Origin: Rhizobium alarense
GTDB taxonomy: Bacteria > Pseudomonadota > Alphaproteobacteria > Rhizobiales > Rhizobiaceae
Length of the DNA stretch: 64,000 nt
Assembly: GCF_021555155.1 (NCBI RefSeq)
Contig: NZ_JAKGBU010000014.1
Span: forward strand, 1 to 64,000
Direction: 5' to 3'
The position numbers and the translations under genes are program-made. A model generated the notes under the pieces. That model saw only the letters and a list, made by a program, of their open reading frames with translations, was not told where the DNA came from and ran no database searches. Positions 1-64,000 of this stretch are shown piece after piece. The first letter of the stretch is position 1, and each line of letters begins with the position of its first letter.

Positions 1-976
1 AGCCGAAGCCGCCATAGCGGGTGAGCATGATCTTGAGAAAGACATCCTGCGACAGCAGCAGTCGATCGCCGAAACCCTTGTCGACAAGGGCGGCGATGGC
101 GCGGGCGTTTTCCTCGTCGGAGGGTGACTGGGCATCCTGGTCGGCGTAATAATAGTCCATGCCGATCATGTCATATTCCAGAAAGGCGCCGCGTCTGGCG
201 AGTGCCATCTGGTAATCAAGATCGCTGTGGCTCGGATTCATGTGGCAGAGCACGGTATGCGTCGGATCGGCTCCCTCCTCCTCCACCACGTCGAGCACGC
301 GGTGCGCCAGGCGCTCCCAACCCGGCAGGTGGATGGAGAGCGGCAGGCCGGTGATGCGCGCCGCCCGCGCCGAGGCGCGCAGCGATTTTTCTTCCTCGGC
401 CGTGAAATGGCGGCTGACACCGATCTCGCCGATGATGCCCGCCATGATCTCCGGCTGGTTCTCGCCGCCGCCGACATCATCGACGATGAACTGCGTCACC
501 TCCTCGACATCCATGGCCTTCAGCCATTCGGGATGGGTGTGTTCGAGGTAGAAGCCGGTGCCCATGATGATGCGAAGCCCCGACATGCGGGCGATGCGGG
601 CAAGGCCCGCCGCATCGCGGCCGATGCCGAAATTCGTCGTCTCCACCACGGTGCAGCCGCCGAGCGCCTGGAAGCGCTTCAGTTCGCTGAGCGCGAGGTC
701 TCCGTCATCGAGCGAGACATTGTCCCGGTTCATGTAGGGGTTCATGCGCAACTCGCCGATGATGCCGATGTCAACCTTCTGCTCGGCGATCGCCTTCTCG
801 TCGGGATGGCACGGGCAGATCCAGCTTGTCGCACCGTCGAGGAAGATATGCTCGTGCATCAGCGTCACGCCGAGATCGTCCACCGGCACGGGACCGGTGA
901 CGGTCATGGCGGCGCCGGAGGTGACGCCGATCGCATGGCGCGTCTTCGGCTCCTCGGCAAAGAGATGGTCGAGCAT
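1..976 (-). CDS. Phosphotriesterase-family metal-dependent hydrolase (partial, C-terminus off the window)
   Basis: Open on the minus strand from an ATG at 976 to the window edge, so the C-terminus is missing. The amidohydrolase/phosphotriesterase fold is recognisable: MHEHIF near residue 40 gives the first two metal-binding His (H41, H43), GEIGVS supplies the probable bridging acidic residue, HLPGW and CHMNPSH carry the next His ligands, and LSQDVF carries the final Asp. Members of this family are zinc hydrolases acting on lactones, phosphotriesters or similar compounds; true phosphotriesterase activity is uncommon. The ATG lies one base after the stop of the permease gene, so it is translated as the last known gene of the transporter operon. 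It probably hydrolyses an imported sugar-lactone-like compound, which is inference from context. Confidence 0.85.
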   Translation of the reverse strand, partial: MLDHLFAEEPKTRHAIGVTSGAAMTVTGPVPVDDLGVTLMHEHIFLDGATSWICPCHPDEKAIAEQKVDIGIIGELRMNPYMNRDNVSLDDGDLALSELKRFQALGGCTVVETTNFGIGRDAAGLARIARMSGLRIIMGTGFYLEHTHPEWLKAMDVEEVTQFIVDDVGGGENQPEIMAGIIGEIGVSRHFTAEEEKSLRASARAARITGLPLSIHLPGWERLAHRVLDVVEEEGADPTHTVLCHMNPSHSDLDYQMALARRGAFLEYDMIGMDYYYADQDAQSPSDEENARAIAALVDKGFGDRLLLSQDVFLKIMLTRYGGFG

Positions 977-977
977 G

Positions 978-1988
978 TCAGCGCCCCTTCGCCCCGCCCT
1001 TGAACAGGCGGAAATTGAGCCAGATCGCGACCAGGATGATGAAACCGGTGACGATGGGCGTGAAGAAGGGCGACAGGTGCGACAGGATGAGGCCGTTCGC
1101 CAGAACCGCGACGGTGAGCGCCCCGAGAATCGTGCCGACCAGCGAACCGCGCCCGCCAAAAAGGCTGGTGCCGCCAAGCACCACGGCCGCGATGACGTCG
1201 AGCTCGAACCCCTGTCCCGCATTCGAGGAGCCGGAGCCGAGGCGGGCCGACAGGATGACGCCCGCCGCGGCCGCCGCCGTGCCCGACAGGATGTAAACCC
1301 AAAGGATGACTTTTCGCGTGTTGACGCCGGCGCGTCGCGTCGCTTCCGCATTGGCGCCGACGCCGGTGACATAGCGGCCGAAATGGGTTTCGTTGAAGGC
1401 GACATAGGCGGCGAGAAGCACGACGATGGCGATGAGCGCGGGGGCGGGAATGCCAAACACCCAGGCCCGGCCGATCGTCACGAACGGACTCGTCGGCTCG
1501 ATGGGGATCGAATAGCCGCCGGTGATGAGCAACGCGAAACCACGGATGACCGAGAGGCCTGCCAGCGTCACGATAAAGGCGGGGATGCGCTCATAGGCGA
1601 TGAAATAGCCCTGGATCAGCCCCACCACGCCGCCGAGCACCAGCATCAGCAGGATGGCGAGCGGCCAGGGAGTGCCGGCTTGCAGAGCGGCCGCCGAAAG
1701 GGTGGCGGTGAGCGCGAGAACCGAGCCGACCGAAAGATCGATGCCGCCCGTGGTGATGACGAAGGTCATCGCGGCGGCGACAATCAAGAGCGGCGCGGAC
1801 TGGCGGACGATATTGAGCAGGTTCGGCGCCGTCAGGAAGGCGTCCGTCGTCACCGCGAAGAAGAAGCAGCAGACGATGAAGAACAGCGCGATCGACATCA
1901 CGCCGCCATTCGCGGTGATTTTGTCGAGCACGGTCGCCTCGCGCAGGCGCGGCGGGTGGCTGGAATAGGCGTTGGGCTCGGAACTCAT
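978..1988 (-). CDS. Ribose-type ABC transporter permease
   Basis: A 336-residue hydrophobic protein of the RbsC/XylH/AraH permease family, about the normal length. Many membrane segments are visible, and the family loop VLGGTSLFGGRGS lies near residue 270. It would form the inner-membrane channel for the periplasmic binding protein encoded upstream. Its ATG overlaps the stop of the ATPase gene by four bases, and its own stop is followed at once by the hydrolase ATG, indicating one translationally coupled operon. Substrate is probably a pentose, sugar alcohol or related polar molecule; the sequence does not say which. Confidence 0.92.
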   Translation of the reverse strand: MSSEPNAYSSHPPRLREATVLDKITANGGVMSIALFFIVCCFFFAVTTDAFLTAPNLLNIVRQSAPLLIVAAAMTFVITTGGIDLSVGSVLALTATLSAAALQAGTPWPLAILLMLVLGGVVGLIQGYFIAYERIPAFIVTLAGLSVIRGFALLITGGYSIPIEPTSPFVTIGRAWVFGIPAPALIAIVVLLAAYVAFNETHFGRYVTGVGANAEATRRAGVNTRKVILWVYILSGTAAAAAGVILSARLGSGSSNAGQGFELDVIAAVVLGGTSLFGGRGSLVGTILGALTVAVLANGLILSHLSPFFTPIVTGFIILVAIWLNFRLFKGGAKGR

Positions 1989-2797
1989 GCGGAAGCACCT
2001 CGTTCCTGTTGCTGGCTGGCCTGACGGTGGCCGGCGGAACGGGCGGCGAATTTTCGCCCGACGATGAGATTGACGACGTCCTCGATATTGGTGTCCTCGA
2101 TGCGCCGTTCGGCAACGTTTCGGCCTTCATACATCACCTGGATGCGATCACAGACGAGGAAGAGATCCTGCAAACGATGGGTGATGAGAATGACGGAAAC
2201 GCCACGCCGGGAGACCGCGCGGATCAGTTCGAGCACCGCCTCCACCTCCGCGACCGCGAGCGCCGCCGTGGGCTCGTCCATGATGAGCACGGAGGGATCG
2301 AAGGACGCTGCGCGGCCGATCGCGATTGACTGCCGCTGGCCGCCGGAGAGGTTTTCCACCTTCATCCATGTATCGGGAATGACGATGCCGAGATTGGAGA
2401 GCATGTCGCGCGCCCGCTCGTGCATCACCTTCTTGTCGAGCATCGGCACACCGGCCAGATGCCGTTTCGGCTCGCGGCCGAGGAACAGATTGCCGGCAAC
2501 GTCGATCGTGTCGCAGAGCGCGAGGTCCTGATAGACCATCTCGATGCGCGCGGCCCGTGCCTCCGCCGGAGAGGTGAAGGACACCGGCCTGCCGTCGATT
2601 TCGATCGTGCCTGAATCCGGGATCACGGCGCCCGAAAGCACCTTGCTGATGGTGGATTTTCCCGCGCCATTGTCGCCCACCAGCCCGAGTACTTCGCCCG
2701 GCATGAGGTTGAGCGAGGCGTTGTCGAGCGACTGCAGGGCGCCGTAGCGCTTGGATATGCCGGTCATCCGGACGCGGCTGACTTGCGTATCGGTCAT
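1985..2797 (-). CDS. Sugar ABC transporter ATP-binding protein (single NBD)
   Basis: ATPase of the ribose-type importer, 270 residues from the ATG at 2797, which has an AAGGG ribosome-binding site about nine bases upstream. Walker A is GDNGAGKST, the signature LSGGQRQ and Walker B IMDEPTAAL. Unlike RbsA, which has two tandem ATPase domains, this protein has one, as in the FrcA-like half-size ATPases common in rhizobia, and would act as a homodimer. An in-frame upstream ATG at 2815 would add six residues. It sits between the binding-protein gene and the permease gene of the same operon. Confidence 0.92.
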   Translation of the reverse strand: MTDTQVSRVRMTGISKRYGALQSLDNASLNLMPGEVLGLVGDNGAGKSTISKVLSGAVIPDSGTIEIDGRPVSFTSPAEARAARIEMVYQDLALCDTIDVAGNLFLGREPKRHLAGVPMLDKKVMHERARDMLSNLGIVIPDTWMKVENLSGGQRQSIAIGRAASFDPSVLIMDEPTAALAVAEVEAVLELIRAVSRRGVSVILITHRLQDLFLVCDRIQVMYEGRNVAERRIEDTNIEDVVNLIVGRKFAARSAGHRQASQQQERGASA

Positions 2798-2824
2798 GTT
2801 CAGTGCCCTTCCCAAAAAACACGC

Positions 2825-2845
2825 TGCCCGGCTTTTCGCCGGGCA
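2825..2845 (-). terminator. Intercistronic stem-loop (attenuator/terminator) after the binding-protein gene
   Basis: TGCCCGGC and GCCGGGCA form a perfect 8-bp stem with a 5-base loop. Read on the minus strand it is followed by a T-rich stretch (GTGTTTTTTGG), so it resembles an intrinsic terminator. Its position between the binding-protein stop and the ATPase start fits partial termination that leaves more binding-protein mRNA than transporter mRNA, a common arrangement for importers. Confidence 0.75.
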
Positions 2846-2857
2846 ACGACGGTCGGC

Positions 2858-3796
2858 TTACTTGAACATAGCGCGATAGGCGTCGACATTCTCCTTGGTG
2901 ACGATCGTCACCGGCACGTTGATGATCGGCTCGATCGTCTCGCCCTTCTTCACCTTGACAAGTGCCTCGACGGCAGCCTTGCCTTCACCGGCCGGATCCT
3001 GCTGGATGACGGCCGTGACGAAGCCCTGATCGATGCCGTCGATGGCCGACTTGGTCAGGTCCCAGCCGAAGACCTTGATACTGTCGCCGCGGCCCTGGCT
3101 GGCGACGGCGGAAGCGGCGCCGAGCAGCGCGGGCTCGCCGGTGGCATAGAGTGCGGTCATGTCGGGATTGGCGGTCATCAGGTTTTCGGCAGCCGAAAGT
3201 GCCACGTCCTGCACGTTCTGGCCGTCGACGGTGTCGAGGAATTCGACCTTCTGGCCGCCTTCGGTCACCGCCGCCTTGAAGCCGTCGAGGCGCTGGTTCT
3301 GGATGAAGGAGTTGAGCGCGCCGACAACGCCGACCTTGGCGGTTCCGCCCATGTCGCTCTTCACGTAGTCGGAGAAGAACTTTCCGATCTCACCGCCCGC
3401 CGCGGTGTTGTCGACGCCGACGAAGGCGATATTGTCGCCTTCCGGAATCTGCGCATCGATGGCGATGACCGGAATGCCCGCATTCTTGGCCGCGGTGATC
3501 GCCGGCTTTACGCCATTGACGTCGATCGCGACGAGAATGATGCCATCGACCTTCTGGGTGATGTAGGTCTCGATTGCATCGTTCTGCGCGGACGGCACGT
3601 TGTTGGCGTTGAAGATGACGAGGTCGACGCCAGCGGCCTTCGCCGCCGCATTGGCGCCGTCGTTGATCTGGTTGAAGAACAGCGCCTGCTGGTTGATGGT
3701 CACGAGTGCGAATGTATCGGCGAAGGCATTGGCCGCGCTGATCAGCGTCAGCGTGGCCGCCGCAGCGCAGCCGAGAAGATATTTGGTCCGACCCAT
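2858..3796 (-). CDS. Periplasmic sugar-binding protein of the ribose-type importer
   Basis: About 312 residues from the ATG at 3796, chosen because AAGGGGAACG precedes it and a signal peptide starts there (MGRTKYLLGCAAAATL, cleavage near AFADT). An ORF extension to 3859 would run into the operator region and lacks a signal peptide. The mature protein looks like a type I periplasmic binding protein of the RbsB family, with VIVAIDVNG/VIAIDAQIPEG-type repeats and a C-terminal hinge region. It captures the substrate in the periplasm and delivers it to the permease. It is first in the operon and directly downstream of the palindromic operator. Confidence 0.92.
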   Translation of the reverse strand: MGRTKYLLGCAAAATLTLISAANAFADTFALVTINQQALFFNQINDGANAAAKAAGVDLVIFNANNVPSAQNDAIETYITQKVDGIILVAIDVNGVKPAITAAKNAGIPVIAIDAQIPEGDNIAFVGVDNTAAGGEIGKFFSDYVKSDMGGTAKVGVVGALNSFIQNQRLDGFKAAVTEGGQKVEFLDTVDGQNVQDVALSAAENLMTANPDMTALYATGEPALLGAASAVASQGRGDSIKVFGWDLTKSAIDGIDQGFVTAVIQQDPAGEGKAAVEALVKVKKGETIEPIINVPVTIVTKENVDAYRAMFK

Positions 3797-3854
3797 TTTG
3801 ACGTTCCCCTTGCTTGAAGCCGCTGGCGGCCACAGGAATTTACGAGGAGCATTA

Positions 3855-3889
3855 TTCAAGTAACTTGAATTAATGTCAAGTTACTTGAA
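3855..3889. promoter_or_regulatory. Paired palindromic operator for the transporter operon
   Basis: TTCAAGTAACTTGAA at 3855-3869 is a near-perfect palindrome. A second copy, TCAAGTTACTTGA at 3876-3888, has the same CAAGT-N-ACTTG core on the other strand. Centres are 20 bp apart, about two helical turns, so two regulator dimers could bind the same DNA face. The site lies just upstream of the binding-protein start and just downstream of the XRE-cupin regulator gene, which is the likely binder (inference). Confidence 0.8.
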
Positions 3890-3934
3890 TTTCCCGTCAA
3901 CGGAAATCGACGTTTTGGCCTTTCGATAACGATA

Positions 3935-4570
3935 TCAGAAGGTTGGCGGCGTATTGACCCAAAAGATCGAGGCGCGCTCCTCCCCGACATTGCGATACCA
4001 GTGAGGAAGTTCGGAATTGAACACGAAACTGTCGCCGGCGGAAAGCCGAAAGGTTTTGTCGCCGATCATCAGCTCGATTTCGCCGACCAGCAGATAGCCG
4101 ACCTCCTCCCCCACATGGTGGATCGGCCCGGCGCTCTGGCCGCCCGCATCGATGTGGTGGATGTTGCACTGGAGCAGATGGCCAGTCGAATAGGGAATGA
4201 TGCGCTCGAGCGAGATGCCCTCGCCGCGGCGCAGCGGATCAAGCGTAATGAGAGGGCGGGTGCCGGCGCGAAACACCACGCCTTCCTCGCCATCGGTCTC
4301 CTCGAACATCCAGCCGATGTTGGAATCGAGCGCGCGCACCAGCCGGTGCAGCATGGGAAGCGAGGGCGAGGCCTTGCCGTTCTCGATCTTTGACAAAAGA
4401 CTTTCCGAGCAATCGGCGGCCAGCGCCAGCGCCTTCAGTGTCAACCCCCGCGTCTGGCGGGCAAGCTTCAAGCGCGCGCCGAGCCGCACCGGATTCGACT
4501 GGATTCTGTCCTCGCGGCCGCTCTCAGGCGGCGAAGGCGGCTTGACCATATTCATGTGTGAGCGTCGCAT
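3935..4570 (-). CDS. XRE-family transcriptional regulator with C-terminal cupin domain
   Basis: A 211-residue protein in two parts. An N-terminal Xre-type helix-turn-helix occupies about residues 28-85 (ARLKLARQTRGLTLKALA...SLLSKIENGKASPS). A C-terminal cupin barrel occupies about 125-200, with the HHVGEEVGYLLVGE region carrying the usual His/Glu metal or ligand positions. Such HTH-cupin proteins (PuuR-like) usually repress small-molecule catabolic operons, with the cupin sensing the ligand. The gene precedes the transporter operon on the same strand, and the paired palindrome lies between them. The start is uncertain: ATGs at 4570, 4555 and 4549 all lack a convincing ribosome-binding site. 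Confidence 0.88.
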   Translation of the reverse strand: MRRSHMNMVKPPSPPESGREDRIQSNPVRLGARLKLARQTRGLTLKALALAADCSESLLSKIENGKASPSLPMLHRLVRALDSNIGWMFEETDGEEGVVFRAGTRPLITLDPLRRGEGISLERIIPYSTGHLLQCNIHHIDAGGQSAGPIHHVGEEVGYLLVGEIELMIGDKTFRLSAGDSFVFNSELPHWYRNVGEERASIFWVNTPPTF

Positions 4571-4859
4571 TGATCGGGATCGTGATCATAAGTCCTTGAG
4601 ATGACGACTGTCCAGACGCAACCCCGAGGGCGTCGTGCGGGTGAGCCTGCGCAAAGACGCCCGCCGTCAGCACGGCTTTGCCCGCCGAACGCGATCTCCG
4701 GCTTGGTACGGGATACGCGCGACAGCTCGGAAACATCGCACCATCAAACCGCCGGGTCGACCAGCCTCGAGTTTCGTAGACACACCGTTCCGCACCTGTC
4801 TGTCATTTCGAACGCGTTGGCGGACTTCGTCGAGCGGCCGATCGACCCCTTTAATCTGG
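4571..4859. other. Intergenic region, nothing assigned
   Basis: About 290 bases between the 5' end of the XRE-cupin gene and the 3' end of a response-regulator gene. Short overlapping reading frames exist but none has family-like composition or a credible ribosome-binding site. It must hold the promoter of the regulator gene. Confidence 0.5.
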
Positions 4860-5276
4860 TCAACAGGGGAATTCATTGCCTCGGCAATAGGGCTTCAACG
4901 TCTCGACCAGGGCGCCAAGATTCTCCTTCAGGAAGTAGCCCGCGACATTCTTCTCGTAGGCGGACTTTCGGTCGGTCTCATATCCCGAGGTGGTTAGCAT
5001 GAAGACGATGCTTTTCTTGAACTCGGCATCATCGCGCAATTCCTCGAGCAGCGTGATGCCGTCCATCCGCGGCATGTTGATGTCCAGCAGAATGAGGCAT
5101 GGCTGCGGCAGCTTCGGACGACCGTGGCTGCCCCGAAGCATGTCGAGAGCCTCCTCGCCGTCGCAGGCGCTGTGCGTCGGATTGGCGAAGTCTGCCCGCC
5201 GGAAGGCGCGTCTCACGGCTTCCGTGTCGATTTCGTTGTCTTCGACAATGAGCACGTCGATGAGCCCGTCCGTCAT
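4860..5276 (-). CDS. Single-domain response regulator (Rcp1-like receiver)
   Basis: A 138-residue stand-alone receiver with no output domain. The acidic pair is in [10 protein letters not shown], the phosphoacceptor Asp in [13 protein letters not shown], and the conserved Thr/Ser region in FMLTTSG. The insertion between strand and helix and the overall layout resemble Rcp1-type regulators that partner phytochrome-like histidine kinases. Its start overlaps the stop of the hybrid kinase by four bases, so the two are co-translated and very likely a cognate pair. It may relay phosphate or act by protein-protein contact. Confidence 0.9.
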
Positions 5277-7711
5277 TTCGCTTCATATCCTCCGTGTCCG
5301 GGTGCCGCCTTGGGCCACGTAAAACAGAATCGGGCTCCCTTTCCGGGCTCCGATTCCACGGTGATGCGGCCACCATGCGCGTCAATGTACTTCTTGATCA
5401 GCGCCAGACCCATTCCGCTTCCGTCTTTTTCTGATTGTGGTTTCAGCGTTTGAAACATCTCGAAGATTTTTTGATGGTATTTTGGATCGATGCCCGGTCC
5501 GTCGTCCTCGACGGTGAAGGCGAATCGCTCGCCGAGATCGAAAACGCCGATATCGACCCGGCCGCCGCAGCCGCCACGATGTTTGACGGCATTGTGAATC
5601 AGATTGTGGAAAATCTGCTGAAGCGGCATGCGCGGAAGCGGAATCCCGTTGAATCGTTCGTCGACGTTCACGACGAAGTCAGCCGGAGGGTCGACCAGAT
5701 TGACAACGTCCTGAACGAGTGCGACGCCGTCGACGTGTTGGTCGCCGGCTGCCCCACCGCGCGGGTCGATCCTGGCGTAGTCGAGAATATCCTGGAGGAG
5801 CCTTTCCATCCGACGGGTCTGGCCACGCAATTTCCGCAGGTGTTCTGCGCTTTGCTCGGGCAATATCCCGGCGGTGTCCTGGTCGATCCACTCCGCCAGG
5901 ACATCGATGGAACGCAACGGGGAACGCAGATCGTGGGCCGTGGCATAGGCAAACCGTTCAAGGTCCCGGTTCGACCGCAAGAGCCTTTCGACGAGGATCG
6001 CTCGGTCGGCCGCCACCTTCCGACGCTCGGCAATCAGCTGCTCTACCTTGACCGTGAATTCCTCCGCGGAGAACGGCTTTGCAATATAGTCGCGAACGCC
6101 TTCCCGAAGAAGCTCCATCTTCAGCGGATCGTCCATCTTCGCGGTCAGCATCAGGATGGGGATATCTTTCGTGACCGGGTCGTCCAGCAATGTCCGCGCC
6201 ATCTCGTCGCCTGTCATAACCGGCATCATGACGTCGGTGACGATGAGGTCCGGGATAAGCTGGCGGGCGGCGTCGAGCCCCGCGCCGCCGTCGACCGCCG
6301 TTTCCACACGATAGCGTCCCGCAAGCAGGCCAGCGACATGGCTGCGCATGTCCGCGTTGTCGTCGACGACGAGAATGACGGCGCCGGTATCCGGTATTGG
6401 CAAATCTGCCGCGTTGCCCGGAATCCTTGCCAATTCATGGCCAAGCGCATCCGGTTCGGAAAACCGTTGCGCCTGATCGTTGTTTTCAGCGACTGCAAAT
6501 CCAGCAGGCGCGACGAGGGGAAGCGCAACGCTGAAGCGCGCGCCACCTTGCAAGCTGGCCTCGACCCGAACGCTGCCTCGCAACAACGACGTGAATTCCT
6601 TGACAATGGCAAGGCCCAACCCGGTTCCGCCCTTCATTCGCCGCTTGCCGGCGTCGAGTTGCCGGAAGCGCTCGAAGACGACACCGCGATCCTCCTCGGG
6701 GATGCCCGGACCGGTATCGTCAACATGAAAGGCGGCCTGCTCGCCGACGCGCTCGAGGGAAAGCTGCACCCGGCCGCCTGGAGGGGTGAACTTGAAGGCG
6801 TTCGACAGCAAATTGAGCAGGATCCGTTGCAGCTTTTCGACATCAACCTCGATGTCCAGACTGGCTGGCGCAATCGCCTGGAAAGAGATGCCGCGCTCGC
6901 GCGCCATGCTCTCGAAGTTCGACACCAGAGTTCTTGAAAACCGTGCGGCATCCAAGCGCGCGTAAATGAGATCAAACTTGCCGGCCTCGAGCTTCGCCAC
7001 GTCGAGCAGGTCGTTCACCTGCCCAAGCAGGATCAACGCATTTCGTTCGACAATCTCGAGATCACTGCGAGCGGCCAATGACAACGACGCAGTCGAAAGA
7101 ACCTTTCTGACGGGACCGAGGATAAGGGTGAGCGGCGTGCGCAGTTCATGGCTGACATTGGCGAAAAAGTCGGTCCTGAGCTTGTCGAGATCGCGCAGCT
7201 TGCGGTTTGCCTCGGCGACCTCCTGTGCACGCTGGAAAATTTCCAGTTCCATTTTTTGCGCACGACTGCGCAATTCATCGTTCACCTCGATCTGTGCGCT
7301 GTCCTTGTGTTTCAGGCCTATGAACTCGGTCACATCCTCGACCCTGTGGATCACATAGGCGACCTTGCCGTATTCATCGAACACGGGCTTGTTGAAGGGG
7401 CTCCAGAACCGCGCCTCGAATCCGCTGCCGTCGGCCCTCCTCACGTCATATTTCTGGACAGCCATCGTGTCGCCGGCTCCGGTTTCAAGAACCCGTTGCA
7501 GCGATTCTCCGAGATTTCTCGTTCCGGTCGCGGCCGTATCGTCGGGATTGTCCGGGAAGACGTCAAAGATATTGCGACCGATTATTGCGGTCCTGTCCGT
7601 CATCGTGGCGCTCAGATAGGCGTCGCTTGCCGCCACGATCACCAGGTGCCTGTCGAGAACCAGATACAGGCCGGGGGCAGACTCGAACAGCATCCGAAAG
7701 TCCGGCAGCAT
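5273..7711 (-). CDS. Hybrid sensor histidine kinase with two complete kinase modules
   Basis: An 812-residue soluble protein with no membrane segments. In order it has an N-terminal PAS domain (about 10-140), a coiled-coil linker, a first HisKA with [10 protein letters not shown] (His near residue 188) and a first HATPase ([23 protein letters not shown]). A receiver domain follows ([23 protein letters not shown]), then a second HisKA (TAHDLRSPL, His near 592) and a second HATPase ([22 protein letters not shown]). The second module resembles phytochrome-type kinases. A plausible chain is PAS sensing, first kinase, internal receiver, gating of the second kinase, then the downstream receiver at 4860. 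The last step is inferred from the 4-base gene overlap. Confidence 0.9.
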
Positions 7712-7944
7712 GACCTGTCCTCATCGCAATTGCGTTCGGCACGTGTAGCGTGTTCGTGCTTCGGCTATTGTGCCGCAAGTGGTGCGTCGGCGGAAGAACC
7801 TTTTGGGCGCCGTTCCGTTAACCGGCAGGTCCGGTGGGGAGCAACGCCGTTCTCCACCACGGCCATCGCCGACGCGCTTTGGCGGTATTCCCGTTTCCCT
7901 TGGTTTTCGACTGGTCCAGAAAATGCTGCCGAGCACACGGTCGC

Positions 7945-8346
7945 TCAGAACGCGCGGCCAGCCAGACGATCGTTCTCAAGTCGCGTCACACAGCCGGAGA
8001 TCTTGGCCATGAGAATGTCGAGATCAATAGGCTTCGTCAGGTAATCGGCAGCGCCGGCCCTGAGCCCGGCCAGCATGTTCTCCTTGTCCGTCATCGCAGT
8101 CAGAAAGATGAAGGGGATATTGGAGAGTTCGGGGTGGTTCAACTGGATGGTGGCGATGAGCTGGTGGCCGTCCATCTCCGGCATGGTGATGTCGCAGATC
8201 ACGATGTCGGGCCATTTCGCCAGCAGGAGCTCAAGGCCCTCACGACCGTTCGCAGCCTCCAGCGTGGCGAAGCCCGCATCCGCGAGTTCCTCGACGATCA
8301 GCTCGCGGATGTCCGCCTCATCGTCGATACACAGAATCGTTATCAT
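7945..8346 (-). CDS. Single-domain response regulator
   Basis: A 133-residue CheY-like receiver. ILCIDDEADIREL holds the acidic pocket, DIVICDITMPEMDG the phosphoacceptor Asp, and FLTAMTD the conserved Thr. There is no output domain. It lies 46 bases downstream of a separate sensor kinase on the same strand and is probably its partner. The 233 bases between its stop and the next gene start at 7711 hold no recognised gene and may contain the promoter of the hybrid kinase. Confidence 0.88.
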   Translation of the reverse strand: MITILCIDDEADIRELIVEELADAGFATLEAANGREGLELLLAKWPDIVICDITMPEMDGHQLIATIQLNHPELSNIPFIFLTAMTDKENMLAGLRAGAADYLTKPIDLDILMAKISGCVTRLENDRLAGRAF

Positions 8347-8392
8347 TCTTCCGGCACCTCATTCCATTCGAACGGTTTCGATCAGTCGCACA

Positions 8393-10111
8393 CTAGGCGG
8401 TTTTGATTGTGTGAAACTGGTCACTGCTACCTTGCGTCGCAGCGATCGGCAGGGCGACCGTAAACGTCGTTCCCTGTCCCCGGCTGCTTGTCACCTCGAT
8501 CGCCCCGCCGTGCATCTCCACAATCTGCTTGACAAAGTTGAGTCCGATGCCGGTGCCGGCAATGCCGGTCGACGTGCGCGCCCGGAAATACCGCTGGAAC
8601 ATGCGCGGCAGGTCGTCCTGATCGATGCCGATGCCTTCGTCGCGTACCGAGACGTAGGCCCAATCCCTCTCTTGCCAACCGGTGATGTGAACATTCGGTG
8701 CATCCGGCGCGTATTTTACGGCATTGGATAGAAGATTGTCGAAAACCTGCTCCAGCGCCGTGCGGTCGGCTGACATCGACGGGGGCAGGCGGTCGAGGTC
8801 GCGCAGGAAGCGGTGCGACTTCTTGATCCTTGCCTGGCGGCTGCAGCAGGTTGCAATGATGTCGGAGAGCGAACAGTCACCGTGAGTAATGGTGAGCCGG
8901 CCGTGGTCGAGGCGACCGGCAGCGAGGATGCTCTCCATCAGTTCGAGCATGCGCGACACGGAGCTGCGGATCTGGTCAGCCTTGTCCGCCACGAATTCCG
9001 GTGTCGCGCCGTCCTTGCGCCGCACGAGGCGCTGAGCCGCGCCATCAATGATGGCGAGCGGCGTGCGGAACTCGTGCGAGGTCATGGCGACGAACTGGCG
9101 CTGCAACTCGTTGATCTGACGCTCCTGAGCCAACATCCGTTCGAGCTCCTCAGCTTGGCTGGCGAGCTCCGCGGTGCGGCAACGGACGATTTCCTCAAGG
9201 GTGTCGCGGTGCTGCATGAGGTCACGCTCGGCCTTCTTGCGCGCGGTAACGTCGACATAGATGAGAATGCAGCCACCGCCGGGCACCGGCGCCGTGCGCG
9301 CCTCAACGACCACCCCGGCGAGCGTCTCACGTTCAAAGCTGTGTTCGAGAAAGAGCCGCGCGTGACGCACCCGGGTCGCCACAAGTTCATCGACGTCGCC
9401 GGAGCCATATTCGCCCCTCAACGCATTAAAACGCAGGATGTCGGCGAAGTTGACTCCCGGCGGGAAACGCTCTTCGGGCAAGGCGAGCAGCTCGTAGAAC
9501 CGCCGATTGGTCATCGAAACCGTGAGATCCGGTTCGATGGCACAGAGGCCGCCGGGGAAATTCTCGACCGTGGCGGCAAGGATATCGAACACCTTGCGCT
9601 GTGCTTTGTGGCCAATCGCACGCTGAAGCGGCCCCTTCCGGCTTCCATCCTGCGCCAGGCGCCGGTGGATCACAAGCTCGATATGGCGAGCGATATAGCC
9701 CAGCGCCTCATCTTCAGCGGCATCAAAGGGACGCGGGTCCGTCCGATAGAGCCGCAGCACGCCGCATGTCTCTTCCATATCCCGGGTTATGGGAACGGCG
9801 GCGGTAAACAGGCCGCTGCGCGGGTCGCGTTCGCCGTAGACGGTGCTTCCACCGCAAGGTACGGTGGTCTCCAGCATCGTCCAGTCAAGATTGTAGCAGC
9901 CCGCCAAGGCTGCGGTTTCGCTTGATTGCTCTCGCAGGTAGAGGGCCGCACTGGGCGCCAGCCCGTGAACCGGAACCGTCGCGGCGATACGCAGCATGTC
10001 AGGCATGAGCTGGGGAACAAAGCGATCGGAATAACCGATCCTCAGGATGTCCAGCGCGGCGTTGCTCGCCCAGTTCGGCACCAGATGCTGATCGCGTTTC
10101 AAAACGTACAT
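8393..10111 (-). CDS. Sensor histidine kinase with GAF-like and PAS domains
   Basis: About 572 residues from the ATG at 10111, preceded by GGGAGGCGGG; an in-frame ATG at 10165 would add 18 residues with no better signal. The N-terminal 190 residues look like a GAF-type sensor (SAALYLREQ, GVLRLYRTDPRPFDAAEDEAL). A PAS domain (about 215-310) and coiled-coil follow, then HisKA with HEFRTPLAII (His near 343) and HATPase with NLLSNAVKYAPDAP, DEGIGIDQDD and GTGIGLNFVKQI. No membrane segments are seen, so it is cytoplasmic. It is transcribed just ahead of the receiver gene at 7945. The signal sensed is unknown. Confidence 0.88.
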   Translation of the reverse strand: MYVLKRDQHLVPNWASNAALDILRIGYSDRFVPQLMPDMLRIAATVPVHGLAPSAALYLREQSSETAALAGCYNLDWTMLETTVPCGGSTVYGERDPRSGLFTAAVPITRDMEETCGVLRLYRTDPRPFDAAEDEALGYIARHIELVIHRRLAQDGSRKGPLQRAIGHKAQRKVFDILAATVENFPGGLCAIEPDLTVSMTNRRFYELLALPEERFPPGVNFADILRFNALRGEYGSGDVDELVATRVRHARLFLEHSFERETLAGVVVEARTAPVPGGGCILIYVDVTARKKAERDLMQHRDTLEEIVRCRTAELASQAEELERMLAQERQINELQRQFVAMTSHEFRTPLAIIDGAAQRLVRRKDGATPEFVADKADQIRSSVSRMLELMESILAAGRLDHGRLTITHGDCSLSDIIATCCSRQARIKKSHRFLRDLDRLPPSMSADRTALEQVFDNLLSNAVKYAPDAPNVHITGWQERDWAYVSVRDEGIGIDQDDLPRMFQRYFRARTSTGIAGTGIGLNFVKQIVEMHGGAIEVTSSRGQGTTFTVALPIAATQGSSDQFHTIKTA

Positions 10112-10434
10112 CCCGCCTCCCTTCGCCTCCCCTTCGCCTCGCTGCAAACCGCGGCATCGGGGCACTATACTCCTAGTGGAGCTTTAAGAGAGCGTTACAC
10201 GCGCGCAGGAAACTTCGCGGGTTGACCACCGATCGGAAAGACGTGCGACGGCTCGCGATCCCAGGCCTGAATCAGCAGAGATTCGTCATTCCAGTACCGT
10301 GTCGGAACCTCACACATGGCATCCGTCACGTCCGCAAGCGGTTGCAGCCTCGGACCACAGTGGACATGCTCTGCGTGTCGTGGCTGCCAGGCGCGCAGGT
10401 GTCGCGCCCGGGCCAGATGGAACGTTCGGCATGG
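10112..10434. other. Non-coding stretch between kinase gene and relic
   Basis: About 320 bases upstream of the kinase start. No reading frame here resembles a known protein. It contains the likely kinase promoter and, at its right end, runs directly into a relic of a multicopper oxidase gene. Confidence 0.5.
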
Positions 10435-10492
10435 TCAAGGCGTCGCCGCCAGTGCAGCCGCCACCTACCCGCTCCTCAACACCTGGCCGACC
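10435..10492 (+). pseudogene. Relic of a multicopper oxidase 5' end
   Basis: These 58 bases match 56373-56431, inside the signal-peptide region of the intact multicopper oxidase gene, with one missing base and two substitutions by eye. The encoded stretch reads [14 protein letters not shown] in both. Similarity stops abruptly on both sides. It is too short to function and is best read as a scar of a duplication or recombination event involving the oxidase gene. Confidence 0.8.
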
Positions 10493-10545
10493 ACCGCAAT
10501 CAACCTGTATCCGCCGTCTCCACACATTCCACGGGCCAAACAGCC

Positions 10546-11451
10546 TCACCCGCCGCCGCCCATGGTGACGGACATGAAGGCCCGAAAGGTTTGAGCCGCT
10601 GAAGCTATGGGGCGGGCCCGCGCCCAGGCCAGGCCGACATCCATGCTCGGAACCGGCTCGATCAGCCGGCGAAGTTCGATACGCTGCCCGTCGAGAGACC
10701 AGGGACGATAGACCATGTCGGACAGGATCGTTACGCCGACGCCCGCAGCGACCAACGAACGTACAGCCTCGACGGAACTTGTGGTCAGGACGGCGCGGGG
10801 CGCCAGTCCGACGGCATCCCAGTAGCGCGAGGCGGTCTTGCTTGCTTCGTCGACGGTCAGCACGATGTAGTCCTCCTGCGCGACGTCGGCCATGCTGATT
10901 TCATTTTTCACAAGAAGATGATGATCCGCCGAGAGCCAGAGCCGGCGGCTCGACCGCAGGAGGAGTTCCTGTTCCAGCTCCTCCGAATTGGCGAGATTGG
11001 AGACCAGCATCAGCCCGATGTCGAGGTCGCCCTGCACCAACTGCCGCTCGAGTGCCGGGCGAGGCAGTTCCTTTATCTCGACTGTCATCTGGGGATACGT
11101 CTTGCGGAAGCGTGCATAATACTTCGACATGAAATAGCCGGCGACCGTGTAGGTCATCCCGATTCTCAACTTGCCGGACGATCCGGCCTGCTCCCGCAGC
11201 GGCGTGCGTACCGCAGCCGCGACGGCGCCCGTGATGACACGCGCATGTTCGAGGAAACGCGCGCCCTCCATGGTCAGCCTGACACCCGCATGGGTCCGCT
11301 CCAAAAGCCGCACACCAAGCTCCTCCTCAAGCGATTTGATCGCTGTGGTGACTGCCGATTGGGAGATATTGAGATCGACGGCCGCATGGCTTACCTGCCC
11401 GCTTTCGGCCGTCGCGATGAAATAATCCAATTGTTTCAATGTGATGGCCAT
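10546..11451 (-). CDS. LysR-type transcriptional regulator of the catabolic island
   Basis: A 301-residue LysR protein of normal length. An N-terminal winged helix-turn-helix (about 1-60: LKQLDYFIATAESGQVSHAA, SQSAVTTAIKSLEEELGVRL) is followed by a periplasmic-binding-like effector domain. It is divergent from the pxpA operon with a 137-base intergenic region, the classic arrangement for a LysR protein controlling its neighbour. The same ~100-bp promoter sequence recurs ahead of the molybdenum hydroxylase operon at 26775, so this regulator probably controls both (inference). The effector is likely the pathway substrate or an intermediate. Confidence 0.9.
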   Translation of the reverse strand: MAITLKQLDYFIATAESGQVSHAAVDLNISQSAVTTAIKSLEEELGVRLLERTHAGVRLTMEGARFLEHARVITGAVAAAVRTPLREQAGSSGKLRIGMTYTVAGYFMSKYYARFRKTYPQMTVEIKELPRPALERQLVQGDLDIGLMLVSNLANSEELEQELLLRSSRRLWLSADHHLLVKNEISMADVAQEDYIVLTVDEASKTASRYWDAVGLAPRAVLTTSSVEAVRSLVAAGVGVTILSDMVYRPWSLDGQRIELRRLIEPVPSMDVGLAWARARPIASAAQTFRAFMSVTMGGGG

Positions 11452-11484
11452 CGCGCTGCGCCCCTCATCCGAATTATCTCTTTT

Positions 11485-11588
11485 TCTGATATTACATTAA
11501 AAAAATTACTATTTCACAAGATGGAAAAGCTGCGACAAGAATTGTGCAACGCCGCAAAGACGGCAGCTTAATTAGGGGTACGAAATCT
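11485..11588 (+). promoter_or_regulatory. Promoter/leader of the pxpA-biotin carboxylase operon (duplicated element, copy A)
   Basis: It contains an A/T-rich block with TTACTATTTCACA, then TGCAACGCCGCAAAGACGGC (with a small GCCG...CGGC hairpin), then AGGGGTAC ahead of the ATG. The same blocks in the same order and nearly the same spacing precede the gene at 26775. It is probably promoter, LysR site and leader; the exact LysR contacts cannot be told by eye. Confidence 0.75.
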
Positions 11589-12311
11589 ATGACGGTCACG
11601 TTGAACTGTGACATGGGGGAAAGCTTTGGCCTTTATCGGCTTGGTGACGACGCCGGGATGATGCCGCTGATCGACGTCGCGAACGTCGCTTGCGGTTTCC
11701 ATGCCTCCGATCCCGATCACATGCGCACCACCGTTCGGCGGGCGAAGAAGCATGGCGTCAAGGTCGGAGCACATCCCTCGCTCCCCGATCTCCAGGGTTT
11801 CGGCCGGCGAGAGATGAAGATGAGCCGCGACGAGGTCGCCAATTCGGTCATCTATCAGGTCGGCGCATTGCTCGGCTTCCTCATGGCGGAAGGCATGCAG
11901 CTCCATCACATCAAGCCGCACGGCAGCCTGTACGGCATGGCCGCCCGGCAGGAAGAGGTCGCGCATGCGATCTGTGATGCCGCCGAAATCTTCGGCGTGC
12001 CGTTGTTCGGCATGACCGGCACGATGCACGAAAAGATCTACCAGCAGCGGGGCGTCGCCTTCATTCCGGAATTCTATGCGGACCTCGCCTACGCGCCGGG
12101 CGGCTCGCTCATCGTCACGCGCGAGCATGAGGCGATGGACCCCGGCTTGATGGCCGAGCGCTGCGTCCGCGCCCTTCAGGACAAGAAGGGTACGGCAATC
12201 GACGGCAGTTTGTTCCCGGTCGGATGCGAAACGATCTGCGTGCATTCCGACACTCCGAACGCCATCGATATTGCCAAGGCCGTCCGGAGCGCGATCGCGC
12301 CCTGGCATTGA
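11589..12311 (+). CDS. pxpA: PxpA-like (LamB/YcsF) subunit, first copy
   Basis: A 240-residue LamB/YcsF protein. The start at 11589 is chosen because AGGGG lies upstream and the family N-terminus begins there (TLNCDMGESFG). Other family blocks are NVACGFHASDP, GAHPSLPD, HIKPHGSLYGMA and EFYADLAYAPGGSL. In the bacterial 5-oxoprolinase PxpABC, PxpA is the hydrolytic subunit acting with PxpB and PxpC in an ATP-dependent lactam opening. Here it heads an operon that also encodes biotin carboxylase and biotin carrier, so the substrate may be another lactam or cyclic amide. A paralogue lies at 22307 and a broken third copy at 54434. Confidence 0.9.
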   Translation: MTVTLNCDMGESFGLYRLGDDAGMMPLIDVANVACGFHASDPDHMRTTVRRAKKHGVKVGAHPSLPDLQGFGRREMKMSRDEVANSVIYQVGALLGFLMAEGMQLHHIKPHGSLYGMAARQEEVAHAICDAAEIFGVPLFGMTGTMHEKIYQQRGVAFIPEFYADLAYAPGGSLIVTREHEAMDPGLMAERCVRALQDKKGTAIDGSLFPVGCETICVHSDTPNAIDIAKAVRSAIAPWH

Positions 12312-12382
12312 CATCTTCGACCGCCCGAGCGGCGGTTCCATTGCCTGCATCACCTCGCATCGTCGGATTCGGAGATCTCGTC

Positions 12383-12616
12383 ATGACACAGATTCTTTCC
12401 CCCCTTCCCGGGACCTTCTATCGCAGCGCGGCACCCGGTCAGCCTCCGCTGAAAGCTGACGGCGACGATGTCGCCATCGGCGACGTGATCGGTCTCGTCG
12501 AAGTGATGAAGTCCTTCCACGAGATAAAGTCGGAAATTGCCGGTGCGGGCATCTCCTTCCTGGTCGACAACGAGGATCCGGTCATGGCCGGAGCACCGCT
12601 GGCGGAACTCGGCTGA
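12383..12616 (+). CDS. Short biotin carboxyl carrier protein
   Basis: A 77-residue stand-alone biotinyl domain, much shorter than AccB (about 150 residues) because the N-terminal extension is absent. The lysine to be biotinylated lies in VEVMKSFHEI, which has Ser after MK instead of the usual Met (AMKM). The two-fold lipoyl/biotinyl pattern is visible, from GDVIGLVE to VMAGAPLAEL. The stop overlaps the biotin carboxylase ATG (TGATG), indicating a stoichiometric partner. It would shuttle a carboxyl group from the biotin carboxylase to the PxpB/PxpC-type carboxyltransferase encoded next. Confidence 0.88.
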   Translation: MTQILSPLPGTFYRSAAPGQPPLKADGDDVAIGDVIGLVEVMKSFHEIKSEIAGAGISFLVDNEDPVMAGAPLAELG

Positions 12617-13980
12617 TGTTCAAGAAGCTGCTGGTTGCCAATCGCGGCGAGATTGCGGTGCGCGTCATCCGCGCGGCACAGGACCTCGGCATAAGGACAG
12701 TCGCTGTCTATTCCACCGCCGATGCCGATGCACTGCATGTCCAGCTCGCCGACGACGCCGTCAACATCGGCCCGCCGGCTGCGAAGAAGTCCTATCTGAA
12801 CATCGAAGCCTTGCTCGCCGCCGCCCACGACACCGGTTGCGACAGCGTTCATCCCGGCTACGGCTTCCTCGCCGAAAATGCGGAATTTTCGGACGCCGTG
12901 ACGGCCGCGGGTCTCGTCTTCGTCGGCCCCTCCGGCAATGCGATCCGCCTGATGGGCGACAAGGTTTCGGCGCGCGCAGCCGCCGCTGCCGCCGGCGTTC
13001 CCGTCGTTCCGGGATCCGCCGGACGGGTCGAAAGCATCGAGGCGGCGCGCGAGGTGCTGCAGCAGACCGACTTTCCGGTGATGATCAAGGCAGCTGCCGG
13101 CGGTGGCGGGCGCGGCATCCGCATCGCCAATTCGCTTGCCGAATTCGAGCAGGCATACCCGCAGGCACAGGCCGAAGCGCTTGCCGCCTTTGCCGACGGC
13201 GGCCTCTACATGGAAAAGGTCATCGGCCGTGCCCGCCATATCGAGGTGCAGGTTCTGGCCGACGGGACGAATGCCGTTCATTGCTACGAGCGCGAATGCT
13301 CGCTGCAGCGCCGGCGCCAGAAGGTCTGGGAGGAAGCGCCCTCGCGCGCCCTGTCGGATACGTTGCGCGACGAACTCTGCGCGTCGGCGGTGGCGCTTGC
13401 AAAGGCCGTCGGCTACTCCGGTGCCGGAACGGTGGAATATCTCTACGACGACGCGGCCGACCGGTTCTACTTCATCGAGATGAACACCCGCATCCAGGTG
13501 GAACATCCGGTGACGGAAGCGATTACCGGCATCGACCTCGTGGCGGAAATGCTGCGCATTGCCGGCGGGGAACCGCTGCGGCTTGCCCAGGGCGACATCG
13601 CGGTCAAGGGCCACGCCATCGAAGTGCGGCTCAACGCCGAGGACCCGGCCAGGGACTTCGCACCTTTCCCCGGCAAGATCGGCGACCTTCGCATTCCGGG
13701 CGGCCCCGGCGTCCGCTTCGATTCCATGATCTACGATGGCTACCAGGTGCCGCCCTTCTACGATTCCCTTCTGGCGAAGCTCATCGTGCATGGCGAGACG
13801 CGGGAGGCGGCAATCGTCCGGCTGGCGCGGGCGCTGCGCGAACTCGACATCGCCGGGATGAAAACCACCAAGCCGCTCTTTCTCGCGCTTGCAGCCGATC
13901 CTTCGGTGCAGGCGGGAGACGTGCACACCCGCTGGCTGGAAGGCTGGCTTACCGAAAACGCAGCGGCGCTCGCCGGCTGA
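12616..13980 (+). CDS. Biotin carboxylase subunit
   Basis: A 454-residue protein of AccC length. FKKLLVANRGEIAVRVIRAA marks the N-terminal domain, GGGGRGIRIA the ATP-grasp glycine-rich loop, and EMNTRIQVEHPVTE the catalytic segment. The C-terminal domain carries GHAIEVRLNAEDP. It uses ATP and bicarbonate to carboxylate biotin on the 77-residue carrier. The context (PxpA before it, PxpB/PxpC after it) argues against fatty-acid synthesis and for a dedicated carboxylase, as in urea carboxylase, where a biotin carboxylase works with a PxpB/PxpC-like carboxyltransferase. Confidence 0.93.
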   Translation: MFKKLLVANRGEIAVRVIRAAQDLGIRTVAVYSTADADALHVQLADDAVNIGPPAAKKSYLNIEALLAAAHDTGCDSVHPGYGFLAENAEFSDAVTAAGLVFVGPSGNAIRLMGDKVSARAAAAAAGVPVVPGSAGRVESIEAAREVLQQTDFPVMIKAAAGGGGRGIRIANSLAEFEQAYPQAQAEALAAFADGGLYMEKVIGRARHIEVQVLADGTNAVHCYERECSLQRRRQKVWEEAPSRALSDTLRDELCASAVALAKAVGYSGAGTVEYLYDDAADRFYFIEMNTRIQVEHPVTEAITGIDLVAEMLRIAGGEPLRLAQGDIAVKGHAIEVRLNAEDPARDFAPFPGKIGDLRIPGGPGVRFDSMIYDGYQVPPFYDSLLAKLIVHGETREAAIVRLARALRELDIAGMKTTKPLFLALAADPSVQAGDVHTRWLEGWLTENAAALAG

Positions 13981-13992
13981 GAAGGGGAACCG

Positions 13993-14868
13993 ATGTCGAT
14001 ACGCTTCAACTTCGGCGGTGACGAACACATCTTCGGCGAAGTGTCCGAGGAAATGTCTCTCGCCTCATTCTTCACCGGCCTTTCGATGATCAATGCGGTG
14101 CGGCAAGCCGCCATCCGCGGTGTCACCGAAACCTGCCCGGCCAATGCCAGCTTCCAGATCCGGTTCGACCCCGACGTCATCGCGCCCCGGGACCTGCTCA
14201 AGGAACTGGCCTCGATGGAGGAAGCGGCGTCGAAGTCCGACGCATCGCTGAAAACCCGCATCATCGAGCTTCCCGTCTTTTTCCAGGATCCATGGACGCA
14301 CGAGACCTGCATGCGCTTCCGCGAGCGCCACCAGGACCCGAGCACGACGGATCTCGGATATTCGGCGCGGATCAACGGTTACGACACGATTGAGGAATTC
14401 ATCGCCGCCTATTCCGGCCAGCCCTGGTTCGTTTCGATGGTCGGCTTCGTCGCCGGTCTGCCGTGGCTCTACCAGATGGTGGAGCGCAAGAAGCAGATCG
14501 AGGCTCCGAAGTACCTGCGTCCCCGCACGGACACGCCGAAGCTCACGGTCGGCCATGGCGGCTGCTTTGCGGCGATCTATTCGGTGCGTGGCGCCGGGGG
14601 CTACCAGATGTACGGCGTCACTCCTGCTCCCATCTACGACCCGGCGCGCAAGGTCCGCTACCTGACGGACGAGATGTGCCTCTTCAAGCCGGGCGACATT
14701 GTCAAGTTCAAGGCGATCAGCCGCGACGAATACGACGCGACGCTCGAGGAGATCGACGCCAACCGCTGGCAGCCGACGGTTCGCGACTGCACCTTCAGCC
14801 TCACCGATTTCAACCGCGACATTTACGGCACCAATGCCCAACTGATGGAGCTTCTCGATGGCCGTTAA
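13993..14868 (+). CDS. pxpB: PxpB-like (KipI / allophanate hydrolase subunit 1) carboxyltransferase subunit
   Basis: A 291-residue member of the KipI/AHS1 family, longer than typical PxpB (about 220-250) because of extra sequence around 80-130. The conserved core includes FVAGLPWLYQM, YLRPRTDTPKLTV and YSVRGAGGYQMYG, matching the family's GF.PG...Y and P..G.P...G.W...G blocks. GAGGGGAACCG precedes the ATG. In urea carboxylase the equivalent domain forms half of the carboxyltransferase that moves CO2 from biotin to the substrate; in PxpABC the homologue helps phosphorylate and open 5-oxoproline. It overlaps the pxpC gene by eleven bases. Confidence 0.88.
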   Translation: MSIRFNFGGDEHIFGEVSEEMSLASFFTGLSMINAVRQAAIRGVTETCPANASFQIRFDPDVIAPRDLLKELASMEEAASKSDASLKTRIIELPVFFQDPWTHETCMRFRERHQDPSTTDLGYSARINGYDTIEEFIAAYSGQPWFVSMVGFVAGLPWLYQMVERKKQIEAPKYLRPRTDTPKLTVGHGGCFAAIYSVRGAGGYQMYGVTPAPIYDPARKVRYLTDEMCLFKPGDIVKFKAISRDEYDATLEEIDANRWQPTVRDCTFSLTDFNRDIYGTNAQLMELLDGR

Positions 14869-15829
14869 GGTAATTACTCCCGGCCTTGCCACTTCGGTCC
14901 AGGATCTCGGCCGACCCGGCTGCTATCATGTCGGCATTCCCGAGGGTGGCGGTATGGACCGGTTCGCCACCCGCATCGCCAACCTTCTCGTCGGCAACGA
15001 CCCCGGAGCCGCCGTGCTCGAGGCCACCTTCATGGGTCCTGAGCTCGAGTTCACCGCACCGGCGGTCATCGCCGTCACCGGTGGCGAGCTGCCGCCCAAG
15101 GTCAACGGCGAGGAGCGGCCGACCTGGGAAAGCTTCGCGGTCAACGCAGGCGACCGCCTCTCCTTCGGCTACCTGAAGTCTGGCGCGCGGGCTTATATCG
15201 CGATTTCCGGCGGCATCGACGTCCCGGTCGTGCTGGGATCGCGCTCGACCTATGTTCTGGGCGCCCTCGGCGGTTTCGAGGGACGCACGCTGAAGACTGG
15301 CGACGAACTGCCGATCGGGGCCGGCATAGGCAAGGCCGGGCGGTCTCTGCCTCCCGGACTTCGCGGAAACGGCGCAGCACCTTCGGAACTGAGAATGCTC
15401 CCGGGCATCTACTGGCACCGCATCACGGAAACTGCGGGCAAGCGCTTCTTCGAGGAAACCTGGAAGGTAGCCCCCGAGGCCGACCGCATCGGCTATCGCT
15501 TCCGTGGTGGCACGCCGCTGGAATTCATGCCGCGCGAGCAGCCGTTCGGCGCCGGCTCCGATCCGTCCAACATCGTCGATGCCTGTTATCCGTACGGCTC
15601 TGTGCAGGTGCCGAGCGGCACGGAGCCGATCGTTCTCCACCGCGACGCGGTGTCCGGCGGCGGCTACATGATGCTCGGTGTGGTCATCTCGGCCGACATG
15701 GACCGCATCGCCCAAATGCAGCCGCATACGCCCGCCCGCTTCGTGCCGGTCAGCCTCGAGGATGCCCTCGTCGCGCGCGCCGACCGCCGGGCCGCCCTTG
15801 CCAGGGCAGAAGAATACCTGACCGCCTGA
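14858..15829 (+). CDS. pxpC: PxpC-like (KipA / allophanate hydrolase subunit 2) biotin-dependent carboxyltransferase subunit
   Basis: A 323-residue AHS2-family protein. The family opening is clear (KVITPGLATSVQDLGRPG, with GIPEGGGMDRFATRIAN), followed by FTAPAVIAVTGGELPPKVNG, AYIAISGGIDVPVVLGSRST and, near the end, GGGYMMLGVVISADMDRIAQ. With PxpB it forms the carboxyltransferase-like heterodimer. It closes the enzymatic part of the operon. The 257 bases that follow before the transporter genes hold no recognised gene, and one transcript probably continues into them. Confidence 0.92.
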   Translation: MAVKVITPGLATSVQDLGRPGCYHVGIPEGGGMDRFATRIANLLVGNDPGAAVLEATFMGPELEFTAPAVIAVTGGELPPKVNGEERPTWESFAVNAGDRLSFGYLKSGARAYIAISGGIDVPVVLGSRSTYVLGALGGFEGRTLKTGDELPIGAGIGKAGRSLPPGLRGNGAAPSELRMLPGIYWHRITETAGKRFFEETWKVAPEADRIGYRFRGGTPLEFMPREQPFGAGSDPSNIVDACYPYGSVQVPSGTEPIVLHRDAVSGGGYMMLGVVISADMDRIAQMQPHTPARFVPVSLEDALVARADRRAALARAEEYLTA

Positions 15830-16086
15830 GGCGGGCGGGGCAGGTCTCCGGGAGAGGAACCGGAGCAGGGAGGGGTTCGGTCGGCCAAAGCCGGCCCTTC
15901 GCCGCGCCAGGGAACAAGATCCGGCGCGCGCAACGACAAGACGAGACCGTTAAACGGCGTGAATTTGGCATCCGAGCGGTCCGAAGAGATCGCCGGAACC
16001 GACAGGGGAACATCGCGATATCCACAGGCCGGAACACGGCCGGATTCGCCATGCCCTTTCCATCGGCAACACAAGGAACAGGGGAC

Positions 16087-16839
16087 ATGGGTCATCTCAG
16101 CGCGGAAAACGTCTCCGTCGCCTTCGCAGGGCTAAAGGCGCTGTCGTCGGTCACGCTCGACATCACCCCGGGCCATATCAGCGGGCTGATCGGCCCGAAC
16201 GGTGCGGGCAAGACGACGCTCGTCAACGTACTGACCGGCTTTCAGGCGGCAACCGAAGGCGCCGTCAAGCTCGACGGCACGCCGCTCGGCGGCCTGAAGC
16301 CGCATCAGGTTCGCCGCCGCGGTATCGCCCGGACCTTCCAGGGCGGCCGCCTGTTCCGCGACCTGGCGGTCATCGACAATCTCGAAGTCACCGGCGTCGG
16401 GCTCGGCATGAGCCGGCGCGCCGCCGTCGCGGAAGCCGAAGCCATGCTGGAATGGATCGGTATCAGTCCGCTCGGCGCGCGCATCGCCGGCACCCTACCG
16501 TACACCGACGAGCGCCGTGTCGCGATCGGTCGCGCGCTGATGGGGCGGCCCGCCTACATTCTCCTCGACGAGCCCGCCGCCGGCATGAGCAGCCACGAAG
16601 CGGCCGATCTTTCCGCGCTGGTACGGCGCATCGCCCGCGACCTCGGCTGCGGCGTACTGATCATCGAACACAACGTCGGCCTCGTTCTGGGCCTCTGCGA
16701 CCATATTGTGGTGCTCGACTCGGGCGCCGTGATCGAGGAGGGAACGCCCGCTGCAATTCGCGGCAGCGAAAGGGTGCGGCACGCCTATATGGGCACCGCC
16801 GCCGAAGCCGGCCTGCCGGTCGTGGAGGCCCTGCAATGA
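16087..16839 (+). CDS. Branched-chain amino acid-type ABC transporter ATP-binding protein (LivG-like)
   Basis: A 250-residue ATPase from the ATG at 16087 (ACAGGGGAC upstream); an ORF extension to 16051 has no support. Walker A is GPNGAGKTT, Walker B YILLDEPAAGMS, and the C-terminal region IIEHNVGLVLGLCDHIVVLD is typical of LivG. The ABC signature is atypical: LPYTDERRVAIGRAL replaces LSYGQQR, a variation known among LivG proteins. It pairs with the LivF-like ATPase that overlaps its stop by four bases and energises uptake through the permeases downstream. Confidence 0.92.
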   Translation: MGHLSAENVSVAFAGLKALSSVTLDITPGHISGLIGPNGAGKTTLVNVLTGFQAATEGAVKLDGTPLGGLKPHQVRRRGIARTFQGGRLFRDLAVIDNLEVTGVGLGMSRRAAVAEAEAMLEWIGISPLGARIAGTLPYTDERRVAIGRALMGRPAYILLDEPAAGMSSHEAADLSALVRRIARDLGCGVLIIEHNVGLVLGLCDHIVVLDSGAVIEEGTPAAIRGSERVRHAYMGTAAEAGLPVVEALQ

Positions 16840-17570
16840 GCATTCTCGCGGTCTCCGACATCGCTGTCCGCTACGGCCGGCTCACTGCCGTCAGGGGCGC
16901 CTCCTTCTCGATGCAGGAAGGAGAAATTCTGTTCATCACCGGCCCGAACGGCGCCGGCAAGTCGTCGTTGATGCGGGCGATCGCAGGCGTCACGCCACCG
17001 GCGGCCGGACGCATCGACTTCACCGGCCAGGAGACCACCGGCCGAGCGCCGGAAGACATTGCCCGTCTCGGCTTCTCTATGGTCCCCGAGGGGCGCGATG
17101 TCTTCGGTTCGCTGACCATCGAGGAAAACCTGCTCGTCGGTACCGGGATGCACGCCCGGGAGCGTGGCTGGCGGACCCGCGCAGCCAGCGAGCTCGAAGC
17201 CGTCTATGACACCTTTCCGATCCTCAAGGAGCGTCGCAACGGCCAGGCCGGCCTCCTCTCCGGCGGCCAGCAGCAGATGCTCGTCATCGCTCGGGCATTG
17301 ATGACCAATCCACGCCTGATCGCCATAGACGAGCCGTCTCTCGGGCTGGCGCCCAACATCACCGACCAGGTCTACGAGCGACTGATCGATCTCCAGACCC
17401 AGCGCCGGCTGACCCTTCTCATCGTCGAGCAGAGTTCCACCCGAGCCGTCATGGTCGGCGGACGCATGATTCTGATGCGCGGGGGCGAGATCGTGCTGGA
17501 CGGCGACGCGCGCACGCTTGGCAACAGCGAAGCGATGCAGGCCGCCTACTTCGGTTACGAGGACCATTGA
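16836..17570 (+). CDS. Branched-chain amino acid-type ABC transporter ATP-binding protein (LivF-like)
   Basis: A 244-residue second ATPase of the importer. Walker A is GPNGAGKSS, the signature LLSGGQQQMLVIARAL and Walker B LIAIDEPSLGLAP; GFSMVPEGRDVFGSLTIEENL is the typical LivF block. The ATG overlaps the previous stop (ATGA) and the permease ATG follows one base after its own stop, so the five transport genes are one unit. It would form a heterodimer with the LivG-like protein. Confidence 0.93.
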   Translation: MSILAVSDIAVRYGRLTAVRGASFSMQEGEILFITGPNGAGKSSLMRAIAGVTPPAAGRIDFTGQETTGRAPEDIARLGFSMVPEGRDVFGSLTIEENLLVGTGMHARERGWRTRAASELEAVYDTFPILKERRNGQAGLLSGGQQQMLVIARALMTNPRLIAIDEPSLGLAPNITDQVYERLIDLQTQRRLTLLIVEQSSTRAVMVGGRMILMRGGEIVLDGDARTLGNSEAMQAAYFGYEDH

Positions 17571-17571
17571 C

Positions 17572-18477
17572 ATGCTTCAGATCGTGTTCGACTCGCTGTC
17601 CCTCGGTTCACTCTACGCACTCGGCGCCCTCGGCATCGCGCTGATCTTCGGCGTCATGCGGCTTGTGAACTTCGCCCATGGGGACGTCATCGCATTCTGC
17701 ATCTTCGCCCTCCTGTGGCCGTCGACAGATGCAATGGCGATCGTTTTCGCCGGTCAGCTTCCCTGGTATCTGCTGGTGCCCCTTGTCCTCGCCGTCGGTG
17801 CAGGCCTTTCGGTCCTGTGCGAGATCGCCGTCTTCCGTCGCTTCCGTCGCGCCAGTCCGGCGACGATGATGATCGCCTCCTTCGCGCTCGGTTTCGTCAT
17901 CCGCTATTTCCTGCTGATGCTCTTCACCAGCCGACCGAAATCGATCTCGCTCCTGCCGATGCTGTCGCAGCCGGTGGAAATCTTCGGAGCGCGGCTCCCC
18001 CTGCTCCAGCTGATCACGATCATCGCAACCGTACTGATCCTGGTCGGGCTGTCGCTCTTCCTGCGCCGGACGCGGTTTGGACTGGAAATGCGGGCGGCGG
18101 CTGAAAACTTCTCGATGGCGCGCATGCTCGGCGTCAGGGCAAACCGAGTGATCATGGGCGCCTTTGCCCTTTCGGGAGCCCTGGCCGGGGCGATCGCGCT
18201 TATCTTCGGCAGCCAGACCGGCACGGCAGATATCCAGATGGGTGCCTCGATCATGCTGATGGCCTTCATCGCAACCGTGATCGGCGGCCTCGGCAGCCTC
18301 GGCGGCGCAGTGCTTGCAGGTTTCCTGCTCGGAGCCGCCTCCGTCGTCATGCAGGTCATGCTGCCGGTGGATGCGCGTCCGTTCCGCGACGCCTTCGTCT
18401 ACGGCGCCGTCATCCTCGTTCTCCTCTTCCGTCCCCAGGGGCTGATCGCCGCACGCGGCACCCGGGAAAGGGTCTGA
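17572..18477 (+). CDS. Branched-chain amino acid-type ABC permease (LivH-like)
   Basis: A 301-residue inner-membrane permease. The LivH hallmark at the N-terminus is present: SLGSLYALGALGIALIFGVM followed by VNFAHGD. About eight hydrophobic segments are visible, and the EAA-like loop MRAAAENFSMARMLGVRANR lies near residue 175. Length is normal for the family. It forms the translocation pore with the LivM-like protein encoded four bases downstream. Confidence 0.92.
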   Translation: MLQIVFDSLSLGSLYALGALGIALIFGVMRLVNFAHGDVIAFCIFALLWPSTDAMAIVFAGQLPWYLLVPLVLAVGAGLSVLCEIAVFRRFRRASPATMMIASFALGFVIRYFLLMLFTSRPKSISLLPMLSQPVEIFGARLPLLQLITIIATVLILVGLSLFLRRTRFGLEMRAAAENFSMARMLGVRANRVIMGAFALSGALAGAIALIFGSQTGTADIQMGASIMLMAFIATVIGGLGSLGGAVLAGFLLGAASVVMQVMLPVDARPFRDAFVYGAVILVLLFRPQGLIAARGTRERV

Positions 18478-18481
18478 TCCC

Positions 18482-19567
18482 ATGGCCACCACTGCAACCG
18501 CTCCCGCCCTTCCTCTCGAACTCTCCTCTACCCGCAAGCCGCGCCGCTTCGCGCTTGCGCGGCGCACGATCATGACACCGATCCTGTTGTCGCTGCTGAT
18601 CCTCGCCATCGCTGGCCTGACGGTGCTGACCGGGTCCAAGCCGTTCAACCAGGCCGTCATCGACGTGTTCGTCCGCGTCATCCTGGTCGTCGGGCTCTAC
18701 GTCTTCATAGGAAACTCCGGCGTGCTCAGCTTCGGGCACATCGGCTTCACCTGCCTCGGCGCCTATGCCACCGCATGGCTGACCATCAACCCGCTGATGA
18801 AACGCAATTCCCTGCCCGGGCTTCCGGAGTGGCTGCTGGAGATGCGCCTGCCCTACTGGCAGTCAGCGGCACTGGCGGCGCTCTTCGCGGGCCTCGCGGC
18901 CCTCGTCTTCGGGCGCGTGCTGATGCGGCTGTCCGGAATCGCCGCCTCGATCGCCACCTTCGCGGTACTGGCGATGATCAACACGGTCTACTCCAACTGG
19001 GAGGATGTGACCGGCGCCACGTCGTCGGTGGTCGGCATTCCGATCGTGCGCACCATCTGGCCCTATGTCGCTGCCTCGATCATCGCGATCTTCATTGCCT
19101 GGGCCCATGCCATATCCCGCTCGGGACTGGCGCTGCGCGCCGCCCGCGACGAACCGACCGCAGCGGCGGCCTCCGGCGTCGACATTCCAAAGGAGCGTCT
19201 CGTCGCCTTCGCCATCTCCGGCGTGGTGATGGGGCTGGGCGGCGCGCTGATGGCCCATTCGATCGGCGTCGTCACGCCCGACACCTTCTATCTCGGCCTC
19301 ACCTTCACCACGCTGTCGATGCTCGTCGTCGGCGGCATGAACAGCCTCTCCGGCGCGGTGATCGGGGTCGTTCTTCTTTCCGCACTCATCCAGGCGCTGC
19401 GCTGGCTGGAGGCGGGTGTCCCGATCGGCACCGTCACCTTTGCCCTGCCCAAGGGGCTTCAGGAGATCGCCCTCGGCGTCATCATGATCGTGATCCTCGC
19501 GCTCAGGCCGGCAGGTTTGATCGGCAACCGCGAGATCACTTTGTTCCGTGGCAATCGCAACAAATAG
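18482..19567 (+). CDS. Branched-chain amino acid-type ABC permease (LivM-like)
   Basis: A 361-residue inner-membrane permease of normal LivM length. YVFIGNSGVLSFGHIGFTCL is the family N-terminal block, ALRAARDEPTAAAASGVDIP the cytoplasmic coupling loop, and GGMNSLSGAVIGVVLL a late membrane segment. It partners the LivH-like permease. The gene is followed 41 bases later by the binding-protein gene, completing the importer. Confidence 0.92.
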   Translation: MATTATAPALPLELSSTRKPRRFALARRTIMTPILLSLLILAIAGLTVLTGSKPFNQAVIDVFVRVILVVGLYVFIGNSGVLSFGHIGFTCLGAYATAWLTINPLMKRNSLPGLPEWLLEMRLPYWQSAALAALFAGLAALVFGRVLMRLSGIAASIATFAVLAMINTVYSNWEDVTGATSSVVGIPIVRTIWPYVAASIIAIFIAWAHAISRSGLALRAARDEPTAAAASGVDIPKERLVAFAISGVVMGLGGALMAHSIGVVTPDTFYLGLTFTTLSMLVVGGMNSLSGAVIGVVLLSALIQALRWLEAGVPIGTVTFALPKGLQEIALGVIMIVILALRPAGLIGNREITLFRGNRNK

Positions 19568-19608
19568 CCGGCGGAGAGGAAACCGTCCGGCATAAAAAGG
19601 AGACGTCA

Positions 19609-20802
19609 ATGACATACAGAACAGGAATGCTCGCAGCAGTTCTGGCGACCACGCTGGCCGCCTATCCGGCACTCGCCGACGACGACAGGATCGTTGTCGG
19701 CTTCGCAACCGGCGCTTCCGGCTTCATGGAAGCCTACGACAAGCCGGCGCAGGATGCGGCGATGATCCGCATCGGCGAGATCAACGCCGCCGGCGGTCTC
19801 CTCGGAAAGCAGATTGAAGTGGTCAATGCTGACACCAAGTCGGACCGTGCGGAGGGCGCAAAGGCTGGCCTGACTGTCATCGACGAGGGCGCCGACCTGG
19901 TGGTCGTCTCCTGTGACTACGACTTCGGCGCGCCGGCGGCGCTTGCAGCCGAGGACGCCGGTCTCGTGTCCTTCTTCCTGTGCGCCGAGTCGGTCAAGGC
20001 GGGCATCCAGGGCGTCGGCGCGCACAGCTTCTCGGCATCGGTCCTTGCTGCCGTGCAGGGCGCAACAATGGCCGAATGGGCCTACAAGGAAAAGGGCGCG
20101 AAGAGCTTCTACCGTTTGCTCGACAGTTGGACCGAGTACAACAAAGGCATCTGCGACGGTTTCGACTGGATGATGCCAAAGCTCGAAACCCAGGGCGCCA
20201 AGCTCGTCGGCGAGGATACCTTCAAGAACGACGACGCCTCGATCGCGGCCCAGATCACCCGCATCAAGTCGCTGCCCGAAGAGCCTGACGCGATCATGCT
20301 CTGCACGATGATGCCGGGCGCCGTTTCGGCGATCAAGCAACTGCGCGCCGCCGGTATCAACTCCATGATCCTCAATGGCTCGGGCGTCGACGGCAGCTAT
20401 TGGCTGTCGGCGGTGCCGGACCTGTCGAACTTCTTCGTGCCCGTGCAGGGCTCGATCTATGGCGACGACCCCAATCCGGACGTTCAGAAGTTCAACACCG
20501 TCTACAAGGAGAAGACCGGTACCGACCCGTCCAGCCAATACGTCTATCCGGGCTATTCCATGATCGACGTCTGGGCGAAGGCGGTCGAGCGCGCGGGCAC
20601 TACGGATGCCGACGCCGTCGTTGCGGAGCTAGAAAAGATGAAGGACGAGCCGACCCTTTTTGGTCCCCGCACCTTCACCTCCGAACTGCACCATCAGAAC
20701 AAGGCCAGATATCTGATCGCCGAAACGAAGAACGGCAAGCCGAGCATCGTCGGCGAATGGACCATCTCCGAGCCGGTTCCGATGGAAGCACTGGTCAAAT
20801 AA
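19609..20802 (+). CDS. Periplasmic substrate-binding protein of the Liv-type importer
   Basis: A 397-residue LivJ/AmiC-type binding protein. The ATG at 19609 has AAAAGGAGA upstream and starts a clear signal peptide (MTYRTGMLAAVLATTLAAY, cleavage near ALADD). The mature part carries IGEINAAGGLLGKQIEVVNA and later YVYPGYSMIDVWAKAVERAG, both typical of the family. Liv-type binding proteins also carry urea, short amides and aromatic acids. Co-transcription with the PxpABC-biotin genes suggests it delivers the lactam, amide or heterocycle that the pathway consumes (inference). Confidence 0.92.
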   Translation: MTYRTGMLAAVLATTLAAYPALADDDRIVVGFATGASGFMEAYDKPAQDAAMIRIGEINAAGGLLGKQIEVVNADTKSDRAEGAKAGLTVIDEGADLVVVSCDYDFGAPAALAAEDAGLVSFFLCAESVKAGIQGVGAHSFSASVLAAVQGATMAEWAYKEKGAKSFYRLLDSWTEYNKGICDGFDWMMPKLETQGAKLVGEDTFKNDDASIAAQITRIKSLPEEPDAIMLCTMMPGAVSAIKQLRAAGINSMILNGSGVDGSYWLSAVPDLSNFFVPVQGSIYGDDPNPDVQKFNTVYKEKTGTDPSSQYVYPGYSMIDVWAKAVERAGTTDADAVVAELEKMKDEPTLFGPRTFTSELHHQNKARYLIAETKNGKPSIVGEWTISEPVPMEALVK

Positions 20803-20858
20803 CGAAGCGTCACCGGGCCGACCCGGCGTCCTTTCCTTGCCAGTCCGATCCCTTTATG

Positions 20859-20886
20859 AGCCCGGTCGCCGTCAGGCGACCGGGCT
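20859..20886. terminator. Bidirectional intrinsic terminator between two converging operons
   Basis: AGCCCGGTCGCC and GGCGACCGGGCT form a perfect 12-bp GC-rich stem closed by a GTCA tetraloop and followed by TTTT. It sits between the stop of the binding-protein gene (20802) and the stop of the aminotransferase gene (20893), so it can end transcripts from both sides. Confidence 0.9.
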
Positions 20887-20892
20887 TTTCGA

Positions 20893-22275
20893 TCACGCGA
20901 GGCCTTCGGCGGCGACAGCGTCGATCAGCCGGTCGAGCGTCCGACCCATGCGGGCCATGATCTCGCGGGCGTCGTCCGCGGTTGCGATCAGCGGCGGACA
21001 AAGGGCCAACTGGTCGCCGATGGCGCGGAAGATCAGCCCTTCGTCATGACCGATGACCGCGGCGATCGCGCCCGCCCTGCCCAACTTGTCGAAAGGCTTG
21101 CGGGTCTTCTTGTCGGCCACCAGCTCGACCGCGCCGATGAGACCCGCGCCTCGCGCCTCGCCGACCAGCGGATGATCGGCAAACGACCTGAGGCCGGACT
21201 GGAACTGCGCTTCCAGCCTGGCCGCATTGCCCATGAGGTCCCGCTCCTCGATGAGGGCGAGGTTTTCCAGCGCGACCGCCGCGGCAACCGGATGGCCGGA
21301 TGCCGTGAAACCGTGTCCGAACACACCGTTCTTTTCCGAATTGTCGGCAAGCACCTGGTAGATCGCATCAGAAAACATCACTGCGGAAAGCGGCATGTAG
21401 GACGAGGTGATCTGCTTCGACAGCGTCATGATGTCGGGTGTAAAGCTATATTTCTGGCAGCCGAACGGTGTCCCGAGGCGCCCGAAGCCGCAGATCACCT
21501 CGTCGGAGACGATCAGGATGTCGTTGGCGCGGCAGATGCGCTCGACACCCTCCCAGTAGCCGGCCGGCGGCGGCATGACACCACCTGCAGCCATCAGCGG
21601 CTCGCCGATGAAGGCGGCGATGGTGTCCGCCCCTTCCCTCTCGATGACGCTCTGGAGTTCGGCAAGCAACCGGGCGGTGAACGCTGCTTCGTCTTCCCCT
21701 TCCGCGCCCAAACGATAGAAATGCGGGCAGGTCAGATGATGGACGGGAATGGCCGGCAAGTCGAAGTCGCGGTGGTTGATCGGCAGCCCGGTCAGGCTTC
21801 CGGAGGCGATGGTGATGCCGTGATAGCCCTTGATGCGCGACAGGAACTTCTTCTTGCTCGGACGGCCGAGCGCATTGTTCATGTACCACACCATTTTCAC
21901 GATCGTGTCGTTGGCCTCCGAGCCGGACGAAGTGAAGAACACACGCGTGAGGTTCGGCGGCGTCATGTCGACGAGCTTCTCGGCGAGCCGGATCGAGGGC
22001 TCGTGCGCCTTGGAGGAGAACGTGTGGTAATAGGGCAGGCGCAGCATCTGCCTGTAGGCGGCTTCCGCCAATCGCGGCTCGGAGAAGCCCACCGCGACCG
22101 ACCAGAGCCCGGCAAGCCCCTCGATATACTCCTTTCCGCGGTCGTCATAGACGCGGATGCCCTCACCCCGGTCGATGACGAGCGGACCGGTGCGCTCGTG
22201 CTGTCGCATGTTGGTGTTCGGGTGCATGGTCGTGGCGGTGTCGGCAGCGGCAAGCGAATTGGAGAGAATGTTCAT
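20893..22275 (-). CDS. Class III PLP-dependent aminotransferase (omega-amino acid type)
   Basis: About 460 residues from the ATG at 22275; a longer frame to 22317 lacks support. Fold type I class III features are clear: GLWSVAVGFSEP near the N-terminus, FTSSGSEANDT for phosphate binding, SDEVICGFGRLG for the Asp that contacts the PLP ring, and TLSKQITSSYMPLSAV with the Schiff-base Lys. Relatives include beta-alanine/omega-amino acid:pyruvate and putrescine aminotransferases. It is last in the minus-strand operon after molybdenum hydroxylase and PxpA, fitting removal of the amino group from an amino acid released by ring opening (inference). It ends at the shared terminator. Confidence 0.9.
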   Translation of the reverse strand: MNILSNSLAAADTATTMHPNTNMRQHERTGPLVIDRGEGIRVYDDRGKEYIEGLAGLWSVAVGFSEPRLAEAAYRQMLRLPYYHTFSSKAHEPSIRLAEKLVDMTPPNLTRVFFTSSGSEANDTIVKMVWYMNNALGRPSKKKFLSRIKGYHGITIASGSLTGLPINHRDFDLPAIPVHHLTCPHFYRLGAEGEDEAAFTARLLAELQSVIEREGADTIAAFIGEPLMAAGGVMPPPAGYWEGVERICRANDILIVSDEVICGFGRLGTPFGCQKYSFTPDIMTLSKQITSSYMPLSAVMFSDAIYQVLADNSEKNGVFGHGFTASGHPVAAAVALENLALIEERDLMGNAARLEAQFQSGLRSFADHPLVGEARGAGLIGAVELVADKKTRKPFDKLGRAGAIAAVIGHDEGLIFRAIGDQLALCPPLIATADDAREIMARMGRTLDRLIDAVAAEGLA

Positions 22276-22306
22276 GTTGTTCTCACAGGCTGGAGATAAG
22301 GGAAGG

Positions 22307-23047
22307 TCACGCCGCATGGTCTTGACCGTCAGAATGGCTGTCGATGACCTTCCGCATGAGGACGGCTACGTCACGGGCATTGGGCGGATCGGAATGAATG
22401 CAGACGGTCCCGAATGAGACAGGGCGGATGCTGCCGTCCGTCGTTTCCAGTTCGCCCGAGGTGAGTGCACGACGCATCCGCCTTTCGGCAACGGACAGAT
22501 CGATCGCACCGTGCACGCGGGGGATCACGAGGCTTCCGTCCGGGGCATAGGTGAGGTCGGGAAAGAACTCGCCGACGAACGGTACATCGAGTTCCCCCGC
22601 CGCGGTTTCATGGAAGGTGCCGGCAAGCCCGAACAGCGGAACTGCGAACGGCTTGACCGCTGCTGCGATCGCCGCGGCTGTCGCCCGATCGCGCGCCGCC
22701 ATGCCGTAGATGATCCCGTGCGGCTTGACGTGCGAGAGCGTGCCACCCTCGGCCTCCAGAATGCTGCACAGCGCTCCGATCTGGTAGAGGAACGCCGCCG
22801 TCAGCTCTTCCGGCTGCAGCTTCATCTCGCGGCGGCCGAAACCTTCCCGGTCCGGCAGCGAAGGATGCGCACCGACCTTTGTGCCATGCTGCAGGGCAAG
22901 GCGCACAGTCTTCAGCATCGTCCAGGGATCGGAGGCATGGAAGCCACAGGCAATGTTGGAGAGGTGCACGTAGGGCATGATCGCAGCGTCGTCTCCGAAG
23001 CGCCAGTTTCCGTAGCTCTCGCCCATGTCGCAATTCAACGTGACCAT
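22307..23047 (-). CDS. PxpA-like (LamB/YcsF) subunit, second copy
   Basis: A 246-residue LamB/YcsF protein starting MVTLNCDMGESYGNWRFGDD. Blocks shared with the copy at 11589 include NIACGFHASDP, KVGAHPSLPD, GFGRREMKL, HVKPHGIIYGMA and FPDLTYAPDGSL, and the two are plainly paralogues of the same subgroup. No PxpB or PxpC gene lies beside it, so it either shares the subunits from the facing operon or has another role. It lies between the molybdenum hydroxylase large subunit and the aminotransferase, 53 bases from the former. Confidence 0.88.
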   Translation of the reverse strand: MVTLNCDMGESYGNWRFGDDAAIMPYVHLSNIACGFHASDPWTMLKTVRLALQHGTKVGAHPSLPDREGFGRREMKLQPEELTAAFLYQIGALCSILEAEGGTLSHVKPHGIIYGMAARDRATAAAIAAAVKPFAVPLFGLAGTFHETAAGELDVPFVGEFFPDLTYAPDGSLVIPRVHGAIDLSVAERRMRRALTSGELETTDGSIRPVSFGTVCIHSDPPNARDVAVLMRKVIDSHSDGQDHAA

Positions 23048-23100
23048 GTCTCATCCATTCTTCTGTCGCTCCGCCGGCTGCCGGCGCCGCACGCGTCTGC

Positions 23101-25449
23101 TCAGCCGAGGGTGTTGGCCGTCCAGTCCGCAGCGATATGGGCATGAGCCGGCGCGGGCTCGCGGTCGTTCAGCAGCCGCAGCACGCGTGGCGGCGTCAGC
23201 GGCAGCCGGGAAACGGACTTGCCGATGGCGCGTGCAACCGCACAGCCGATTGCCGAACCGACAGCAAGGATCGGAACTTCGCCAGCGCCCTTGGCGCCGA
23301 AAGGACCCATGGACGGCGCCCCCTCGTAGAGATCCGCGACGACGGGAATGACATCCTGGGCCAACGGCACGCGGTATGTTTCAAACCCGTCCTGGGCGAT
23401 GCGGCCATCATTGGTGATCGTCACCTCCTCGTGCAGCGCATAGCCCAGACCCTGGACCACGCCGCCCTGGATCTGGCCCATGACGGCCCGCCGATTGAGG
23501 GCACGGCCGACATCCTGCACGACCCGGTAGGCCAGCACCTCGACATGCCCGGTGTCGGGATCGACTGCCACTTCGGCCTCGTGGACGACGAAGACCGGGA
23601 TGTCGAGCGCATCGATGAAATGGCCCATCGCGCACCCTGCCATGGCCGGGGTGTTCCTCGCGGTAAAGCTGCCGGTGCCGCTGATCGGCCCTGTCGTCGC
23701 CTGCGCATGCGTCACGACCGTCGGGATGGCGACGCTCGAGCCCGGCCGCCCCGCAATTTCAACCCGCCCCTCGCACAGCACCAGATCCTCAGGAGGTGTC
23801 TGCAGCATCTCGCCTGCCGTGCGCAGGAGCTTCTCGCGCACTTCGGCCGATGCGGCGATGCTTGCGGCACCGATCGAGACGGTGGTCCGGCCTCCGCCCA
23901 CGCCAACGTCCAGGCCGGCGGCATCCGTATCGGCTTCGCGCACGATAACCTGATCCGGGTGCAGCCCGAGCTGGCCCGCCACGATCTGCGGCAGGGACTG
24001 CATCATCGTGCCGGAGCCGATCTCGACACCGGACGTCACAAGCGTGGCACTGCCGTCGGCGTTCAGGTTGACCGTGGCCGCGGACGGGCCGACGAAGATG
24101 AACCAGGTGCCGATCGCCGTGGCGCGACCGTAGAGACGACCGTCCGCCTTGTCCTCCGCCGTTCCCGTCTTCTCCCGCAGCACTTCCATCCGCTCCAGCA
24201 TGGGACGCAGGACGTCGCCTTCGAACACCTGGCCCGTCGGGCCGAGATCGCCGTCCCCGAGCACGTTGCGCTTGCGGAATTCCATCGGATCCACGCCGAT
24301 CGCCGCGCAGATCTCATCGGTGTGCCGCTCCAGCGCGAAACTGTTGTAGACGCCGTTGCAGGCGCGGAATGCGCCGTTCGGCGGGGTATTGGTATAGACG
24401 GCACGGCTGACGAGCCGTACAGCACCCAGCCGGTAGTTGCCGCCGAGCGTATGCGACGTCATGGTGGTCAGGAAAACCTGCTCGCCGCCATAGGCCCCGC
24501 AATCCATCAGCACGACCGCCTCGCGCCCGACGATATCGCCATCGGCCGTCACGGCCGAGCGGATGGCGATATCGGCATTCTCGCGGCAGAGGCAGGTCGC
24601 CATCTCCTCCTGGCGCGTGTTTTCGAGCATGACGCTGCGGCCGGTGATGCGAGCCAGAAGTGCGGTGATCGGCTCGATCGAGGCGTCGAACTTCAGCCCG
24701 AAACCGCCGCCGACCGGCGGCACCGTGACCCGCACGCGCCCGGGCGGCAGCTGCATCACGCGGCCGGTGACGTTGCGCACCGTCCAGGGCACCTGCGTCG
24801 AAGTCTGGATATGGGCGCGCCCGTCTTCCCAGCTGCCGATGGCCACGCGCGGCTCGAAGGGAACATGGCTCTGCCGACCGACGACGAAGCTGCTTTCGAC
24901 GATCGTGACATCGGCGCGGGCAAACGCGGCGTCGACGTCGCCGCGCACCGATTTCGCTTCCCATGCGATGTTGCCTGAACGCGCGCCGCCTTCGGTCAGC
25001 ACGTCATATTTGCGCCAATCCTCGTGCAACAACCGGGCGTCGGGGGCAAGCGCCTCAGCCATCGTGAACAGGGGTTCGAGCGGCTCGACCTCCAGCACGA
25101 TGGCGGCAAGGGCGGCACGTGCTTCCGCCTCGCTTTCGGCGGCGATCGCGGCGATCGGCTCACCGTGATAGCGGATGGTGTCGACGGCGAAGATCGGGTG
25201 GTCGGCGATGCCGATGCCGTAATTGCCCGGCGCATCCGCCGCGGTCGCCACCGCCAGCACGCCCGCGCACTGGAAGGCGGCCGACACGTCAAGCCTGACG
25301 ATACGCCCGGCCGGCACCGTCGAGCGCAACAGGACGGCATGCAGCATGTCCGGACGTGCCCGGTCGTTGGTGTATTTCGTCCGCCCGCGCAGCTTGTCGC
25401 GTGCGTCGCGGCGCGGCAGGTCCATAACGGTCGTCGAGAGGTCAGTCAT
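23101..25449 (-). CDS. Molybdenum hydroxylase large subunit (xanthine dehydrogenase/CoxL family)
   Basis: About 782 residues from the ATG at 25449, which overlaps the 2Fe-2S subunit stop by eight bases. Family features in order: RDARDKLRGRTKYTNDRARP, VGGGFGLKFDASIEP, NGAFRACNGVYNSFALERH around the cofactor, and GAKGAGEVPILAVGS with the catalytic Glu (KGAGE). The AYRXSFR loop of CO dehydrogenase is not seen, so it is a hydroxylase of organic substrates. It inserts water-derived oxygen next to a ring nitrogen or into an aldehyde, using Mo-pterin-cytosine dinucleotide. Operon partners supply the iron-sulfur and FAD subunits. No XdhC-type maturation factor is seen nearby. Confidence 0.92.
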   Translation of the reverse strand: MTDLSTTVMDLPRRDARDKLRGRTKYTNDRARPDMLHAVLLRSTVPAGRIVRLDVSAAFQCAGVLAVATAADAPGNYGIGIADHPIFAVDTIRYHGEPIAAIAAESEAEARAALAAIVLEVEPLEPLFTMAEALAPDARLLHEDWRKYDVLTEGGARSGNIAWEAKSVRGDVDAAFARADVTIVESSFVVGRQSHVPFEPRVAIGSWEDGRAHIQTSTQVPWTVRNVTGRVMQLPPGRVRVTVPPVGGGFGLKFDASIEPITALLARITGRSVMLENTRQEEMATCLCRENADIAIRSAVTADGDIVGREAVVLMDCGAYGGEQVFLTTMTSHTLGGNYRLGAVRLVSRAVYTNTPPNGAFRACNGVYNSFALERHTDEICAAIGVDPMEFRKRNVLGDGDLGPTGQVFEGDVLRPMLERMEVLREKTGTAEDKADGRLYGRATAIGTWFIFVGPSAATVNLNADGSATLVTSGVEIGSGTMMQSLPQIVAGQLGLHPDQVIVREADTDAAGLDVGVGGGRTTVSIGAASIAASAEVREKLLRTAGEMLQTPPEDLVLCEGRVEIAGRPGSSVAIPTVVTHAQATTGPISGTGSFTARNTPAMAGCAMGHFIDALDIPVFVVHEAEVAVDPDTGHVEVLAYRVVQDVGRALNRRAVMGQIQGGVVQGLGYALHEEVTITNDGRIAQDGFETYRVPLAQDVIPVVADLYEGAPSMGPFGAKGAGEVPILAVGSAIGCAVARAIGKSVSRLPLTPPRVLRLLNDREPAPAHAHIAADWTANTLG

Positions 25450-25924
25450 GAACATGTTCCCTGTTCTGCCGGCCGAGGACATCCATCACCGCATCGACGA
25501 TCCGCTCATAGCCCGTGCACCGACAGATATTGCCGGCCATCGCCGCCTTCACCTCAGCCCGGCCGGCAGCGGGGTTGTCGCGCAAGAAGGGCGAAAGGCT
25601 CATGACCACGCCGGGAAAACACATGCCGCACTGCACCACGTCCGCAGCCTCGAACGCGGCCTGCAGCAGATGAAGCGGCCCCTCGCCCGGCGACAAGGCC
25701 TCGACGGTTGTCACCGTCGCACCGTCGAGCAACCCCACGGGGCGAAGACACGACATCACCGCCGCGCCGTCGACATCCACGGTACAGGCGCCGCAGAACC
25801 CCTCGCGGCAGACTGCCTTGGTGCCGGTCAGATACCGCTCCCGGCGCAGCACATCGACCAGTGGCGTCATCGGATCGCCGCTGAAGCGGCTGACCGATCC
25901 ATTGATGTGAAGCTTGACTGTCAT
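25442..25924 (-). CDS. Molybdenum hydroxylase 2Fe-2S subunit (CoxS-like)
   Basis: A 160-residue small subunit. The N-terminal plant-type ferredoxin domain carries CREGFCGACTVDVDG followed by SCLRP; the C-terminal domain carries QCGMCFPG and NICRCTGYERI for the second cluster. All eight Cys ligands appear to be present, with QCGMC replacing the common QCGYC. It passes electrons from the Mo site to the FAD subunit. The gene overlaps both neighbours, by four bases at its start and eight at its stop, so the trimer is made from one message. Confidence 0.93.
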   Translation of the reverse strand: MTVKLHINGSVSRFSGDPMTPLVDVLRRERYLTGTKAVCREGFCGACTVDVDGAAVMSCLRPVGLLDGATVTTVEALSPGEGPLHLLQAAFEAADVVQCGMCFPGVVMSLSPFLRDNPAAGRAEVKAAMAGNICRCTGYERIVDAVMDVLGRQNREHVHD

Positions 25925-26775
25925 CGGATAACCTCCTTGGACAGGAGGGCCTCCATACTGCGACGCACAAGCGTCGGCAGAACCTGCCGGCGATACCAGC
26001 CGTCCGCCTCTATGCCGTCGCGCCCCCGGAAATCATTGCACGCGGCAGCCAGGGCCGCCGCCCGTTCGGCGCCGGCCGGACGGCCTCCGGGTTCCGCCGC
26101 AAACGCATTCTCGAGCGCGTCCCAACGCCGCGCCACGTCCTCGACCGAACCGACCGCGACGCGCAGACGGCCTTCCGTCGTGAGCACCATCGACACGATC
26201 GCGACCGGATAATCCCCGGCACGGCGCAGCGGCAGCCGTGCATGGGCGCTGGCTGCCAGATCGCGGCTAAGGATCACACGGATAAGTATTGTATCGGTGA
26301 GAAGAACCCTGCGGCCCGCGAGGAAAGCTGCCATCGGTATGAACATCGGGCCATCGGACGCCGCCAGTTCGACGGTAGCCTCCATAGCCAGAAGCACCGG
26401 AAGCAGGTCGGCTGCGGCGAAATCCTGCGTGCAGAGATTGCCGCCCACAGTCGCCACCCGGCGGATGGCCGGGTTGGCGGCACCGACTGCGGCCGCGACG
26501 ACGGCCTCGAAGCCCACCACGCCGGCAAACGCCCGTCCAAGCGCCTCATGCGTGACCGCCGCGCCGATTGTCATGTGGCCCGCCTTGATGTCGATTGCCG
26601 CCAGACCGGGAAGTGCATGCAGCGAAACCAGAGTCTTCGGGAGCACCTGCCCCCGTCGTGGGTCCCGCATCAGCCATGTGCCGCCGGCCAGGATCGCAGC
26701 GCCCTGCCGCCGGGCGGAAAGCGCTTCCTCGATGCTGCCGGCGACGGTCAAAGACCGCTCCAAGCTATCGGACAT
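25921..26775 (-). CDS. Molybdenum hydroxylase FAD-binding subunit (CoxM-like)
   Basis: A 284-residue medium subunit of the FAD PCMH type. ILAGGTWLMRDPRRG and VATVGGNLCTQDFAAADLLP correspond to the two FAD-binding motifs of CoxM, with CTQDF in place of the usual NASPA. The C-terminal CoxM cap domain is present (AVGSVEDVARRWDALENAF). It transfers electrons onward to an unidentified acceptor. It is first in the five-gene minus-strand operon, and its upstream region copies the promoter of the pxpA-biotin operon. Confidence 0.9.
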   Translation of the reverse strand: MSDSLERSLTVAGSIEEALSARRQGAAILAGGTWLMRDPRRGQVLPKTLVSLHALPGLAAIDIKAGHMTIGAAVTHEALGRAFAGVVGFEAVVAAAVGAANPAIRRVATVGGNLCTQDFAAADLLPVLLAMEATVELAASDGPMFIPMAAFLAGRRVLLTDTILIRVILSRDLAASAHARLPLRRAGDYPVAIVSMVLTTEGRLRVAVGSVEDVARRWDALENAFAAEPGGRPAGAERAAALAAACNDFRGRDGIEADGWYRRQVLPTLVRRSMEALLSKEVIR

Positions 26776-26877
26776 CTACACTGTACCCCTTGAAATGCCG
26801 TCTTTTGCGGCGTTGCAGCATTCTCTCCCAGACGGAGGTATCTGTGAAATAGTAGTTTTTTGAATGTTATATCGATA
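26776..26877 (-). promoter_or_regulatory. Promoter/leader of the molybdenum hydroxylase operon (duplicated element, copy B)
   Basis: Read on the minus strand it has ATATAACATTCAAAAAAC, then TACTATTTCACA, then TGCAACGCCGCAAAAGACGGC split as in copy A, then AAGGGGTAC just ahead of the ATG. Order and spacing match 11485-11588. The shared blocks include both the probable promoter and a leader hairpin (GCCG...CGGC), implying common control of the two operons. Confidence 0.75.
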
Positions 26878-26957
26878 AAACAGATACTTCTCGGCGGCTC
26901 TGAAAAGGGATCGGTGCGGCGGGCATCGCGTCGTCGCAACACCCGCCGAGGTGATCG

Positions 26958-28925
26958 TCAGACCCAGCAGGCGACACTGCGTTTCTCAAAGCTCTCGCGA
27001 AACTGCTCGGTCGTCTTCTTCAGAACATCGCCGTTCTCCCAGTCGAGGATGACGGCGAAGCGGCGCACCGCGTCGAGCGCATTGATCTCGCCGGCCTTGT
27101 AGCGGACGGAAACCGCGTCCGGATCCATGCGCGCCCACTCCTTGCGCTTGCTGCGGATCTCCGCCCGGCATGCCTCCGTCGCGGCGCTGTCGATCTCGTA
27201 CCGGCAAAGATCGCGGTCAATTTCCTTCAGGACGACACCATAGTCGATCGCCGCCCGCTCGATCGACACGTAGTCGTCGATCACATCGTCCATCACCTTC
27301 AGCGGGTCGCGCTCCAGCGGATCTCCGAAGCCCCCGCCGCCGGCCGTCGGCCGGGCGAACTCATCGCCGGTGAAAACCGGATAGTCGGAGAAGACAGAGC
27401 CGAGCCAGGTCTTAGCCTCCTCGCCCGAACGGCGGATCGTCAGACCGTGCGGCATGGAAGGCAGCCCGCCCTCGATGCCCCAGACGACGGCCCGCTCGCG
27501 GTCGCAGATATAGGACATGACGGCGTTTTCGGCCGACAGCAGCACGGACGTCTTCTGCACGCCGACGCCGCCGCGCCATTTGCCGGGTCCAGCCGAATCC
27601 TGCTTGATCTGGAATTCCGTGGTGCGGGTCGGGTTGACGCGCTCATTGCCCTCGTTCGGCTGCGACATCAGGCCGGTTCCGAAGCAGGCGGTGGTTACGT
27701 CGGCGCCGTCCTTGCCATTTCGGCCGCCCCAGCCGCCCGGCAACCATTCGTAGAACATGAAGATCGGCTTTTCCGGCTTGCGGGCATCGCGGCCACCGGC
27801 CAGCAGATATTCCAGATTGAAAGCGCAGGCGATCGCCCGTTCCGGCATGATCTGGGACCACATCTCGAAGATCGCGTTCATGATCTTCTCGAAAGGCATG
27901 AGGAAGCCGGTGACGGCCACCGGCCATTCCGCACTGACGACGCTGTTCTTCGGCGCCGTCACCTCGATCATCCGGTAGAAGCCGCTATTCAGGGGCAGAT
28001 CCGGGAAAAAGGTCTTCATGCCGGCAACCACGGCCGAGAAGGTCGCGCCGGGTGCCGAATTGTACATCGACGCAATGGTCGAATGGCTGCCGGTGAAGTC
28101 GTAATGGATCGTATCGCCCTTGATGGTCATCCTGATGCGGATCGGGATCATCCCTTCGCCCGCGCCGAGGTCGCGGTCGATGTAGTCCACCGTCTCCCAG
28201 GTGCCGTCGGGCAATTCCGCAAGCCGCTTGCGCACGGCGCGCTCGACGTAGTCCTGCACCTCCTCCATGCCGCGCGTGACCTGGTGGCGGCCGTATTTCT
28301 TCACGAGCCGCAGCAGTTCGCGCTCGGCCGCAAGGGTCGCCTGCGCCTGCGAATGGATATCGCCGATGATCGACGCCGGGTCGCGGGTGTTGGCGGCGAT
28401 CAGATTGGCGATGTCCGCGCAGAACGTTCCGGCGCGAAACAGCCTGACGGGAGTGATCCGCATTCCCTCGCGAAACATGTCGCGCGCCGTGACGTCGAAG
28501 GACCCGGGCACCGAGCCGCCGAGATCCGACCAGTGGCCGTTCGACTGCGAAAAGCCGATCAGCGTGTCCTCGTCGAAGATCGGCCGCACCAGCCGGACAT
28601 CGCTGAAATGCGTACCGCCGGCATAGGGATCATTGATCGCATAGACGTCGCCGGGCGCCATGTCGCCTTCGAACGCGCGGATTACTTCCTTGCAGGTGTT
28701 GTGCAAGGTGCCGACATGCACGGCGATATCGTAATTGCCCTGGGCGACCGAATTGCCGTCGGCATCATGCAACGCATTGGAAAAATCGCGGTTGTAGATG
28801 ACGAAGGAGTAGCAGGTGCGCAGCATCTGCTCGGCCATCTGGTCGACGGTCGTGATGAAGGAGTTCTTCAAGACCTCGAACGTGACCGGATCGAGGCTCT
28901 TTTCCGCTTCGGTGAAGTTGGTCAT
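26958..28925 (-). CDS. Hydantoinase/oxoprolinase B-family subunit
   Basis: A 655-residue HyuB-family protein. DPVTFEVLKNSFITTVDQMA is the family N-terminus, with SNALHDADGNSVAQGNYD, INDPYAGGTHFSDVRLVRPIF and SNGHWSDLGGSVPGSFD following in the usual order. The C-terminus is extended by about 100 residues beyond the PTAGGGGFGDPLERDP block, as in acetone-carboxylase-like relatives. With HyuA it would hydrolyse or carboxylate a cyclic amide or ketone at ATP cost (N-methylhydantoinase, 5-oxoprolinase and acetone carboxylase are the known types). It lies three bases downstream of the A-subunit gene. Confidence 0.9.
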   Translation of the reverse strand: MTNFTEAEKSLDPVTFEVLKNSFITTVDQMAEQMLRTCYSFVIYNRDFSNALHDADGNSVAQGNYDIAVHVGTLHNTCKEVIRAFEGDMAPGDVYAINDPYAGGTHFSDVRLVRPIFDEDTLIGFSQSNGHWSDLGGSVPGSFDVTARDMFREGMRITPVRLFRAGTFCADIANLIAANTRDPASIIGDIHSQAQATLAAERELLRLVKKYGRHQVTRGMEEVQDYVERAVRKRLAELPDGTWETVDYIDRDLGAGEGMIPIRIRMTIKGDTIHYDFTGSHSTIASMYNSAPGATFSAVVAGMKTFFPDLPLNSGFYRMIEVTAPKNSVVSAEWPVAVTGFLMPFEKIMNAIFEMWSQIMPERAIACAFNLEYLLAGGRDARKPEKPIFMFYEWLPGGWGGRNGKDGADVTTACFGTGLMSQPNEGNERVNPTRTTEFQIKQDSAGPGKWRGGVGVQKTSVLLSAENAVMSYICDRERAVVWGIEGGLPSMPHGLTIRRSGEEAKTWLGSVFSDYPVFTGDEFARPTAGGGGFGDPLERDPLKVMDDVIDDYVSIERAAIDYGVVLKEIDRDLCRYEIDSAATEACRAEIRSKRKEWARMDPDAVSVRYKAGEINALDAVRRFAVILDWENGDVLKKTTEQFRESFEKRSVACWV

Positions 28926-28928
28926 GTC

Positions 28929-30956
28929 TCAGCCTTTCGTCGCAATGAGGATGTTCAGGAATGCATCCACCCTGGCGCTCATGCCGGGCGGGACGACCGT
29001 GGTGGAATCGAACTGCTCAACGATCGCGGGGCCAGAGAAGAAAGCGCCCGCCTCGAGCACCTCGCGCTGGTAGATCGCAGTGTCATGGGACGCACCGTCG
29101 AACCAGACCGGCCGCCGGCCGACCGGTTCCGGCACATGCTCTTGCATCTCGTATTTCGGTAGATCGGCCTTCGGCACGATGCCGACAGCCTTGATGGCGA
29201 TGCGGAAGATCGAGACCGGCGCCTCGTCGCGGCGATAGCTGAACTCGCGTTCGTGCTCGCCATGAAAGGCTTCAATCAGCGCGCAGATGCTCTCGATTTT
29301 GGCCGGCGCGTTGACGGCAAGCGAGCGCCACTGTCCCTGGTACATCATCTCGACGGTGCGCTGCATGGCCATGTCCTCGGGCGACACACCTTCATGCGAA
29401 AGCCGCTCGGCGGCCTGGACCTCCATGCGCCGAAAGGCCGCCTCCATCTCGCCCGGAGCCACCGTCGAGGCGTCGGTCATGAAGCTTTCGGAAAAATCGT
29501 GCTGCACATCGACGAGCAGGCAGCCGAGCGCCGATGTAACACCCGGATTGGGGGGCACGATCACGGTGGGGATGGAGAGCTCCCTGGCAACGGCTGCGCC
29601 GTGGAGCGCACCGGCGCCGCCGAAGGCGACCAGTGCGAAATCGCGCGGATCATAGCCCCGGCTGATCGACAGGAGGCGCACGGCATTGGCCATGTTGGCG
29701 TTGGCGACGGCGACGATTGCCTCCGCAGCCTTGTGAAGTTCCATGCCGAAAACATCGGCGACCGTCTCGTTGACGGCTTTCGCCGCAAGCTGCGGATCAA
29801 GGGTAATCTTGCCGCCGGCAAGGCTCGTTCCCAACCGACCGAGCACGACGTTGGCATCGGTGTTCGTCGCCGTCGCATTGCCGTTGCGGTAGCAGGCCGG
29901 CCCCGGAAAGGCACCCGCCGATTGCGGCCCGTTGCGCAGCGAGCCGCCCTCGTCCTGCCAGGCGAGCGACCCGCCGCCGGCACCGATCGTCAGCACCTCG
30001 ATCGAGGGAAAGCGGATCGGATAGCCGTATTCGATGTACCAGTCCTTGGTGATGCGCGGCTCCCCGTTCCAGGCCAGCGAGACATCCGTGCTCGTCCCGC
30101 CCATATCGAAGCCGATGGAATTGGGAAAACCGCAGAGATTGCCGATGAACCGGCTGGCGATCGCACCGGCGGCGATCCCCGAACCGGCAAGACGGGCGGA
30201 AAATTCCCGAACGCTTGCCGGCGTCATCACCCCGCCGCCGGAGTGCAGCAGCAGCAGGTCGCTTCGATAGCCGCCGGCGGCCAGCTTCTCGCCGAGGCGC
30301 GATACGTAGTCCACCACGACCGGCGCGCAGACGGCGTTCGCCATGGTCGTGGAAAAGCGCTCATGTTCGAAAATCTCCGGCATCACCTCCGAGGAGATCG
30401 AGACCGGCAGGTCGGGCATGATCTCCCGGAGGATCGCGCGCATGCGTCGTTCATTCGCGCCGTTGACATAAGCATTCATGAAGCAAACGGCCACGGACTT
30501 GACGTCCCGCTTCTTCAGCACCGCTGCCACGCGGCGCGCATCCTCCTCGTTCAGCGCCTCGAGCACGACGCCCTCGGCATCCACACGCTCGCGGACCGTC
30601 AACCGGTCGCGGCGGGGAATATAGGGCTTGGCCACATCCTTGTAGGTGTCCCAGAGATCCTCCTTGTTGGCGCGGCGGATCTCGACTACGTCCCGGAAGC
30701 CCTCGGTGCAGACCATCGCCGTGCGCGGCAGGCGCCGGGTGATCAGCGCGTTCGTCGCAACCGTCGTGCCGTGCGAGAACATCGTCACCTCGGAGAGGTC
30801 GATGCGTGCCTGCTCTACGCCGTTGAGGATCGCGCGCATGGGATCGTCCGGTGTCGAGGCGGTCTTCTCGATCCGGATCGCACCGGTTTCCTCGTCCATG
30901 ATGCAGATATCGGTGAAGGTCCCCCCGACATCCACGGCAACTCTCGTCTTGGTCAT
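28929..30956 (-). CDS. Hydantoinase/oxoprolinase A-family subunit
   Basis: A 675-residue HyuA-family protein of the ASKHA fold. RVAVDVGGTFTDICIMDE is the first phosphate loop, TMFSHGTTVATNALI follows, and IGFDMGGTSTDVSL is the second ATP-binding motif. Length fits N-methylhydantoinase/oxoprolinase A and acetone carboxylase beta-like subunits. It binds ATP and activates the substrate carbonyl, working with the B subunit. Its substrate here is unknown; the island suggests a lactam or imide. About 207 bases without a gene separate its start from the AraC gene and should contain its promoter. Confidence 0.9.
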   Translation of the reverse strand: MTKTRVAVDVGGTFTDICIMDEETGAIRIEKTASTPDDPMRAILNGVEQARIDLSEVTMFSHGTTVATNALITRRLPRTAMVCTEGFRDVVEIRRANKEDLWDTYKDVAKPYIPRRDRLTVRERVDAEGVVLEALNEEDARRVAAVLKKRDVKSVAVCFMNAYVNGANERRMRAILREIMPDLPVSISSEVMPEIFEHERFSTTMANAVCAPVVVDYVSRLGEKLAAGGYRSDLLLLHSGGGVMTPASVREFSARLAGSGIAAGAIASRFIGNLCGFPNSIGFDMGGTSTDVSLAWNGEPRITKDWYIEYGYPIRFPSIEVLTIGAGGGSLAWQDEGGSLRNGPQSAGAFPGPACYRNGNATATNTDANVVLGRLGTSLAGGKITLDPQLAAKAVNETVADVFGMELHKAAEAIVAVANANMANAVRLLSISRGYDPRDFALVAFGGAGALHGAAVARELSIPTVIVPPNPGVTSALGCLLVDVQHDFSESFMTDASTVAPGEMEAAFRRMEVQAAERLSHEGVSPEDMAMQRTVEMMYQGQWRSLAVNAPAKIESICALIEAFHGEHEREFSYRRDEAPVSIFRIAIKAVGIVPKADLPKYEMQEHVPEPVGRRPVWFDGASHDTAIYQREVLEAGAFFSGPAIVEQFDSTTVVPPGMSARVDAFLNILIATKG

Positions 30957-31163
30957 GATCTTTCCTTTGCAGGCTGGTTTGGCCGGACAAAATCCGGCCC
31001 GCGCCCGCCCCGCGCGGGGGCAGCGTTTCGTCTTCTCCGATGGTGGCGGAAGCCCGGGGGCCGGACGGCTTCGACGTTCCCGCCCGCGCCTCAGCGTGGG
31101 GCATGCCGACTGCGGTTTGCGTTCATGCCGGCGCCCGAGGTCTCAGGGTAAGTGATCGCGGTG

Positions 31164-32144
31164 CTAATGTCTCTGCCGTCCGCCGGTCGGTCGGCCTGCC
31201 CTGAGTGCTGCCTGCTTGCGGGTTTCGGTCGGCGAGCAGCCGAACCGTGCCCGATAGTGCCGGCAGAACTGCGACTGGTCCGCAAACCCCCAGCGATAGG
31301 CGATCTCCGCAATCGTCGAGCTGCAGGTGGTCGACGTCAGTTCTTCGGCGCAATGATCGAGCCGGCTGTCACGGATGAAGCCGTTGATCGACTTGTCGCT
31401 GTCCTGGAACAATCCCTGCAGGTAGCGCAGCGATATTCCGCAGGCGTCGGCGACCGCCTGGGGACCTAGCGCCGAACTCTTGATGTTGTCGCGAATATAT
31501 TGCTCGGCGCGATGAAGATGCCCCGCCCGAATGGAAGAAACACTGCTGTTGAGCACCCGGTCATCGCTGACGATCGACAGGCAGAGCATTTCAAGAATAT
31601 GCCGGCCGGTCATTTCTCGCGCCGCTTCGGTGATCTGGGCGACGTGGCCGATCGTGGTGCGCACCGTGTCGAGGAACAGAGCTGCGACGCCGCTCGTCCC
31701 GTCGAAGCTCAGCGCGCTCAACCGTTCGGTCGGGCCGATGCGGGCTCGGACGCTGGCGGAAGGCACTTTCAGCACCCAAAGGGCATTCGGCCGGCCGTGC
31801 CAGAACTCGTAAGGGGCATCGCCGCGCTCCAGGATGAAGCCGCCGGGATCGCATTTGACGCTGCGCGAGCCCTGCGAGAAGTTCACTTCGCTCACTTCGG
31901 GAATGGTGATCAGCAGACTGGCGTCGCGCTCGTTGACGAAGTGCCGGCGGTGCCGCCTGTAGCTGACAGCATCGCAGCGCATTCGCGAGACGCCCACGAG
32001 ACCCAGCGACCAGGTATCGAGCGCACCCTTGAACTCGCTGCGATTGCGGTACTCGGTATCGAGTGGAAAATAGGTTTCCGTGACTGCAGCCTGCCAGGCA
32101 TCGCCGCCAAGCGGGCCGCCGATGTTATCGACGACGTATCTCAT
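31164..32144 (-). CDS. AraC-family transcriptional regulator
   Basis: About 326 residues from the ATG at 32144, which has AGGGGA upstream; an in-frame ATG at 32228 would add 28 unlikely residues. The N-terminal half resembles the AraC-binding-like domain of feaR/OruR-type regulators (SLGLVGVSRMRCD). The C-terminal 100 residues hold two helix-turn-helices, AVADACGISLRYLQGLFQD and IAEIAYRWGFADQSQFCRHY. It precedes the hydantoinase genes on the same strand and may activate them (inference). The 204 bases before the next gene hold nothing recognised. Confidence 0.88.
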   Translation of the reverse strand: MRYVVDNIGGPLGGDAWQAAVTETYFPLDTEYRNRSEFKGALDTWSLGLVGVSRMRCDAVSYRRHRRHFVNERDASLLITIPEVSEVNFSQGSRSVKCDPGGFILERGDAPYEFWHGRPNALWVLKVPSASVRARIGPTERLSALSFDGTSGVAALFLDTVRTTIGHVAQITEAAREMTGRHILEMLCLSIVSDDRVLNSSVSSIRAGHLHRAEQYIRDNIKSSALGPQAVADACGISLRYLQGLFQDSDKSINGFIRDSRLDHCAEELTSTTCSSTIAEIAYRWGFADQSQFCRHYRARFGCSPTETRKQAALRAGRPTGGRQRH

Positions 32145-32348
32145 TCCTCGATATTCCCCTGGTGCTCCGGCTTTGCCGGCGTCGTTGTTGCGGCAAGAAT
32201 ACATCAATAAAAACGCCCGTATTGCCAAAAAACGAATAAACTTCTGAACGCCGCCGCGCGGACTGCGTCAGAGGAAGCAGGTCGGAAATTGTCTCGACAG
32301 CTTCCGTGATGGTATTTGCGTATGAGCGCGACCCCCCGTTTGAGGGCA

Positions 32349-33134
32349 CTAGAGGCGCCGTTTGGACACAAATTTCCAGCGGGCAGACCGAACCTCGCAA
32401 GGGTGGATGATCGCATGTTCTACGACCAATATGACGCCTATGAAGGCGATAGAATACGCGATCACATGCGCGGTCTGAAACTGCTGGAAATACAGGTGAA
32501 TGCGAAAGCCGACTCCGTTGGAGCGACCGAGGAATTCGACAACGAGCACGATCTTCCAGATGACGGCGATGCCGTTGCGGGCGGCAACCGCCAGCCATGG
32601 TGCCAGTTGCGGTATGACGAGATGCCGGAATCGCTCCCGGCGCGAAAGCCGGGAGACGGTCGCCAGGTCATCGAGTGCCGGATCGAAGGACTGGACGCCC
32701 TGTCGCACTGTGACCAAGACCATCGCCGTCTTGTTCAATGTTACAGCGACGATCGCCGCAACGTCGTTCAGCCCGATCCAAAGATAGCAAAGCACGATCA
32801 GAACCAGTGCGGGCAGGTTCATGAAAATCGTTACCCAGGGATCGGCCCAGCGGTTCAGCGCCTTATGTCGGCCGAGGAGAAACCCCAGCAGACAGCCCGC
32901 AGCCATGGCCAATCCGAACGAGATGGTCACCCGCAGCAGCGTGGCCAGCAGCTCTCTCGGCAGCCGTCCGGAAACCGCTTCCGACCAGAACGCGCGGGCG
33001 ACATCGACCGGCCCAGGAAGCACGGTCGGGTCAGCCTTCAGGGCCGCGAGTGCCGCCCAGAACAGCCCGAACAGGCCAAGTGAAAGAAGGAACACGTCCG
33101 CTTGCCAGCGGTCGCCAGGGCTCTTCTCGGACAT
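32349..33134 (-). CDS. NitT/TauT-type ABC transporter permease (separated from its partners)
   Basis: A 261-residue permease of the SsuC/TauC type with six membrane segments. The EAA-type loop near residues 150-170 (FDPALDDLATVSRLSRRERF) precedes HLVIPQLAPWLAVAARNGIA. No ATPase or binding-protein gene is adjacent. The matching parts, a TauA-like binding protein and an SsuB-like ATPase, lie at 43059-44033 and 42422-43087 on the same strand. They are separated from it by a 9-kb plus-strand block, so the three probably form one importer whose genes were split. It is divergent from the NosR-like gene, with a regulon motif between them. Confidence 0.85.
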   Translation of the reverse strand: MSEKSPGDRWQADVFLLSLGLFGLFWAALAALKADPTVLPGPVDVARAFWSEAVSGRLPRELLATLLRVTISFGLAMAAGCLLGFLLGRHKALNRWADPWVTIFMNLPALVLIVLCYLWIGLNDVAAIVAVTLNKTAMVLVTVRQGVQSFDPALDDLATVSRLSRRERFRHLVIPQLAPWLAVAARNGIAVIWKIVLVVEFLGRSNGVGFRIHLYFQQFQTAHVIAYSIAFIGVILVVEHAIIHPCEVRSARWKFVSKRRL

Positions 33135-33184
33135 CCGAACTCTCCTGACCTGACTATAGCCGGCCGGCCGAGCCCCCGATCCGC

Positions 33185-33198
33185 GACCTTGGTCGTAT
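33185..33198. promoter_or_regulatory. PQQ-regulon motif, copy 1
   Basis: GACCTTGGTCGTAT, about 50 bases upstream of the NosR-like gene start and about 50 from the divergent permease start. The GACC-TT-GGTC core is palindromic, so it could serve both directions. Confidence 0.65.
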
Positions 33199-33246
33199 GG
33201 CTACATTTCACCCGGAGCATAGAAATCGGCCCGGGAGGATCGCGTT

Positions 33247-35343
33247 ATGGGAAGACGCTTGGCCCTGCTGAGCATTCTCGCTTTCGGCATGCTCATCTGC
33301 GCCCGGATGGCCGGCGCGGCGTCACTTAATCGGGACGCGCTTGCGAACATGATCGCGCCGCCCTATGCGCTGGGCAAGCAGGTGAACGAGAGGGGCGTCT
33401 GGACGCTGCTGAATTCCGGGGGAGCAGAAGCGGGTTACGTCTTTGAAACCGGTCCGCTTGCGCCGCTTCCGGGTTTTTCCGGCGCTCCCATCAACATGCT
33501 CGTGACGATCGACCGGGATGGCCGCTTTCTCGATGTGCGCCTCATCGCGCACAACGAGCCGATCTTCGTTTCTGGCTTGGGGGAAGCCCCGTTGCGCGCA
33601 TTCCTCGAACAGTATCGCGGGCACTCGATCCGGGAGGCGCTTGTTGTCGGCACACCGCATGCCGCGGTCGACGGCGGCTCCGACCTCGTCTACCTCGACG
33701 GGGTCACGAAAGCCACGGCTTCCGTTCGCATCGCGCATGAATCGATCCTCGCCGCAACGCTGGCTGTCGCGCGGGAGAAGATGCAGGGCGTTGCAAGCGG
33801 CCCGCCGGTGCATCCCGATCCGTCGATAGACGAGAAACTCGATTGGACGGAACTCGTCGCGCGCGGGCTGGCCCGGAACCTGAGGGTCACGAACGCCGAA
33901 CTCGGCAACGCCTTCAAGGCGACGATCTGGGCGCATGACGACCCCGAGGCGGCGGGTGATCCGCAAGGACTCTTCCTCGATCTGTGGGCGGTCGACATCG
34001 GTCCGCCCTCCGTCGCCCGGGCGGTCCTGAGCAAGGAGAGTTTCGCCGACCTTCAACGCCTACTGCACGTGTCGCCGGACGAGGAGCCCTTGCTTGTTAT
34101 CGATGCCGGTCACCATGGGCTCGTCTCCGGGGATTTCGTGCGCAACACCGCGCCGGACAGGCTTGTGGCGGTCCAGGACGGCCTGCCCGTCGCGCTCCGC
34201 GATGCCGACATAGCAGTTGAAACCAGGCGGAACGTGCCGCAGGGCACGACGATGATCCTGAGAATTGACCGTCGCCTGGGCTTCGACCCCACGCGAGACT
34301 GGACACTCTCCGCCCAGGCCGTGCGCGCCCACGGCATGCTGAAGCCGGAAATGGGCTCGGTCCACTTTCCGCTCACCTTGCGGGCTGACCCCGCCTTTTT
34401 CGTCCGCCCGGAACTGTCCGCGGCGCTGCCGCCGTGGCAGGCGGCGTTCGTCGATCGAAAGTGGGATCTTGCAGGCCTTGGTATTCTGCTTGCGGGTTTG
34501 ATCGGCGCGGTCGGCCCCGGCATGCACAAGCTCGCTGCGCCAAAGGTGCTGGGTCCGGTGCGGCTTGCCTTCCTGGGCGTGATGGTCGGCTTCGTTGGAT
34601 GGTGGGGCCAGGGCCAGTTGTCCATCGTCACGCCGCTCGCTGCCCTGCGCTCCGCAAACGGCGGCGGCAGCCTGGCGGTCCTGCTCTACGATCCCTTCTC
34701 CCTGATGGTCTGGGGTGCTGCCATGCTCGGATTTGTCCTGTGGGGACGCGGCTTCTTCTGCGGTTGGCTCTGCCCCTTCGGCGCCATGCAGGAATTTGCC
34801 CACCATGCCGGCCGCCTCCTCCGGCTGCCACAGTGGAACCCCTCATCCCTCTGGGACAGGCGGCTGAAGGCCGGCGCATGGCTTTCCCTCGTCGGCCTGG
34901 TCGCTGTCACCTTTCTTGCACCGGAGAAAATAGAAACCGCAGCCGAGATCGAACCCTTCAAAACGGCGGTCACCACACTCTTTCAGCGCGAATGGTATTA
35001 TGTTGCTTACGCCGCCTTCTGGCTGCTCCTCGCGGCAACGACCTTCAAGGGCTTCTGCCGCTATGTCTGCCCCCTCGGTGCGGTCATAGCGCTTGGCGGG
35101 ATGCTGCGGACCCGACGCTGGATACCCCGCCGCGCCGAATGCGGCTCGCCCTGCCAGCTCTGCCGGGTGCGCTGCCCCTACGGAGCCATCCGCAAAACCG
35201 GCGAGATCGCCTACAGCGAGTGTTTCCAATGTCTCGACTGCGTGTCGATCCACAATGACGCGGCCCAATGCGTGCCGTTGGTCCTGGCGCGTCGAAAGCG
35301 CGCACCCATTCAAGCGCACTCCAGGGAGCAGGCACGAACATGA
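33247..35343 (+). CDS. NosR/NirI-like membrane flavoprotein with polyferredoxin domain
   Basis: A 698-residue protein with a signal or anchor segment (LALLSILAFGMLICARMAGA) and a periplasmic FMN-binding domain. DGVTKATASV (residues 151-160) looks like the flavinylation motif, with Thr157 as the probable FMN attachment site. After several membrane segments (about 415-600) come CGWLCPFGAM and CRYVCPLGAV, then 4Fe-4S motifs CGSPCQLCRVRCP and CFQCLDC. This is the NosR layout. No nosZ, nirS or other denitrification gene is nearby; it sits in a PQQ alcohol oxidation cluster and overlaps the apbE gene by four bases. It probably moves electrons across the membrane to or from periplasmic carriers. Confidence 0.88.
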   Translation: MGRRLALLSILAFGMLICARMAGAASLNRDALANMIAPPYALGKQVNERGVWTLLNSGGAEAGYVFETGPLAPLPGFSGAPINMLVTIDRDGRFLDVRLIAHNEPIFVSGLGEAPLRAFLEQYRGHSIREALVVGTPHAAVDGGSDLVYLDGVTKATASVRIAHESILAATLAVAREKMQGVASGPPVHPDPSIDEKLDWTELVARGLARNLRVTNAELGNAFKATIWAHDDPEAAGDPQGLFLDLWAVDIGPPSVARAVLSKESFADLQRLLHVSPDEEPLLVIDAGHHGLVSGDFVRNTAPDRLVAVQDGLPVALRDADIAVETRRNVPQGTTMILRIDRRLGFDPTRDWTLSAQAVRAHGMLKPEMGSVHFPLTLRADPAFFVRPELSAALPPWQAAFVDRKWDLAGLGILLAGLIGAVGPGMHKLAAPKVLGPVRLAFLGVMVGFVGWWGQGQLSIVTPLAALRSANGGGSLAVLLYDPFSLMVWGAAMLGFVLWGRGFFCGWLCPFGAMQEFAHHAGRLLRLPQWNPSSLWDRRLKAGAWLSLVGLVAVTFLAPEKIETAAEIEPFKTAVTTLFQREWYYVAYAAFWLLLAATTFKGFCRYVCPLGAVIALGGMLRTRRWIPRRAECGSPCQLCRVRCPYGAIRKTGEIAYSECFQCLDCVSIHNDAAQCVPLVLARRKRAPIQAHSREQART

Positions 35344-36215
35344 AGCGACGTCGATTCCTGTTCATCGCCGCGGCAGCCGCCTTTTCCGGCACGGCCCGCG
35401 CCGAAGTCACAGCCTGGCAGTCGGACATGCTCGGCGGCACCGTACGCGTGGATATGCGCGGCCCGCAAGGTCTGGCACAGAACGTTGCCGTCAGGATCCG
35501 CAGCACGATTGCCGAGGTCGAAGCGGCCGCCAGCCTGTTCAAAACCAGGTCCACCCTCGGCAGACTCAACGCTGAGGGCTATCTGGACGACCCGCCGTCT
35601 GCTCTTCGCGATCTCCTTCGTCTGGCCGGCCATGTCCATCAGGCGACGGATGGGCGGTTCGACCCAACGGTGCAGCCGCTATGGCGCGCGCTTGCCGAGG
35701 GGCGCGACACCAAAGAGGCACGCGCAGCTATCGGCTGGAAGCGGGTCCGCCTGGGGCCGCCCGTCCGACTGGATGATGGGCAAGCGCTGACCTTGAACGG
35801 CATCGCGCAGGGTTATGCGGCTGATCGCGTGCGTCGCCTGTTGTTTGCAGAAGGGTATGCGCAGACCCTCGTGGACATGGGGGAATTCGCCGCCATTGGC
35901 GGACCGTTCAGTGTTTCCGTCGAAGATCCGTCTTTGGGTCGAATTGCGACCCGCCGCCTCGACGGCAACGCCATCGCGACTTCAAGCCCTTCGGCAATGA
36001 TGCTCGGTACAAGTTTTCATATTCTCGGGCCGCGCGGTGAACGGCCCCGCTGGTCGACGGTATCGGTGGAGGCGGAAAGCGCGGCGCTGGCGGACGGATT
36101 CTCGACCGCCTTCTGCTTGATGACGCCCGAGGAGATTCGCGCAACGCTGCGCCACGCCCGGAGTGTAACGCGCGTCACCGCAGTCGACCCGGCCGGCGAT
36201 GTCTCGACGTTCTGA
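35340..36215 (+). CDS. apbE: FAD:protein FMN transferase (ApbE-like)
   Basis: A 291-residue ApbE-family enzyme with an N-terminal export signal (MKRRRFLFIAAAAAFSG, possibly Tat because of the RRRFLF motif). Family blocks include GRFDPTVQPLWRAL, LNGIAQGYAADRVRRLL and LVDMGEFAAIGGP, close to the DLNGIAKGYAVD and LVNLGGE patterns, and TVSVEAESAALADGFSTAF, which matches the late Mg-binding region. It attaches FMN to a Thr of an FMN-binding domain, and the obvious target is the NosR-like protein just upstream. It is translationally coupled to that gene and ends two bases before the converging MoxJ-like gene. Confidence 0.9.
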   Translation: MKRRRFLFIAAAAAFSGTARAEVTAWQSDMLGGTVRVDMRGPQGLAQNVAVRIRSTIAEVEAAASLFKTRSTLGRLNAEGYLDDPPSALRDLLRLAGHVHQATDGRFDPTVQPLWRALAEGRDTKEARAAIGWKRVRLGPPVRLDDGQALTLNGIAQGYAADRVRRLLFAEGYAQTLVDMGEFAAIGGPFSVSVEDPSLGRIATRRLDGNAIATSSPSAMMLGTSFHILGPRGERPRWSTVSVEAESAALADGFSTAFCLMTPEEIRATLRHARSVTRVTAVDPAGDVSTF

Positions 36216-36217
36216 AT

Positions 36218-37114
36218 CTATCGTTGAGGCAGCGTGAAGCTCAGGCCATGCGCCGCGAAAATCCGCGTGACTTCCCCATCGGCAAGCGCTTTTTCGATCG
36301 CTGCGTCAACGGCATAGGCGAGATCCTTGTGCTGGAAATTCACGCCGACGCCAATTGTCCAGCTTCCGCGCGCAAAACCGACAAGGGGCGGAGAATGCAC
36401 TTTCAGCCCGACATCCGGATGGCGGGTGAGCCCGGCTTCCAGCTCCGCGCGCGGACCCATTGCCGCCTTGGTGTCGCCTTTAGCGAGTCCGTCCACCGCC
36501 GCTGCGGTCGAGCGATAGCGGCGGATCTTGTCCACGGGACCGATCAGCGACGTAAGATAGAAGTCCGAAATCGCGTCGTTCTCAACTGCCACGGAGTCGA
36601 ACCGGAAAAAGGGCGGGGTCGGCGCCTTCTCCTCGTAGTCGGAAGCGCCATAGGCAATCGCGATGTTCTCCGTGGCGTACTGCCCGGTAAAGCTCACCTG
36701 CTCGATGCGGCAGACGAGCGCACTGTCATAGGGCACATGCAGCATCACGTCGCTGACGCGACCGCCAATGGCGGCACCCTTCCAGACGTAGTTCAAGAGA
36801 TCCGCTTCCAGATTTTCGCCGGCCGCAACGAGGCGGAACTTCGCCTCGACCCCAAGGGCCTTCGCGATCAGCCGGCCGATTTCGATGTCCACGCCGGCCG
36901 CCTTCCCCTTCTCGTCGAACGACCAGGGCGGATAGTTCTCATAGACGGCGAACTCGATCCAGCCCTCCTCGATGATCCTGTCGAACTCGCGTCCGACATC
37001 CTGCGCAAACGTGTTTTGCGGCTTGAACTGGGGCCTGGAGTCCTCGCAACGCGCGAAAGCGCCGCCCGGATAGGCGACGCCAATTGCCAAGGCCAGAAGG
37101 GCGTGGCGCATCAT
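36218..37114 (-). CDS. Quinoprotein-associated periplasmic binding protein (MoxJ/XoxJ-like)
   Basis: A 298-residue secreted protein (signal MMRHALLALAIGVAYPG) of the type 3 periplasmic binding fold. Family traits are FAVYENYPPWSFDEKGKAAG, DIEIGRLIAKALG, RVSDVMLHVPYDS and VENDAISDFY. Homologues accompany PQQ-dependent methanol and alcohol dehydrogenases and, in the XoxJ case, are thought to help activate the dehydrogenase. It follows the cytochrome c gene by six bases in a two-gene operon. That it binds and matures the dehydrogenase at 44236 is inference. Confidence 0.85.
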   Translation of the reverse strand: MMRHALLALAIGVAYPGGAFARCEDSRPQFKPQNTFAQDVGREFDRIIEEGWIEFAVYENYPPWSFDEKGKAAGVDIEIGRLIAKALGVEAKFRLVAAGENLEADLLNYVWKGAAIGGRVSDVMLHVPYDSALVCRIEQVSFTGQYATENIAIAYGASDYEEKAPTPPFFRFDSVAVENDAISDFYLTSLIGPVDKIRRYRSTAAAVDGLAKGDTKAAMGPRAELEAGLTRHPDVGLKVHSPPLVGFARGSWTIGVGVNFQHKDLAYAVDAAIEKALADGEVTRIFAAHGLSFTLPQR

Positions 37115-37120
37115 GGCGGG

Positions 37121-37807
37121 CTACTGCGTCGCGGACAGGCCGACAGTCAGGACCTCCGCCGCCCTCTTCCAGCTTTCCGGCGTGTCGGAGAGAATGCGCG
37201 CGGCCTCGTAGGTGACGCTATCGGCGACCGGGGCGCCGGAAGCGGTCTTCACTTCGATGGCAATCGTTTCCAGCTCTTTCTTGAGCGCCCCCGTATCGGT
37301 CACCTTGCCGCTGCCGAGTTCGTCGCGGATTTCATGGAGACGCTTTGCGTGCGCGTCGAGCGCACCGTCTTCCGGCCGCGTTTCGACATAGGTGCGGATC
37401 GCCCAAGCCGCCTTCTGCCCGAGGATATCGCCGAACGCCGGCATTTTTGTCGTGCCGTCCTGGGTATAGCCGTGGCGGAACCGTTCGACGAACCACTCGT
37501 CTCCGTATTCCTCGGCCTCGAGAAAGCGCAGGTCCGGTGCGAGGCCGCCCGAGACAGCACCAAGACCATGGCAGCGTGCGCAGTTCTGATTAAAACCGGA
37601 GGCTCCTATTTCGACAGCTTTCAACCAGACGTCGTGCCCAACCTTTGCCTCACGATAGGGATTTTCGGTCAGCCACTCTTCGCCGACGTCCGGCAACGCC
37701 TCCGTGTTCACAGGCTGCGGGACGACGTCGCCGTGGGCGATCACCATGCTCGTCGTCGCCATCAGGATAAAAGCGGCGATCCCGCCACGAATGATATTGG
37801 CCGACAT
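37121..37807 (-). CDS. Periplasmic cytochrome c (c550-like, PQQ alcohol oxidation)
   Basis: A 228-residue protein from the ATG at 37807 (GGGAGG upstream). A signal peptide (cleavage near VIAHGD) is followed by a single haem c motif, CARCHG, with TKMPAF giving the likely axial Met. A C-terminal helical extension (about 150-228) has no recognised motif. It matches the PedF/ExaB-like cytochromes that accept electrons from quinoprotein alcohol dehydrogenases. A regulon motif lies about 65 bases upstream, in the region shared with the divergent gene at 37961. Confidence 0.88.
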   Translation of the reverse strand: MSANIIRGGIAAFILMATTSMVIAHGDVVPQPVNTEALPDVGEEWLTENPYREAKVGHDVWLKAVEIGASGFNQNCARCHGLGAVSGGLAPDLRFLEAEEYGDEWFVERFRHGYTQDGTTKMPAFGDILGQKAAWAIRTYVETRPEDGALDAHAKRLHEIRDELGSGKVTDTGALKKELETIAIEVKTASGAPVADSVTYEAARILSDTPESWKRAAEVLTVGLSATQ

Positions 37808-37867
37808 GCGGACCTCCCTCGCATTTCCAATTCCGCCTATTTCTAGGGCAACGAGGCAGCCGCGCGA

Positions 37868-37912
37868 TATTCGACCTAGGTCGCGGCGCCGCATGGCACC
37901 AAGGTCGTATTT
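37868..37912. promoter_or_regulatory. PQQ-regulon motifs, copies 2 and 3 (divergent promoter)
   Basis: GACCTAGGTCGC at 37873-37884 reads ACCTAGGTCGAAT on the minus strand, facing the cytochrome gene. ACCAAGGTCGTATTT at 37898-37912 faces the plus-strand gene at 37961. Each is about 50-70 bases from the start codon it faces. Confidence 0.7.
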
Positions 37913-37960
37913 CGGGTGCTTCGACATCCCGCCATCCTCACAGGAGTGGGAGGACGGGAT

Positions 37961-39148
37961 ATGCCGAAAGGCTTCAAAGGCAGCCGGAAAGGATTGTGCC
38001 TTGCAGCCGCAGTCTTCTGCTCGGCAACGTCGGCCGCGGCAGAGGTCGCGATACCGATGACCTATCTGCGCGAGGAGGTCGAGGCGCCGCCGATCCTCTC
38101 CAATCTCGATCCGATTCCCGAAGACCGCGGCATTGCCGGCGCGGAGGTGGCACTGGTCGATACCAGGACCACCGGCAGCTTCATGGGGCACGACTACAGC
38201 CTGGCGCTCGCCTCGGTGGAGCCCGGCGGCGATTTTCTTGCTGCCGCCAGAAAGGTGCTCGCCACCTCCAGGGTCGTCTTCCTCGATGCATCGCCGGAGG
38301 GCATTCTCGCGGTCGCGGACCTGCCGGAAGCCAAAGGCGCGCTGCTTTTCAACGTCTCGTCCGGTGCAGGGCGGCTGCGCGATGCGGATTGCCGCGCGAA
38401 TCTCCTGCACACGATGCCCGAGGACGCCATGCGTACGGACGCGCTCATGCAGGCACTGAAGGCGCGGCGCTGGAGCCGCACGGTGCTGATCGTCGGCCCG
38501 AAACCGGAAGACCGCGCCTTCGCCGACACGTTGCGCGCGTCCGCCGCCAAATTCGGCGTGGACATTCTCGCCTCGAAAGACTGGACGTTCGACACCGACC
38601 TGCGCCGCGCCGCGGGCCGGGAAATCCCGCTGTTCACCCAGGATTTTCCCGACCACGACGTCCTGCTGATCGCCGACGAGGCCGACGATTTCGCCCGCTA
38701 CGTGCAGGACAACACCTGGCTGCCGCGGCCTGTCGCCGGATCGGACGGCCTGCATGGAGAAGGATGGGCGCCGGTTCTCGAACAATGGGCCGCCGTACAG
38801 CTCCAGAACCGCTTCGAGAAGGCGATGGGCCGCCCGATGAACTCGCGCGACTATGCCGCCTGGACGGCGCTGCGCACCATCGGCGAGGCCGTCACGCGAA
38901 CCAATTCCGGCGATCCGGCGGTCCTGCGCGCCTTCATCCTGTCTGCCAGGTTCACCCTCGACGGCTTCAAGGGCCGCAGCCTGAGCTATCGCGATTGGGA
39001 CGGCCAGCTTCGCCAGCCGATGGCGGTCGTCAACGCGCGCGCGCTGGTCGAACTCGCACCGCTCGACGGCTATCTGCACCAGACCAACGAAATGGATACG
39101 CTTGGCCTTGACCGGCCCGAAAGCGCCTGCACCGCCTTTGGAGGATGA
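37961..39148 (+). CDS. PQQ-alcohol-dehydrogenase-system substrate-binding protein
   Basis: A 395-residue secreted protein (signal KGLCLAAAVFCSATSAAA) related to Liv-type binding proteins. It belongs to the variant repeatedly found with PQQ-dependent alcohol dehydrogenases: IPMTYLREEVEAPPILSNLD at the N-terminus, GAEVALVDTRTTGSFMGHDY, and SYRDWDGQLRQPMAVVNARA near the C-terminus. The start at 37961 follows GGAGTGGGAGGACGGG. It heads a five-gene unit with a beta-propeller protein, a small secreted protein and an ABC ATPase-permease pair. Confidence 0.88.
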   Translation: MPKGFKGSRKGLCLAAAVFCSATSAAAEVAIPMTYLREEVEAPPILSNLDPIPEDRGIAGAEVALVDTRTTGSFMGHDYSLALASVEPGGDFLAAARKVLATSRVVFLDASPEGILAVADLPEAKGALLFNVSSGAGRLRDADCRANLLHTMPEDAMRTDALMQALKARRWSRTVLIVGPKPEDRAFADTLRASAAKFGVDILASKDWTFDTDLRRAAGREIPLFTQDFPDHDVLLIADEADDFARYVQDNTWLPRPVAGSDGLHGEGWAPVLEQWAAVQLQNRFEKAMGRPMNSRDYAAWTALRTIGEAVTRTNSGDPAVLRAFILSARFTLDGFKGRSLSYRDWDGQLRQPMAVVNARALVELAPLDGYLHQTNEMDTLGLDRPESACTAFGG

Positions 39149-39149
39149 G

Positions 39150-40115
39150 ATGAGACTTCCGGCCCTGCTGATCGTGCCCCTGCTGACCGCAACACCTCTT
39201 CAGGTGTCCGCCGGCGAAATCTGGGTGACGAACGAAAAGGACGACACCATCTCCGTGATCGACACGGACAAGCTGGAAGTGGTGCGGACCATCCAGACCG
39301 GCGAGCGACCGCGTGGCATCACCTTCAATTCCGACAAGAGCCGCGTCTACATCTGCGCGTCCGACAGCGACACGGTCCAGGCAATGGATCCCGCCACCGG
39401 CGAGATCCTGCACGACCTGCCCTCCGGCGAGGATCCCGAGCAGTTCGTGCTCGCCCCCGACGACAAGCATTTGTGGATTGCCAACGAAGACGATGCGGTG
39501 ACGACGGTCGTGGACGTCGACACGCGGCAGGTCGTGGCCCAGGTCAATGTCGGCATCGAGCCGGAAGGCATGGCGGTCTCGCCGGACGGCAAGATCGTCA
39601 TAACCACGTCGGAAACGACGAACATGGCCCACTGGATCGACACCGACAAGAAGACGATCTTCGCCAACACGCTCGTCGATTCCCGTCCACGCCACGCAGA
39701 ATTCGCCAAGGGCGGCACCGAACTCTGGGTCTCGTCCGAAATCGGCGGCACGATCACCGTCTTTGACGTCGCGACGCAGGCGGAAAAGGCGAAGATCCGC
39801 TTCGAGATCACGGGCGTCAATGCCGACCTCATCCAGCCCGTCGGTTTCAAATTCACCCCGGACGGCAAGACGGCCTTCGTCGCCCTCGGTCCCGCCAACC
39901 ACGTTGCGGTGATCGATGCCGATACGTTCGAGACGAAGGCCTATGTCCTCGTCGGCCGCCGCGTCTGGCACCTGGCCTTCTCGCCGGACCACACGCAGCT
40001 TTTCACCACCAACGGCGTCTCGGGCGACGTGACCGTCATCGACGTCGCATCGCTGGAACCCGTGAAATCGATCAAGGTCGGGCGCTTCCCCTGGGGCGCC
40101 GCGTCCAGACCGTGA
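39150..40115 (+). CDS. PQQ-associated periplasmic beta-propeller protein
   Basis: A 321-residue secreted protein. After a signal peptide (LPALLIVPLLTATPLQVSAG) it carries about seven YVTN-type repeats, such as IWVTNEKDDTISVIDTDKLE, LWIANEDDAVTTVVDVDTR and HVAVIDADTFETKAYV. The YVTN repeat family forms a seven-bladed propeller in the periplasm. Proteins of this kind are consistently encoded with the PQQ alcohol system ABC genes; their biochemical role is not established. It starts one base after the previous stop and is in the same operon. Confidence 0.87.
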   Translation: MRLPALLIVPLLTATPLQVSAGEIWVTNEKDDTISVIDTDKLEVVRTIQTGERPRGITFNSDKSRVYICASDSDTVQAMDPATGEILHDLPSGEDPEQFVLAPDDKHLWIANEDDAVTTVVDVDTRQVVAQVNVGIEPEGMAVSPDGKIVITTSETTNMAHWIDTDKKTIFANTLVDSRPRHAEFAKGGTELWVSSEIGGTITVFDVATQAEKAKIRFEITGVNADLIQPVGFKFTPDGKTAFVALGPANHVAVIDADTFETKAYVLVGRRVWHLAFSPDHTQLFTTNGVSGDVTVIDVASLEPVKSIKVGRFPWGAASRP

Positions 40116-40133
40116 AATCCGAAGAAGGAGGGA

Positions 40134-40595
40134 ATGATGAAAAAGGCAATCCTGGCCGCTGTCGCGCTCATTGCCATGCCGCTGGCGGCACTGGCGGACG
40201 ACGATGACGACAACAAGGCGGATGCCGGCATGGGCCTTGCCGGCATCCTTTCCAAATCCAACCGCGAGACCCTGCCGGCGCTGACCCTGTCGGCCGGCCA
40301 GCCGGTCTCCAACGCGCCGCTGATGCTGACGTCCGGCAAATACTACACGCTGGCGATCGAGGCGGACGGCAGCCAGGAACTGGCACTCGAGGGAGCCGGC
40401 TTCTTCCGCGCCGTCTGGGTCAACGAGATCGTCATAGAGGGTATCGAGATCCGGCCGCTCGGCATCGACTCGATCGAATTCGACGACGGCGGCGAGGCGG
40501 AAATCAGCTTTGTCGCGATCAAGCCCGGCACCTACCATCTCAAGGTGCCCGGCAGCACCGGCGACACGCAACAGGTCTCGATCATCATAGAATGA
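40134..40595 (+). CDS. Small secreted protein of the PQQ alcohol operon
   Basis: A 153-residue protein with a signal peptide (KKAILAAVALIAMPLAALA) followed by an acidic run (DDDDDNKAD). The remainder looks like an all-beta, cupredoxin-like fold (SGKYYTLAIEADGSQELAL, ISFVAIKPGTYHLKVPGS), but the His-Cys-His-Met copper set is absent, so it is probably not a blue copper protein. A GAAGGAGGGA ribosome-binding site precedes it. It is encoded between the propeller protein and the ABC ATPase. No function is assigned. Confidence 0.75.
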   Translation: MMKKAILAAVALIAMPLAALADDDDDNKADAGMGLAGILSKSNRETLPALTLSAGQPVSNAPLMLTSGKYYTLAIEADGSQELALEGAGFFRAVWVNEIVIEGIEIRPLGIDSIEFDDGGEAEISFVAIKPGTYHLKVPGSTGDTQQVSIIIE

Positions 40596-40602
40596 GCAGC
40601 AG

Positions 40603-41316
40603 ATGAGCGGCTTGGTGATAGACGGAGTGAACCATGACTGGGGCGCGCGGCGCGCGCTCGATGGCGTGTCCTTCTCTGTCGAACCGGGCCGTTTCTGCGC
40701 GCTGCTCGGACCGAACGGCGCGGGGAAATCCACACTGTTCGGCATGCTCACGCGGCTCTTCACGCCGGGCGCCGGCCGCATCTCCGTCATGGGCCACGAC
40801 ATTGCGCGCGAGCCGCGCGCCGCGCTCGCCCGCATGGGCGTCGTGTTCCAGGCCCCGACGCTCGACCCCGACCTGACCGTCAGGCGGAACCTGCTTTATT
40901 TTGCGGCCCTCCATGGTCTTTGTGGACGGGAAGCCGAAGGACGCATGACCGCCATGCTCGAGCGGCTCGGCATGGCCGAGCGCGCCCGGGAGAAAGTGTC
41001 GGCGCTGAACGGTGGCCACCGCCGGCGCATGGAAATCGCCCGCGCCCTCATGCACCGGCCGGCGGTCCTGCTGCTGGACGAGCCTACGGTCGGCCTGGAT
41101 GCAGCCTCGCGCGCGGCGATCACGGAACACGTCCACCATCTTGCCGCGGAGGGGATGACCGTACTTTGGGCGACGCATCTGGTTGACGAGGTACGGCCGG
41201 AAGATCGCCTCGTCATTCTCCATCGCGGCCGGGTGCTTGCCGATGGCGAGGCCGGCGGGATCGGTGGCGCCGACCTGACGAAATGCTTCCTCGCGCTTAC
41301 GGGAGACCAGCCGTGA
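40603..41316 (+). CDS. ABC transporter ATP-binding protein, PQQ alcohol dehydrogenase system
   Basis: A 237-residue ATPase. Walker A is GPNGAGKST, Walker B VLLLDEPTVGLD, and LNGGHRRRMEIARAL replaces the LSGGQ signature, a substitution that also occurs in the PedA-like proteins of this system. It is of the ABC-2 (drug/efflux) class, not the import class. Its stop overlaps a GTG start of the permease gene. The pair probably exports or positions something needed for alcohol oxidation; the substrate is not known. Confidence 0.9.
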   Translation: MSGLVIDGVNHDWGARRALDGVSFSVEPGRFCALLGPNGAGKSTLFGMLTRLFTPGAGRISVMGHDIAREPRAALARMGVVFQAPTLDPDLTVRRNLLYFAALHGLCGREAEGRMTAMLERLGMAERAREKVSALNGGHRRRMEIARALMHRPAVLLLDEPTVGLDAASRAAITEHVHHLAAEGMTVLWATHLVDEVRPEDRLVILHRGRVLADGEAGGIGGADLTKCFLALTGDQP

Positions 41317-42155
41317 CGACGAAGGAGGTTCCGGCATCAGGGCCGAGGGCCGCTGGACCTTCCGGCCCGCGCCCGCTGGTCGCGCTGCGGGCGATCCTCC
41401 AGCGCGAAGCCTTGCGCTTCCTCGGCCAACGTGGCCGTCTGGTCGCAGCGCTCATCAGGCCGCTCGTCTGGCTCTTCGTCTTTGCCACCGGCTTTCGTGC
41501 CGCACTCGGCCTGTCGATCACACCGCCCTACCAGACCTACATCACCTACGAGATCTATATCGTGCCGGGACTCGTCGGGATGATCCTTTTGTTCAACGGT
41601 ATGCAATCCTCCCTCAGCCTCGTCTACGACCGGGAAATGGGATCGATGCGGCTCCTGCTCACGGCGCCGCTGCCGCGCTGGTGGCTGCTCTTCTGCCGGC
41701 TTCTCGCCGGCAGCCTGATCGCGATCCTGCAGGCCTATGCGTTCCTGGCGATCGCGGCGCTCTACGGCATCCGCTTTCCCTGGTCCGGGTATCTCGCCGC
41801 TGCCCCCGCGATGGCGGTCGCAGCGATGATGCTCGGCGCACTCGGCCTGTTGCTCTCCTCGCTCGTCCGCCAGCTGGAGAACTTCGCCGGCGTGATGAAC
41901 TTCGTGATCTTCCCGATGTTCTTCCTGTCCTCCGCGCTCTATCCGCTGTGGAAGATGGCCGAGGCCTCGCCGCGGCTGAGGGATCTTTGCGAACTCAATC
42001 CCTTCACCCATGCCGTCGAACTCATCCGCTTCGCGCTCTATGCAAAGGGCAATCCGATGGCGCTTGCTGTCACGGTTGCCGCCTTCGTCGTCTTCGGGCT
42101 CGCCGCGGTCTGGGGCTACGACCCCGCCCGCGGGCTTATCGCACGCAAGGCCTGA
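41313..42155 (+). CDS. ABC-2 type permease, PQQ alcohol dehydrogenase system (PedC-like)
   Basis: About 280 residues from a GTG at 41313 that overlaps the ATPase stop (GTGA); an upstream ATG at 41283 would lie inside the ATPase gene. Six membrane segments are visible, and LMILLFNGMQSSLSL-like and FFLSSALYPLWKMAEASPRL blocks match ABC-2 permeases. The C-terminus has LNPFTHAVELIRFALY, typical of this family. It works with the ATPase at 40603. Confidence 0.87.
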   Translation: MTTKEVPASGPRAAGPSGPRPLVALRAILQREALRFLGQRGRLVAALIRPLVWLFVFATGFRAALGLSITPPYQTYITYEIYIVPGLVGMILLFNGMQSSLSLVYDREMGSMRLLLTAPLPRWWLLFCRLLAGSLIAILQAYAFLAIAALYGIRFPWSGYLAAAPAMAVAAMMLGALGLLLSSLVRQLENFAGVMNFVIFPMFFLSSALYPLWKMAEASPRLRDLCELNPFTHAVELIRFALYAKGNPMALAVTVAAFVVFGLAAVWGYDPARGLIARKA

Positions 42156-42199
42156 CGGATTTCGACGGACAAGAGGTTTTGCCGAAAAGGAGAACGGCC

Positions 42200-42331
42200 G
42201 TGCGCCTTGCCGTCCTGGCCGCCAGCCTTCTGCTTCTTTCCGCCAGTGCCGCACGGTCACAGGCGGAAGAGCGAACGAGCATGGCCAATCCGCGCCATCG
42301 GCTGCTACCTCGCCAGGCCCGACTCTCATGA
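42200..42331 (+). pseudogene. Probable remnant of a secreted-protein gene
   Basis: A GTG at 42200 opens a good signal peptide (VRLAVLAASLLLLSASAARS) with GAAAAGGAGAA upstream, but the frame stops after 43 codons. A different frame continues the region with protein-like composition (SHETARRLSVDEAASGGF) before it merges into the antisense of the ATPase gene. This looks like a gene disrupted by frameshift and truncation at the end of the PQQ ABC operon, its former product unknown. A short genuine peptide cannot be excluded. Confidence 0.45.
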
Positions 42332-42421
42332 AACGGCACGCCGCCTCTCCGTCGACGAGGCGGCAAGCGGCGGGTTTGCCCCCGCAATGTGTCTGCGGGA
42401 TGAGCTACGACCTCGGCGTCG

Positions 42422-43087
42422 TCACACCGGATGCGCCGACAATCGCAAATATGCTCCGGCTTTTTGGTCCTCGCAGGCAATCCGCGCAGGCCGCCCTTCG
42501 AGGCGCAGGATGCGTCCGGCGAGCCGCTCGGCCTCGGCACGCGCGTGGGTCACGAGGAGGGTCGCGCAGGTCCGAGCGGCGATCAGGCGTTCGAACAGGT
42601 CCATCATCTCGCAGGCGAGCGATGGGTCGAGGCTGACGAAGGGCTCATCCATCAAGAGCAGGTCTGGCGACGAGGCGAATGCGCGCGCCAGCGACAGCCG
42701 CCGCTGCTGGCCGACAGACAGCATGCCGGGGAAACGATCGCCAAGCCCGTCCAGCCCGACATCCTCCAGCCAGTGCAGCGCTTCCTCTTCGGATATACGG
42801 GCGACGATCGTGAGGTTTTCGGCCGCGGTCCGCCATGGCAGGAGGACGGGCTCCTGAAAGACCATCGCCAATCGTGCCGTCGCCTGGCGATGCCCTGCAA
42901 AAGTGCAGTCGAGGCCAGCGGCGATACGCAGCAGCGACGTCTTGCCGACACCGGACGGGCCGGTGAGCGCCACCGTCTCGCCCGGAGCCAGCGAAAGCTT
43001 GATCGGGCCGAGCACGCCGCACGGCCCGCCACATCGAAGATCCAGGCTAAGGACCGGCTCAACTGCCGGGATGATGGAAGACGCCAT
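42422..43087 (-). CDS. NitT/TauT-type ABC transporter ATP-binding protein
   Basis: A 221-residue SsuB/TauB-like ATPase. Walker A is GPSGVGKTS, the signature LSVGQQRRLSLARAF has Val for the usual Gly, and Walker B is LLLMDEPFVSLDP. Its start overlaps the binding-protein gene by 29 bases, so the two are coupled. No permease follows; the gene ends in the region containing the broken secreted-protein remnant. The likely permease is at 32349 on the same strand. Confidence 0.88.
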   Translation of the reverse strand: MASSIIPAVEPVLSLDLRCGGPCGVLGPIKLSLAPGETVALTGPSGVGKTSLLRIAAGLDCTFAGHRQATARLAMVFQEPVLLPWRTAAENLTIVARISEEEALHWLEDVGLDGLGDRFPGMLSVGQQRRLSLARAFASSPDLLLMDEPFVSLDPSLACEMMDLFERLIAARTCATLLVTHARAEAERLAGRILRLEGRPARIACEDQKAGAYLRLSAHPV

Positions 43088-44033
43088 CGGGCAGTTCTTT
43101 CAAATCCCCGACCAGATCGGCACCGCCAAGCTCGGCCATAATGGCAAGCATGCGCGCGGCGGCTTGCTCGTCGACGGCACCGGCTTGCGGCCGGCCTGCG
43201 AGGAAGCCCGCCTTGAGCGCCTCGAACTCCGCGTCGTTCTGCGCCCGCATCATCGGCCGGATGCGTTCCCATGCCACCGGATCGGAGGCAAGCCTGTCCT
43301 TGGCCTGCCGCGACGCGACCGCCATTGCCTCGCCGAGGCCGGGATGGGCCTTCAGCACCTCGCCGCGAACCACATATCCTATGAGCGGCGTTTCCGGATC
43401 GAGCCCGAGGGCCGCGGCGGCGTCATCGACCGCGATCAGCGTGCGCATGCCCGCAGCCTGCATCCGTGCGCCGAAGTTCCAGAAATTCAATGCCGCCTGC
43501 ACGTCACCGTCGACGGCCGCTTTGTAGATGAGCGGCGGAGCGCCGAAAACCTGCTCGGTCGCGCCGGCAAGGTCGAAATCCTCCACCTTAAGCGCATAGG
43601 CGCGCAGGATCAGCCAGCTCTTGTCGACCGGGCCGCCGGCAACGCCGATCCTCTGCCCTTTGAGGTCGGCGAGACTTTTGGCGGGACTGTCGGCAGCCAC
43701 CATCAGCCCGCCAACCGTGCGCGAATAAGGAATGAAGACAAGGTCGCGGCCGGCAGCCCGCTGCCGCGCCACCCAGAGCCAGTCGGAAACAATCACATCC
43801 ACCTCGCCGGCGACAAGCGCGAGCTGCGCCGCGGGAGCGCCGGCCACGTCGCTGACCGCAATCGAAAAGCCGTTCGACCGGTCGAAACCATAGTGGCGGA
43901 TGGTGTCGACCTCCCAGTTCACGGTGCCCGAGAGCTGCAATGCAGCGCGCAGGACGGGCGTTTCGGCAAGCGCCGGCAAACAGGACAAAAGCGCGGCGAC
44001 GGCCGCGCCGGCAAGTGATTTCATCAATGTCAT
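43059..44033 (-). CDS. NitT/TauT-type periplasmic substrate-binding protein
   Basis: A 324-residue protein with a signal peptide (MKSLAGAAVAALLSCLPALA). The mature part resembles the TauA/SsuA/NMT1 fold (VAGAPAAQLALVAGEVDVIV, SLADLKGQRIGVAGGPVDKS, GDVQAALNFWNFGARMQAAG). These proteins bind sulfonates, pyrimidine precursors or similar small molecules; the ligand here is unknown. It is divergent from the alcohol dehydrogenase gene, and a motif copy faces it, so it appears to belong to the alcohol regulon. Confidence 0.88.
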   Translation of the reverse strand: MTLMKSLAGAAVAALLSCLPALAETPVLRAALQLSGTVNWEVDTIRHYGFDRSNGFSIAVSDVAGAPAAQLALVAGEVDVIVSDWLWVARQRAAGRDLVFIPYSRTVGGLMVAADSPAKSLADLKGQRIGVAGGPVDKSWLILRAYALKVEDFDLAGATEQVFGAPPLIYKAAVDGDVQAALNFWNFGARMQAAGMRTLIAVDDAAAALGLDPETPLIGYVVRGEVLKAHPGLGEAMAVASRQAKDRLASDPVAWERIRPMMRAQNDAEFEALKAGFLAGRPQAGAVDEQAAARMLAIMAELGGADLVGDLKELPDGVFHHPGS

Positions 44034-44079
44034 GGGTTTCTCCTCCCGCGATTGGCCGATGCTATCCGCGGCGCGGTCT

Positions 44080-44157
44080 GCCGGGAATACGACCTATTGG
44101 GGGGGCGGCACGGCCCGGTGATCTGCCGGATCGGGCGTATTACGACCAAGGTCCAAT
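44080..44157. promoter_or_regulatory. PQQ-regulon motifs, copies 4 and 5 (dehydrogenase promoter)
   Basis: CCAATAGGTCGTATTCCC, read on the minus strand at about 44083-44100, faces the binding-protein gene. ACGACCAAGGTCCAATTC at about 44142-44159 faces the alcohol dehydrogenase gene. Copy 5 is the most divergent one, with C in place of the G after GGTC. Confidence 0.65.
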
Positions 44158-44235
44158 TCATCTCACAACCGACTGCGCAGATGATCCGCGCTGTGGAGCC
44201 CGCACCCTGCTGCGGGCATGGAGTGGGAGGATGTC

Positions 44236-46002
44236 ATGAGGAGTCTCGTTCTGGCCGCGATTGCGGCCATCGCCTGCGCAAGTGCCGCACAGGCGGGCGT
44301 AACGGAAGAAGATCTTGCTAAGGACGCCGAGACCGTCGGCGACGTATTGACCAACGGCATGGGACGCGGCCTGCAACGTTTCTCGCCGATGGAGACGCTG
44401 AACACGAAGAACGTGAAGAATCTGCTGCCGGCCTGGGCGTTCTCGCTCGGCGGTGAGAAGCAGCGTGGTCAGGAAAGCCAGCCGATCATCTACGATGGCA
44501 CCATGTATATCACCGGCTCCTACAGCCGCCTCTACGCCATCGACATCAAGACCGGCAAGGAACTCTGGCAGTATGATGCGCGCCTGCCGGAAGGCATCCT
44601 GCCTTGTTGCGACGTGGTCAACCGCGGTGCGGCGATCTTCGGCGACAACATCTATTTCGGCACGCTCGATGCTCGCCTCGTGGCGCTGAACCGCAAGACG
44701 GGCGACGTCGTCTGGAACAAGAAGATCGCCGACTACAAGGAAGGCTACAGCTATACCGCCGCGCCGTTGATCGTGAACGGACTCGTCATCACGGGCAATT
44801 CCGGCGGTGAATTCGGCATCGTCGGCGAAGTTCAGGCGCGCAATGCCGAGACCGGCGAGCTTGTCTGGACCCGGCCCGTGATCGAGGGCCACATGGGCAC
44901 CTACCAGGGCAAGGAAAGCACGATGACCGGGACGCTGAACGCGACCTGGCCGGGTGACATGTGGAAGACCGGCGGCGGTGCGACCTGGCTCGGCGGCTCC
45001 TACGACGAAGACACGAAGACTCTGGTTTTTGGCGCCGGCAATCCCTCGCCGTGGAACGGCCACCTGCGGGCCGCCGGCAAGCCGGTCGAGGGCAACAAGG
45101 GTGACAACCTCTATGCCGCATCCCGCCTCGGCATCGACCCGGAGAACGGGGAGATCAAGTGGCATTTCCAGACCACGCCGCGCGAGGGCTGGGATTTCGA
45201 CGGAGTGAACGAAGTCGTTCCCTTCATCGATAAGGACGGCAACAAGCGCTTTGCGACTGCCGACCGCAACGGCTTCTTCTATGTGCTGAACCGCGAGGAC
45301 GGCAAGTTTGTCGCTGCCCATCCCTTCGTGAAGAATATCAGCTGGGCGAAAGGCATCGATGAAACGGGCCGGCCGATCTACAACGAGGACAATCGCCCGG
45401 GCGATCCGTCGGCTGCGGCGGACGGATCGAAGGGCCAGCAGGTCTTCGCCGTCCCCTCGTTCCTCGGCGGCAAGAACTGGATGCCGATGGCCCACAGCCC
45501 GAAGACAGGCCTTTTCTATGTTCCCTCCAACGAGTGGGGCATGGATATCTGGAACGAACCGATCAGCTACAAGAAGGGTGCCGCCTACCTTGGCGCGGGC
45601 TTCACCATCAAGCCGCTCTTCGAGGATCACATCGGCAGTCTAAAGGCGATCGACCCCAATACCGGCGAGATCAAGTGGGAATACAAGAACGGCGCCCCGC
45701 TCTGGGGTGGCGCGATGACCACTGCCGGGGGCCTCGTCTTCTTCGGCACACCCGAAGGCGATTTCGTCGCGCTCAACAACGAGACCGGCGAGGAACTCTG
45801 GAAGTTCCAGACTGGCTCCGGCATTGTCGGCCAACCGGTCACCTGGGAACAGGACGGCGAGCAATATGTCTCCGTGATTTCCGGCTGGGGCGGAGCAGTT
45901 CCGCTCTGGGGCGGGGAAGTCGCCAAGAAGGTCAACTATCTCAACCAGGGCGGCATGGTCTGGACCTTCCGTCTACCGAAACAGCTGGCATCGCTGGATT
46001 GA
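44236..46002 (+). CDS. PQQ-dependent alcohol dehydrogenase with lanthanide-type active site
   Basis: A 588-residue secreted quinoprotein. The start at 44236 follows GTGGGAGGATG and opens a signal peptide ([17 protein letters not shown]). The vicinal disulfide is C124-C125 in [10 protein letters not shown]. The catalytic Asp is D320 in [10 protein letters not shown], and the residue two positions later is D322. In XoxF and PedH this extra Asp marks lanthanide-dependent enzymes, where calcium enzymes carry Ala, Ser or Thr. Eight propeller-blade tryptophan-docking repeats are present (for example [20 protein letters not shown]). No fused haem domain is present. It oxidises alcohols in the periplasm and probably passes electrons to the cytochrome at 37121. 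Substrate range is not evident. Confidence 0.93.
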
Positions 46003-46011
46003 GAAGGTGGG

Positions 46012-46031
46012 GCCGGGCGGAAACGCCCGGC
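46012..46031 (+). terminator. Terminator-like hairpin after the dehydrogenase gene
   Basis: GCCGGGCG and CGCCCGGC form a perfect 8-bp stem with a GAAA tetraloop ten bases after the stop, followed by a pyrimidine-rich TTCCTGCTTCTC. It would separate the strongly expressed dehydrogenase message from the regulatory genes. Confidence 0.7.
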
Positions 46032-46081
46032 TTCCTGCTTCTCAATAGAACCCTCAAGGCCGATGAAGACGGACGAAATCG

Positions 46082-46804
46082 ATGTTAAGCTATCGCCAGC
46101 CTATTCGGGAATATCGCGTGATGCCAGTTCCAGCCCCAGAGAAACCCGTGCGCGAGCTAAAATCGGCGTTGATCGTGGATGATCATCCGCTTTTCTGCGA
46201 TGCGCTGGCGATGACCCTGACGGGCTCGGTCGGAATTCCCGACGTCGAAGCCGTCGGGACGCTGGAGGCGGCGCTGGCCAGACTGGAATCAGGGCCCCTC
46301 CCCGATGTGGTGGTGCTTGATCTCAATCTTCCTGACGTAAATGGGCTTGACGGGGTGATACGCCTGCGCCGTGCCCTGCCGGAAACGCTGATTGTCGTCG
46401 TGTCGTCACTCGATGAGATCCGCGTCGTTCGGGCTGCGCTGAAGGCCGGTGTCAATGCCTTTGTTCCCAAGCATTCCGAGCGCCATGAGTTCCGCGAAGC
46501 CTTCGCCGTCATAGCGCGGGGAGAAATCCACGCGAGCCGCATGGCACTCGAAGCCTCGGCACCCACGCCATCCGAAGAAGCGGTGAAGCGGCTGGCCTTG
46601 CTAACGCGCCAGCAGGCGCGCATCCTCCAGCTCGTCTGCGCAGGCAGAATGAACAAACACATCGCCTATGAGCTCTCCATCGCGGAAACCACTGTAAAGG
46701 CCCATGTCACCGCCATTATGCGCAAGCTCGGCGTGCAGACGCGCATGCAGGCCGTGCTCTTCGCGCAAGAGGCGAGTTTCAATGTCATGGCGACCGACGC
46801 ATGA
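46082..46804 (+). CDS. LuxR-type response regulator of alcohol oxidation (AgmR/ExaE-like)
   Basis: A 240-residue NarL/FixJ regulator. The receiver (about 25-145) has SALIVDDHPLF and the phosphoacceptor in VVVLDLNLPDVNG. The C-terminal helix-turn-helix is LTRQQARILQLVCAGRMNKH...AETTVKAHVTAIMRKLGV. The ATG at 46082 has a weak GGACG upstream; a second in-frame ATG at 46121 is equally possible. Similar regulators control PQQ alcohol dehydrogenase genes in pseudomonads. It is the best candidate for binding the repeated regulon motif, and the hybrid kinase at 48032 is its likely partner (both inference). Confidence 0.88.
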   Translation: MLSYRQPIREYRVMPVPAPEKPVRELKSALIVDDHPLFCDALAMTLTGSVGIPDVEAVGTLEAALARLESGPLPDVVVLDLNLPDVNGLDGVIRLRRALPETLIVVVSSLDEIRVVRAALKAGVNAFVPKHSERHEFREAFAVIARGEIHASRMALEASAPTPSEEAVKRLALLTRQQARILQLVCAGRMNKHIAYELSIAETTVKAHVTAIMRKLGVQTRMQAVLFAQEASFNVMATDA

Positions 46805-46883
46805 ACGGAATCCGTGCTGGTTCTCGGCCACGGCAGATGCTCTAACTTGCTGGCGGGGGAAACGGCGGAGGAGGCCATCACCC

Positions 46884-48035
46884 GTGGAAGAACAGTTCAT
46901 TGCGCATGCGCTCGCATCGGCGCATGACGTCCACGCGATCGAGCGGCTGGCTGCAAACCTCGGCCCCGGCCCGTTTTCGCTTGTCCTGTTGTTTGTATCG
47001 CCGGAGGCCGAGGTGCCATCGATCGTTGTGGACGCGGCAAAAGCCTGGCCGGATACGCGCATCGCCGGCTGTACCACCGCCGGAGAAATCTCCGGCGCCG
47101 GCTATGACGAAGGAAGCATCGTCGCTGTCGGTTTCCGCATTCGCCATTTTGCGGCGGAAACGCTGCTCATTCCCGATCTGTCCCACCTTGTGGCAAGCGA
47201 CCTTTCGGAGGCCTTGCTCCATATAAGACAATCGCTCGCCCGCGATCACGGACATCTCCCGGAGGAATTCGCGCTGCTCCTCGTCGACGGACTGTCTGCG
47301 CGCGAGGACGAGCTTGCTTCGGCGCTAGCCGCGGGGACAGGGGCAATGCCGCTCATCGGCGGCTCGGCCGGTGACGGCACGCATTTCCGCGAGACCCTCG
47401 TCTTCGACGGAGAGCGGCTTCTCGCGAATGCCGCAATAATTTCCGTCATGCGCGGCGCCTGTCCCCTGCGGGCTTTCAAGATGGATCATATCAGGCCGAC
47501 GGAGCGGCGGATGGTCGTGACGGAAGCGGACCCGGCCGCCCGCATCGTGCGGAAAATCAATGCCGAACCCGCCGTGCACGAATATGCCCGCCTCATTGGC
47601 ATGCAGCCGACGAGCATCGACACCCTCACATTCGCGATCCACCCGCTCACGGTCCGGATGGGTGAGCGACAGCACGTGCGCGCCATCCAGCGTGTTCTTC
47701 CGTCCGGAGAGCTCCTGTTCTTTTCCGCGATTGACGAGGGCATGGTGCTGACGATTGCCGAGCCGCACGATCTCGTGGACCACCTGGCCAGTGAATTGCA
47801 GGCCCTGAAGCAACCGGGCGACCCTGTTGCCATCCTCGCCTTCGACTGCATCTTGCGACGCGTCGAGGCCCAGGAAAAGCAGATGACCGGACGGGTTTCG
47901 GAGCTTCTGCGCCAACATGGCGTGATCGGATTCTCCACTTATGGCGAACAGATTGGCCCGATGCACGTCAACCACACGATGACCGGCTTTGCCTTCTACC
48001 CACCCGGCACCAGCGTCTCGGGAAGCGATCCATGA
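46884..48035 (+). CDS. FIST-domain sensory protein
   Basis: About 383 residues from a GTG at 46884 with GGAGGAGG upstream; the longer frame to 46704 overlaps the LuxR gene and is rejected. It contains FIST N (about 25-215: CTTAGEISGAGYDEGSIVAV, ALLLVDGLSAREDELASAL, PLIGGSAGDGTHF) and FIST C domains (about 225-365: CILRRVEAQEK, IGFSTYGEQIGPMHVNHTMT). FIST modules are predicted to sense small ligands such as amino acids and often pair with signalling proteins. The gene overlaps the kinase start by four bases, so it probably feeds that kinase. Confidence 0.88.
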   Translation: MEEQFIAHALASAHDVHAIERLAANLGPGPFSLVLLFVSPEAEVPSIVVDAAKAWPDTRIAGCTTAGEISGAGYDEGSIVAVGFRIRHFAAETLLIPDLSHLVASDLSEALLHIRQSLARDHGHLPEEFALLLVDGLSAREDELASALAAGTGAMPLIGGSAGDGTHFRETLVFDGERLLANAAIISVMRGACPLRAFKMDHIRPTERRMVVTEADPAARIVRKINAEPAVHEYARLIGMQPTSIDTLTFAIHPLTVRMGERQHVRAIQRVLPSGELLFFSAIDEGMVLTIAEPHDLVDHLASELQALKQPGDPVAILAFDCILRRVEAQEKQMTGRVSELLRQHGVIGFSTYGEQIGPMHVNHTMTGFAFYPPGTSVSGSDP

Positions 48036-50224
48036 ACAAGCGCTTGTCCGAAGACCTGCTCGACCCGACCATTGGCGACGCGCAAAACCTCGAAAGGATG
48101 CTTGTCATTGCCGATGCCCTCATTCGCCATGTTGAGCAGAGTTCCGGCGACAGGGGCGCGGCTTTCGAGCAATTCCGCCGCGCGGCCGTCTTGGAGGACC
48201 GGGTGCGCCAACGTACGCGCGACCTCGAGACGACGCTGAAGCAACTCAACGATGCCAACAGCGCCGCGGAGCGAGCCAGGCGCGACCTGTCCCAGGCTAT
48301 CGAGGCAGTCGATGAAGGCTTTGCGCTTTTCGATCCCTCCGACATGCTCGTCCTCTGCAATTCCCGCTTCTGTCGCGACCTTGTCGATGTTCGCCCGAAG
48401 CTCTCTCCCGGCATTGCCTTCGCCGACTATGTGGAGATCGTCAGCCGTTCCACGATGCTCGCCCTTCCCGAGGGTGTGACGATCAAGGCCTGGGCGGCGG
48501 AACGCATGCGACTGCATCGGACGCGGCAGGTCTTCAATGTCGGGCTCAGCGGCGACCGCTGGCTTCAGGTCAGCGAGCAACGGACCGCCGATGGCGGTAC
48601 CGTTATTCTCCAGACCGACATCACTGACATCATCCGCATGGAGCGTTCTGAACGCGGCAAGCTCCTGGACGACCAGGCGCGAATGATCCGCGCGACGCTG
48701 GAGCACATCAACCAGGGTGTCGGCATCTTCGATGCCAATCGCAGGCTGGTCGGCTGGAACAGCCGGGTCGCGCAGCTACTCGATATCCCGTCCAGGCTGC
48801 TGCGCCGCGGGACCCCTTTTGACTTGCTGGCCGATCGTATTGCCAGGACAACAACGCTCGGCGACGGGTTCTCCGCCGACATGCTTCGCCACTGGGTCGA
48901 CGGCGGAGTTCCACGCGAACCGCTTTCTTTCGAACTCCGGCACGCATCCGGCGTTGTTCTCGACGCCTTCGCCCAGGAAATGCCTGGCCGTGGCTTCGTC
49001 ATGTCGTTCGCCGACGTGACGCGCGAGCGTCTCGCCATCCACGCGATGATCAGGGCGAACAGCTCGCTTGAGGCGCGTGTGGCAGCGCGCACCGGAGACT
49101 TGGCGGCAGCACTCGCCGAAGCGGAGCGCGCCAATTCCGCCCGCGTCCGCTTCGTCGCGGCGGCGAGCCACGACCTCCTACAACCGCTTTCAGCGGCAAA
49201 ACTCTTCGTCGCCGCCGCGCGGGACGATGCAGGGGCGACGCCGATGTGCGGGACATTGGAAAAGGCGCACAACGCCCTTGTCAGCGTGGAGGGAATCCTG
49301 GGAGCGTTGCTGGATATTTCCCGGCTGGAAGCCGGTGGAGCCGCGGTAGACATCGGGCCGGTATCGCTTTCGGTTCTGCTCAAGCAACTGACTGATGAAT
49401 TCGCGCCCATTGCCGCCCGCAAGGGTCTTCGGCTCGATATTCTGCCCTGCAGTCTTACCGTGTCGAGCGACCCGACCTATCTGCGCCGCATTCTCCAGAA
49501 CCTGATCAGCAACGCCATTCGTTATACGAGCACCGGCCGTGTCCTGGTCGGGCCGAGACGGCTGAGAGGGCATGTGCGTCTTGAGGTGCACGACACTGGA
49601 CCAGGCATCGCAGTGGATCAACAGCAATCGATTTTCCGCGAGTTTCATCGCATCCAGGGCTCTGCATCCGCGTCCGAAGGGATGGGGCTGGGCCTTGCGA
49701 TCGTCGAAAGGGCCTGCGGCCTGCTTGGCCACCAGTTGGCGCTTTATTCGGAGCCTGGACGCGGCACCTGTTTCGCCGTCGATCTGGCCGTTGTCGCGCA
49801 CCACGCCGCACCCGCTTATCGGGAGACCGCGCTGACAATACCGGAGGAACCTGGCGATAATTCCGATCGTGTCGCGCTTCTTGTGGAAAACGACGAGGAC
49901 CTGCGTCGCGCCATCGCTCTGCTGCTGGAGCGCCGCGGGGTCAGCGTACTCGAGGCGGCAAGCGGCGAAGAGGCGCTCTCCCTGCTGGAAGAAATCGGAA
50001 TCGTGCCCGATCTCTATTTGGTCGACCAGCAGCTCGACGGCACGCTCACAGGCATCGAAACCGTACAGGCCTTGCACGACGAATACGGCGAACGCCCGAC
50101 GCGCATCCTCACGGCCAATCGCACACCACAGACACGCCTTGCCGCCGACGCCGCAGGCATCGAGATCATGTACAAGCCGATCGCCGCCGATGCTCTGGAA
50201 GCCTTCGTACTTCATTCCAGCTGA
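48032..50224 (+). CDS. PAS-containing hybrid histidine kinase
   Basis: A 730-residue soluble protein. It has an N-terminal coiled coil (about 40-90), two PAS-like domains (about 90-200 and 215-330), HisKA with [16 protein letters not shown] (His near 381), HATPase ([38 protein letters not shown]) and a C-terminal receiver ([25 protein letters not shown]). HDLLQPL is the sequence type seen in NahK/ErcS-like kinases; ErcS belongs to the ethanol oxidation regulatory set of Pseudomonas. It follows the LuxR and FIST genes in one operon and most likely controls the PQQ regulon. Confidence 0.88.
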
Positions 50225-50243
50225 CCCGGCCGGCTGACCCGGC

Positions 50244-50259
50244 ACCAAGGTCGCATTGC
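50244..50259 (+). promoter_or_regulatory. PQQ-regulon motif, copy 6 (pseudoazurin promoter)
   Basis: ACCAAGGTCGCATTGC, 55 bases before the pseudoazurin start. It matches copies 3 and 7 closely. Confidence 0.7.
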
Positions 50260-50313
50260 GGCCCGACCTTGCAGATGGGACATCCCTTCCACCTGAATTG
50301 GAGGAGGAAGGAC

Positions 50314-50754
50314 ATGAAGATGCTACGCGCGGCGACCGCCCTGATGATCCTCGCGAGCTCGGCGACACACGCGGCCGAGCACACCATAAAAATGATGAAC
50401 AAGGGCGAAAGCGGCAGCATGGTCTTCGAACCGTCCGCCATCGCCGCCGCACCGGGCGATACGATCCGTTTCATCCCGACGGACAAGGGCCACAATGCGG
50501 AGGGCATCAAGGGCCTGCTTCCGGAGGGTGTAAAGCCTTTCAGGGGCAAAGTGAACGAGGAATACGTGCTGACGGTCACGCAACCCGGCTTCTACGGCGT
50601 GAAGTGCTCTCCGCATTTCAGCATGGGCATGGTTGCCCTCATCCGCGTGGGCGAAGGTTCGGCCAATCTCGACGCGGCGAAAGCGGTGAAACTGCCTAAG
50701 AAAGCGGCTGAGCGGATAACGGCTGCCTTCGAGACATTGGCGGGAACTCGATAA
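50314..50754 (+). CDS. Pseudoazurin (type 1 blue copper protein)
   Basis: A 146-residue precursor; the ATG at 50314 follows TTGGAGGAGGAAGG. After a 20-residue signal the mature protein has the exact pseudoazurin copper set: His40 (TDKGHN), Cys78, His81 and Met86 (CSPHFSMGM) in mature numbering. It is a periplasmic one-electron carrier, known with denitrification enzymes and methylamine or methanol oxidation. Here a regulon motif lies just upstream and pqqA follows 135 bases downstream, so it probably serves the alcohol dehydrogenase pathway or the NosR-like protein. Confidence 0.95.
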
Positions 50755-50810
50755 ACCGCTTCGACTTGCACCTGCTTTGCCCCTGACGGGACTGCGACGC
50801 CAGCGATCGA

Positions 50811-50828
50811 GACCTTGGTCGCATTGTG
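50811..50828 (+). promoter_or_regulatory. PQQ-regulon motif, copy 7 (pqqA promoter)
   Basis: GACCTTGGTCGCATTGTG, about 60 bases before the pqqA start codon. The palindromic GACC-TT-GGTC core is the same as in copy 1. Confidence 0.7.
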
Positions 50829-50889
50829 AAGCCGCCCCGGTGGGTGCAGCCTGACTGCGTCAACTCTCTACATTCTGGAGGAGAAGAAA

Positions 50890-50991
50890 ATGGCCTGGAA
50901 GAAACCCGTCATCAAAGACATCGCCTGCGGCATGGAAATCAACATGTACGGCCCGTCGGAAGATGATCCGCATCCCGAACACCCGTTCTGA
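50890..50991 (+). CDS. pqqA: PQQ precursor peptide PqqA
   Basis: A 33-residue peptide with GGAGGAGAAGAAA upstream. The conserved Glu16 and Tyr20, in the E-x3-Y arrangement (GMEINMYGPSEDD), are the residues cross-linked by PqqE and become the PQQ skeleton. The N-terminus (MAWKKPVIKDIACG) is typical of alphaproteobacterial PqqA. It is first in a complete pqqABCDE operon, and its stop is only a few bases from the GTG start of pqqB. Confidence 0.96.
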   Translation: MAWKKPVIKDIACGMEINMYGPSEDDPHPEHPF

Positions 50992-50998
50992 GGACGCG

Positions 50999-51886
50999 GT
51001 GCGCATCGTCATTCTCGGGGCAGGCGCCGGTGGCGGTCTGCCCCAATGGAACTGCGGCTGTGTGCAGTGCACCGCAGCACGTAAGGGCCTGATCCTCCCG
51101 ATGACGCAGAGCACGCTGGCGGTCAGCGCCGACGGTGTCGACTGGGTCCTGCTCAATGCATCCCCGGATCTGCGCCATCAGCTTGCCGCCTGCACATCAC
51201 TGCACCCAACAAGCCTTCGAAGCAGCCCTGTCAAGGCCGTGGTGCTGACAAACGGCGACGTCGATCATATCGCCGGTCTTCTCACGCTGCGCGAGAAAAC
51301 GGCCCTGACGCTATACGCCACCGACGCCACGCACCGGGTTCTGTCGGAGAACACGGTTTTCGGCGTTCTCGACCCGACGTTGATCGAGCGAAAGACCGTC
51401 GTCCTCGATCAACCCTTTAGTCCGCGTCCCGGTTTGACGATCACGCCCTATGCGGTGCCCGGAAAGATCCCACTTTATCTGGAAGGTGAGACACCCGATC
51501 TGGAAATGATGGGGGAACAAACCGTCGGGCTGCGACTGCAATCGGAAGGGCACGACGTGCATTACCTGCCGGGCTGCGCCGCCTTGCCAGACTGGCTTGT
51601 AGCACAGCTGGAGCACGCTGACCTGGTGCTGTTCGACGGGACCATCTGGAGCGACGACGAAATGCTCGCGTCGGGTACCGGCTCCAAGACCGGAGCCCGC
51701 ATGGGGCACGTGGCGATGAGCGGACCGGATGGCTCGCTGGAACGCCTTTCCGGGCTTCGGGGGCGGCGCCTCTACACCCATGTCAACAACACGAATTCTG
51801 CGCTGATGCCCGAGAGCGACGCTCGTGCGGCTATCACGGCCGCCGGTTGGGAAATCGCAAGGGACGGGATGGAGATTGTCCTATGA
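50999..51886 (+). CDS. pqqB: PQQ biosynthesis protein PqqB
   Basis: A 295-residue metallo-beta-lactamase-fold protein. The GTG at 50999 is chosen because the family N-terminus begins there (RIVILGAGAGGGLPQWNCGC) and TGAGGACG lies upstream; an ATG at 50963 would overlap pqqA. NASPDLRHQL, NGDVDHIAGLL and YTHVNNTNSAL are conserved blocks. PqqB is thought to hydroxylate a tyrosine-derived part of the PQQ precursor. The CXCC-like zinc site is the WNCGCVQC segment. Confidence 0.95.
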   Translation: MRIVILGAGAGGGLPQWNCGCVQCTAARKGLILPMTQSTLAVSADGVDWVLLNASPDLRHQLAACTSLHPTSLRSSPVKAVVLTNGDVDHIAGLLTLREKTALTLYATDATHRVLSENTVFGVLDPTLIERKTVVLDQPFSPRPGLTITPYAVPGKIPLYLEGETPDLEMMGEQTVGLRLQSEGHDVHYLPGCAALPDWLVAQLEHADLVLFDGTIWSDDEMLASGTGSKTGARMGHVAMSGPDGSLERLSGLRGRRLYTHVNNTNSALMPESDARAAITAAGWEIARDGMEIVL

Positions 51887-52653
51887 ACAGCAGCCCGAAG
51901 CATGACGACTGGCCGTTGAGCCGCGCGGAATTCGAGGCGCGCCTGCGTCGCGTCGGTGAGGAACGCTACCACGACAAACACCGGTTTCATGATCGCCTTC
52001 ATGGCGGTGAATGCACCATGGACGAACTGCAGGCCTGGGTGATCAATCGCTGGCAGTACCAGTCCTCCATACCCATGAAGGACGCCGCTTTCCTGTCGCG
52101 CTGTCGCGACCCGGACCTACGCCGCATATGGCGATCCCGCATCGAGGACCATGACGGCGCGGTCGAGGATGGCGGTGGCATTCGCCGTTGGCTGAAACTC
52201 GCGCAGGGCGTGGGACTCGATCCCGCTTATGTCGCCTCGGGCCGCGGCGTGATGCCGGCCACGCGCTTTATCGTCGACGCCTACATCCGCTTCGTGCGCG
52301 ACGAACCGCTCATCGCCGCCATGGCAAGCTCGCTGACCGAGATGTTTGCGCCCGCCATCCATACGCGGCGCATCGCCGGCCTGCTGGAGCACTACGATTT
52401 TGCCGACCCGGAGACGATTGCCTATTTCCGCCACCGCCTGACGGAGGCGCCGAAGGACGTGCAGTTCACGCTCGACTGGGTCCTGACCCAGGCCCTGACC
52501 CGTGCGGACCAGGAGGCGGCCGTCGCCGCCTTGACGTTCAAGACCGACGTCCTGTGGGCCCAGCTCGACGCACTCTGGTACGGCTATGTCGACGGTCATA
52601 TACCGCCGGGCGCCTGGAAGCCCGGCGAGGGCCAGATGGTAGGTCGTCCATGA
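51883..52653 (+). CDS. pqqC: Pyrroloquinoline-quinone synthase PqqC
   Basis: A 256-residue protein starting at 51883 in an ATGA overlap with pqqB. It is cofactor-free oxidase PqqC, which performs ring closure and the final eight-electron oxidation to PQQ. Conserved segments are RYHDKHRFHDRLHGGEC, NRWQYQSSIPMKDAA, SSLTEMFAPAIHTRRIAGLL and HYDFADPETIAYFRHRL. Length and motif order are normal. Confidence 0.96.
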   Translation: MNSSPKHDDWPLSRAEFEARLRRVGEERYHDKHRFHDRLHGGECTMDELQAWVINRWQYQSSIPMKDAAFLSRCRDPDLRRIWRSRIEDHDGAVEDGGGIRRWLKLAQGVGLDPAYVASGRGVMPATRFIVDAYIRFVRDEPLIAAMASSLTEMFAPAIHTRRIAGLLEHYDFADPETIAYFRHRLTEAPKDVQFTLDWVLTQALTRADQEAAVAALTFKTDVLWAQLDALWYGYVDGHIPPGAWKPGEGQMVGRP

Positions 52654-52922
52654 GCGTCAGTCTCGTTCCTCTATTGCCACGCGGCATGCGCCTGCACCAC
52701 GACCGGGTCCGCGACGCCATGGTCCTGCTTGTCCCGGAGCGGGCGTTGCTGCTCGACGAGATCGGCGCCGCCATCCTTGGGGAGGTGGACGGCCGATCGA
52801 CGCTCGCGGCGATAGCAGCCCGGCTGGCGGAGCGGTATGGCGCGCCTCAGCCAGATGTGGCGGCCGACGTTCGCACCTTCCTCGACGGGCTCGTTGCCCA
52901 GCGTCTGATGGACTACCAATGA
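52650..52922 (+). CDS. pqqD: PQQ biosynthesis peptide chaperone PqqD
   Basis: A 90-residue protein in ATGA overlaps with both pqqC and pqqE. PqqD binds PqqA and presents it to PqqE. The family core is PRGMRLHHDRVRDAMVLLVP followed by ERALLLDEIGAAILGEVDG. It is a separate gene here, not fused to pqqC or pqqE as in some relatives. Confidence 0.94.
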   Translation: MSVSLVPLLPRGMRLHHDRVRDAMVLLVPERALLLDEIGAAILGEVDGRSTLAAIAARLAERYGAPQPDVAADVRTFLDGLVAQRLMDYQ

Positions 52923-54007
52923 CCAATCGCCCGGGCCCGCCGATCGCTATGCTGGCTGAACTGACGCATCGCTGCCCCCTGTCCTGCCCCTACTGTTCCA
53001 ATCCACTCGAATTGGTAGCGCGCGACCGGGAAATGTCGACGGACGTCTGGGAGAGTGTCTTTCACGCGGCGGCCGATCTCGGCGTCTTGCAGCTTCATCT
53101 TTCCGGTGGCGAACCGGCATCGCGGCGCGATCTTGAAGATCTCGTCAAGGCAGCACGCGAAGCAAGGCTTTACGTGAATCTGATAACCTCCGGCATCGGT
53201 TTGACGCCGAAGCGGCTCGATGCCCTTGAGGCCGCGGGGCTTGATCATGTGCAACTCTCGCTGCAGGCGACGACCGCCGAAAAGGCGGACTGGATCGGCG
53301 GTTACAGCGGCGCTTTTGCCCGCAAGGTCGCCTTTGCCGCGGAAGTCTGCCGCCGTGGCGTTCCGCTCACCGTCAATGCTGTCATGCACCGCCATACGAT
53401 CGATGATATCGAGCATGCAATCGCATTCGCAGCGGATCTCGGCGCGCGGCGCGTCGAGATTGCCTGCGTTCAGTTCTATGGGTGGGCGTTGGCAAACCGG
53501 GCGGCGCTGCTGCCCTCCCGAGACCAGGTTCTCCGCGCGAAGGATGTCGTTGCCGGCGCTCGGGCGGCCTATGCCGGTCGTATGACGATCGACTTTGTTC
53601 CCCCGGATTACTATGCCGATTATCCCAAGGCCTGCATGGGAGGTTGGGGCTCGACCGGTATCAACATAGCCCCCGACGGAACCGTCTTGCCGTGCCATGC
53701 CGCAGCGACGATACCGGGGCTTCAGTTCGACCGGGTAACAGACCGCAATCTCGCCGAGATCTGGTACGATGGATCGGCCTTCAATGCATTCCGCGGCCAC
53801 GAATGGATGCAAGATCCCTGTCGCAGTTGCGCCCGTCGCGACCGTGACCACGGTGGGTGCCGCTGCCAGGCAATGGCCCTTGCCTCCGATCCCTCCGTAA
53901 CCGACCCGGTCTGCCGCCATTCACCCGCCCGGTCCGTCGTGGACGACGCGATTTCACAAACGGCTGCATCACCACCGCCATTCAAATATCGCACGCTTGC
54001 GCAGTGA
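52919..54007 (+). CDS. pqqE: Radical SAM enzyme PqqE
   Basis: A 362-residue radical SAM/SPASM protein. The SAM cluster motif is CPLSCPYC in ELTHRCPLSCPYCSNP; the C-terminal auxiliary cluster cysteines are in CMGG, CHAA, CRSC and CRCQ with a final VC. It forms the carbon-carbon bond between Glu16 and Tyr20 of PqqA. It is last in the operon. The C-terminus extends some 20 residues past the last Cys, with no recognised motif. Confidence 0.95.
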   Translation: MTNRPGPPIAMLAELTHRCPLSCPYCSNPLELVARDREMSTDVWESVFHAAADLGVLQLHLSGGEPASRRDLEDLVKAAREARLYVNLITSGIGLTPKRLDALEAAGLDHVQLSLQATTAEKADWIGGYSGAFARKVAFAAEVCRRGVPLTVNAVMHRHTIDDIEHAIAFAADLGARRVEIACVQFYGWALANRAALLPSRDQVLRAKDVVAGARAAYAGRMTIDFVPPDYYADYPKACMGGWGSTGINIAPDGTVLPCHAAATIPGLQFDRVTDRNLAEIWYDGSAFNAFRGHEWMQDPCRSCARRDRDHGGCRCQAMALASDPSVTDPVCRHSPARSVVDDAISQTAASPPPFKYRTLAQ

Positions 54008-54433
54008 AAGACAAAGCCGGAACGCGAGGTGCAGGTTGCGCCCCGAGCAAATTTCCCTGCCCCCTGGAGGGCCGGCTCTCAGTGCAAATCGGCACTCTGT
54101 CGCATTTACCAGCAACAAGAATGGAATGACAGATAGTTAACAAGTTCATATTCGTAACTTGATAGCAGGATATGATGCGCCGTTCGGATATTCACGTCGA
54201 GGATCGGCCAGCCGGGTTTCACTCGGTGACCAGCAGTTCCGGCGCAACGCAATCCTGGAATGCGCTTGCGAACCACATGCCTCCCAGGCGCCGCCAACCG
54301 CGACCGGTTTGTCCGCTTTTGTGGGATGGAGCCGCGTGGGGGCGTCCGGAAGAACTGAAGAATTTAAATCCTGCCAGCAACGTGTTCTCCCGGAATTCCA
54401 GCCGGGAAAACAAGCCGCAAAGGCGATCCTGGA
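54008..54433. other. Intergenic region, nothing assigned
   Basis: About 425 bases after pqqE with several short frames, none protein-like. A/T-rich patches occur near 54125-54175, and a weak hairpin (TCCCGG/CCGGGA, 54388-54407) lies near the end of the broken pxpA. No RNA gene is recognised. Confidence 0.5.
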
Positions 54434-55190
54434 TCACGCCTCAGTCATGTTTGACAGGGCCGTGAACGCGACGCCCTTGACCGACAGCGCCTTTCGGATC
54501 GCGCGCGCCAGCGGCACGGCCCCCGGCGTATCCGAATGCACGAGGATGGAGCGGGCATGCATATCAATGACCTGCCCGTCGATCGCTTCGACAGTGCCCT
54601 TACGAAGAAGACGGAGAACACGCGCGATCACCGCACCTTCGTCCTGGATGACGGCTCCCGGCAGAGCCCGCTGCGCCAGATGGCCGTCGGCAGTATAAGC
54701 CCGGTCGGCCAGAAACAGGTGATGGCATTTCATGCTCATGCCCGATGCCGCCTGTTCCAGCGCCGAACCGGGTAGGACGAGGAAGCGCATATCCGGATCG
54801 AAGGAGAAGGTTGCCTTGACCAGGATTTCGGCGATGGCCGGGTCGGCGGAGGCCTGGTTGCCGAGTGCGCCATGCGGATTGAGATGAGTGATGCGATGCC
54901 CGGTTGCCCGCGCGATCGCATGCAATGCCCCGAGCTGGTAGAGAATATGCTTTTCCAGCTCATTGGCATCCATTGCCATCGGCCGGCGTCCAAAACCCAT
55001 GCGATCGGGGTAGCTGACATGAGCGCCCAGATCGACGCCATGTTCCCGCGCCAGCCGCACCGTGCGATCCATGATGACAGGATCGCCGGCGTGATAACCG
55101 CAGGCGACGTTGGCCGACGTGATCAGCGGCATCAGCGCCGCGTCGTCGGCAATCGTGTACGGGCCGAAACCCTCGCCGAGATCCGCATTC
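54434..55190 (-). pseudogene. Third LamB/YcsF (pxpA-like) gene, 5'-truncated
   Basis: The frame reads family sequence from NADLGEGFGPYTIADDAALM through SANVACGYHAGDP and HLNPHGALGNQA to the C-terminus. Upstream of the Asn at about 55189 it has no ATG, GTG or TTG before an in-frame stop (TGA eight codons earlier), so the natural start and first residues are missing. Translation from the internal Met at 55132 would give a 232-residue fragment lacking the NADLGEG active-site block. It belongs to a different PxpA subgroup (DLGEGFGPY) from the two intact copies (DMGES). Confidence 0.8.
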
Positions 55191-55483
55191 CAATTCCTTC
55201 CTTGCCGTCAGCTACGCGCAATGAGCTCGAAAACGGGTGTTCCGTAGCCGACGATATAGGCTCGACAATCCTTCCCTGGTCCGCGGCCAATGCGGTGCGC
55301 GATTCCGACGAACATGTCGCCGTGCTCCGGATCGTTAAGCCGTCAATGAACGTCAAGATATCGCTCTGCGTCTCAGACCAGTTCCCGCTTTCGGAGCCCG
55401 CTCTGGCAGTCAACGACATACTGGCCGAGCTTGCCCACTCATTCGCGGCGAGCGACGACGCTCATGGCGTGCAGAAAGCCTAA
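55190..55483 (+). pseudogene. C-terminal fragment of a LysR-type regulator
   Basis: From about 55190 the plus frame reads like the end of a LysR effector domain: GSTILPWSAANAV, LRIVKPSMNVKISLCVSD and PLSEPALAVNDILAELAHSF before a stop at 55483. The helix-turn-helix half is absent. Its left end coincides with the point where the truncated pxpA begins on the other strand, so both genes were cut at the same junction. Confidence 0.7.
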
Positions 55484-55559
55484 GAGATTCAGTGGCGAAT
55501 TGCGTGTGGAGAGGGCTCGCTCCAAGATCCGGCGCCACCTCACACGAAAGCCAAGACGG

Positions 55560-55730
55560 GTGCGGCACCGGTCGGAAGGTCGGCAAGGGACGTACGTTTC
55601 GTCCATTGGCGACCGTCTTCTGATTGACCCTGTAGCGTTTCGAAAGCGCTCTCAGGCTCTCTTGCCTATTTTGCATTGCTCGACGGACTGCCTCTATCGT
55701 TGCGGCACCGCCCTGTAGAACACGGCCCAT
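55560..55730 (-). mobile_element. IS481-type transposase N-terminal relic
   Basis: From the ATG at 55730 the minus frame gives MGRVLQGGAATIEAVRRAMQ and RALSKRYRVNQKTVA, the helix-turn-helix start of IS481-family transposases. A missing base after KTVA shifts the frame; the next frame resumes with WTKRTSLADLPTG before similarity is lost. No catalytic domain follows, so it is inactive. Terminal repeats were not identified. Confidence 0.75.
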
Positions 55731-55938
55731 ACGTGCCTCCTTCCAGTCAAAGGCAAACAATGCACCATCAAAAACCAGATACCCCGGGCTCCCCTCGCCC
55801 TCGCCACGTCGTCCGCAAACATGTGCTTGACCTTGCCATCATGGGAGGGACTAGCCTTGTTGCCGTGAGAACCACGCTTGACGCAGGTCAAGGCCGGGAG
55901 GCGCGGACAGGTTAATCTGACGCCGTTTGGGGAATGCC

Positions 55939-56277
55939 ATGGAACCGACGACACGCCGTTATGTCTTGCGCATATTGAGCGCCGCGTTGTTGGCGTTCGC
56001 GGTGTTTGTCGGCTTGCCGACCGCCCATGGCGACGTTCGACAATGCGCCGATATCGCTCAGACGCATTCCGCCGGAGAGCCGGCATCCCACCATCAACCG
56101 GATGCAACACATGAAGCATGCTGCGGCAGCATATGCATGGCCTGCATGGACGCGGCGGCACCTTCGGCTGAAATAGCTGAAGCGGAATTTCCCGGCGCTT
56201 CCTTGGCACGACCATCCACCTGCCTGTCCGGACGGACACCATCTCCGGGCTTCGAGCCGCCGCGATCAATTGCCTGA
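55939..56277 (+). CDS. Small secreted Cys/His-rich protein
   Basis: A 112-residue protein with a signal or membrane segment (YVLRILSAALLAFAVFVGLP) starting at the ATG at 55939; an upstream ATG at 55927 is possible. The mature part has HHQPDATHEACCGSICMACM, a cluster of His, Cys and Met suited to copper or another soft metal. It ends 76 bases before the multicopper oxidase gene, on the same strand. No family is recognised with confidence; a small copper-responsive periplasmic protein is a reasonable guess. Confidence 0.6.
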   Translation: MEPTTRRYVLRILSAALLAFAVFVGLPTAHGDVRQCADIAQTHSAGEPASHHQPDATHEACCGSICMACMDAAAPSAEIAEAEFPGASLARPSTCLSGRTPSPGFEPPRSIA

Positions 56278-56353
56278 TGCAGCGTCCGCGCCAGCGGGCA
56301 CACGCAACCCATCAGCAGCGTCGGCCATTGCGACGCAGATCGAGAGACACATC

Positions 56354-57820
56354 ATGTATCGCCGCCAATTTCTCAAGGCGCTCGCCGCCAGTGCAGCCGC
56401 CACCTATCCGCTCCTCAACACCTGGCCAACCGGCGGTGCGCACGCCGCCGCCACGCCGCAGGACCTCGCCATCGGCAAGCGGACGCTCGAGGTCAACGGT
56501 CGTGCAGCCACCGTATTCGGCCTGACGGGCCCAGGCGGGAAACCGGGCCTGGAACTCGTGGCCGACACCGATTTCAACGTCAGGCTCCACAACGACACCG
56601 AGGAAAGCACGCTCATCCATTGGCACGGACTGACGCCGCCATGGCATATGGACGGTGTTCCGGACAATCCCGCCGCTCTTTTAACCAGCAAACAGAACCG
56701 GATTTACAATTTCCCTGTCGGTAGGGGCGGAACCCACTGGATGCACGCCCACACGCTGCAGGAACAGAGCCTTCTTGCCGCACCTCTCATTGTACGGACG
56801 GCGGAAGATTTGGCTCGAGACGAGCAGGACGTTGTCATCCTTCTCCATGACTTCTCGTTCAAGTCGCCGGAGGAGCTTCTCGCCGGTCTGAAGAGCGGCA
56901 GTTCAACCCATGGTGAAATGAACATGGGCCATCAGGGCATGATGCAACGGATGATGCCGATGATGAAGAGTGGCGAAATGCCGATGAACCATCAGGGTAT
57001 GACCATGCCGGGTATGGCGGACATGGATGTCAACGATATCGAATACGATGCCTATCTCGCCAATGACAGGACGCTTGACGATCCGGAGGTCGTTCGCGTC
57101 GAGAAAGGTGGACGCATCCGCCTCAGGATTATCAATGGCGCGACGGCAACCGCCTTCACCATCGACACGGGGGCAGTTGCCGGATCGCTCGTCGCGGTGG
57201 ACGGACAGGATATCATACCTGTCGCTGGCAACCGCTTCCCGATCTCCATGGGCCAGCGCGTCGACATCCGCCTGCAACTTCCCTCCGCGCAAAAGAGTTT
57301 CCCAATTCTGGCACTTCGGGAAGGAGCAGCCGAGCGAACCGGCATCATTCTCGCAACTCCGGAAGCGGCGGTCACGAAGATATCGGCAAAAGGATCGGAA
57401 ATGGCGCCGGTCCTTGATCTCGCGCTGGAGGAGAAGCTGCGCGCCGCAGTGCCGCTGGTTGGGCGCTCGCCTGCCCGTCGATACGGCGCGACATTGATGG
57501 GCGACATGGTGTCCTATGCCTGGGCTATCGAGACCTCGGAATCCCTGAATGTGAACAGGAACGAACGGGTCAGGATCACGATGCGCAACATGTCGATGAT
57601 GTCGCACCCGATGCACCTGCATGGTCATCATTTTCAGGTCGTCGAGATAAACGGCACCGCATTCAGCGGGGCGGTCCGCGACACCGTCATGCTACCGATG
57701 ATGTCCCAGGTGGTCATCGAGTTCGACGCCGACAATACGGGGCGATGGCCGCTTCACTGCCACCATCTCTACCACATGGCCGCCGGGATGATGTCCTTTG
57801 TCAGCTATGACGACGCGTGA
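56354..57820 (+). CDS. Multicopper oxidase (copper tolerance type)
   Basis: A 488-residue exported oxidase; the ATG at 56354 opens a Tat-like signal (YRRQFLKAL with RRQFLK). Copper ligands are in [29 protein letters not shown] and [13 protein letters not shown], giving one type 1 and the trinuclear site. Between about 195 and 240 lies a Met/His-rich insert ([26 protein letters not shown]), typical of CueO/CopA-like cuprous oxidases that detoxify Cu(I) in the periplasm. It is followed by the copper ATPase gene. Confidence 0.93.
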
Positions 57821-57836
57821 CGAGAGCGAGCGGGTT

Positions 57837-60065
57837 ATGACGCACGACCATCACCATCATCACGCCGGCGACAGCCAAACGGGCGTGCAGATCCATCAGG
57901 ATGGAGCAAAACCCCGGACGCCCGCCGGGGCAGCCCGCGCAGGCACCCTCTACACATGCCCCATGCATCCACAGATCAGGCGGTCGGAGCCAGGCAACTG
58001 CCCGATCTGCGGCATGACCCTCGAACCGGAGATGCCGTCGGTGGAAACTGGCCCGAGCGCCGAACTTGTGGACATGTCCCGCAGGTTCTGGATCGGACTC
58101 ATGCTCTCGCTGCCGGTGCTGGCCCTCGAGATGGGCGGCCATCTGACAAATCTCCATATGGTGATTGGAGCGCAGGCCTCGAACCGGCTGCAGCTTGCGC
58201 TTGCGACACCGGTCGTGCTGTGGGCCGGATGGCCATTCTTCGCACGGGCGTGGCAGTCGCTGGTCGAACGAAGCCTCAACATGTTCACGCTGATCGCCAT
58301 GGGTACAGGTGTGGCCTGGGCCTACAGTGCTGTTGCGACAGCTGCCCCCGGTCTCTTTCCAGAAACCTTCCGATCGGCCGAGGGGGCGGTGGCGGTTTAT
58401 TTTGAAGCGGCAGCCGTCATCACGGTGCTGGTTCTGCTGGGGCAGGTCCTGGAACTTGGAGCACGCGAGCAAACAGGAGGCGCTATTCGTGCGTTGCTCG
58501 ACCTGGCTCCCACATCCGCACGACGCGTCCGTCCCGACGGGACAGACGAAGACATCACCCTGGAGGCCGTCGTGGTCGGCGATCGTCTGCGCGTCCGTCC
58601 TGGAGAGAAGGTTCCCGTCGACGGCGTGCTTGTCGAGGGCCGAAGTTCCCTCGACGAGTCCATGATCACCGGCGAGTCGATGCCCGTCACCAGGCAGGTC
58701 GGGGGATCCGTCATCGGTGGGACGATGAACCAGACCGGCAGCTTCGTCATGGAGGCCAGGAAGGTCGGCCACGACACGATGCTCTCGCGCATAGTCCGGA
58801 TGGTGGCAGACGCGCAGCGCTCGCGCGCGCCGATCCAGCGGCTGGCGGACGAAGTCTCCGGCTGGTTCGTTCCAGCAGTGATCTTGATCGCCGTCGTGGC
58901 ATTCGCTTCCTGGATGATCTTCGGGCCGGAACCCCGTTTCGCCCATGGCCTGGTCGCTGCGGTCGCCGTCCTGATCATCGCCTGCCCCTGCGCCCTTGGG
59001 CTTGCAACGCCAATGTCGATCATGGTCGGCGTCGGCAGAGGGGCCGGCATGGGCGTGCTCATCAAGAATGCGGAGGCCCTTGAGCGTTTTGAGAGGGTCG
59101 ATACGCTTGTGGTTGACAAGACCGGAACTCTGACCGAGGGCAAACCGAAGGTGACATCCGTGGAACCCGCCAACGGTCTTTCCGATACCGAAGTTCTGCG
59201 GCTTGCGGCGACGCTCGAGCGTGCAAGCGAGCACCCCATCGCCGCTGCCATTGTCGATGCTGCGAACGAACGCGGACTGCCGCTTGGCAAAGCCGAGGAT
59301 TTCGACAGTCCCGTCGGAAAGGGCGTGACAGGCATTGTCGACGGCCAACGGCTCGTGATCGGCAGCCATCGGATCATGGAGGAGGCCCGCATCGTCGTAT
59401 CGGATCTGACCCCGCGGGCTGAGGCATTGCGCAACGAAGGCGCAACAGTCGTGTTCGTGGCCATCGATGGAGTTGCCGGCGGCCTGGTCGCGATTGCCGA
59501 TCCTATCAAGGCGACCACGCCGGCGGCCGTGCAGGCACTGCTCGACGAGGGCGTACGCGTCGTCATGCTGACCGGCGACAACAGAACGACCGCTCAGGCG
59601 GTTGCCCGCCGGCTCGGCATTTCCGAGGTCGAGGCCGAGGTCCTGCCCGAACACAAGAGTGCGATCGTTGAACGGCTGCGCAAAGAGGGCCGGATCGTGG
59701 CGATGGCCGGTGACGGGGTCAACGACGCCCCCGCGCTGGCCGCCGCCGACGTCGGGATTGCCATGGGATCGGGCACCGACGTCGCGATCGAAAGCGCCGG
59801 CGTCACTCTGCTGAAAGGCGATCTGCAGGGCATCGCCCGGGCGCGCAAGCTGAGTCATGCGACGATGCGCAACATCAGGCAGAACCTGTTCTTCGCTTTC
59901 GTCTACAATGCCGCAGGCGTGCCGATCGCAGCCGGTGTGCTCTATCCGGCGTTTGGGCTTTTGCTCTCTCCCGTCATTGCCGCCGCCGCGATGGCGCTGT
60001 CGTCCGTAAGTGTCATCGGGAATTCGCTGAGACTTCGAAGCGTTCGGGTCGCCCAGCTTGAATAG
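57837..60065 (+). CDS. Cu(+)-exporting P-type ATPase (P1B)
   Basis: About 742 residues from the ATG at 57837; ATGs at 57798 and 57807 overlap the oxidase gene. The N-terminus is His-rich ([11 protein letters not shown]), then [20 protein letters not shown] forms the short heavy-metal-binding domain seen in place of CXXC HMA domains. Catalytic features are TGES, the intramembrane [21 protein letters not shown], the HP dipeptide in [11 protein letters not shown] and [10 protein letters not shown]. It pumps Cu+ out of the cytoplasm, and with the oxidase forms a copper-tolerance unit. Confidence 0.94.
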
Positions 60066-60553
60066 CGGCAAGCGGGACGGGGGGTGGAGCATCCGCGTCC
60101 CGCCTTGTTTTGTGACCGGCAGGCAGAGGCGCCATGCATCGAGCGCCCATTCGGGAAATCGATGACGTAAAGACGGCCTTCCGGAGATCCTCTTTCCAAT
60201 TGCCAACTGTGCTTGCCGGCGGGCCTATCGGGTACTCGATTCCCGCCGCCGCAACTGCCGCCGGAGCTGCGCATCTGACGCATGCTCTATGGCCGATGGG
60301 TCCAATATAGGACAGCTTCCCGTCGCCATTCGTTTCATCGATCTGGATCCGGGCGTCATAGTCGTAACCAGCGTCCGTAGACGCGACGCTCTCGGCCGGC
60401 CCGACGGACGAGGCAGGACATACCATCGATATGAATGACGCAAAGATATGCATGCACCTCTGTCACGGCTTATGCGGGCGGGAACCCATAGCCCCCATAC
60501 GCTCCGGGCATCGCCCGAGCCAGGCAGGCCGAAATAAGCCGCAAGATCAACAT
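60066..60553. other. Region between converging genes, no gene assigned
   Basis: Nearly 490 bases between the stops of the Cu-ATPase and the RcnA-like gene. A minus frame at 60013-60453 opens with a hydrophobic stretch and a plausible secreted-like composition (GYDYDARIQIDETNGDGKLS) but has no recognised family, and it runs into the ATPase antisense. It may be a decayed gene. Confidence 0.45.
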
Positions 60554-61804
60554 TCACCCGCGCACCTGCTCAACGGAAGGCGGCTCGCCAGCGGCCTGCG
60601 CGGCCAATCCCTGCCAGCCATGGATGCCGATGTAGAGGCCGACCGCGATGATCAGCAGGCTTGAGACATAGGGCGCCCGGCGTGCCAGCGTGCTGAACCA
60701 CGACCAGCGTTTCGTCGCGTGCCGGACGCTGAGTGCCGCGATCGCCCCGACCGTCACCAGCGTGATGGCAAGGCCGATGGAGAAGCAGAGCACGAGGATA
60801 AAGCCCAATGTGAACTCCTTGAGCTGCAGGCAGAGCAGCAGGACGGTGATGGCGGCGGGGCACGGGATCAGGCCGCCGGTCAGGCCGAAGAGGACGATCT
60901 GCCAGGTCGTCACCTTCCGGTCGGCGAAGCGGCGGCGGATATCGTTGGCATGGGCCAGTTCATGCGCGTCCTGATAGCCATCGGTCGCGACTTCGAGCCC
61001 GCGCAGTTCCTCATGCATATGGTCGTGACCTTCGCCCTCGACGAACGAGAGGTCGTAGTCGTGGCTGTGACCGCCATGCCCGAGGCTGAGCCGCGCCATG
61101 AACTCGTGTGGTTCCGGGATTTCGGTCACGGATTCCAGATAGTCACCCCGGTCGGCGAAAGCGAAGACCCGAACGGATCCATCGGGCCGTTCCGTGCTGA
61201 TCTTCACGTCGGCGGCTTGCCACGCATGGCCCCGTTCGGTCCGCAGGCGCCAGACGGGTGGCACGCCCTCCTCGAAGATCTCCAGCGAGACGACGCCATG
61301 TCCGGTATCGATCCGGCGCACCTCCTCGCCATGGCCATGACCGTGATCGTGATCGTGATCGTGATCGTGCCCATGCGCGTGATGATGAGCGTGATCGCCA
61401 TGATCGTGCGAACCGTGATGTCCGTCATGCGAATGCGCGGCGGCGGTCTTTGCCATCCGCTGGTCCTGCCAGGTGCGCCAGAGCATCCACAGCGCGATGG
61501 CGATGATGATCGCCGCCGAGGCGAGCTGGAAATAGGGTTCGACGGTCTCGGCATCGACGCCGCGCCACAGATAGAGGCCGGCAAAGGCGATACCCCAGAC
61601 GACGGCCGTATGCGAGATCGTCGCAGCGATGCCGAGCAGCACGGCCTGCATGACCGTTCCGCGAATCGCCACGATGAAGGCGGCCATCATCGTCTTGGAA
61701 TGGCCCGGCTCCAGCCCATGCAGCGCACCGAGCAGGATCGCGCTCGGGATGAAAAGCCAGGCATGTGCGGATCCCTGGCTGAGCAGTTCGGCGAAGCCGG
61801 GCAT
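60554..61804 (-). CDS. Nickel/cobalt exporter (RcnA/NicO family)
   Basis: A 416-residue membrane protein. ALHGLEPGHSKTMMAAFIVA is the family N-terminal motif with HX4H-type His, and GGLIPCPAAITVLLL a later one. The central cytoplasmic loop (about 125-160) is extremely rich in His and Asp (HHAHGHDHDHDHDHGHGHG), far more than in E. coli RcnA. The protein is also longer than RcnA (about 270) because of a roughly 100-residue extra soluble segment. It expels Ni2+/Co2+. Its gene follows the RcnR-like repressor by nine bases. Confidence 0.9.
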   Translation of the reverse strand: MPGFAELLSQGSAHAWLFIPSAILLGALHGLEPGHSKTMMAAFIVAIRGTVMQAVLLGIAATISHTAVVWGIAFAGLYLWRGVDAETVEPYFQLASAAIIIAIALWMLWRTWQDQRMAKTAAAHSHDGHHGSHDHGDHAHHHAHGHDHDHDHDHGHGHGEEVRRIDTGHGVVSLEIFEEGVPPVWRLRTERGHAWQAADVKISTERPDGSVRVFAFADRGDYLESVTEIPEPHEFMARLSLGHGGHSHDYDLSFVEGEGHDHMHEELRGLEVATDGYQDAHELAHANDIRRRFADRKVTTWQIVLFGLTGGLIPCPAAITVLLLCLQLKEFTLGFILVLCFSIGLAITLVTVGAIAALSVRHATKRWSWFSTLARRAPYVSSLLIIAVGLYIGIHGWQGLAAQAAGEPPSVEQVRG

Positions 61805-61813
61805 GTCGCCTCC

Positions 61814-62089
61814 TTACAGGTATTTGGTGATTGCCTTGAACTCGTCGATCGACTTGCGCTGCTCGCGGTCGAGCGCGCCGACGGTCTCATCGAGGCAGTG
61901 GTCGAGATGATCCTGGATCAGCGTGCGCTTGGCATTCTCGACCGCCCTTTCGACGGCGTGAAGCTGCTGCGCGATGTCGAGGCACGGCCTGCCGGCCTCG
62001 ATCATGGCGATCACGCTTTTCAGATGGCCTTCGGCGCGCTTCAGCCGCTTGACGATGTCGGGATGGGATTCGTGTCGATGTTCTGTCAT
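61814..62089 (-). CDS. Metal-sensing repressor (RcnR/CsoR/FrmR family)
   Basis: A 91-residue all-helical DUF156 protein. Potential metal ligands are N-terminal His (EHRHESH), Cys36 (AGRPCLDIA) and His61/His64 in QDHLDHC, close to the RcnR pattern (His3, Cys35, His60, His64), so nickel or cobalt sensing is more likely than copper or formaldehyde. It represses until metal binds. It is first in a two-gene operon with the exporter, with a palindrome at 62100-62118. Confidence 0.9.
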   Translation of the reverse strand: MTEHRHESHPDIVKRLKRAEGHLKSVIAMIEAGRPCLDIAQQLHAVERAVENAKRTLIQDHLDHCLDETVGALDREQRKSIDEFKAITKYL

Positions 62090-62099
62090 GAGTCATTCC

Positions 62100-62118
62100 T
62101 ATCCTCCTGGACAGGATA
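62100..62118 (-). promoter_or_regulatory. Candidate operator of the RcnR-like repressor
   Basis: TATCCT and AGGATA form an exact inverted repeat around a 7-base CCTGGAC centre, 11 bases upstream of the repressor start. The AGGAGGATAG segment within it also serves as the ribosome-binding site, so occupancy would block the start of the message. Confidence 0.6.
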
Positions 62119-62342
62119 TTTCAATGCCAATCCTCACCCACCCGGCCGGATGGATTTTTCTGCCCGGTTGACGCCTATTCTGCAGTGTCCTGCGAGCAGG
62201 CGGACGAATTCGTCCAAGGTAAGAAAATCGACGGCCTCACATGCGAGAGGGTACCGCATATCGGACGACAGCGACCAAGCGGGCGTAGCCGGTGGCTTCA
62301 TCGAGCCCTCTTGAGGCCGGCATGGATACGTTTCCCGGAGGT

Positions 62343-63161
62343 TTATGCGCGCGCGCCGAGCGATCCGATAAGCAACGTCACCCCTCCAACGATCAGCACC
62401 ACCGCCATTAGCTGTGCCACGCGCTTTCCGCCGGAAGCCAGCTTCTCTATGGCGACATAGAAGGCAATGCCGACGATCCACCAGACGTTCATGACGCCGC
62501 CGACAAACAGGAGCACCATCAACGCCCAGCAGCAGCCCAGGCAGTTGCCGCCATGGACGAGTCCCATGTGAAATGCCGCCGCACGCCCGGTACGCCGATG
62601 ACGGGTAAGGACCTCGACCGGACTGCGACAGTGGTCAAGGCAGGCGGCCTTCATGGGAGACAGTTGGTAAAGCCCGGCACCGATCATCACCGCCGCGGCG
62701 AGATAAGTCGCGACGAGGTTCATGTACATCGCGGAAACAAATCCGCTCGCCGACAGGAGGCCTTGGACGGCGGTCGCCGCGGCACTGAACGCCGCCCATG
62801 CGGCAAGATAGCCGAAGAGAAATTCAAGCGCGCCCCAAGCGCCCCGATCTCGGTTGAGCGCTCCGTAGAGAAGAACAGCCGGCGAAGCACTCGGCACCAT
62901 CATGGCGATCATCATCAGCCACCACATGACGAAGATGACAACCGCATAGCCAGGCGTCCAGATCACCGGGCTTACCATATCCGGCACGCCGGCGATGAGC
63001 GCGCCAGCAGGACCTGTCTCCATCGACATGGCGAGAGACGACATCCCTGTTCCGCCGCCCGCCAGCGTGAAGCAGGCGGAAAGAACCACGACACTCAAAA
63101 GAGACGTGACAACGATCAGGCGGTCACGGGCAAGGAGGCGTTCGACGGTTGGCTGCTTCAC
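62343..63161 (-). CDS. DUF2182 membrane protein
   Basis: A 272-residue inner-membrane protein with about six or seven hydrophobic segments. The family motif GLVHGGNCLGCCWAL, with a CXXCC-like Cys cluster, lies in the last third (about residues 200-215). WMLMMIAMMVPSASPAV-like sequence marks the Met-rich second segment. DUF2182 proteins are described as predicted metal-binding integral membrane proteins; their function is not settled. It is encoded nine bases after a DUF1326 gene, its habitual partner. The copper/nickel neighbourhood fits a metal role (inference). Confidence 0.88.
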   Translation of the reverse strand: MKQPTVERLLARDRLIVVTSLLSVVVLSACFTLAGGGTGMSSLAMSMETGPAGALIAGVPDMVSPVIWTPGYAVVIFVMWWLMMIAMMVPSASPAVLLYGALNRDRGAWGALEFLFGYLAAWAAFSAAATAVQGLLSASGFVSAMYMNLVATYLAAAVMIGAGLYQLSPMKAACLDHCRSPVEVLTRHRRTGRAAAFHMGLVHGGNCLGCCWALMVLLFVGGVMNVWWIVGIAFYVAIEKLASGGKRVAQLMAVVLIVGGVTLLIGSLGARA

Positions 63162-63170
63162 GGCGCACGC

Positions 63171-63812
63171 TCACGCGGCATGGTCGATAACGCCGTGCCC
63201 GTTCATGTAAACTCGACAGATATGCGCGTGCGTTCCCTTGTTTTTCTCAAGCGGAATCGCTCCGAACGTCTTCGTGGTGCCGCTGGCCATTTCCGCCACG
63301 CGGTATTCGAAGCCGTGCGGAAGGTTGATGCGCGCCCTATGCTCCGTGCCGGTCACCGGGTTACGGATCGGCTCGACGCCAAGTTCAAATACATCGGCCA
63401 CCCGAACGTATCCGGTCCGCGTCTCCACATCGACTTGCGCATCGATCCGCTTTGTCAGCGTTTCGAGTCTGTTTGGAGACATCTTGCTGAAGACCCAGAA
63501 CATGGTCGCCATATCCTCGGTGTCGCTCCCGGTGACGATCTTCTCCACGGCCTCCCGTTGCTCCGGCGTCGCACCGGAGTCGACGACCAACTGCATCGTT
63601 CCATTGCCGAGATGGATAGGGCCAGGCCACTTGACGGTCAAAGCCATCTTCACGCCGTCCAGCCGGACGTCCCCGAAATGGCCCTTCTTAATGATGAAGC
63701 CCGCAGCCGCTTCGCAACTGCCATAGGTCGGAAGAGAGTTGAACTGGCAGGGGCATCCAAAATTGCAATTGCAGTTCGCGATTTCCGTCGCGTCGATTTC
63801 CCAAGGTGTCAC
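63171..63812 (-). CDS. DUF1326 protein
   Basis: A 213-residue soluble protein without signal peptide. The N-terminal CNCNFGCPCQFNSLP (about residues 14-28) is the family hallmark: four closely spaced Cys that could bind a metal. GFIIKKGHFGDVRLDGVKMA and TDEDMATMFWVFSKMSPN-like blocks follow. DUF1326 genes are commonly next to DUF2182 genes, and the pair probably acts together. Function is unknown. It ends nine bases before the DUF2182 start. Confidence 0.88.
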   Translation of the reverse strand: MTPWEIDATEIANCNCNFGCPCQFNSLPTYGSCEAAAGFIIKKGHFGDVRLDGVKMALTVKWPGPIHLGNGTMQLVVDSGATPEQREAVEKIVTGSDTEDMATMFWVFSKMSPNRLETLTKRIDAQVDVETRTGYVRVADVFELGVEPIRNPVTGTEHRARINLPHGFEYRVAEMASGTTKTFGAIPLEKNKGTHAHICRVYMNGHGVIDHAA

Positions 63813-64000
63813 GTCGGCCTCCCAAGACTGGTCCCGATGACAGCTAATACAGATACCACTTAAGCAAGGTAAGCGATAGAGGCTGCTGGCAGGGAGAACA
63901 GCCTGGCGGAACCGCGACGGCGAAATCGCCTTCCTTGAATTTGCAGTGCCCGCCGACAGCCAGGCAGCCTATCAAAAACAACTCTCCCGCTTCCCCAATG
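63813..64000. other. Right edge, no gene assigned
   Basis: About 190 bases up to the window end. They should contain the promoter of the DUF1326-DUF2182 pair. No reading frame is recognised. Confidence 0.5.

Follow-up and report, generated by a model that had tools for sequence, protein, structure and literature searches.

The window analysed here is a stretch of 64,000 nucleotides from Rhizobium alarense (contig NZ_JAKGBU010000014.1). Every gene named in a preliminary description of this DNA was found, at the coordinates given there. The genes comprise a five-gene core on the plus strand (PxpA, BCCP, BC, CTB and CTC), a Liv-type importer that together spans 16051-20802 on the same strand after a gap of about 220 nt, and a minus-strand set that includes a molybdenum hydroxylase:

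10546..11451, minus: LysR-type regulator, divergent from the core (Pfam HTH_1, LysR_substrate)
11589..12311, plus: PxpA1, PxpA-type hydrolase 1 (LamB/YcsF), proposed lactam hydrolase (LamB_YcsF 6.5e-89; start ATG 11589)
12383..12616, plus: BCCP, 77-aa biotin carrier with motif VEVMKSF (NF005457 103.3 bits, cut-off 87)
12616..13980, plus: BC, biotin carboxylase (NF009471 745, cut-off 686)
13993..14868, plus: CTB, PxpB-like carboxyltransferase subunit, urea-carboxylase type (Pfam CT_C_D 1.2e-34)
14858..15829, plus: CTC, PxpC-like carboxyltransferase subunit (Pfam CT_A_B 3.4e-88; TIGR00724 259.9, cut-off 230.2)
16051..16839, plus: LivG-type ABC ATPase (open reading frame and translation; matched in relatives)
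16836..17570, plus: LivF-type ABC ATPase (Pfam ABC_tran; start from translation)
17572..18477, plus: LivH-type permease (Pfam BPD_transp_2; start from translation)
18482..19567, plus: LivM-type permease (Pfam BPD_transp_2)
19609..20802, plus: Liv-type substrate-binding protein (Pfam Peripla_BP_6; start from translation)
20893..22317, minus: class III omega-aminotransferase, PRK06105 family (NF004767 726 bits, cut-off 517)
22307..23047, minus: PxpA2, second PxpA-type hydrolase (Pfam LamB_YcsF 2.1e-81)
23101..25482, minus: molybdenum hydroxylase large subunit (Pfam Ald_Xan_dh_C, MoCoBD_1, MoCoBD_2)
25442..25924, minus: 2Fe-2S subunit of the molybdenum hydroxylase (Pfam Fer2, Fer2_2)
25921..26775, minus: FAD subunit of the molybdenum hydroxylase (Pfam FAD_binding_5)
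26958..28925, minus: HyuB, hydantoinase B / oxoprolinase (Pfam 1.2e-156)
28929..30956, minus: HyuA, hydantoinase A / oxoprolinase (Pfam)
31164..32228, minus: AraC-type regulator (Pfam HTH_18)

From its overlaps and short gaps the core appears to be co-transcribed; a gap of 12 nt separates the BC and CTB frames of the window, and in relatives these are close or overlap. A LysR gene is also near the core in many relatives in the neighbourhood comparison. The genes annotated at 10-33 kb of the window include no amidase-type allophanate hydrolase, and no gabD was seen among the annotated window genes in a scan that covered part of them; the latter is a point against the lactam reading proposed below.

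The five core genes are found together well beyond this genome. Of 80 named loci, 76 carry the full set and the remaining four are truncated by a contig end. A second neighbourhood set has it in 43 of 44 loci, the last one likewise cut; in a few loci (L051, L065 and L227) PxpA is divergent and not in line with the core. Gene presence within 7.5 kb was scored for the core and for control stretches around ordinary pxpB genes after dereplication, which kept 84 of 144 and 37 of 40, respectively. The controls were non-random, the first 20 following approximately the rank order of HMM score and the second 20 being hand-picked from the same class or closer. BC was found in 82/84 core stretches against 3/37 controls and BCCP, by best match, in 79/84 against 1/37, although the core loci are not independent counts because they share descent. 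BC is absent from L167 and the contig-cut L074, and BCCP from these two and from L164 and L229, likewise contig-cut, the best-match count within 7.5 kb giving one carrier fewer; before dereplication BC was absent in three of the 144, including L169, which was dropped as a near-copy of another row. On sequence comparison, the five-gene core is a module and more than a chance association, and the earlier proposal that places BC and BCCP in one unit with the PxpA/PxpB/PxpC-like proteins is borne out. One point against a lactam reading is that PxpA-CTB-CTC, with the active-site lysine described below, stands without adjoining BC or BCCP in L167 and L169 (two genomes in a single genus); elsewhere in these genomes there are only AccC-like genes, 51-52% identical. 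At least 585 relatives were returned by one scan, and a pattern scan of viral contigs gave no CTB relative.

The motif [ILV]EVMK is present in all 80 carriers found among the 84 dereplicated core loci. In BC, 14 positions that we take to be those of the active site and its catalytic residues are kept in all covering rows (80 or 81), except for one Asp at Glu227. These residues and the biotinyl-lysine motif of the carrier place the pair among biotin-dependent carboxylases in the broad sense. PxpA1 and PxpA2 both pass the PxpA subfamily model NF003814 (276.8 bits given, cut-off 226). The only clear switch between core and ordinary PxpA is Ser220 for Gly, so that the PxpA sequence does not prove a change of role.

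CTB Lys173 aligns with Lys1605 of K. lactis urea carboxylase (KlUC), which PMC5770610 describes as a likely essential general base. Lysine occupies this site in 83/84 dereplicated core loci, the exception, L203, being unscored because its frame is broken, and the CTBs of L028, L133 and L144 all have it. Control PxpB proteins have Arg at the same site (37/37 dereplicated), as do 30/30 PxpB rows of a separate alignment, 19 of them the same genes as the controls; the Lys/Arg alignment rows across loci include repeats of one gene. In the tree core CTB forms its own clade and, together with a related type (L158/L141, L172 and L173) and urea carboxylase, is split from the Arg-types with support of 100/99. 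The predicted CTB structure fits best to urea carboxylase 3va7, with a Z of 19.8 over 256 residues, compared with 12.8-14.9 over 176-193 residues for PxpB chains. In these comparisons CTB groups with urea carboxylase and not with 5-oxoprolinase PxpB, retaining both the general-base lysine and the carboxyltransferase fold, in agreement with the biotin-type carboxyltransferase proposed earlier. The label PxpB, on the other hand, does not hold by the NCBI model, since the protein reaches only 63.1 bits on TIGR00370 (cut-off 145.55); CTC reaches 216.9 bits on the PxpC equivalog NF045499 (cut-off 500). By itself the lysine does not fully establish biotin use, because Arg-type PxpBC adjoin BC/BCCP in some loci (two in the host genome and three among the 40 controls) and because PDB 9yx5, by its title, shows an Arg-type pair attached to a complex of acyl-CoA carboxylase. 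BC adjacency alone was dropped as proof of biotin use for the same reason, namely that Arg-type pairs adjoin BC too.

The molybdenum hydroxylase has the three subunits of the xanthine-oxidase family (Mo, 2Fe-2S and FAD) and, in its large subunit, the motif GAKGAGE, which aligns with relatives and contains the catalytic Glu of the GxKGxGE type. The best solved relatives of the large subunit are 4-hydroxybenzoyl-CoA reductase and 6-hydroxypseudooxynicotine dehydrogenase. These are closer than CO dehydrogenase, which was dropped as a candidate; contrary to the earlier term coxL-like, the subunit does not resemble CO dehydrogenase in particular. Of 199 family genomes, 20 have the large subunit at a match cut-off of E 1e-200, and every one of these has the core as well (itself present in 45/199); the two lie within 22.1 kb of each other in 17 of these and on different contigs in three. 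The preliminary description had held that finding the two operons apart with unrelated partners would speak against it, and at this cut-off the subunit was never found without the core in the 199 genomes, which ties the hydroxylase to the core. The converse is not the case, as the core often lacks the hydroxylase: at 50% identity or more it is present in 23/80 core loci, in stretches reaching at most 10 kb on each side, and its absence from most of these counts against the lactam reading. Among the solved relatives of the window aminotransferase are 4-aminobutyrate transaminases. Solved relatives of HyuA include the N-methylhydantoinase 7hk5, the nearest, and 6yra, an entry titled 5-oxoprolinase that we take to be caprolactamase.

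A gene for the biotin importer BioY lies within 7.5 kb in 15/84 core stretches (one a weak match, 33% identity) and in 0/37 controls. Gene order was inspected in 18 loci, chosen because relatives of bioY, gabT or gabD had been found there. In 13 of the 16 that carry bioY it stands directly after CTC on the same strand, with a gap of at most 116 nt or an overlap. The core is followed by gabT and gabD in L056, L060 and L220 and by gabT in L250; in L220 bioY and gabT are separated by a frame on the other strand. L172 has a PxpA and an aminotransferase 67% identical to the window PxpA2 and aminotransferase, together with another carboxyltransferase clade, BCCP, BC and a relative of succinate-semialdehyde dehydrogenase. 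An aminotransferase acting downstream of a lactam, as had been suggested, agrees with the one in the window and with GabT/GabD in a few loci, as expected for an omega-amino acid. GabT and GabD are common enzymes, and this, like the intervening frame in L220, lessens the weight of the gab linkage. A consensus scan for BioR boxes gave none in the window, and boxes at any position in 1/84 core and 1/37 control stretches.

It is suggested here, as a fairly probable reading, that the core encodes a biotin-dependent lactam-opening enzyme system in which N-carboxylation and hydrolysis by PxpA are followed by transamination and oxidation. The reaction, the order of its steps and the substrate are what we infer from these genes. 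BC, with ATP and bicarbonate, would carboxylate biotin on the 77-aa carrier, and CTB-CTC, with Lys173 as general base, would transfer the carboxyl to the nitrogen in the ring of a lactam or a similar cyclic amide. The ring carbonyl, activated by this N-carboxylation, would be hydrolysed by PxpA, and the resulting N-carboxy amino acid would then shed CO2 to give an omega-amino acid, for example GABA or 5-aminovalerate, which the aminotransferase may lead through the semialdehyde to the dicarboxylate. A cyclic imine or N-heterocycle could be turned into the lactam by the molybdenum hydroxylase, and the substrate could enter the cell through the Liv system. Of the earlier lactam/N-heterocycle reading, the biotin unit, the carboxyltransferase type, the hydroxylase link and the aminotransferase have stood; L167 and L169, without adjoining BC/BCCP, weigh on the other side.

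PxpABC proteins elsewhere are 5-oxoprolinases (PMC13274462) and both window PxpA proteins pass the PxpA model, which would suit a biotin-dependent 5-oxoprolinase that converts 5-oxoproline to glutamate while the hydroxylase and the aminotransferase act in different steps. This seems decidedly unlikely, as it is GabT/GabD and not glutamate enzymes that follow the core in a few loci, the molybdenum hydroxylase and omega-aminotransferase would have no place, and the window PxpB-like, PxpC-like and PxpA proteins score below the 5-oxoprolinase equivalog cut-offs. The substrate might instead be a cyclic imide, hydantoin or ureide, one C-N bond being cut by HyuAB and the other by the biotin module and PxpA, after the hydroxylase has made a diketo ring from an N-heterocycle. 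Relatives of HyuA, which fall into one group near 70-90% identity and another near 35%, occur within 7.5 kb in 26/84 dereplicated core stretches against 0/37 controls, which, with the N-methylhydantoinase likeness of HyuA and the urea-carboxylase-like transferase, lends this idea some weight. We nevertheless regard it as unlikely: HyuA is missing within that distance from 58/84 core stretches, L060 and L220 have gabT/gabD and no HyuA among the genes inspected there, and no ureide-cleaving enzyme is among the annotated window genes.

It could also be argued that BC and BCCP do no more than boost acetyl-CoA carboxylase, or are co-regulated, and that the PxpA/PxpB/PxpC-like proteins open the ring by ATP without biotin. 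NCBIfam models do name BC and BCCP acetyl-CoA carboxylase, the authors of the S. aureus pxp-acc operon read it as acetyl-CoA carboxylase support (PMC11315280), and L167 and L169 manage without BC/BCCP in place. Yet the host genome keeps a separate accB-accC-like pair (C145), and the tight spacing of BC and CTB, the urea-carboxylase type of CTB with its base lysine and the recurrent bioY make this explanation very unlikely.

Comparison with known systems helps to place the core. Urea carboxylase/urea amidolyase (TIGR02712; K. lactis 3va7 and 5i8i) has the same BC, BCCP and carboxyltransferase fold and the base lysine, and is the best structural match. It is, however, one chain of about 1200 aa whose partner is allophanate hydrolase, whereas the core consists of separate small proteins in a clade of their own with PxpA as the likely partner hydrolase; against the single-chain threshold of TIGR02712 (1303.85) the three proteins score 528.8, 101.7 and 221.7. 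Prokaryotic PxpABC has the same PxpA, PxpB-like and PxpC-like proteins side by side, but the core differs in having Lys for Arg in the active site of a longer PxpB-like subunit (291 aa), an insert around 226-233 in CTC, dedicated BC and BCCP, and scores below the equivalog cut-offs. P. aeruginosa PA0492 is presumably PxpA-like. The six-gene operon of S. aureus (with pxpB, pxpC, pxpA, accB and accC) and P. aeruginosa PA0492-PA0496 bring the same gene kinds together, and biotin-dependent ring opening is not proposed in the excerpts of these papers (PMC11315280, PMC6249292, PMC8768829). CapAB/OplAB, of the HyuAB type also present in the window, likewise open lactams with ATP and bicarbonate (PMC8453981, PMC11033972), but without biotin or PxpA and with proteins unrelated to the core. 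The window HyuAB lies well below the CapAB cut-offs of 1000, at 522 bits for HyuA on CapA and 282 for HyuB on CapB, its best NCBIfam model.

The core can be seen as the logic of urea amidolyase applied to lactams. No biotin-dependent lactamase or five-gene module appeared in the titles and abstract starts among the matches listed from the open PMC literature, and an earlier mention elsewhere is possible. The biotin route, if true, would represent an enzyme reaction of a new kind. The stability of gamma- and delta-lactams is very high, and butyrolactam yields only traces in an OplAB enzymatic protocol (PMC11033972). Such a route could be put to use for nylon-4/5 monomers and for N-heterocycle pollutants. 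It was an open question in 2011 whether transferases like that of urea carboxylase also function with other biotin carboxylases (PMC3199775), and the lactam reading would bear on it. More tentatively, and with somewhat less than even expectation, we propose a new enzyme class, biotin-dependent lactam amidolyase, in which hydrolysis by PxpA follows N-carboxylation and which would occur widely in Pseudomonadota, concealed by the name acetyl-CoA carboxylase. This would be a further biotin use of a urea-carboxylase-type transferase, and PxpBC-type proteins might then act in general as biotin carboxyltransferases, some of them sharing the BC/BCCP of acyl-CoA carboxylases, a possibility hinted at by L167, L169 and the 9yx5 entry. 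On the lactam reading many of the relatives counted above would lose the names 'acetyl-CoA carboxylase' or 'allophanate hydrolase', and a gene set that is widespread in bacteria, and for the most part mislabelled as fatty-acid genes, probably opens stable lactams via biotin for use as food.

The region holds two convergent gene sets, as seen from open reading frames and domain annotation:

From 11589, plus strand: PxpA1, a 77-residue biotin carrier (BCCP), biotin carboxylase (BC), CTB (PxpB-like), CTC (PxpC-like), then a Liv importer
Divergent from the plus-strand set: a LysR gene
From 30956 downward, minus strand: HyuA, HyuB, FAD, 2Fe-2S and molybdenum subunits, PxpA2, class III aminotransferase

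The carrier, with its motif VEVMKSF, and BC have one base common to their frames, a gap of 12 nt separates BC from CTB, and the CTB and CTC frames overlap. Positions 26958-32228 contain an AraC-HyuA-HyuB unit of the caprolactamase/N-methylhydantoinase type, which recurs adjoining the core in stretches L033, L055, L058, L251 and L252; HyuA relatives, of two kinds, are found in 26 of the 84 dereplicated core stretches. Further along, the genes at 35268-40115 (ApbE, a family-3 solute-binding protein, cytochrome c and a YNCE-like beta-propeller protein) are perhaps a separate alcohol-oxidation cluster.

Comparison of gene neighbourhoods indicates that PxpA, BCCP, BC, CTB and CTC form a module. A CTB relative (E 1e-20) is present in 45 of 199 genomes of the Rhizobiaceae. 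Forty-four stretches were examined, representing 40 of those 45 genomes and four plasmid records, and all five core genes occur in 43 of them, the remaining stretch ending at a contig end. The core is also present in further families. Scanning of named genomes gave at least 585 relatives, and of the best 80, which were kept, 76 have the complete core and the other four are cut at contig ends. In a few loci (L051, L065, L227) PxpA is divergent from the rest. A phylum sample of 398 genomes yielded 60 matches at E 1e-15; 16 of these are of the core type, with at least 56% identity, most of the others are fused urea carboxylases whose frames span about 1200 aa, at 24-30% identity, and one match stands at 34%. 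In seven stretches from Rhizobiaceae and Thioclava plasmids (L034, L035, L089, L090, L092, L093, L095) the core adjoins a GntR-ABC-SDR-SDR-polysaccharide-deacetylase block.

Sequence comparison assigns the carboxyltransferase to the biotin type. CTB scores 101.7 bits against the NCBI urea carboxylase model versus 63.1 against that for PxpB, and its residues 4-270 align with Kluyveromyces lactis urea carboxylase. In published work on that enzyme, Lys1605 probably acts as the general base, and the K1605A change severely inhibits activity (PMC5770610); Lys173 of CTB occupies the same alignment position. An alignment of CT domains with 174 rows, some of them repeats, has Lys at this site in 130 rows and Arg in 44. 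Lys marks the core type (83 of 84 dereplicated loci; L203, with a broken frame, was unscored), a related type (L158, L172, L173) and urea carboxylase, and Arg marks ordinary PxpB, in 37/37 dereplicated controls and in 30/30 PxpB rows of another alignment, 19 of which are the same genes as the controls. A 65-row tree splits the Lys side from the Arg side (support 100/99) and places core-type CTB in one clade (100/100). The predicted CTB model (mean pLDDT 78.5, weak around 179-203) has urea carboxylase as its best structural match, with Z 19.8 over 256 residues, versus 12.8-14.9 over 176-193 residues for PxpB chains.

BC and the carrier look functional from their conserved residues. Fourteen BC positions, which we take to be the relevant ones from E. 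coli AccC, are unchanged in all 80-81 rows covering them, except for one Asp at Glu227, and [ILV]EVMK is present in all 80 carriers found among the 84 dereplicated loci. At E 1e-60, seven BC loci were found in the genome, including one that belongs to a separate accB-accC-like pair on contig C145, so the core pair is an extra one. Of the 84 dereplicated stretches, 15 carry BioY close to the core, one of them as a weak match, versus none of 37 controls (Fisher p 0.005, kinship ignored); BioY of L220 matches its Pfam family at 4.9e-37. Of 16 bioY-bearing loci inspected, 13 have bioY directly 3' of CTC on the same strand, with overlap in some (L253 is uneven); the gene lies 109 nt ahead of hydroxylase-type genes in L063 and L070, and 1.6 kb beyond CTC in L164. 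In L254 (11882-20581), BioY comes after the core, and next come a Mo-subunit-like gene (26% identity), a further BioY gene and an additional BC.

Several observations speak against the biotin reading and blur the boundary between Lys and Arg types. In L167 and L169, from two genomes of a single genus, PxpA-CTB-CTC retains the lysine and has no adjoining BC or BCCP, and elsewhere these genomes carry only AccC-like genes of 51-52% identity; it is possible that these core-type enzymes use AccBC in trans. Arg-type PxpBC adjoins BC in 3 of 40 controls, in others, and in two loci of the own genome, C120 (L155) and C137 (L156), arranged as BCCP-BC-PxpB-PxpC-PxpA and as PxpA with fused PxpBC and fused BC-BCCP, respectively. 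Both have Arg at the key site and may be other biotin-linked ring-opening systems. The title of PDB entry 9yx5 describes a Mycobacterium smegmatis long-chain acyl-CoA carboxylase complex with MSMEG_0435-MSMEG_0436 bound; these are PxpC/PxpB homologues, an Arg-type pair, and the title points to PxpBC proteins binding to biotin enzymes. Either biotin use extends beyond the core type, or adjacency to biotin genes need not imply that they are used. Core PxpA shows almost no sequence change relative to ordinary PxpA.

Genomic distribution indicates that the Mo hydroxylase belongs with the core. Mo subunit orthologues (E 1e-200; matches at least 67% identical) occur in 20 of 199 family genomes, and each of the 20 also has the core (hypergeometric p 2e-15, without correction for kinship). 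The two are at most 22.1 kb apart in 17 of the 20, in several layouts, and on different contigs in G027, G126 and G132. The hydroxylase set has shifted to the opposite flank of the core in L175-L178, which come from Rhizobium skierniewicense and Agrobacterium relatives, and PxpA2 was not found within these stretches. Downstream enzymes accompany the core elsewhere. L060 reads PxpA, BCCP, BC, CTB, CTC, BioY, GabT, GabD; L056, all on one strand, has the FAD, FeS and Mo subunits between BioY and GabT, its BC matching as two overlapping pieces. In L220, GabT (571.8 bits) and GabD (713.8 bits) exceed the NCBI cut-offs of 506.65 and 646.35, and an opposite-strand frame lies between BioY and GabT. 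L172 groups relatives of PxpA2 (67%) and the aminotransferase (67%) and an ABC importer with BCCP, BC and a CT of a different clade; a second biotin module is therefore likewise accompanied by relatives of these two window genes. A succinate-semialdehyde dehydrogenase relative there scores 566.7 bits, below the cut-off of 646.35.

Parts of such a system have been described. In the published excerpts available, a Staphylococcus aureus operon with pxpB, pxpC, pxpA, accB and accC is interpreted as 5-oxoprolinase plus fatty acid genes (PMC11315280), the precise function of Pseudomonas aeruginosa PA0493 and PA0494 is termed unknown (PMC6249292), and Lombard and Moreira (2011) leave open whether urea-carboxylase-like transferases pair with other biotin carboxylases (PMC3199775). 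Caprolactamase and OplAB are there stated to require bicarbonate, and for caprolactamase a carboxylated lactim, formed without biotin, is one of three mechanisms weighed (PMC8453981, PMC11033972). The open-literature matches listed include no description of the five-gene module, which does not prove novelty.

By analogy with urea amidolyase, BC would make carboxybiotin, the carboxyltransferase would carboxylate a nitrogen, and a hydrolase would complete the reaction; in the core the nitrogen would be that of the ring and the hydrolase PxpA. The carbonyl of an N-carboxylactam would be more reactive, and, once the ring is opened, the N-carboxy amino acid would lose CO2 and so draw the reaction forward. 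The presence of GabT/GabD and of omega-aminotransferases points to gamma- or delta-lactams as probable substrates. Mo hydroxylases can oxidise cyclic imines to lactams, as in aldehyde oxidase chemistry, and the linked enzyme may supply the lactam in this way. Since the core is frequently present without the hydroxylase, the hydroxylase would feed the core and not the reverse.
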